From positions 1 to 19,220 of the forward strand of contig NZ_JAUOEO010000003.1 in assembly GCF_030540825.1 (NCBI RefSeq): 19,220 nt of DNA, given 5' to 3'. Position numbers and translations under genes: made by a program. Shown here piece by piece: positions 1-19,220 of the stretch (position 1 is its first letter; each line of letters opens with the position of its first letter). Below the pieces are notes generated by a model. That model searched no databases, was not told where the DNA came from, and saw nothing but the letters and a program-made list of their open reading frames with translations. This DNA is from Flavivirga spongiicola (GTDB lineage Bacteria; Bacteroidota; Bacteroidia; Flavobacteriales; Flavobacteriaceae).

Positions 1-1524
1 ATGAAATACATCAAAATTATCTTGTTTTTTTGCCTAATCATAGTAAGCTCTTGCAAGTCTAAGGAGCAAAAAAATGAAGACATAAACATTGAAGATAAAA
101 AGCCAAATATTATAGTTATTTATGCTGATGATCTGGGCTATGGAGATGTAAGTAGTTATGGTGCTACAGAACTAATCACACCCAATTTTGATCGTATTGC
201 CAACGAAGGGCTTCGTTTTACAAATGGTTATGCAAGCTCTCCAACTTGTACACCAAGTAGATATGCTATGCTTTCTGGAACGTATCCTTTTAGAAGTACT
301 CGAGCTAAAGTTTTAGCAGGTAATGCGCCGTTACTTTTCGAATTAGGAAAACAAACTTTACCGTCTATGCTACATAACGCAGGATACTTTACTGGAGTTA
401 TTGGAAAATGGCATTTGGGGCTTGGAGGCGAAGATATGGATTGGAATAAAAAAATTACTCCTGGGCCTCTGGAAATAGGGTTTGACTATTCGTATGTCAT
501 GGCATCTACCAATGATAGGGTTCCCTCTGTATATGTAAAGAATCATAATATTGTAGGTTTAGATCTTAATGATCCCATAGAAGTAAATTATCGTTCTAAT
601 TTTGATGGAGAACCAACTGGGAAAGAACATCCGGAACTTCTTAAAATACATCCTAGCCATGGGCACAATCAAAGTATTCACAATGGCATATCAAGAATTG
701 GATACCAACGTGGTGGAAAATCAGCATTATTTATTGATGAAAATATGAGTGATGATTTCTTAAAAGAATCTATAAAGTTTGTGAATACACATAAGGATGA
801 ACCTTTCTTTTTATTTTATAGTTTACATCAACCTCATGTACCAAGAGTTCCACATCCGCGTTTTTCTGGAAAATCTGGTTTGGGAGCCCGCGGAGATGTT
901 ATTTTAGAAGCGGATTGGGCTGTAGGCCAATTTTTAGATGAATTAGATAAACTAGGTTTGGCCGAAAATACCATAGTCATATTTTCAAGTGATAATGGTC
1001 CTGTATTGGATGATGGCTATCACGATGAAGCAGTCACTAAAATAGGAAATCACACACCAAAAGGAGGTCTTAGGGGTGGAAAATATAGTTTGTTTGATGC
1101 TGGTACTCATGTACCATTTATGGTAAGATGGCCTGCTAAAATAACACCTGGTACTTCTGATGCACTGGTATGCCAAATTGATTTAATAGCTTCTTTTTCT
1201 GCATTAACAAAACAAGTAAATACGACGCCAGATAGTGAAAACATTTTAGATGCCTTAATTGGAAAATCGAATGTTGGTAGAGAAAGTTTGGTTTTAGGTC
1301 AAAGTAACATAACCTCGTATCGCAAAGGAGATTATGTACTTATTCCTCCTCATAAAGGTAGCGCTGTATATAAATGGGTAGATATTGAAACTGGACGTGA
1401 TACACTAATGCAGCTATACAATCTAAAAGAAGATAAAAGCCAGCAACATAATTTGGCCAGTCAATATCCTGAAATAGTTGAAAAAATGACACAAGAAATA
1501 GAATCTATAAGAAATAAAAAATGA
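1..1524 (+). CDS. Lipoprotein sulfatase (family S1, arylsulfatase-like)
   Basis: The protein removes sulfate esters from a substrate, probably a sulfated algal polysaccharide fragment given the likely marine flavobacterial host. Residues 1-18 form a lipoprotein signal ending in a VSSC lipobox (Cys18), so it is probably anchored facing the periplasm or cell surface. The core opens with IVIYADDLGYGD, where Asp43-Asp44 are metal ligands. The maturation motif CTPSR begins at Cys83, the residue converted to formylglycine. Further family motifs are GKWHLG (135-140, with Lys136 and His138), LHQPH (275-279), SSDNGP (329-334) and a Lys361 region followed by GTHVP. The length of 507 aa is normal for S1 enzymes, and no catalytic residue appears to be missing. 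The start is the ATG at base 1, which fits the signal peptide. Substrate and subfamily cannot be assigned from this sequence. The first repeat of the downstream array begins 2 nt after the stop codon. Confidence 0.93.
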   Translation: MKYIKIILFFCLIIVSSCKSKEQKNEDINIEDKKPNIIVIYADDLGYGDVSSYGATELITPNFDRIANEGLRFTNGYASSPTCTPSRYAMLSGTYPFRSTRAKVLAGNAPLLFELGKQTLPSMLHNAGYFTGVIGKWHLGLGGEDMDWNKKITPGPLEIGFDYSYVMASTNDRVPSVYVKNHNIVGLDLNDPIEVNYRSNFDGEPTGKEHPELLKIHPSHGHNQSIHNGISRIGYQRGGKSALFIDENMSDDFLKESIKFVNTHKDEPFFLFYSLHQPHVPRVPHPRFSGKSGLGARGDVILEADWAVGQFLDELDKLGLAENTIVIFSSDNGPVLDDGYHDEAVTKIGNHTPKGGLRGGKYSLFDAGTHVPFMVRWPAKITPGTSDALVCQIDLIASFSALTKQVNTTPDSENILDALIGKSNVGRESLVLGQSNITSYRKGDYVLIPPHKGSAVYKWVDIETGRDTLMQLYNLKEDKSQQHNLASQYPEIVEKMTQEIESIRNKK

Positions 1525-1576
1525 GTTTTTAACTTATGGTATATATTCTTTTTACTTCCTCTTACCAATATATTTA

Positions 1577-1607
1577 CAGCCACTAGCTACAAGCTAGCGG
1601 TAGCTGG
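1577..1607 (+). repeat. Hairpin site 1 (CAGC-type)
   Basis: This is an imperfect palindrome. The outer stem is CAGC/GCTG and the inner stem is CTAGCT/AGCTAG around a 3-nt loop. An asymmetric internal loop has CA on the left side and CGGTA on the right. The same CA/CGGTA asymmetry occurs in the other well-preserved sites of both arrays and gives the hairpin a direction. Confidence 0.85.
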
Positions 1608-1679
1608 AACTTGTATCAACCTTAACAACAAAATTTAACTATTGTTAAATAAAAAATATAATTATAAGTAAATTACAAA

Positions 1680-1715
1680 TTAAGAAGCTACTCTATTTCT
1701 AAAGTAGCTTCTTAA
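1680..1715. terminator. Stem-loop with 13-bp arms, terminator-like
   Basis: TTAAGAAGCTACT (1680-1692) pairs perfectly with AGTAGCTTCTTAA (1703-1715) around a 10-nt loop. A T-rich tract follows. The same stem-loop recurs at 1952-1987 and, inverted, at 17210-17240, where it follows the stop codon of an XRE-regulator remnant. That position suggests it began as a gene terminator. Confidence 0.7.
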
Positions 1716-1748
1716 CTTATTTCCTTACTCTTGACTGGCTAATCTTTA

Positions 1749-1782
1749 CCGCCACTAGTTTTTAAACTAGCGGTAGCGGGGG
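1749..1782 (+). repeat. Hairpin site 2 (CCGC-type)
   Basis: The outer stem is CCGC/GCGG and the inner stem is CTAGTTT/AAACTAG with a 2-nt loop. The right arm carries the unpaired CGGTA and the left arm carries CA. A G-run follows the hairpin. The spacer just upstream (CTTGACTGGCTAATCTTTA) is shared with sites 4 and 7. Confidence 0.88.
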
Positions 1783-1847
1783 ACTTTTTAACTTATGATA
1801 TGTAATATTAAGTTTATTCTTTTTACTTACTCTTACCAATATATTTA

Positions 1848-1878
1848 CAGCCACTAGCTACAAGCTAGCGGTAGCTGG
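1848..1878 (+). repeat. Hairpin site 3 (CAGC-type)
   Basis: This is the copy-2 counterpart of site 1 and has the same 31-nt sequence: CAGC/GCTG outer stem, CTAGCT/AGCTAG inner stem and the CA/CGGTA asymmetric internal loop. The lead-in CTTACCAATATATTTA is also shared with site 1. Confidence 0.85.
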
Positions 1879-1951
1879 AGCTTGTATCAACCTTAACAGC
1901 AAAATTTAACTATTGTTAAATAAAAAATATAATTATAAGTAAAATTATAAA

Positions 1952-1987
1952 TTAAGAAGCTACTCTATTTCTAAAGTAGCTTCTTAA
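1952..1987. terminator. Stem-loop with 13-bp arms, copy 2
   Basis: TTAAGAAGCTACT (1952-1964) and AGTAGCTTCTTAA (1975-1987) form perfect arms around a 10-nt loop, identical to the copy-1 stem-loop. A T-rich stretch follows. Confidence 0.7.
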
Positions 1988-2020
1988 TTTATTTTCTTAC
2001 TCTTGACTGGCTAATCTTTA

Positions 2021-2054
2021 CCGCCACTAGTTTTTAAACTAGCGGTAGCGGGGG
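2021..2054 (+). repeat. Hairpin site 4, fused to XRE remnant
   Basis: This has the same sequence as site 2. Its terminal G-run runs straight into codon 50 of an XRE regulator, so this site marks the point where the regulator's 5' half was lost. Confidence 0.88.
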
Positions 2055-2221
2055 TTTCTGTAGATTACCTTATTGGCAAAACCAATTTACTCCTTGATAA
2101 AGATGCTGTTGATAGATTGGTTAAGATTTCTGAACTCAATGACGAGAACAAAAGCTTTATCCTTAATATGATTGATATGGCTCTACGTGATTTTAAAACT
2201 AAAAAATCTTACGCCTCTTAA
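2054..2221 (+). pseudogene. XRE-family regulator remnant (C-terminal 55 residues)
   Basis: In frame from 2054 the sequence reads VSVDYLIGKTNLLLDKDAVD and continues to a TAA stop at 2219-2221. It matches residues 50-104 of the regulator at 16823-17137, differing at only two residues (Val/Ile and Ser/Ala) but at about 18 synonymous positions. The whole helix-turn-helix region (residues 1-49 of the intact copy) is absent, and the fragment abuts hairpin site 4 with no start codon. The synonymous-only divergence shows that both copies were under protein-level selection before this one was cut. It is probably not expressed as a functional protein now. It converges on the LRR gene at 2342, just as the intact copy converges on the immunity gene at 16695. 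Confidence 0.85.
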
Positions 2222-2225
2222 ATGT

Positions 2226-2257
2226 AAAAAGCCTCTGCATCTCTGTAAAAGCTTTTT
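2226..2257 (+). terminator. Terminator of the XRE remnant
   Basis: AAAAAGC (2226-2232) pairs with GCTTTTT (2251-2257), and the T-rich sequence CTTTTTATTTTATT follows. It lies 4 nt after the remnant's stop codon. The equivalent position behind the intact copy has a homologous stem-loop (16789-16816). Confidence 0.65.
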
Positions 2258-2279
2258 CTTTTTATTTTATTACTCTTGC

Positions 2280-2341
2280 TGCCAATCTTTGACGCCACAA
2301 GTTAAAAACTTGCGGTAGCGCATACTAGGGAACAGCGGGGG
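2280..2341 (+). repeat. Hairpin site 5; 61-nt perfect inverted repeat with site 6
   Basis: Bases 2280-2340 are the exact reverse complement of 16700-16760, which lie 14.4 kb away. The hairpin has CGC/GCG outer and CAAGTT/AACTTG inner stems and the usual CA/CGGTA internal loop. A tail CATACTAGGGAACAGCGGGG then runs up to the stop codon of the LRR gene. Adjacent coding sequence (the XRE tail) is visibly more diverged than this site. Confidence 0.92.
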
Positions 2342-3196
2342 CTACCATATTTTACCTCCTGTTCGATTTAAGCCTTTTATTAAAGATGTTTTATTTCCAT
2401 CTTCTACTTGAACTATTTTATTATGAATACTTAAAAGCTTTAACCCTTTTAAAGAATCAATAAATTTAAAAGAATCAATTTTCTTGACCCCTAATTGTAA
2501 ATATTCAATATGTGGAACATTTAACAAAAAATCGTTGACATAATATAATTTTGGGCAAGAATCAATATATATTTCCCTTAAATTTATTAGTTTTTTAGTA
2601 ATTCCTTCTAAACTTAAAATATTCCTATTGTGAAATAAATTTAAGCTTTCTAAGTTCACAAAATTAGACAAACCTATTAATGACTCAATTTTAGCACCTC
2701 TAAGCATTAAATATCTTAAGTGTATATTCTTTGAAAAAATAGAAACATCTTTTTCTTTAAATTTATTTGTAATAGCTATTACCTCTAAAGTATCAATATT
2801 TGTTAATGTCTTATATGAAAAGTTATTAATTTCTCCCGCTAAACTTCTTAAGTTAGTAAAATTGCTATAATCAATTTTCTTATTTGTTGAACTTATTTTT
2901 TCAAGATGCTTTAAACTATATAACCCTTTTATATCTTTAACATGTTTACTTAAAATATTTACAGCTTTTATAGACTTTAAATCATAGTTATTCAAAAAAT
3001 CTATATTATTTAACTCATACTCATCGGTAAAAGTTATTGTATTAAAATCAGTATCGCTTAATAATTCATTTACATTTTCTTCAATGAAATTGGAATTTAC
3101 AAAAACAGTATTAGCTATAAATAATTCATTATTTAATTTCGTTAATGACTTACGAAATTTTGTGTTATCCCTTATCTGAATTTCACCTTTGGTCAT
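2342..3196 (-). CDS. Leucine-rich-repeat protein, candidate immunity protein for the orphan RHS tip
   Basis: This 284-residue protein has no signal peptide or membrane segment and is probably cytoplasmic. From about residue 55 to 265 it is built of irregular leucine-rich repeats of roughly 22-25 residues. Examples are LRYLMLRGAKIESLIGLSNF, LESLNLFHNRNILSLEGI, LREIYIDSCPKLYYVNDF and IEYLQLGVKKIDSFKF. Its ATG lies 14 nt after the stop codon of the RHS toxin tip on the same strand, the position expected of a cognate immunity gene in polymorphic-toxin loci. Its stop codon touches hairpin site 5. LRR proteins bind other proteins, so an inhibitor role is plausible, but immunity is inferred from position and not from a recognised immunity family. 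It could instead be an ordinary LRR protein carried with the cassette. Confidence 0.8.
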   Translation of the reverse strand: MTKGEIQIRDNTKFRKSLTKLNNELFIANTVFVNSNFIEENVNELLSDTDFNTITFTDEYELNNIDFLNNYDLKSIKAVNILSKHVKDIKGLYSLKHLEKISSTNKKIDYSNFTNLRSLAGEINNFSYKTLTNIDTLEVIAITNKFKEKDVSIFSKNIHLRYLMLRGAKIESLIGLSNFVNLESLNLFHNRNILSLEGITKKLINLREIYIDSCPKLYYVNDFLLNVPHIEYLQLGVKKIDSFKFIDSLKGLKLLSIHNKIVQVEDGNKTSLIKGLNRTGGKIW

Positions 3197-3210
3197 ACTC
3201 TTTATATATT

Positions 3211-4269
3211 TTAATTTGTTCCTGGTGCATTTATTATATTTAAAAGATTTTCAATACCATCAGCTTCTTGTATAAACCTTCTTTCCATTGCGTTTATACT
3301 AAAATCTATACTGGAATCGAATTCAAAAAACTCTACTTTATCTAATGTTCTTCCTGGTGCTTTTGGTCCTCTTTTTGATGTTCCTTCGACTAATTCAACT
3401 AAAGACCTTTTCGTTCTTTGTGCAAATCCGTTAACCCCTGCAGCTTGTCCTATATATACTGAACCATCTGTCATAGTAAATCTATAAATACCTTTTGCTT
3501 TTTGTAAAGCGTTTTGAATAGATCCTCTAACAAGAAGTTCTGCTTTTGTCATTGTTTTAGTAGCTGTTTGCGTAACTGTCTGTGTTGCAGTTTGTCTTGC
3601 AACATCATCAACAACAGAAATTGGAGGAGCCAAATCAGCCAAAGGAAGCTTAGGCGGGGTAATCCTTTTAATACTCTTAAGTAAGCCCGTTCCTTTAGCT
3701 CCTATTGCGTAATCAAGTGCTGCGAAAGTAGCATTACCCTGTTTTCTTCCACCGTCTTCATCAAGGAAATCCTTTATTTGTCCAGCAGGTTGTAAACTCT
3801 GAGAAACCTCTGTCAAACCAATAGCCATGGCTTTAAGAGAACCTCCCGGGTTATCTTTTATGGCTTTTACTGTTTTTGTGTCTAAAAGATACCCTCCCGT
3901 TACTTGGTCTATTGGACTAGCTTTTGCATACGTAGTGATAATATCACTAGCGAAATCGACCGTACTTTCAACATTATCCAGAAGAGCCGTTCCGTAATCT
4001 GTCCACCATTTCTTCTTCCAAATTTCCCTACCTTCTAACTCTGTAGCATCTATTACTCTATTCTCACTAAAAACATAAGGCGAATTATGTGGGAAATGAA
4101 ACGCTAACGGGTCTAAAGATAAAAACCGTCCAACCCTTGGGTCGTGCATCCTAAACTTATAGTTCAAAGAACTTCCCGGAGAGCCTTTAACCTCATTGTC
4201 CATCTCCTGTCCCTGGAAGCCATACCTGTAGTCGCCATCGCCCTGGTGGTTGCGGTTGGGCAGTATCAT
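3211..4269 (-). CDS. Orphan RHS C-terminal tip with GIY-YIG nuclease-like toxin domain
   Basis: Residues 1-80 are the end of an RHS shaft: YRYGFQGQEMDNEVKG, RMHDPRVGRFLSLDPL, then a VFSEN..IDATELEG stretch. Residues 81-245 are a variable linker rich in Thr and Ala. Residues 260-352 look like a GIY-YIG endonuclease fold, with GIY at 260-262, YIG at 272-274, nearby Arg285/Arg288, and a likely catalytic Glu329 in MERRFIQEADGIENLLNI. The predicted activity is DNA cleavage in a target cell. RHS homology continues upstream of this ATG to about 4287 (DYYPFG), then stops at an in-frame TAA after unrelated sequence. The shaft and secretion signals are therefore missing and this is not a complete toxin gene. 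The corresponding part of the large RHS protein is at 15240 onward on the opposite strand. It may be a stored tip, silent until joined to a shaft, or a relic of one. Confidence 0.85.
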   Translation of the reverse strand: MILPNRNHQGDGDYRYGFQGQEMDNEVKGSPGSSLNYKFRMHDPRVGRFLSLDPLAFHFPHNSPYVFSENRVIDATELEGREIWKKKWWTDYGTALLDNVESTVDFASDIITTYAKASPIDQVTGGYLLDTKTVKAIKDNPGGSLKAMAIGLTEVSQSLQPAGQIKDFLDEDGGRKQGNATFAALDYAIGAKGTGLLKSIKRITPPKLPLADLAPPISVVDDVARQTATQTVTQTATKTMTKAELLVRGSIQNALQKAKGIYRFTMTDGSVYIGQAAGVNGFAQRTKRSLVELVEGTSKRGPKAPGRTLDKVEFFEFDSSIDFSINAMERRFIQEADGIENLLNIINAPGTN

Positions 4270-4578
4270 ACCAAAAGGATAGTAATCAAAAACTCGAAAA
4301 CATTAGTATTTATAAGAACGTATCCGTTTTTTAATTATTAAAAAACGAGCATTTTTAAGCGATTTCTGATTATTTTTTAATGGAAAACGCAGAAAACTAC
4401 AGCATAAATGTATTAATTAAAATAATGAAAAATAAACTTTAATGGTTTTAATTTTTCTCTGGTTAACCATTAACTGATGGTACAGGATAATAATAAAAAA
4501 CCATCACTTTAATAAGGCAAAACCCTAGCTGTATTTTTTAAGTTACTTATACTTTAGCTATTTAAGTATTTATAACTG
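4270..4578. other. AT-rich non-coding region between the orphan tip and the MORN-like gene
   Basis: Bases 4271-4287 are the last recognisable RHS-shaft homology (DYYPFG on the minus strand). Beyond that no coding sequence is apparent. There are two small symmetrical elements: the palindrome TGGTTAACCA at 4460-4469, and TGATGGT (4475-4481) with ACCATCA (4500-4506). A TATACTTTAG stretch shortly upstream of the MORN-like gene could be part of its promoter, but I see no clear Bacteroidota -33/-7 pair. Confidence 0.6.
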
Positions 4579-5358
4579 ATGAAAAGAATAATAGGCATTA
4601 TAATATGTTCTACGTTGTGTTTTGCTTTTTCTGCCGATGTGCAGAGAAAAGTAATTAGAGATAACGGTTTTGATATAGAATGCTATGTAGCATTGGAAAA
4701 ACAAACCAATTTTAATAAAAATAAAACATACTATTGGTTTAAATCTGGCCAAATACATCAATCGATGTCAACTTCAGGTGGACTTGTGTTGCATAAGGAG
4801 TATTCTAAATACTATAAATCTAAACAGTTGGCAGAACAAGGTACTTTTAGTTTTGGTTTAAAGATTGGAGACTGGAAAACATGGCATACAAATGGAAAAT
4901 TAAAGACTCATGGAGCTTGGGTAAACGGATATAAAAATGGCCGCTTTAAAGCTTATGATTCGCTTGGGAATTTAATGGTTAAAGGTGATTATAAAAATAA
5001 CCTAAAAGCAGGTTATTGGATTGATTTTACAAAAAAAGACACCACTTATCATAAAAACAATTTTGAATTTAAAGAAAGACCTAAAAACCTTGTAGAACGC
5101 ATACTTAGAAAACGAGATTCTCTGGAAAAAATTCAAATTAAAGTAGACAGACTAACAAAAAGAAAGAATGACTCTATAAATAGAGTGAAATTAAAATTAA
5201 AAAGGTTAAACAAAAAACGAAGCGACTCTATTAAAAGAAGGCAAGCCAAATTAAAGAGACTAGAGCAAAAGAAAATGGATTCTATAAATAAGAGTAAGGG
5301 CAAGCCGTCTTCTAAAAAGAACTTTTTTAATAAGTTATTTAAAGCAAAGAACAAATAA
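4579..5358 (+). CDS. Secreted MORN/YwqK-like repeat protein with basic coiled-coil tail
   Basis: Residues 1-19 form a signal peptide (MKRIIGIIICSTLCFAFSA), so the protein is exported. Residues about 70-150 contain repeats of the MORN/YwqK type: EQGTFSFGLKIGDWKTWHTN, HGAWVNGYKNGRFKAYDSLG and VKGDYKNNLKAGYWIDF. The C-terminal third (about 172-245) is strongly basic and predicted to be a coiled coil. It has an approximately 18-residue period marked by recurring K-x-DSI/DSL: RKRDSLEK, KRKNDSINR, KKRSDSIKRR, QKKMDSINK. The protein ends in KNFFNKLFKAKNK. The function is unknown. Proteins with this repeat are common in Bacteroidota envelopes and some sit near gliding or secretion genes, but nothing here places this one in a pathway. 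It converges with the SRPBCC gene. Confidence 0.85.
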   Translation: MKRIIGIIICSTLCFAFSADVQRKVIRDNGFDIECYVALEKQTNFNKNKTYYWFKSGQIHQSMSTSGGLVLHKEYSKYYKSKQLAEQGTFSFGLKIGDWKTWHTNGKLKTHGAWVNGYKNGRFKAYDSLGNLMVKGDYKNNLKAGYWIDFTKKDTTYHKNNFEFKERPKNLVERILRKRDSLEKIQIKVDRLTKRKNDSINRVKLKLKRLNKKRSDSIKRRQAKLKRLEQKKMDSINKSKGKPSSKKNFFNKLFKAKNK

Positions 5359-5411
5359 AATTTTGATACCATTCTAAGCCATGTCTTTAGGTGCTCTATC
5401 CCAGAAACGTA

Positions 5412-6242
5412 TTATTTAACCTCTAAGATGTTTTCCCAATTGTCAAGTAATTCATCACAGATTTTATTAAACTTTTTTTTCATAAAAGGATGGATTAAAA
5501 CATTGTAAATTTTCTGTTTATATATGAAATCAAATTGCATAATAATTTTGGTTTCATGTTCAGATACGGCTTGAACTTTCCATGTACCTTTTAGAGATTT
5601 TAAAGGATAAGGATAATCTTCAGCATCCGTATTAACCTGAAATGTATATTGTTCACCTGCTTCCCATAGAATGGCTACTTCTGTCCAGCTATTCGTTTTA
5701 TGTGAACAACTTCTAATCATGCCTTTGTCTTCACCAGATATAATCGTTACACTATCAATATTAGGAGCAACCTTATGATAGTTTGAAACATCTGAAATAA
5801 CCTTCCAGGTATTTTCTTTTGTGGCATTTATTATTCTTTCATATGTTAAGTGCTTTAGACCTTTGTTATTTAAAGTGTCAACCTGAGCAAGCCCAATAGT
5901 TTGCCCAATACCAAAAAAGAGAACAAGAAACATGACAATGGTTATTATCTGATAACCAATAACTGAAATATTGAATGGTTTTATAATTACAATGGCCAAA
6001 CTAGCTAATACCCATATGAAATCCTGAACAATAATATAAAATACGGCATGAGGTTTTGGATTTCTTATTTCAATGCCTATAGAATACGAAAAATAGAGAA
6101 GACCTAATCCGATGATCCAAAAAACGGTTGGGGTTTGCTTACCAAACCAGGTAGCAATGGTATTAAAGAATAAAATAAGAGAAATGCCTGTTGCGAATGA
6201 AAAAATAGCGTTACATAGCAATGTAATTTGTAAAAAGCTCAT
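5412..6242 (-). CDS. Four-TM membrane protein with C-terminal SRPBCC (START-like) domain
   Basis: Residues about 5-115 contain four hydrophobic segments (near 7-26, 39-55, 66-87 and 92-115), predicted to be membrane-spanning. Residues about 127-276 match the SRPBCC/polyketide-cyclase-like fold: a start of ERIINATKENTWKVISDVSNYHKVAP, a central WTEVAILWEAGEQYTF, and a final amphipathic helix MKKKFNKICDELLDNWEN. This fold makes a hydrophobic ligand pocket, but the ligand cannot be predicted. The gene lies 64 nt downstream of the Crp/Fnr regulator on the same strand, so the two may be co-transcribed. The start at 6242 gives MSFLQITLLC, which leads straight into the first membrane segment. Confidence 0.85.
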   Translation of the reverse strand: MSFLQITLLCNAIFSFATGISLILFFNTIATWFGKQTPTVFWIIGLGLLYFSYSIGIEIRNPKPHAVFYIIVQDFIWVLASLAIVIIKPFNISVIGYQIITIVMFLVLFFGIGQTIGLAQVDTLNNKGLKHLTYERIINATKENTWKVISDVSNYHKVAPNIDSVTIISGEDKGMIRSCSHKTNSWTEVAILWEAGEQYTFQVNTDAEDYPYPLKSLKGTWKVQAVSEHETKIIMQFDFIYKQKIYNVLIHPFMKKKFNKICDELLDNWENILEVK

Positions 6243-6306
6243 AATGTGTTGTATTTTGTGTTTCTACAAATGTCTTACGACTTACATTATTCTCTCTTGA
6301 CAAATG

Positions 6307-6885
6307 TCAAGAATTTGACTGAGCTAATTTATTTCTTAATCTGCTTAATGATTCTGGTGTGATTCCGAGCATAGAGGCAATATGTTGAAGCGGAACATGA
6401 TTAAAAAGCGCCGGTTCTTCTTTGAGTAAAGTTTCAAATCTTTGCTGTGCTGTTGTATGTAATTGGGCAAACATACTGCGCTCCAATAAAGCAAAAGAAT
6501 GTGCAAGTAATACGTTGTCAAACTCTAACCATTTAGGCTGTTCCTTGCAAAGTTTAAAATGATTTTCCCTACTAATAACGTAAAGTGTACAATCAGTTAA
6601 TGCTTGTATATTCCAATAATTTTCTGATTCGAAAATAAAACTGGAAAGTGACGTTATAAACTTTCCATTACTACCAATCCAAAAGGTAATTTCTTTTCCT
6701 TCGGCGATATCATACATTCTTAAGTATCCCGATTCGATAAATGCCATTTTCCTGCAAATTTTTCCCGATTCTGAAAAAAATGCCCCCTTCTTTATTTTTA
6801 TAATTTCAAAATAAGAAATTATGGAATCTAAAGAATCATTATCAATATTAATTTTATCTGAAATACAACATCTTAGTGGTTCCAT
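6307..6885 (-). CDS. Crp/Fnr-family transcriptional regulator
   Basis: This is a 192-residue cytoplasmic DNA-binding protein. Residues about 20-115 form a cyclic-nucleotide-binding-like beta barrel (IKIKKGAFFSESGKICRKMA, then FIESGYLRMYDIAEGKEITF). A long dimerisation helix follows at about 120-150. A C-terminal helix-turn-helix, VPLQHIASMLGITPESLSRL, spans about 163-182. Flavobacteria have many such short regulators, and most have no known effector. Its neighbours are the SRPBCC membrane gene (downstream, same strand) and the cytochrome bd cluster (upstream, same strand, separated by a small membrane gene). That position makes respiration a possible target, but this is only inference. No clear iron-sulfur cysteine cluster can be identified. 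Confidence 0.9.
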   Translation of the reverse strand: MEPLRCCISDKINIDNDSLDSIISYFEIIKIKKGAFFSESGKICRKMAFIESGYLRMYDIAEGKEITFWIGSNGKFITSLSSFIFESENYWNIQALTDCTLYVISRENHFKLCKEQPKWLEFDNVLLAHSFALLERSMFAQLHTTAQQRFETLLKEEPALFNHVPLQHIASMLGITPESLSRLRNKLAQSNS

Positions 6886-6937
6886 TTTTTCTAATTATAA
6901 CGATTGTAATCCAAAGGGATTGTTTTTTTATTAAAAC

Positions 6938-7234
6938 TTAATGATTCATCTTGGTTTTTATTTTCCGGATTAAAACCACAGCAATAGCACCACCAATAAA
7001 AGACACGAAAAGATTTAGAGCAAACAAACCAATATGAACATCTCCAAATTGAATGATTGATTTGGGATCAAAGCCTAGACTACCTAAAGATTTAAGTAAA
7101 AAAATACTGCCAAAAACACCGGCGATGGTATTACCAATAATTCCTAATGAATATATCTTAAAAATATACCCTGTAATATTTGCTCCGATAATTCCAACCA
7201 AAATGCTTATTAGAGAAATTAAAGTATCTGTCAT
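6938..7234 (-). CDS. Small GlsB/YeaQ-like membrane protein
   Basis: From the ATG at 7234 the protein is 98 residues, MTDTLISLISILVGIIGANI to KTKMNH, with three predicted membrane segments. The glycine-rich helix GIIGNTIAGVFGSIFLLKSL resembles the GlsB/YeaQ/YmgE (transglycosylase-associated) membrane family. A longer in-frame start at 7288 would overlap the end of cydB and prepend a polar stretch before the first helix, so I prefer 7234, which leaves 28 nt after cydB. It is probably the last gene of the cyd transcript. Its function is unknown. Confidence 0.7.
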   Translation of the reverse strand: MTDTLISLISILVGIIGANITGYIFKIYSLGIIGNTIAGVFGSIFLLKSLGSLGFDPKSIIQFGDVHIGLFALNLFVSFIGGAIAVVLIRKIKTKMNH

Positions 7235-7262
7235 AGACGTATGTATTACACTTAAATTGGTA

Positions 7263-8336
7263 TTAATGACCATAATCCATGTTATCAATTTTTCCTCCCA
7301 TGAGCCTTTTCTGAATAATCATATATACAAATAGAAGAATAAAACCAATAATACCCCAATTAAGAGCCACGGATAATCCATACTCTGGTGCAGCGGTATT
7401 GTAAATAGTTAATGATTCATTTAACGCGTTATTAGAAGGTAACATGGCTGGAAATATGGAGGCCAAAGACGAAGCGATACCTCCAAGTATTAGCAATGTA
7501 GAGAAAACAAAACCATAGATGTCTTTTTTTAACTTTTTAATAAAAAATAATCCAATTAATCCAGAGATATAAATGATAGGAAATACGATTAGAAAAGGAG
7601 TTTCAATAAAATTGTCTAAAGAATTTGGATTGATTATTTGCCAGACGATTAAAGAAAAGACCGTTAATACAGATAGGGCTATATTTAATCTAAAGATGAC
7701 TGTTTTAAGCTGGTTATTTATAGATGCGTTTGTTTTTAAAATAATCCAATTGGCACCGTGGATAGCTAAAGTAACCAGTGTAATTAAACCAATAATGATT
7801 GTAAACCAATCTATCACACCGGGAGATTCGTTCAAAGGACTAAAGTTAGAACTCCATAAAGGTAGGAAAAAGTAATGCCCTTCATATGTAGATACTCCGT
7901 TCTCGACACCTCCTAAATTAACACCTCTTACTATGTTACCCAAAGCAATACCAAAAAACAATGCTAATAGGAAACTTGAAACGCCAAAAGCTTTATCCCA
8001 AATATCTTTCCACATTTGATAATCAAACTGACCTCTAAACTCTAATCCAATGGCTCTGAATATAATTAACCATAAAACAATCATTAACGGCAGATAGAAA
8101 CCACTAAAAACAGAAGCGTAGAATGTTGGAAAAGCCATAAAAAGCATACCTCCGGCAGCAACCAACCAAACTTCATTAGAATCCCAGAATAATCCGGCAG
8201 ATTTAGTAATAACTTCTTTATCTTTTTCTGTTTTGGCATAAAATAAATGAATGATTCCTGCTCCAAAATCATAACCATCTAATACAAAAAATACAACCAA
8301 TACAACTGCTATGATGATAAACCAAAATATTTCCAT
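7263..8336 (-). CDS. cydB: Cytochrome bd ubiquinol oxidase subunit II
   Basis: This is the membrane subunit of the high-affinity bd-type terminal oxidase, which oxidises quinol and reduces oxygen at low oxygen tension. The 357-residue protein begins with the family signature in its first helix, VVFFVLDGYDFGAGIIH. LFWDSNEVWLVAAGGMLFMAFPTFYASVFSGFYLPL follows as two segments around residues 50-85, then GLEFRGQF near residue 98. About eight further hydrophobic segments continue to the C-terminus. No frameshift is seen, unlike in cydA. It starts 3 nt after the cydA stop, the usual operon arrangement. Because cydA is disrupted in this sequence, a functional oxidase depends on whether that disruption is real. 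Confidence 0.95.
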   Translation of the reverse strand: MEIFWFIIIAVVLVVFFVLDGYDFGAGIIHLFYAKTEKDKEVITKSAGLFWDSNEVWLVAAGGMLFMAFPTFYASVFSGFYLPLMIVLWLIIFRAIGLEFRGQFDYQMWKDIWDKAFGVSSFLLALFFGIALGNIVRGVNLGGVENGVSTYEGHYFFLPLWSSNFSPLNESPGVIDWFTIIIGLITLVTLAIHGANWIILKTNASINNQLKTVIFRLNIALSVLTVFSLIVWQIINPNSLDNFIETPFLIVFPIIYISGLIGLFFIKKLKKDIYGFVFSTLLILGGIASSLASIFPAMLPSNNALNESLTIYNTAAPEYGLSVALNWGIIGFILLFVYMIIQKRLMGGKIDNMDYGH

Positions 8337-8339
8337 AAT

Positions 8340-9667
8340 TTAATGTGTTTGAGGTTTAGGACCCTGATGAATCGTTTTACCTACCAATATTAAAAATAAT
8401 AAGCCGAGTAGTAGATATATGGCTACAAAGCCTAATAGTGTAAATAAAGTGTTTCCTGAAGAAACTGTGGGGGAGATGCCTTCACTCGTTTTTAGCAAGC
8501 CATAAACTAAATAGGGCTGTCTGCCTAACTCGGCAACATACCAGCCTGTTATATTGGCGATATACGGAAATGGTACCAAAAACATGATAAACCAAAGTAA
8601 AGGCTTCATATTGAATAGTTTTCTCCGCCATAAAAAGAATACTGCCGACCCCATGATACCAATAAAAATAGTACCTAAGCCTACCATAATATGATACGAA
8701 TAATAAAGTGCCGGGATATTGTCGGGTAGTTCTTCTTGTTTAAATTGGTCCATTCCGGGAATTTGCTTGTCCCATTTTTGGTAGGTTAAAAAACTTAATA
8801 TGTTTGGTACGGCAATCTTATTATCTAATTTTTTCTCAACCATATTGGGTTGACCGATTAGAACAATTTCGGCTCCCGCTTCCTCGGTTTCAAAAATACC
8901 TTCCATGGCAGCAAATGATGCGGGTTGATATTTTGCCACATTTTAGCATTCCAATCTCCTGTGGGAAAAGCTAAAAGAATACTTGATACCAATCCAAATA
9001 CAACACCTGTTTTTAAAAGTAGTTTACCGTATTCTAAATTTTTGTTTCTTAGTATATAAAAAGCTCCTATACTAGCCACAACAAAAGAAGAGGTGGACAA
9101 CAGAAGCAAACTGATTATGTAAAAAAGCAGGAAGTAGCCAGGGATTGCTGAAAAGAGAAGAAAAATTTTCTAAAACAAAATTTGCCGTTATCCAATATTC
9201 ATAGCCTACAGGATGTTGCATCCAGGCATTAGTTCGCTAATATAAACCAACCACTTCCCCAAGAGCCCAGAAAAACTAAAAAACCGTCAAAAAGTGTAAT
9301 TTTTGACCCATTAGTTCTCTCCGAAAATAAAAAGGCTAAAAAGAAGACTCTAAGAAGAAGGAAAACATGCCTTCCATGGCTAAAGTTTGACCAATAATAC
9401 TGCCTGTAAGTTCCGAGAACTTGCCCAATTAGTACCGAATTGAAATTCCATAGGAATCCCGGTAATAACCCCCATAGTGAAATTAATAGCAAATATCTTC
9501 ATTAAGAATTTTGCTATATCATTATATTTTTCAATTTTTTTTATTAAATATTTCCCCTTGAAATAGACTATTATTAATGATAAGCCCATAGTTAACTGTG
9601 GAAATATGTAATGGAATGTGATAGTAAATGCAAATTGCAGCCTATCATAAAAAATCATATCCTCCAT
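8340..9667 (-). pseudogene. cydA: Cytochrome bd oxidase subunit I, disrupted by multiple indels
   Basis: Translation in changing frames recovers a full-length subunit I. The N-terminus is MEDMIFYDRLQFAFTITFHY to MEFQFGTNWA. Then come GSWGSGWFILA, AWMQHPVGYE, FVLENF, HNQFASVV, IGAFYILRNKNLEYGKLLLK and FPTGDWNAK. The C-terminal third (8340-8939) is in one frame and includes ALYYSYHIMVGLG and ISPTVSSGNTLF. I count about eight single-base insertions or deletions between about 8935 and 9460. They include a lost A after the NWA codons (near 9455), lost bases near 9330, a lost T near 9288, an extra A near 9238, a lost A near 9205, an extra C near 9098 and a lost A near 8943. The amino-acid sequence is otherwise well conserved. 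That pattern fits either very recent decay or sequencing/assembly error in this stretch. Confidence 0.85.
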
Positions 9668-9668
9668 G

Positions 9669-9758
9669 CTATTTGTTTTTAAGAAAGTGAACGGCTTTGA
9701 ATATGAAAAGTAGTGCGGAAAGAAGTATTAATTTTAGGACTTTAGCACAAGCAAACTT
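9669..9758 (-). pseudogene. 3' remnant of a small membrane-protein gene upstream of cydA
   Basis: An open frame of 29 codons, VLKLILLSALLFIFKAVHFL in its centre and ending HFLKNK, stops at 9669, one nucleotide before the cydA ATG. The hydrophobic peptide and tight spacing suggest the tail of a small membrane protein in the cyd operon. Related clusters often carry one, such as a DUF4492 protein, but I cannot confirm that family. The frame is closed just upstream (TAA at 9759-9761) with no start codon, so the 5' part is missing at the same junction where the RHS gene loses its own 5' end. Confidence 0.35.
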
Positions 9759-9765
9759 TTAGAAT

Positions 9766-9790
9766 TTATAGTGTAAAATTTACACTATAA
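9766..9790. repeat. Perfect 12-bp-arm palindrome at the RHS/cyd junction
   Basis: TTATAGTGTAAA (9766-9777) and TTTACACTATAA (9779-9790) are exact reverse complements around a single central A. The palindrome sits between two divergent genes that have both lost their 5' ends. It has no T-run suited to a terminator. It could be an operator, a recombination or cruciform breakpoint, or a join artefact. Confidence 0.8.
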
Positions 9791-12700
9791 GATAAGGAAA
9801 TTTAAAAATTCTAGCACTGTAAATAATCCAGTTGAGCCTGGACAGTACCTTGGAGGCGGTAATACTTATGATGAAACAGGAACCTGTAATAAAGAATCCT
9901 ATTTTAATAAAGCCATAGTAAAGCTTCTTAATAGTCTTATAGATACTAACCAGATCAATAGTTCTGATATTAATATTACTGGTTTAGATGCTTATGTTAA
10001 TGGCTATTTACCGGAGTTTTTTGAGAGTGATCAAATAATAGCATGGAGTGCTATAGGTAACAATACTTATACATTGGCTATTGATGGGGTAGATCATTTC
10101 TTAATGAGTTTAGATGCGCCGTTACCAACTACTGGTACGATTACTAATGTTAGTTTTGATTACACCTATAATAATGAAGGAAATACTATAGTGGGTCAAA
10201 CTGTAAAAGTAACTTGGTTAACAGCTGCCAATCAAAAACTGAGTACTATAGGAACGGTACAGGCTACAGAAGAAACATTGCTTAATTTTTTATGTTGTGG
10301 GGATATTAATGATTATTATGGAGAAGAGTTTATTAATACGTCAACCTGTAGTTTAAGAGCGGATTTAGAAGATACTTTTGAAGACCATTTAATTTCAATT
10401 TTTAACGATGCTTTTCAAAAGTATGATTTAATTAATGGAGGTGGAGGTGTAAGCAACCTTGTGTCTATGAGCTCATTAAATACAAATTCTTTTTTAAACG
10501 ATAATAATATTAGAGTTGAAGAAAGAATGAGAGTTACTTCCCAAGTGTTTAGAGATTTAGATGGTAGTCATATTAATGTTAAAAGAGGTGTTGCAAGTTG
10601 CTATTTGGAAACAGCAGGGGTGTCTAAAACTCTTTCTGTTGAAATAGGAGATCATAGAACCCCAGAAGGTAAAGGTTCTGTAACGATTCAAATTCAGGGA
10701 GGTAATACTCCTACTAGTATTAACCTTGATGATATTGCTATAATAGAAAACATAGATCTTGTAGGAGAAAGGGGGCGTTCTATAGAAATAACATATAGAA
10801 ATCATGAAAATCAAAGGGAAGTAAAAGCGGCTATATTATACTTAAGTTCAGACGGTCCTTATGGTTGTGTAAGTACTGATCCATATCCTTGTGGGGCAGG
10901 TTTTGTTATTTGTCCTTTGTTTAATGTGAGTTTGCCAGGAGATCCACATATTACGGAATGTCTTTCTTCAAATACTGAAGATGAAGAAATACAATTTGAA
11001 GCCGTAATGAAGAATTTGTTCAATGAAATTTTAGAATATCGAACAGTCAATCAGGTAAATGATTCCGTGCCATTTCGTATAGATGGATTTCCAGCATATG
11101 TTTCTTTAAAAAATCAGTTTGCCCCTTTAAAAGACAGATGGGTTTCATTTGGAGCTACTCAAGATTTTTCTGAGGATGAAGTATATGCAGTAATTTTGAA
11201 TACTACATTTAAGTATTATATTCAGATACAGTTTTCTTCTTCACCAGAGTTAGGAACTCCAAATCCAAAAAATAGTATTCAACTTGTTGTTAGTAATCCA
11301 TTTGATTGGTATGAAATGACTGAGTTTGAAATTGCAGAGAATAACATTTTAGTTGAAAGAACTTTTTTTAGCTACATAGACCCAAATACAGGCGTTGAAG
11401 AAACAAGAATGGGTCAATTGGAATTTTACGGTACCAACGAGTTCGATATATGCCCTTTTTTAGCTTATGGCGTCAATGCTAATTTTACAGAAGCAGCAAC
11501 AGTCACTACCCCAAAATTCAAGCCCGTATTCGTTTTACGTAAAATGATTACAGCTCCAGGTGGAGCCCATAAATATTTTTATAAAGATTTAGAGTTTATA
11601 CCCAACGGATTTAGTGCATCTATTGACGAACTCATTAATTTAGAAGTTGATATTAATTTTAGTAATTATTCAGAGAATCCGGAAGATTATAATAGCGCCG
11701 AAATCATATTGAATGGAAAATCATATAAACTATCTAATAACGGTTTAACATTTAATGTTATTGATTCCGAACAGGTAGGGTATCGACGCCCTCCAATAAA
11801 TAGGCTTTCATGGGATTATCAGGGAACTTGGGGAGCTACTTTCGATATTTTTAACTTTTCATATAACCTTAATGGAGAAGAGCGTGTTTATCATTTAAAT
11901 GAGGGCAGTAAAAATGCTGTTTCAACAAATGGGAAAAAAATCAAAATCGTTGATGATAGTATTTGGTTTACCGACCCTATTTTTGGTACAGGTTTGAGAT
12001 TTGAGAACAATGCGGATTTGTCCTGGTATGATGATGTACCTTTTATATATGAAGAAGGAGTAGATTTAACATATAAGGCTAGCTTTAAAATTCAAGATGT
12101 ACTGCCCATTACTGACGGGAATGGGTATGGCTTTATTACTCAAATAGATCATGAAGATCCTCTTAATACGGAAAACTTATACCAGCTTGAAATTTATGCT
12201 ACAAATGGAGATAATGTCATACCCGAAAATTGTAGTGAAGGAGATAAAGTATGTGTTGCTCAACCCGTAGAACCTGTTAGCTGTACCGATAAATTTGCGG
12301 CATTTACAGCAGCTATCAATGGAGTGAGTGATACCGAACAACAAGGGATGGCAGAAGAAGACTTCTGTAATAACCAATACGCTTATATCACAGATGATTA
12401 TATCTATTACCTAACCAAGTTAGGAGTCGCCAATGCAGATCAATCCATACATTACATAACCATTGCAGAATTTGGTGCGACCGAGTTTGGTTATGGCTAT
12501 GAAGACCCAGACCTTAATATCGATGGTATGAAAGGTATTATAGATGCTTACGCTGCGCATGTTACGACTATGGATGCAGCAGGAACCTCGGACGATATTA
12601 AGACCTGGGCGCAATTTACATCCGATCAATTATATTTATTAACAGCAGCAGGCACTACTTGTATAAGTCTTCCTGCGCCATTACCAATAACAACAAAGGG

Positions 12701-15700
12701 GTATCAACCACCCACCTTCCCAGAAGACCCACCTTGTGTAGAATTTGCAAAAGCTATTTATAACAGTTACAGAGACGATGCCTATGAAGCTCTTTTAGAT
12801 AAAGAACGTGAAGATTTTATAAATGCCTACCTTAAAAATGCCGTAGAAAATGCCGTAGAAAATTTTAGTATGAAGTATCATGATAAAGAATACCAATACA
12901 CCCTATACTATTACGATCAGGCAGGCAACCTATCGCAAACCGTACCCCCAGAAGGCGTTAACAGATTTACAAATGCCGAGTTAATCGCTCAGGATACAAA
13001 TGGAGCAGCACTTAACGATAGAATCAATATTCATAGAAAGAATAACGAAACTGATGAAAACACGACGTTACTCCCACCACACGATTATAAAACGCAATAT
13101 GCCTATAATTCGTTAAACCAACTCGTATGGCAGTTTACACCAGATGGCGGAGAAACACGATTTGCGTATGATGCTTTGGGGCGTATTGTAGCTTCACAAA
13201 ATGCCAAACAATTAGTAAATAATACTTTTAGCTATACCGTTTATGATGCATTAGGACGTATCGCAGAAGCAGGAGAGTTGGTACCAAATAAAGCCATAGC
13301 TATTAATCAAACCACGGGTAAACTTATAGAGACAGCAACTGGAGATCCCATATTTACAGATGGCTTTTCAGATGATAATTCGGTGATTCTGTTTCCAAAG
13401 AATGTATCCGATCAACAAAATGAAGTTACCCGTACAAAATACAATATATACATTAGCGACCCTAGTATTGTGTTTAAAACATTAGATGCAAATAGCTTAA
13501 CGACCACTTCTAGAAACAGGGTGACCGAAGTGTATTATTTCGATACCGTAACAGCTCCAACCACATCTATTGATTTTGATAACGCCATGTATTACAATTA
13601 CGACATACATGGTAATGTAAAAGAATTGGTGCATCATAACAGGCTGTTAGCTAAATCGTCTATGCCATATTCAGGGCTTAAACGTGTAGAATACGAATAC
13701 GATTTAATAAGCGGTAATGTAAACAAGGTGTACTATCAAAAAGATAGTCCAGACCAATTTATACACCAGTATACCTACGATGCCGATAATAGAATTACGG
13801 CCGTACAAACATCGTCCGATGGTTATATTTGGGAGCAAGATGCCAGTTACGACTATTATGCACACGGCCCACTAGCAAGAACCGAATTGGGTGACAAAAA
13901 AGTACAGGGACAAGATTATGCCTATACGATCCAAGGTTGGTTAAAAGGGGTGAATGCCGATGTGTTAAACCCAACAAACGATTTAGGGAAGGATGGTGAT
14001 ACAGACTCTAACATCGCAAAAGATGCCTATGGGTATGCCTTAACTTATAATGATGCCGATTATGAACCAGTAGGGACTATTACTGCGTTTGTAAATAGTG
14101 ATACGAACGGTGTAAATAATATTAAAAACTTGTACAACGGTAACATCAAGCAAATGGTAACCGATGTTATGGATACCAATGAGACCGCTTTGGGTATCCA
14201 GGTAAATCATTATGAATACGATCAGTTAAACCGTATTAAATCTATGCAAGGTTATCATACAGCCGCTACAGTTGGTAATGAAAATTATTATGGTGATTAT
14301 AAGTATGATAACAATGGTAACCTAAAAACTTTAAATAGAAAAGCCCATACAGGCCAAAGTATGGATCAATTGGGATATGATTATGCAGAAACAAAAACAA
14401 ACCCATTAACAGGTGAAGAAACAAAAAACAATCAATTAACCCGTTTAGAAGATCAAGTTGGGGATTTAGGTCTTAATGATTTAGGAACTCCTCATAATTA
14501 TGAATATGACACTATTGGACAACTAATATCAGATTTAGATGATGAAGGAAATGGTATTACCAATATCAATTGGCGTGTAGACGGAAAAGTAGCGAGTATT
14601 ATCAAAACAGGTGGTACAGAAATACATTTTAGATATGATGGCTTGGGTAATCGAATTGCAAAAACCGTTTTACCTGAAAACGAAACAACTGTTTACACAC
14701 GTGATGCTCAAGGTAATGTATTGGCAGTTTACGAAACTAACGAAGTCAATATCACTAATATTACAGCCAATAAAACCATAACACTTAAAGAACATCATAT
14801 TTATGGAAGTTCTAGGTTGGGTATCGAACAGAAGAATATATCTATACCAGAAGATGGAGATACATTAATAATACAAGAAAATCTGGTACTAACAACCGAT
14901 AATATTACGACAACGGAGTTTTTACAAGCGGCAAATAAAATAGATGTAGCTGGAGGTGTAAATACTTATGTCATTACTGATACAGGCAATGTAACCATGC
15001 GAGCAGGTCAGGTAATATTAAAACCTGGATTCTCAACAGTTTCAGGAGCTAATTTCCTAGCAGAAGCCCAAAATATTGACGCTACCTTACCAGAAAATAC
15101 GTTTGCACGTAAAGTAGGAGATAAGCGCTTTGAACTTAGCAACCACCTAGGGAATGTACTAAGTGTGGTAAGTGATCGAAAATTAGTTGACGACCCACTT
15201 AATTTTACTAACTTTACTGCGGACGTTCTTACATATAATGATTACTATCCTTTTGGAATGCTACTACCTAATCGCCATGGGAGCAGTGATAGCTACCGCT
15301 ATGGCTTCCAAGGTCAGGAGAAAGATGATGAAGTTAAAGGAGAAGGCAATAGCTTGAATTATACTTTTAGGATGCACGATCCACGTGTAGGAAGATTTTT
15401 TGCGGTTGACCCTTTAACTAGAGAGTACCCTCATTATACACCTTATAGTTTTAGTGGAAATAAGGTTATTGCTTATGGAGAATTAGAAGGATTGGAAGAA
15501 TACCATTATACAATATCATTTACAGATATAGGAGAACCAATATTGGAGCTAGTTAGTGTTAATGATTTTGTAAACGTAAATAGTTTTCAAAGTTTTTTAC
15601 ATACTCTAACTTTTGGATTAACCGAAGCTCCACCAGTAAACCCTTTTGAAAGGCATATAGTTCATTCAGGAGAATCTGTAGATTATTTCTTTGATGGTGG

Positions 15701-16316
15701 TCCATATGGGGCAGGTTTTCATGAAGAAGAAGTTAATTTGAATTATACAAGTAAAGCTGAATTAATTGCGGGGCTAAGTACTATAAAAGAAGATTTGACT
15801 AGTAGAAGAAATCTTATAGAAAATTCGGTAAAAGTAGGTCAGGCATTATCAACAGTAGCTTCAGAACAGCAACATTATGGTACAGGAGCTAGAGTTAAAA
15901 CAAGATCTACTCCAAATAAAAAGAGTATAGTTCCTAATAGTAATACTCATACTTTTAATGGTAAAACATTTAATAAAACTACTAGTCCCATAGTTATACC
16001 TAAAAGAGCTACAGTTGTAAATCAAATAAAAACGGGCTATACGCAGGTTAAGTTTAATTGGAAAAGAGGAAAATTCAAATATGAGGCTAGATGGCATACA
16101 CGAACTCCTGGCGCACCAAATTCTCAGGGAGATACATGGGTAATAACAAGAACAACTCCTGGAAATGCTCAAGGTCAACGAAAATCACAGCACGTTCTTA
16201 CTGGTAAATACAAGTGGACGCCAATTAAAAAATGGCAAGAAGCAGTGAAGGCTAATCAAAATGGGACGGCAACTGGTGCTCAACAACAATTATTAAAAGA
16301 TGGTCATCATCAATGA
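9777..16316 (+). CDS. Giant RHS/YD-repeat polymorphic toxin, 5'-truncated
   Basis: Residue numbers count from a TTG at 10074. The frame is already open from 9777 and is clearly coding from about 9820 (VEPGQYLGGGNTYDETGTC), but it has no ATG before 10104 and no signal peptide. The true N-terminus is therefore missing. Residues 1-900 are Bacteroidota-specific and hold related units that begin with a Cys and an amphipathic helix. Residues about 935-1780 are the RHS shaft: YTLYYYDQAGNLSQTVPPEG, FAYDALGRIVASQ, YEYDLISGNV, FELSNHLGNVLSVVSDRK, YYPFGM, YRYGFQGQEKDDEVKG and RMHDPRVGRFFAVDPL. A beta-rich insert lies near 1605-1664 (VTMRAGQVILKPGFS). The shaft normally encapsulates the toxin tip. The tip (1782-2080) ends in a basic domain with KFKYEARWHTRTPGAPNSQG and a terminal DGHHQ. 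It resembles what I recall of the family called polymorphic toxin type 17, which I hold loosely. The stop overlaps the next gene. Confidence 0.9.
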   Translation, partial: NLHYKIRKFKNSSTVNNPVEPGQYLGGGNTYDETGTCNKESYFNKAIVKLLNSLIDTNQINSSDINITGLDAYVNGYLPEFFESDQIIAWSAIGNNTYTLAIDGVDHFLMSLDAPLPTTGTITNVSFDYTYNNEGNTIVGQTVKVTWLTAANQKLSTIGTVQATEETLLNFLCCGDINDYYGEEFINTSTCSLRADLEDTFEDHLISIFNDAFQKYDLINGGGGVSNLVSMSSLNTNSFLNDNNIRVEERMRVTSQVFRDLDGSHINVKRGVASCYLETAGVSKTLSVEIGDHRTPEGKGSVTIQIQGGNTPTSINLDDIAIIENIDLVGERGRSIEITYRNHENQREVKAAILYLSSDGPYGCVSTDPYPCGAGFVICPLFNVSLPGDPHITECLSSNTEDEEIQFEAVMKNLFNEILEYRTVNQVNDSVPFRIDGFPAYVSLKNQFAPLKDRWVSFGATQDFSEDEVYAVILNTTFKYYIQIQFSSSPELGTPNPKNSIQLVVSNPFDWYEMTEFEIAENNILVERTFFSYIDPNTGVEETRMGQLEFYGTNEFDICPFLAYGVNANFTEAATVTTPKFKPVFVLRKMITAPGGAHKYFYKDLEFIPNGFSASIDELINLEVDINFSNYSENPEDYNSAEIILNGKSYKLSNNGLTFNVIDSEQVGYRRPPINRLSWDYQGTWGATFDIFNFSYNLNGEERVYHLNEGSKNAVSTNGKKIKIVDDSIWFTDPIFGTGLRFENNADLSWYDDVPFIYEEGVDLTYKASFKIQDVLPITDGNGYGFITQIDHEDPLNTENLYQLEIYATNGDNVIPENCSEGDKVCVAQPVEPVSCTDKFAAFTAAINGVSDTEQQGMAEEDFCNNQYAYITDDYIYYLTKLGVANADQSIHYITIAEFGATEFGYGYEDPDLNIDGMKGIIDAYAAHVTTMDAAGTSDDIKTWAQFTSDQLYLLTAAGTTCISLPAPLPITTKGYQPPTFPEDPPCVEFAKAIYNSYRDDAYEALLDKEREDFINAYLKNAVENAVENFSMKYHDKEYQYTLYYYDQAGNLSQTVPPEGVNRFTNAELIAQDTNGAALNDRINIHRKNNETDENTTLLPPHDYKTQYAYNSLNQLVWQFTPDGGETRFAYDALGRIVASQNAKQLVNNTFSYTVYDALGRIAEAGELVPNKAIAINQTTGKLIETATGDPIFTDGFSDDNSVILFPKNVSDQQNEVTRTKYNIYISDPSIVFKTLDANSLTTTSRNRVTEVYYFDTVTAPTTSIDFDNAMYYNYDIHGNVKELVHHNRLLAKSSMPYSGLKRVEYEYDLISGNVNKVYYQKDSPDQFIHQYTYDADNRITAVQTSSDGYIWEQDASYDYYAHGPLARTELGDKKVQGQDYAYTIQGWLKGVNADVLNPTNDLGKDGDTDSNIAKDAYGYALTYNDADYEPVGTITAFVNSDTNGVNNIKNLYNGNIKQMVTDVMDTNETALGIQVNHYEYDQLNRIKSMQGYHTAATVGNENYYGDYKYDNNGNLKTLNRKAHTGQSMDQLGYDYAETKTNPLTGEETKNNQLTRLEDQVGDLGLNDLGTPHNYEYDTIGQLISDLDDEGNGITNINWRVDGKVASIIKTGGTEIHFRYDGLGNRIAKTVLPENETTVYTRDAQGNVLAVYETNEVNITNITANKTITLKEHHIYGSSRLGIEQKNISIPEDGDTLIIQENLVLTTDNITTTEFLQAANKIDVAGGVNTYVITDTGNVTMRAGQVILKPGFSTVSGANFLAEAQNIDATLPENTFARKVGDKRFELSNHLGNVLSVVSDRKLVDDPLNFTNFTADVLTYNDYYPFGMLLPNRHGSSDSYRYGFQGQEKDDEVKGEGNSLNYTFRMHDPRVGRFFAVDPLTREYPHYTPYSFSGNKVIAYGELEGLEEYHYTISFTDIGEPILELVSVNDFVNVNSFQSFLHTLTFGLTEAPPVNPFERHIVHSGESVDYFFDGGPYGAGFHEEEVNLNYTSKAELIAGLSTIKEDLTSRRNLIENSVKVGQALSTVASEQQHYGTGARVKTRSTPNKKSIVPNSNTHTFNGKTFNKTTSPIVIPKRATVVNQIKTGYTQVKFNWKRGKFKYEARWHTRTPGAPNSQGDTWVITRTTPGNAQGQRKSQHVLTGKYKWTPIKKWQEAVKANQNGTATGAQQQLLKDGHHQ

Positions 16317-16695
16317 TACTAAAAGCATGAAAATTATAGATTTATATAAAGGTTTTGAAAGAGAGCCACTATTGGAAATATCTAGACGGAACGATGAAGG
16401 TAAGAGTCTAGTTTTATTTAAAATTTGGATAGGTTTTTTTGATTTTATAATTAATCAAATAAAACCAAATAATGAAGGGATGTGGGAAGGAGTTCCTCTT
16501 TACTACCATACAGATACTGGTTGGAATGAAGAATCGGAATGGAAATGTGAAGATATTAGATTGTTTATTCAACAATTGGAAGCTATAGATCTAAATAAAC
16601 TTGGTGATGATTATAGAAAAGTTTTATTAGAATTAATAATTATGTGTAAAGATTGCTTGAATAACAAAGAAGACCTTTATTTTGTTTATGATTAA
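16300..16695 (+). CDS. Candidate immunity protein for the RHS tip
   Basis: This is a 131-residue acidic, soluble protein with no signal peptide (SRRNDEGKSLVLFKIWIGFF, MWEGVPLYYHTDTGWNEESE, then a C-terminal helical region LLELIIMCKDCLNNKEDLYF). The ATG at 16300 overlaps the RHS stop codon by 17 nt. An in-frame ATG at 16327 gives MKIIDLYKGF and begins 10 nt after the RHS stop. Both have an A-rich upstream stretch and the choice is undecided. A small acidic protein directly behind a basic RHS tip is the typical arrangement of a cognate immunity gene. I do not recognise the family, so the role is inferred from position and charge. Hairpin site 6 follows the stop codon within a few bases, as site 5 does for the LRR gene. 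Confidence 0.78.
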   Translation: MVIINDTKSMKIIDLYKGFEREPLLEISRRNDEGKSLVLFKIWIGFFDFIINQIKPNNEGMWEGVPLYYHTDTGWNEESEWKCEDIRLFIQQLEAIDLNKLGDDYRKVLLELIIMCKDCLNNKEDLYFVYD

Positions 16696-16699
16696 GTAT

Positions 16700-16760
16700 C
16701 CCCGCTGTTCCCTAGTATGCGCTACCGCAAGTTTTTAACTTGTGGCGTCAAAGATTGGCA
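16700..16760 (-). repeat. Hairpin site 6; 61-nt perfect inverted repeat with site 5
   Basis: This is the exact reverse complement of 2280-2340. It starts 4 nt after the immunity gene's stop with the block CCCCGCTGTTCCCTAGTATG. It then forms the CGC/GCG and CAAGTT/AACTTG hairpin and ends in the conserved spacer AAAGATTGGCA. It stands between the convergent immunity and XRE genes. Confidence 0.92.
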
Positions 16761-16788
16761 GTCAAGACAAGAGAAATAAAAAAAAGAG

Positions 16789-16816
16789 AAAGCTTTTACA
16801 GAGAAGTAAAGGCTTT
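16789..16816 (-). terminator. Terminator of the XRE regulator
   Basis: AAAGCTTTTAC (16789-16799) pairs with GTAAAGGCTTT (16806-16816) with one mismatch. On the minus strand the stem lies 6 nt after the XRE stop codon and is followed by CTCTTTTTTTTATTTCTC. It is homologous to the stem-loop behind the remnant at 2226-2257. Confidence 0.75.
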
Positions 16817-16822
16817 TTGCAC

Positions 16823-17137
16823 TTAAGAGGCGTACGCTTTTTTAGTTTTAAAATCCCGTAGCGCCATATCAATCATATTTAAGATAAAGGACTTGTTCTC
16901 GTCATTAAGTTCAGAAATCTTTACCAGCCTATCAATAGCATCCTTATCAAGAAGTAGATTAGTTTTACCAATCAAATAATCGACAGATACTTCCAGAGCA
17001 TCCGCAATTTTAGAAACCACATCAATAGAAGGTGTAATATCCCCACGTTCATATCTTCCAATCACATCTCCAGAAGTACCAATTATTTTACCAAGCGCAG
17101 ACTGCGAAAGCTTTTTCTTTTTGCGAAGTAACATCAC
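16823..17137 (-). CDS. XRE-family helix-turn-helix regulator
   Basis: This 104-residue protein has an N-terminal Cro/C1-type helix-turn-helix: LSQSALGKIIGTSGDVIGRY, then ERGDITPSIDVVSKIADALE (residues about 10-49). The usual VDYLIGKTNLLLDKD follows, and then a helical C-terminal segment, probably for dimerisation. The reading frame begins GTG-ATG at 17137, only 5 nt after hairpin site 7. Many homologues carry a few more N-terminal residues, so the site may have replaced the original start region. It converges on the immunity gene and is followed by its own stem-loop terminator. A truncated paralogue at 2054-2221 has the same position relative to the other RHS tip. The recurring association suggests the gene belongs to the cassette, either as a regulator of the tip/immunity pair or of the mobile unit. 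Its target is unknown. Confidence 0.88.
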   Translation of the reverse strand: MMLLRKKKKLSQSALGKIIGTSGDVIGRYERGDITPSIDVVSKIADALEVSVDYLIGKTNLLLDKDAIDRLVKISELNDENKSFILNMIDMALRDFKTKKAYAS

Positions 17138-17141
17138 ATTA

Positions 17142-17240
17142 TCCCCCGCTACCGCTAGTTTAAAAACTAGTGGCGGTAAAGATTAGCCAGTCAAGAGTAA
17201 GGAAATAAGTTAAGAAGCTACTTTAGAAATAGAGTAGCTT
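17142..17240 (-). repeat. Hairpin site 7 plus terminator; 99-nt perfect inverted repeat with 1685-1783
   Basis: The hairpin (17146-17176) has CCGC/GCGG and CTAGTTT/AAACTAG stems. The conserved spacer and a stem-loop, AAGCTACT (17215-17222) with AGTAGCTT (17233-17240), follow. On the minus strand that stem-loop terminates the XRE2 remnant. All 99 nt are the exact reverse complement of 1685-1783, which lie about 15.4 kb away. Confidence 0.93.
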
Positions 17241-17243
17241 TTT

Positions 17244-17381
17244 TTAAGAGTACGCTTTTTTAGCTTTAGTATCTCTAATATAGGCATCAAGAATTTTAAA
17301 GAACGCATTTTTATCTTCAATTTCCATATTAATAATAGCTTCCATGTGTTTGGTAATATCTTTATCAAAAAGAACAGTATT
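17244..17381 (-). pseudogene. Second XRE-type regulator remnant (C-terminal tail)
   Basis: On the minus strand this reads NTVLFDKDITKHMEAIINME, then a tail ending DTKAKKAYS and a TAA stop at 17244-17246. The pattern (a leucine/aspartate segment after the helix-turn-helix, then two helices and a KAKKAYS end) parallels the tail of the regulator at 16823-17137 (KTKKAYAS), but the sequence is a distinct paralogue. An in-frame stop lies about eight codons upstream within the hairpin-site sequence. The helix-turn-helix itself is therefore gone, and the fragment abuts site 8 just as the remnant at 2054 abuts site 4. Confidence 0.65.
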
Positions 17382-17383
17382 GC

Positions 17384-17433
17384 TATTCCCTGTTATTCCT
17401 CATATGCGCTAGCGCTTCGTCTTTGACAAGTGC
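17384..17433 (-). repeat. Hairpin site 8 (degenerate, loop lost)
   Basis: Read on the minus strand, the tail GCGCATATGAGGAATAACAG corresponds to the tail of sites 5 and 6 (GCGCATACTAGGGAACAG). The upstream TGTCAAAGACGAAG corresponds to their spacer. The inner stem is replaced by the 10-bp palindrome GCGCTAGCGC (17406-17415). It occupies the same position between a terminator and an XRE tail as the other sites. Confidence 0.6.
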
Positions 17434-17473
17434 CGTATCGAGTAAGTAAAACGGAATTAAAAGAATAAGTTAG

Positions 17474-17501
17474 AAAGCTTTTACAGAAATTTAGGGGCTT
17501 T
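17474..17501 (-). terminator. Weak terminator-like stem-loop at the outer end of the right array
   Basis: AAAGC (17474-17478) and GCTTT (17497-17501) form a short stem whose flanks match the XRE terminators at 16789 and 2226. On the minus strand it precedes site 8, so it probably belonged to a further cassette gene that is now lost. Nothing coding is visible between it and 17577. Confidence 0.4.
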
Positions 17502-17577
17502 TTTTAAGCAATTGTCCCGTCCTAAAAATAGATTTACAACTTGTTCTTAGTCTTGTTATTGGTTTACAATAATAGGA

Positions 17578-17706
17578 TTTTTACATAACAATCCAGTAGA
17601 AAGTGGTTTTGTAACTAATGCTATAGATTGGAAATATTCAAATACAAAAAATTTTCAAGACAATAACACAATTTCAAATATAGATAATATTGTCCTTTTG
17701 GGGTAA
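17578..17706 (+). pseudogene. 3' remnant of a Y1 (IS200/RAYT-type) transposase
   Basis: The frame reads FLHNNPVESGFVTNAIDWKY, then SNTKNFQDNN and a hydrophobic end, and stops at 17704-17706. The HNNPVESGFV..A.DWKYS segment is the characteristic C-terminal motif of REP-associated tyrosine transposases and relatives (pattern HxNPVxxGxV..p..WxySS). The catalytic HUH motif and tyrosine lie upstream in such proteins and are absent here, so this is a broken tail. The upstream sequence 17507-17577 is not recognisably coding. It matters because RAYT enzymes act on short GTAG-bearing hairpins like those in the adjacent arrays. Confidence 0.65.
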
Positions 17707-17793
17707 AAAGTATAAATCATATGCCTATTTTTACTATTCCCAACTATCTATATGCTATGATAAAATCCATTTAAAAACATGTAATTTTATAGG

Positions 17794-17812
17794 CTATAAT
17801 GCGTCGTTATAG
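17794..17812 (+). promoter_or_regulatory. Inverted repeat just upstream of the recombinase
   Basis: CTATAA (17794-17799) and TTATAG (17807-17812) flank a 7-nt spacer and end 11 nt before the recombinase ATG. A site here could be an operator for autoregulation or a small recombination core. The half-site TTATAG also occurs in the palindrome at 9766-9790. The function is unproven. Confidence 0.35.
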
Positions 17813-17823
17813 TATCATCCTTT

Positions 17824-18870
17824 ATGAAAAAAACCACGATACTCTTACCCTTATTTAAACAATTTATCCGTGATAGTGAAACAGGAAAACGTCTTAAAAA
17901 AAATGGCGAAAAAATAACAAAGAACACCATAGATAATTACAGGTATGTACATAATAATTTAACTAAATTCTGTGTAGAAACCGATTTTGATTTTCGCATA
18001 TGCAATGTCTATAAACTAAATACACGAGAGTTTATTTCAGAAAAGAACTACTGGAAAAAGTTCTATAAAAAATATACCGAATTTTTATACAAAAAAGGCT
18101 GTCATGATAATTATGTAGGCGCCAATATAAAAATTATACGTGCTTTTTTTAATTATTTAAAAGATGATAAAAATATCCCAACTGGTGACTTTCAAAAGCT
18201 ATTTTATATTCGTAAAGAAGAAGTAGAAATTTTAGTACTCTCTCCTGAGCAACTAAAATTTTTAATACATGATAAAGATTTTGATCAGTCGCTTACTCCT
18301 GCTATAAAACGTACCAAAGATATGTTTGTTTTTGGCTGTACTACTGGTTTACGTATTTCTGATATTAATAGACTCACCAATAAAAATTTTGAAAAACAAA
18401 ATGATGATTGGTACTTAAAAATAAAGTCACAAAAAACAAAAACCTATAGCTTTATAAAACTACCTAATTACGCAGCAACTATTTACAAACGTTATAAACC
18501 CAAATCATCAAAAACACCGATATTTAAAAATATTAGCCTTTTTATTTTTAATAGAAATTTAAAATTAATAGGAGAAAAAGCAGGTTATATACAACCCATA
18601 CATATGACAAGGGAGCGCTTGGGAAAAGCCAAAAATGTCACTATTAATGGTAAACAAAAACAGATACGTTTTTGTGATAAAATGAGTTCACATATGATGC
18701 GAAGAACTGCGATTACTACATTACTCATACTAGGAATGCCAGAGCATTTAGTGCGTAAAATAAGTGGGCATAGTCATGCAAGTAGCTCTTTTAATCGTTA
18801 TGTGCATTATGCTCAAGCCTATATAGATAAGGAGATTGATAAAATACATAGTAAACTGGATAGCTATTAA
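17824..18870 (+). CDS. Tyrosine recombinase (phage-integrase family)
   Basis: This is a 348-residue site-specific recombinase that would break and rejoin DNA through a phosphotyrosine. Residues about 1-130 form the N-terminal core-binding domain (SAM-like). Residues about 138-345 form the catalytic domain. Visible catalytic residues are Arg177 in TTGLRISDINRL, a Lys in KSQKTK (about 204), His290 and Arg293 in SHMMRRTAITTL, His316 in ISGHSHASS, and the probable nucleophile Tyr326 in FNRYVHY. The set appears complete, so the enzyme is probably active. It lies outside the right-hand array and is followed about 50 nt downstream by another degenerate hairpin site. That makes it the best candidate in the window to act on the array sites, though its true target is not shown. 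It could also be a stand-alone integrase of an unrelated element. Confidence 0.93.
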   Translation: MKKTTILLPLFKQFIRDSETGKRLKKNGEKITKNTIDNYRYVHNNLTKFCVETDFDFRICNVYKLNTREFISEKNYWKKFYKKYTEFLYKKGCHDNYVGANIKIIRAFFNYLKDDKNIPTGDFQKLFYIRKEEVEILVLSPEQLKFLIHDKDFDQSLTPAIKRTKDMFVFGCTTGLRISDINRLTNKNFEKQNDDWYLKIKSQKTKTYSFIKLPNYAATIYKRYKPKSSKTPIFKNISLFIFNRNLKLIGEKAGYIQPIHMTRERLGKAKNVTINGKQKQIRFCDKMSSHMMRRTAITTLLILGMPEHLVRKISGHSHASSSFNRYVHYAQAYIDKEIDKIHSKLDSY

Positions 18871-19220
18871 TTAAATTTGTCATTTCATTTGGTTAAAAGC
18901 TTTATTTTCTAACTTTTTTACTACTAGTTTTTAAAACTTGGGGTAGCGAGGAACAAAAATAAAAAGAACATGGTTTGATATCAAATCATTGGAGAACAAA
19001 CTATTGTTGATACCATTTTAAATTGGTTAACAAACTTGTTACATCGAATCAACCTAAAAGGCGCATCTATGTGAAAGAAATTAAAAAAGAATCATTAATT
19101 TTAAACCATAAATGAATCTATTAAAAAATAATCATAAAAGTAATAGAAAATTACTATTTGGTTTTCGTTATCTATTTAATTAAAAGAACAATAATCTAAC
19201 TAATTAACACACTAGCATCA
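18871..19220. other. Non-coding region after the recombinase
   Basis: Apart from the degenerate hairpin at 18921-18955, I see no coding sequence, RNA gene or clear promoter in this AT-rich stretch, which runs to the window edge. Confidence 0.6.
18921..18955 (+). repeat. Hairpin site 9 (degenerate)
   Basis: CTACTAGTTTTTAAAACTTG followed by GGGTAGCGAGGAAC matches the array hairpins (CACTAGTTTTTAAACTAG, then CGGTAGCG) with several substitutions. It retains GTAGCG and the GGGAAC-like tail. It is in the same orientation as the left array and opposite to the nearer right array. Confidence 0.6.

What the first reader, a model, noticed from the sequence alone, without database searches (positions are those of the whole stretch)
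1577..18955. Hairpin-bounded cassette arrays around RHS toxin tips: a possible integron-like exchange system
Seen: nine related hairpin sites lie in two arrays plus one outlier. Successive sites enclose an XRE gene, an XRE tail or non-coding DNA. Each enclosed segment ends in a stem-loop terminator and a conserved spacer (pattern CTCTTG..GCTAATCTTTACCGCCA). Eight sites occur in mirrored orientation on the two sides, and each array ends exactly at the 3' end of an RHS-tip/immunity pair. Known: RHS tips are exchanged, and integrons use ORF-plus-hairpin cassettes with a tyrosine recombinase. Inferred: these hairpins are recombination sites for storing or swapping RHS tip/immunity cassettes, served by the recombinase at 17824 or by a Y1 enzyme. 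The sites do not show the integron attC consensus, so this would be a separate system.
Basis: partly seen in the sequence, partly recalled or inferred. Interest (0 to 1): 0.85.

Follow-up and report, generated by a model that had tools for sequence, protein, structure and literature searches.

The report
Recombinase that flips toxin-tip cassettes
A marine bacterium seems to swap the warhead of a large toxin by flipping an 8.3 kb DNA segment at a short site inside the toxin gene, with a dedicated recombinase encoded in that segment; the hairpins that first drew attention are ordinary mobile repeats lying beside it.

Summary
The hairpins are real: eight strong sites, the ninth weak. They are not the exchange sites. 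They match the ends of a REP-associated (RAYT) transposon family scattered over the genus. The exchange idea is right, with a different site. The window is a 19,220-b contig of a 5.9 Mb genome. It equals, base for base over the 16,049 b tested, the inverted form of an 8,270-bp segment of contig C2. C2 joins the RHS core to tip A; the window joins it to tip B. Both crossovers fall in the 18-mer TGATTACTATCCTTTTGG (15239-15256 +, 4271-4288 -), which encodes DYYPFG. Close relatives of the 17824 recombinase occur in 14 of 397 family genomes and sit among RHS tips. In 45 of 83 loci two such sites face each other as an inverted pair. In 27 of 29 measured pairs upstream homology stops 0-4 nt before TACTAT. 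Family genomes without the recombinase show only same-strand pairs (0 of 9 inverted, against 7 of 7). The Flavobacterium piscinae and F. cupreum assemblies also carry junctions of both orientations. Best reading: a shufflon-like, site-specific inversion system that switches RHS toxin tips. The recombinase's activity was not tested.

The parts
15239..15256 (+). Active crossover site: TGATTACTATCCTTTTGG inside the RHS gene (codes DYYPFG), junction of fixed core and exchangeable tip
   Evidence: identical 18-mer at both inversion joints, 0.03 expected in the window by chance with up to 3 mismatches
4271..4288 (-). Outer (silent) crossover site at the start of orphan tip A
9820..15238 (+). RHS core, fixed part (cut at its 5' end by the artificial closure; 3465-aa ORF in C2)
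   Evidence: YD repeats and Rhs_assc_core
15257..16316 (+). Tip B, joined to the core in this orientation
16300..16695 (+). Putative immunity gene B (131 aa)
   Evidence: no Pfam match; immunity role inferred from position
3211..4270 (-). Tip A, orphan here and probably silent; joined to the core in contig C2 (352-aa frame from its first ATG)
2342..3196 (-). Putative immunity gene A, leucine-rich repeats (284 aa)
   Evidence: LRR models below their cut-offs; immunity role inferred from position
17824..18870 (+). Tyrosine recombinase, proposed tip invertase
   Evidence: PF00589 E 2.6e-14; R177, K201, H290, R293, H316, Y326 invariant in 12 family members; model pLDDT 84.4
15239..19220 (.). Invertible segment, first part (the segment runs on through base 1 to 4288; 8,270 bp in all)
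   Evidence: window 15239-19220 = C2 335639-331658 at 100%
1..4288 (.). Invertible segment, second part
   Evidence: window 1-4288 = C2 331657-327370 at 100%
1..1524 (+). Sulfatase gene carried inside the segment
   Evidence: PF00884
1561..2327 (+). Left hairpin array, five REP-like hairpins (1561, 1733, 1832, 2005, 2276)
16713..17452 (-). Right hairpin array, three REP-like hairpins (16713, 17140, 17400)
16823..17137 (-). XRE-type regulator inside the right array
   Evidence: HTH_3; RstR-like NF041951 82 bits, cut-off 80
2030..2218 (+). XRE tail remnant in the left array
18902..18955 (+). Doubtful ninth hairpin
   Evidence: E 0.093
9813..9819 (.). Apparent artificial circle closure: C2 341170 joined to C2 321951
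   Evidence: all 25 differing alignment positions of the contig (7 of them extra bases at the join) fall in the last ~1.2 kb on the cyd side

Best explanation
This is a shufflon-like switch for an RHS polymorphic toxin. A tyrosine recombinase (17824-18870) recombines two oppositely oriented copies of a short site, (G)ATTACTATCCTTTTGG. One copy lies in the RHS gene at the core/tip joint (codons DYYPFG); the other lies at the 5' end of an orphan tip facing it. Inversion exchanges the tip/immunity pair fused to the core: tip A in C2, tip B in the window. The frame stays open because both tips start at the same codon. Shown: both orientations with exact joints in this assembly, junctions of both orientations in two other species, association of recombinase and sites, a sharp common boundary. 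Inferred: that this enzyme is the agent, that the fused tip is the delivered toxin, that orphan tips are silent. The hairpins are REP/RAYT repeats sitting in the intergenic DNA of the segment.
For: (1) Window = inverted C2 allele, identical over the 16,049 b tested, through both joints; over the whole contig the only differences lie in the last ~1.2 kb beside the artificial closure. (2) In the genome the exact 18-mer occurs only at these joints: twice in C2 and twice in C3. (3) F. piscinae: the core-flank contig and the outer-flank contig both end in the same 127-mer, the end of the 11.2 kb segment contig, whose own two ends differ at 28 of 127 b. F. cupreum: the 123 b after the site at the end of core-flank contig C155 match, with 0 mismatches, the tip that C265 joins to the outer flank, and differ at 26 from the segment's other end. 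Tamlana, Maribacter and one MAG have contig breaks exactly where core and outer flanks diverge. (4) Recombinase >= 54% identical in 14 of 397 family genomes, then a gap to 31-35%. (5) Of 83 recombinase loci 45 have a convergent pair, 41 of them around the recombinase; where core and orphan were told apart, the core lies 5' of the recombinase in 14 and 3' in 12 (L106 and L152 among these are borderline core calls). (6) Upstream homology ends 0-4 nt before TACTAT in 27 of 29 pairs, median identity 9/30 beyond it and 90/100 downstream. (7) Genomes with two or more YYPFGM sites within 25 kb on a contig, counted by hand: inverted in 7 of 7 with the recombinase, 0 of 9 without (Fisher 9e-5).
Against: 15 of 83 loci have no convergent pair although at least 9.5 kb of each flank was searched (12 single site, 3 tandem arrays); 23 more are limited by contig ends. 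The five most distant relatives (46-49%: L148, L150, L151, L153, L154), all near contig ends, show one site (2) or none (3), so the link is not shown for them. 4 of the 14 recombinase genomes have no exact YYPFGM match. In 4 of 45 loci the recombinase lies outside the pair, and three inverted pairs in G195 share one recombinase, so linkage is not absolute. TACTAT is also common in RHS genes of genomes without the recombinase (24 of 72 sites), so the codons alone do not prove a DNA site. In F. piscinae the core flank is open for only 169 codons before a stop, so that core may be broken. No reads were available; both-orientation evidence rests on assembled contigs. No binding or recombination was measured.
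Confidence: 0.86

Rival explanations
1. RecA-type homologous recombination between the partly similar tip starts inverts the segment; the recombinase is a bystander.
For: Tip starts share 90 of 100 b downstream of the site in the median pair. Jackson 2009 proposed homologous recombination for tip displacement (PMC2935791, passages).
Against: Here the exact identity is 18 b and only 48 of the first 100 b from TACTAT match; the identical run is 26 b in Maribacter and 32 b in F. piscinae. The upstream edge is the same within 0-4 nt in 27 of 29 pairs across many genera. Inverted pairs were seen only with the recombinase. Control direct pairs share more upstream sequence (median 26.5 of 30; only six pairs, from four loci).
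Confidence: 0.09
2. The hairpins are the recombination sites of an integron-like system.
For: Hairpins recur beside RHS tips here, at C1:2688344 beside a second RHS gene, and in 22 of 80 named recombinase loci.
Against: The mapped crossovers are not in hairpins. 58 of 80 named recombinase loci, and 34 of 44 scanned loci with an inverted site pair, have none at E <= 0.001. Hairpins occur 9-65 times per genome in the genus and flank RAYT genes as hairpin-Y1-hairpin units (NF047646).
Confidence: 0.03
3. The inverted contig is an assembly artefact and the segment never flips.
For: The contig closes falsely and has errors near the closure.
Against: Both inversion joints are exact at an 18-mer, which should be too short to mislead an assembler (inference; the sequencing method is unknown); no difference in the 16 kb tested; independent assemblies show the same.
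Confidence: 0.04
4. The recombinase is mainly an excision/integration enzyme that moves tip cassettes as circles (integron-like), and inversion is a by-product of head-to-head sites.
For: Tandem same-strand tip arrays beside the recombinase in L088, L092 and L120; internal sites keep two conserved arms around a variable centre.
Against: Convergent pairs are the commonest layout (45 of 83). Cassette circles were not searched for as such. The one circular record met with this recombinase (26.9 kb, H1) carries two same-strand orphan tips and apparently chromosomal genes, no RHS core, and stays unexplained.
Confidence: 0.15

Closest known systems
Shufflon (Rci/pilV, plasmid R64) and related invertible C-termini
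   Same: One tyrosine recombinase, short sites between a constant N-terminus and alternative C-termini, inversion swaps the C-terminus (described in passages of PMC3414803)
   Different: Here the protein is an RHS toxin, each C-terminus travels with a putative immunity gene, and the segment is 8.3 kb with other genes and the recombinase inside; the recombinase was not compared with Rci by sequence
Rhs tip displacement with orphan tips (Jackson 2009, PMC2935791)
   Same: Fixed core, variable tip, displaced tips downstream
   Different: [quoted passage not shown] here a recombinase co-occurs and the joint is a fixed short site
rAID systems of Bacteroidales (PMC12247911, passages)
   Same: Tyrosine recombinase beside arrays of interbacterial immunity genes
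   Different: rAID arrays are co-oriented orphan immunity genes with conserved intergenic motifs; here tips with putative immunity genes are switched onto a toxin core; recombinases not compared by sequence
Tsr-type invertases of Bacteroides (e.g. Tsr0667 shuffling SusC/SusD genes)
   Same: Bacteroidota recombinase making inversions (a passage in PMC11852207; that it is a tyrosine recombinase is recalled)
   Different: Different target and site; no sequence comparison made
GTAG-tagged REPs and RAYT 'REPtrons' (PMC3733652, passages) - for the hairpins
   Same: Small palindromes with a TAGC foot (invariant in 23 aligned), clustered, flanking a RAYT gene
   Different: That paper lists GTAG repeats for other phyla, not Bacteroidetes

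Membership tests
Tyrosine recombinase | Catalytic domain with R-K-H-R-H-Y residues | tested here: met
   PF00589; R177, K201, H290, R293, H316 and Y326 invariant in 12 members; residue roles assigned from general knowledge of the family
Shufflon-like inversion system | Inverted site pair at the joint of constant and alternative C-termini | tested here: met
Shufflon-like inversion system | Both orientations coexist in one strain | tested here: met
   window genome, F. piscinae, F. cupreum, by assembled contigs
Shufflon-like inversion system | The recombinase catalyses the inversion | not testable with these tools
   association only
Shufflon (Rci family) | Recombinase homologous to Rci and sfx-type sites | not tested
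   no Rci sequence was compared
Integron | attC hairpin sites as the recombination sites | tested here: not met
   crossover site is an 18-mer in coding DNA, not a hairpin
Integron | IntI-type integrase | tested here: not met
   best NCBIfam hits far below cut-off: XerD 39.9 of 329.6 bits; NF040815 ('tyrosine recombinase/integron integrase') 38.3 of 220; XerC 35.7 of 335
RHS polymorphic toxin | YD repeats, Rhs-associated core, variable tip plus downstream small gene | tested here: met
   TIGR01643 above cut-off; TIGR03696 31.4-31.9 bits against 32.5, just below; two different tips on one core
RHS polymorphic toxin | Tip is toxic and neighbour gives immunity | not testable with these tools
   no Pfam domain (E <= 0.05) in either tip end or in immunity B
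REP/RAYT element (hairpins) | Palindromes flanking a REP-associated tyrosine transposase gene | tested here: met
   hairpin-Y1-hairpin twice in L234; the L060 enzyme, 74-75% identical to those in L234, scores NF047646 89.5 bits, cut-off 80
REP/RAYT element (hairpins) | Many copies over the genome | tested here: met
   32 hits in own genome, 16 of them the eight window sites counted in both C2 and C3; 9-65 in same-genus genomes
rAID | Recombinase upstream of two or more co-oriented orphan immunity genes | tested here: not met
   tips and core present, mostly convergent layout; the GC criterion was not tested

The most novel reading that the evidence does not exclude
A dedicated Rhs cassette system of Flavobacteriaceae. 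The recombinase recognises two conserved arms (ACGTTCTTnnACATAA and CTTTTGGAATGC) around a variable ~8-9 nt centre, and the centre acts as an address: core and outer sites share one centre (GATTACTA..), internal silent cassettes carry others (GAGTCATCC on both strands in L114, GTCGCTATCC on both in L137). One enzyme can serve several RHS loci in trans (three inverted pairs, one recombinase, in G195), giving a combinatorial, switchable toxin arsenal halfway between a shufflon and an integron.
Probability: 0.35. Interest if true: 0.9.

Novelty: new variant of a known kind. Interest (0 to 1): 0.82.

Why it matters
How Rhs tips are exchanged is an old question; a 2009 study invoked homologous recombination and noted that integron-type exchange needs an integrase not known to accompany Rhs (PMC2935791, passages). 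A recombinase family with a defined site inside the toxin gene makes tip switching directly testable. It suggests that clonal flavobacterial populations carry mixed toxin specificities, with consequences for self-recognition and immunity. It also warns that such loci break assemblies and can leave circular contigs like this one.

Tried and rejected
Hairpins as recombinase sites: rejected. DNA folding of single hairpins: little beyond shuffles. Rfam at gathering scores: no match in the window. First codon control with 30 loci gave only 3 usable YYPFG sites, so it was redone as a pattern search in 397 genomes. PDB sequence search with the recombinase alignment: no match at 1e-3. Pfam on tip ends and immunity B: nothing at 0.05. 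Literature: ten searches, nine bearing on this and one on RAYTs; in the listings shown (capped) I saw no paper on recombinase-driven Rhs tip inversion. The library lacks most subscription papers, and a 2023 survey of programmed inversions that I recall was not held, so it may be there. A 26.9 kb 'plasmid' record carrying the recombinase was examined and left unexplained.
Full report
WHAT THE WINDOW IS. The window is the whole contig C3 (19,220 b) of a 5.90 Mb, four-contig genome. The nearest named relatives of its recombinase among the loci kept are in Flavivirga (92% F. rizhaonensis, 91% F. algicola), so the host is probably Flavivirga (inference). Its genes also lie on contig C2 in another order. 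Window 1-4288 equals C2 331657-327370 reversed, window 15239-19220 equals C2 335639-331658 reversed, both at 100%; bases 19220 and 1 are neighbours in C2. The rest of the window lies forward. Flipping C2 327370-335639 (8,270 bp) gives a sequence identical to the window over the 16,049 b tested, through both joints. The whole contig differs from that allele only in its last ~1.2 kb (25 alignment positions, 7 of them extra bases at the join) and closes C2 341170 onto 321951, which I take as an assembly artefact of a second allele.

THE SWITCH. In C2 the RHS core runs into tip A and a leucine-rich-repeat neighbour gene; in the window the same core runs into tip B and its neighbour. The other pair lies inverted at the far end of the segment, without a core. 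Both joints lie in TGATTACTATCCTTTTGG, present once on each side; up to three mismatches allowed, 0.03 matches are expected in the window by chance. It encodes DYYPFG at the start of the tip. Between the pairs lie a sulfatase, the hairpin arrays, an XRE gene and the recombinase.

THE RECOMBINASE FAMILY. Relatives at 54% identity or more occur in 14 of 397 family genomes; 7 more genomes have only 31-35% relatives. In none of those 7 did the YYPFGM pattern fall within 25 kb of the distant relative, and the 3 loci fetched around them, of 8 such matches, had no such site. A scan of named genomes gave 80 loci, kept from 117. 899 proteins match at 1e-60; of the 120 listed, those with a name bear only generic recombinase or integrase names. 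Six residues that I assign to the catalytic set are invariant in the 12 aligned. The structure model is fair (pLDDT 84.4, pTM 0.63); it could not be compared with solved folds.

ARCHITECTURE. Of the 13 other loci, 12 have tip cassettes beside the recombinase; the 13th is cut by a contig end and shows a cut tip motif there (L108). Over 83 loci (80 named plus L063, L068, L069; ten of the 13 recur among the 80), 75 have a tip-start motif and the 8 without are cut by contig ends. 45 have a convergent inverted pair: 41 with the recombinase inside, 4 outside. 15 lack one despite at least 9.5 kb on each side (12 single, 3 tandem) and 23 are contig-limited. The five most distant members (46-49%) show one site (2) or none (3). 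Where core and orphan are both told apart around the recombinase, the core lies on its 5' side in 14 and its 3' side in 12 (L106 and L152 are borderline), as expected for a segment found in either orientation.

CONTROLS. (a) YYPFGM sites in the same 397 genomes: 58 have any, 10 with and 48 without the recombinase; 4 recombinase genomes (G114, G134, G242, G392) have none. Where two or more lie within 25 kb on a contig, counted by hand, they are inverted in 7 of 7 recombinase genomes and in 0 of 9 others (Fisher 9e-5). G059 has a pair across the contig ends and was not counted. (b) TACTAT codons: 30 of 33 sites against 24 of 72; first listed site per genome 10 of 10 against 19 of 48, p = 4e-4. 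(c) Boundary: 29 convergent pairs could be measured (own C2 locus, 26 from the 83 loci, two more from G195; pairs at contig ends, without the TAYTAYCC pattern or without the tip motif were dropped). In 27 the homology stops 0-4 nt before TACTAT; in 2 (L100, L127) both flanks are of the outer type and match further. Control same-strand pairs (6 pairs from 4 of 9 fetched loci; the rest failed the filter) share 0, 12, 12, 12, 165 and 1609 nt; this control is small.

OTHER STRAINS IN TWO STATES. In F. piscinae the core-flank contig (C7) and the outer-flank contig (C60) both end with the same 127-mer that begins the segment contig, whose own two ends differ at 28 of 127 b; its core flank is open for 169 codons only. 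In F. cupreum the 123 b after the site at the end of core-flank contig C155 are identical to the tip that C265 joins to the outer flank, and differ at 26 from the segment's other end; the two flanks agree at 9 of 30 b. In Tamlana sp. (77-mers differing at 3 b), Maribacter (77-mers differing at 19 b) and a MAG (141-b overlap, one side) the contigs stop exactly where core and outer flanks diverge. Mixed orientations explain the first two best; the last three are consistent with them. G195 has three inverted pairs on three contigs but one recombinase, which suggests action in trans.

SITE ANATOMY. GTTCTT recurs at -18 in 13 of 33 core sites and at -35/-34 in 28 of 54 outer sites; internal tips of longer arrays have it in 24 of 35, in 19 of them 21-26 nt before the CTTTTGG-like anchor, about the same place as in the core (reversed-word control 3, 3 and 0). 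Many internal sites read ACGTTCTTnnACATAA, a variable 8-9 nt, then CTTTTGGAATGC; L088 and L114 depart from the left arm. This looks like two binding arms around an exchangeable centre (inference). Why the outer motif is shifted is unexplained.

THE HAIRPINS. Eight of nine are confirmed by the model. They occur in 16 of 40 genomes searched, this one included, among them all 12 same-genus genomes, and at 16 places in this genome besides the duplicated locus, several of them weak (E up to 0.008). Only 22 of 80 named recombinase loci have one at E <= 0.001. Of 20 clusters fetched, 8 contain a gene or fragment matching the Y1 transposase and 10 a match to RHS, some weak. In L234 two units read hairpin, Y1 gene, hairpin; the L060 enzyme passes the curated RAYT cut-off. 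The one Y1 gene found in this genome (open frame C1:2139422-2139988) has a weak hairpin hit (E 0.002) 49 b away. So they are REP-type repeats of a RAYT; their company with RHS tips may reflect insertion behind genes.

STEPS SHOWN AND INFERRED. Shown: alternative orientations, exact joints, association, sharp boundary. Inferred: catalysis by this enzyme, fused tip = delivered toxin, silence of orphans, centre-addressing. Not tested: toxicity, immunity, expression, switching rate.

LITERATURE. Seen as passages: PMC2935791, PMC12247911, PMC13183296, PMC6421346, PMC10353427, PMC3414803 (its 'RHS' is a residue motif), PMC11852207, PMC3733652, PMC12529663 (its 'RHS' means right-hand side). No paper seen in these searches describes this system; that is a statement about those searches and their capped listings only.

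Noticed in passing
L267 (NZ_CP109997.1, 1-26892): A 26.9 kb circular record called a plasmid carries this recombinase family, two same-strand orphan tips with near-identical outer flanks, and what look like chromosomal genes, but no RHS core; perhaps another assembly circle from such a locus, or a real circle.
   Followed up: partly
window 4285-4344 and outer sites of other loci: The outer site is preceded by a conserved (A/C)GTTCTTATATTTATTGA-like stretch about 35 nt upstream, shared between genera but at a different spacing from the core's GTTCTT.
   Followed up: partly
L247, L248, L079 (genome G195): Three RHS loci with inverted site pairs but one recombinase gene in the genome: possible action in trans.
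   Followed up: partly
L088, L092, L120: Tandem same-strand arrays of tip/immunity cassettes next to the recombinase, with varying centre sequences before CTTTTGG-like starts.
   Followed up: partly
window 4579-5358; L059, L068, L069: A MORN-type gene in the window (PF07661 just below cut-off) and ORFs that look similar by eye beside the recombinase locus in three other genomes, suggesting a conserved chromosomal position.
   Followed up: no
window 16823-17137: The XRE gene in the hairpin array passes the cut-off of the RstR-type repressor model; an XRE tail copy lies in the left array, as if carried by the repeat units.
   Followed up: no
window 8858-9812: cydA is split by indels in the window, consistent with low-coverage consensus next to the false closure.
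   Followed up: yes
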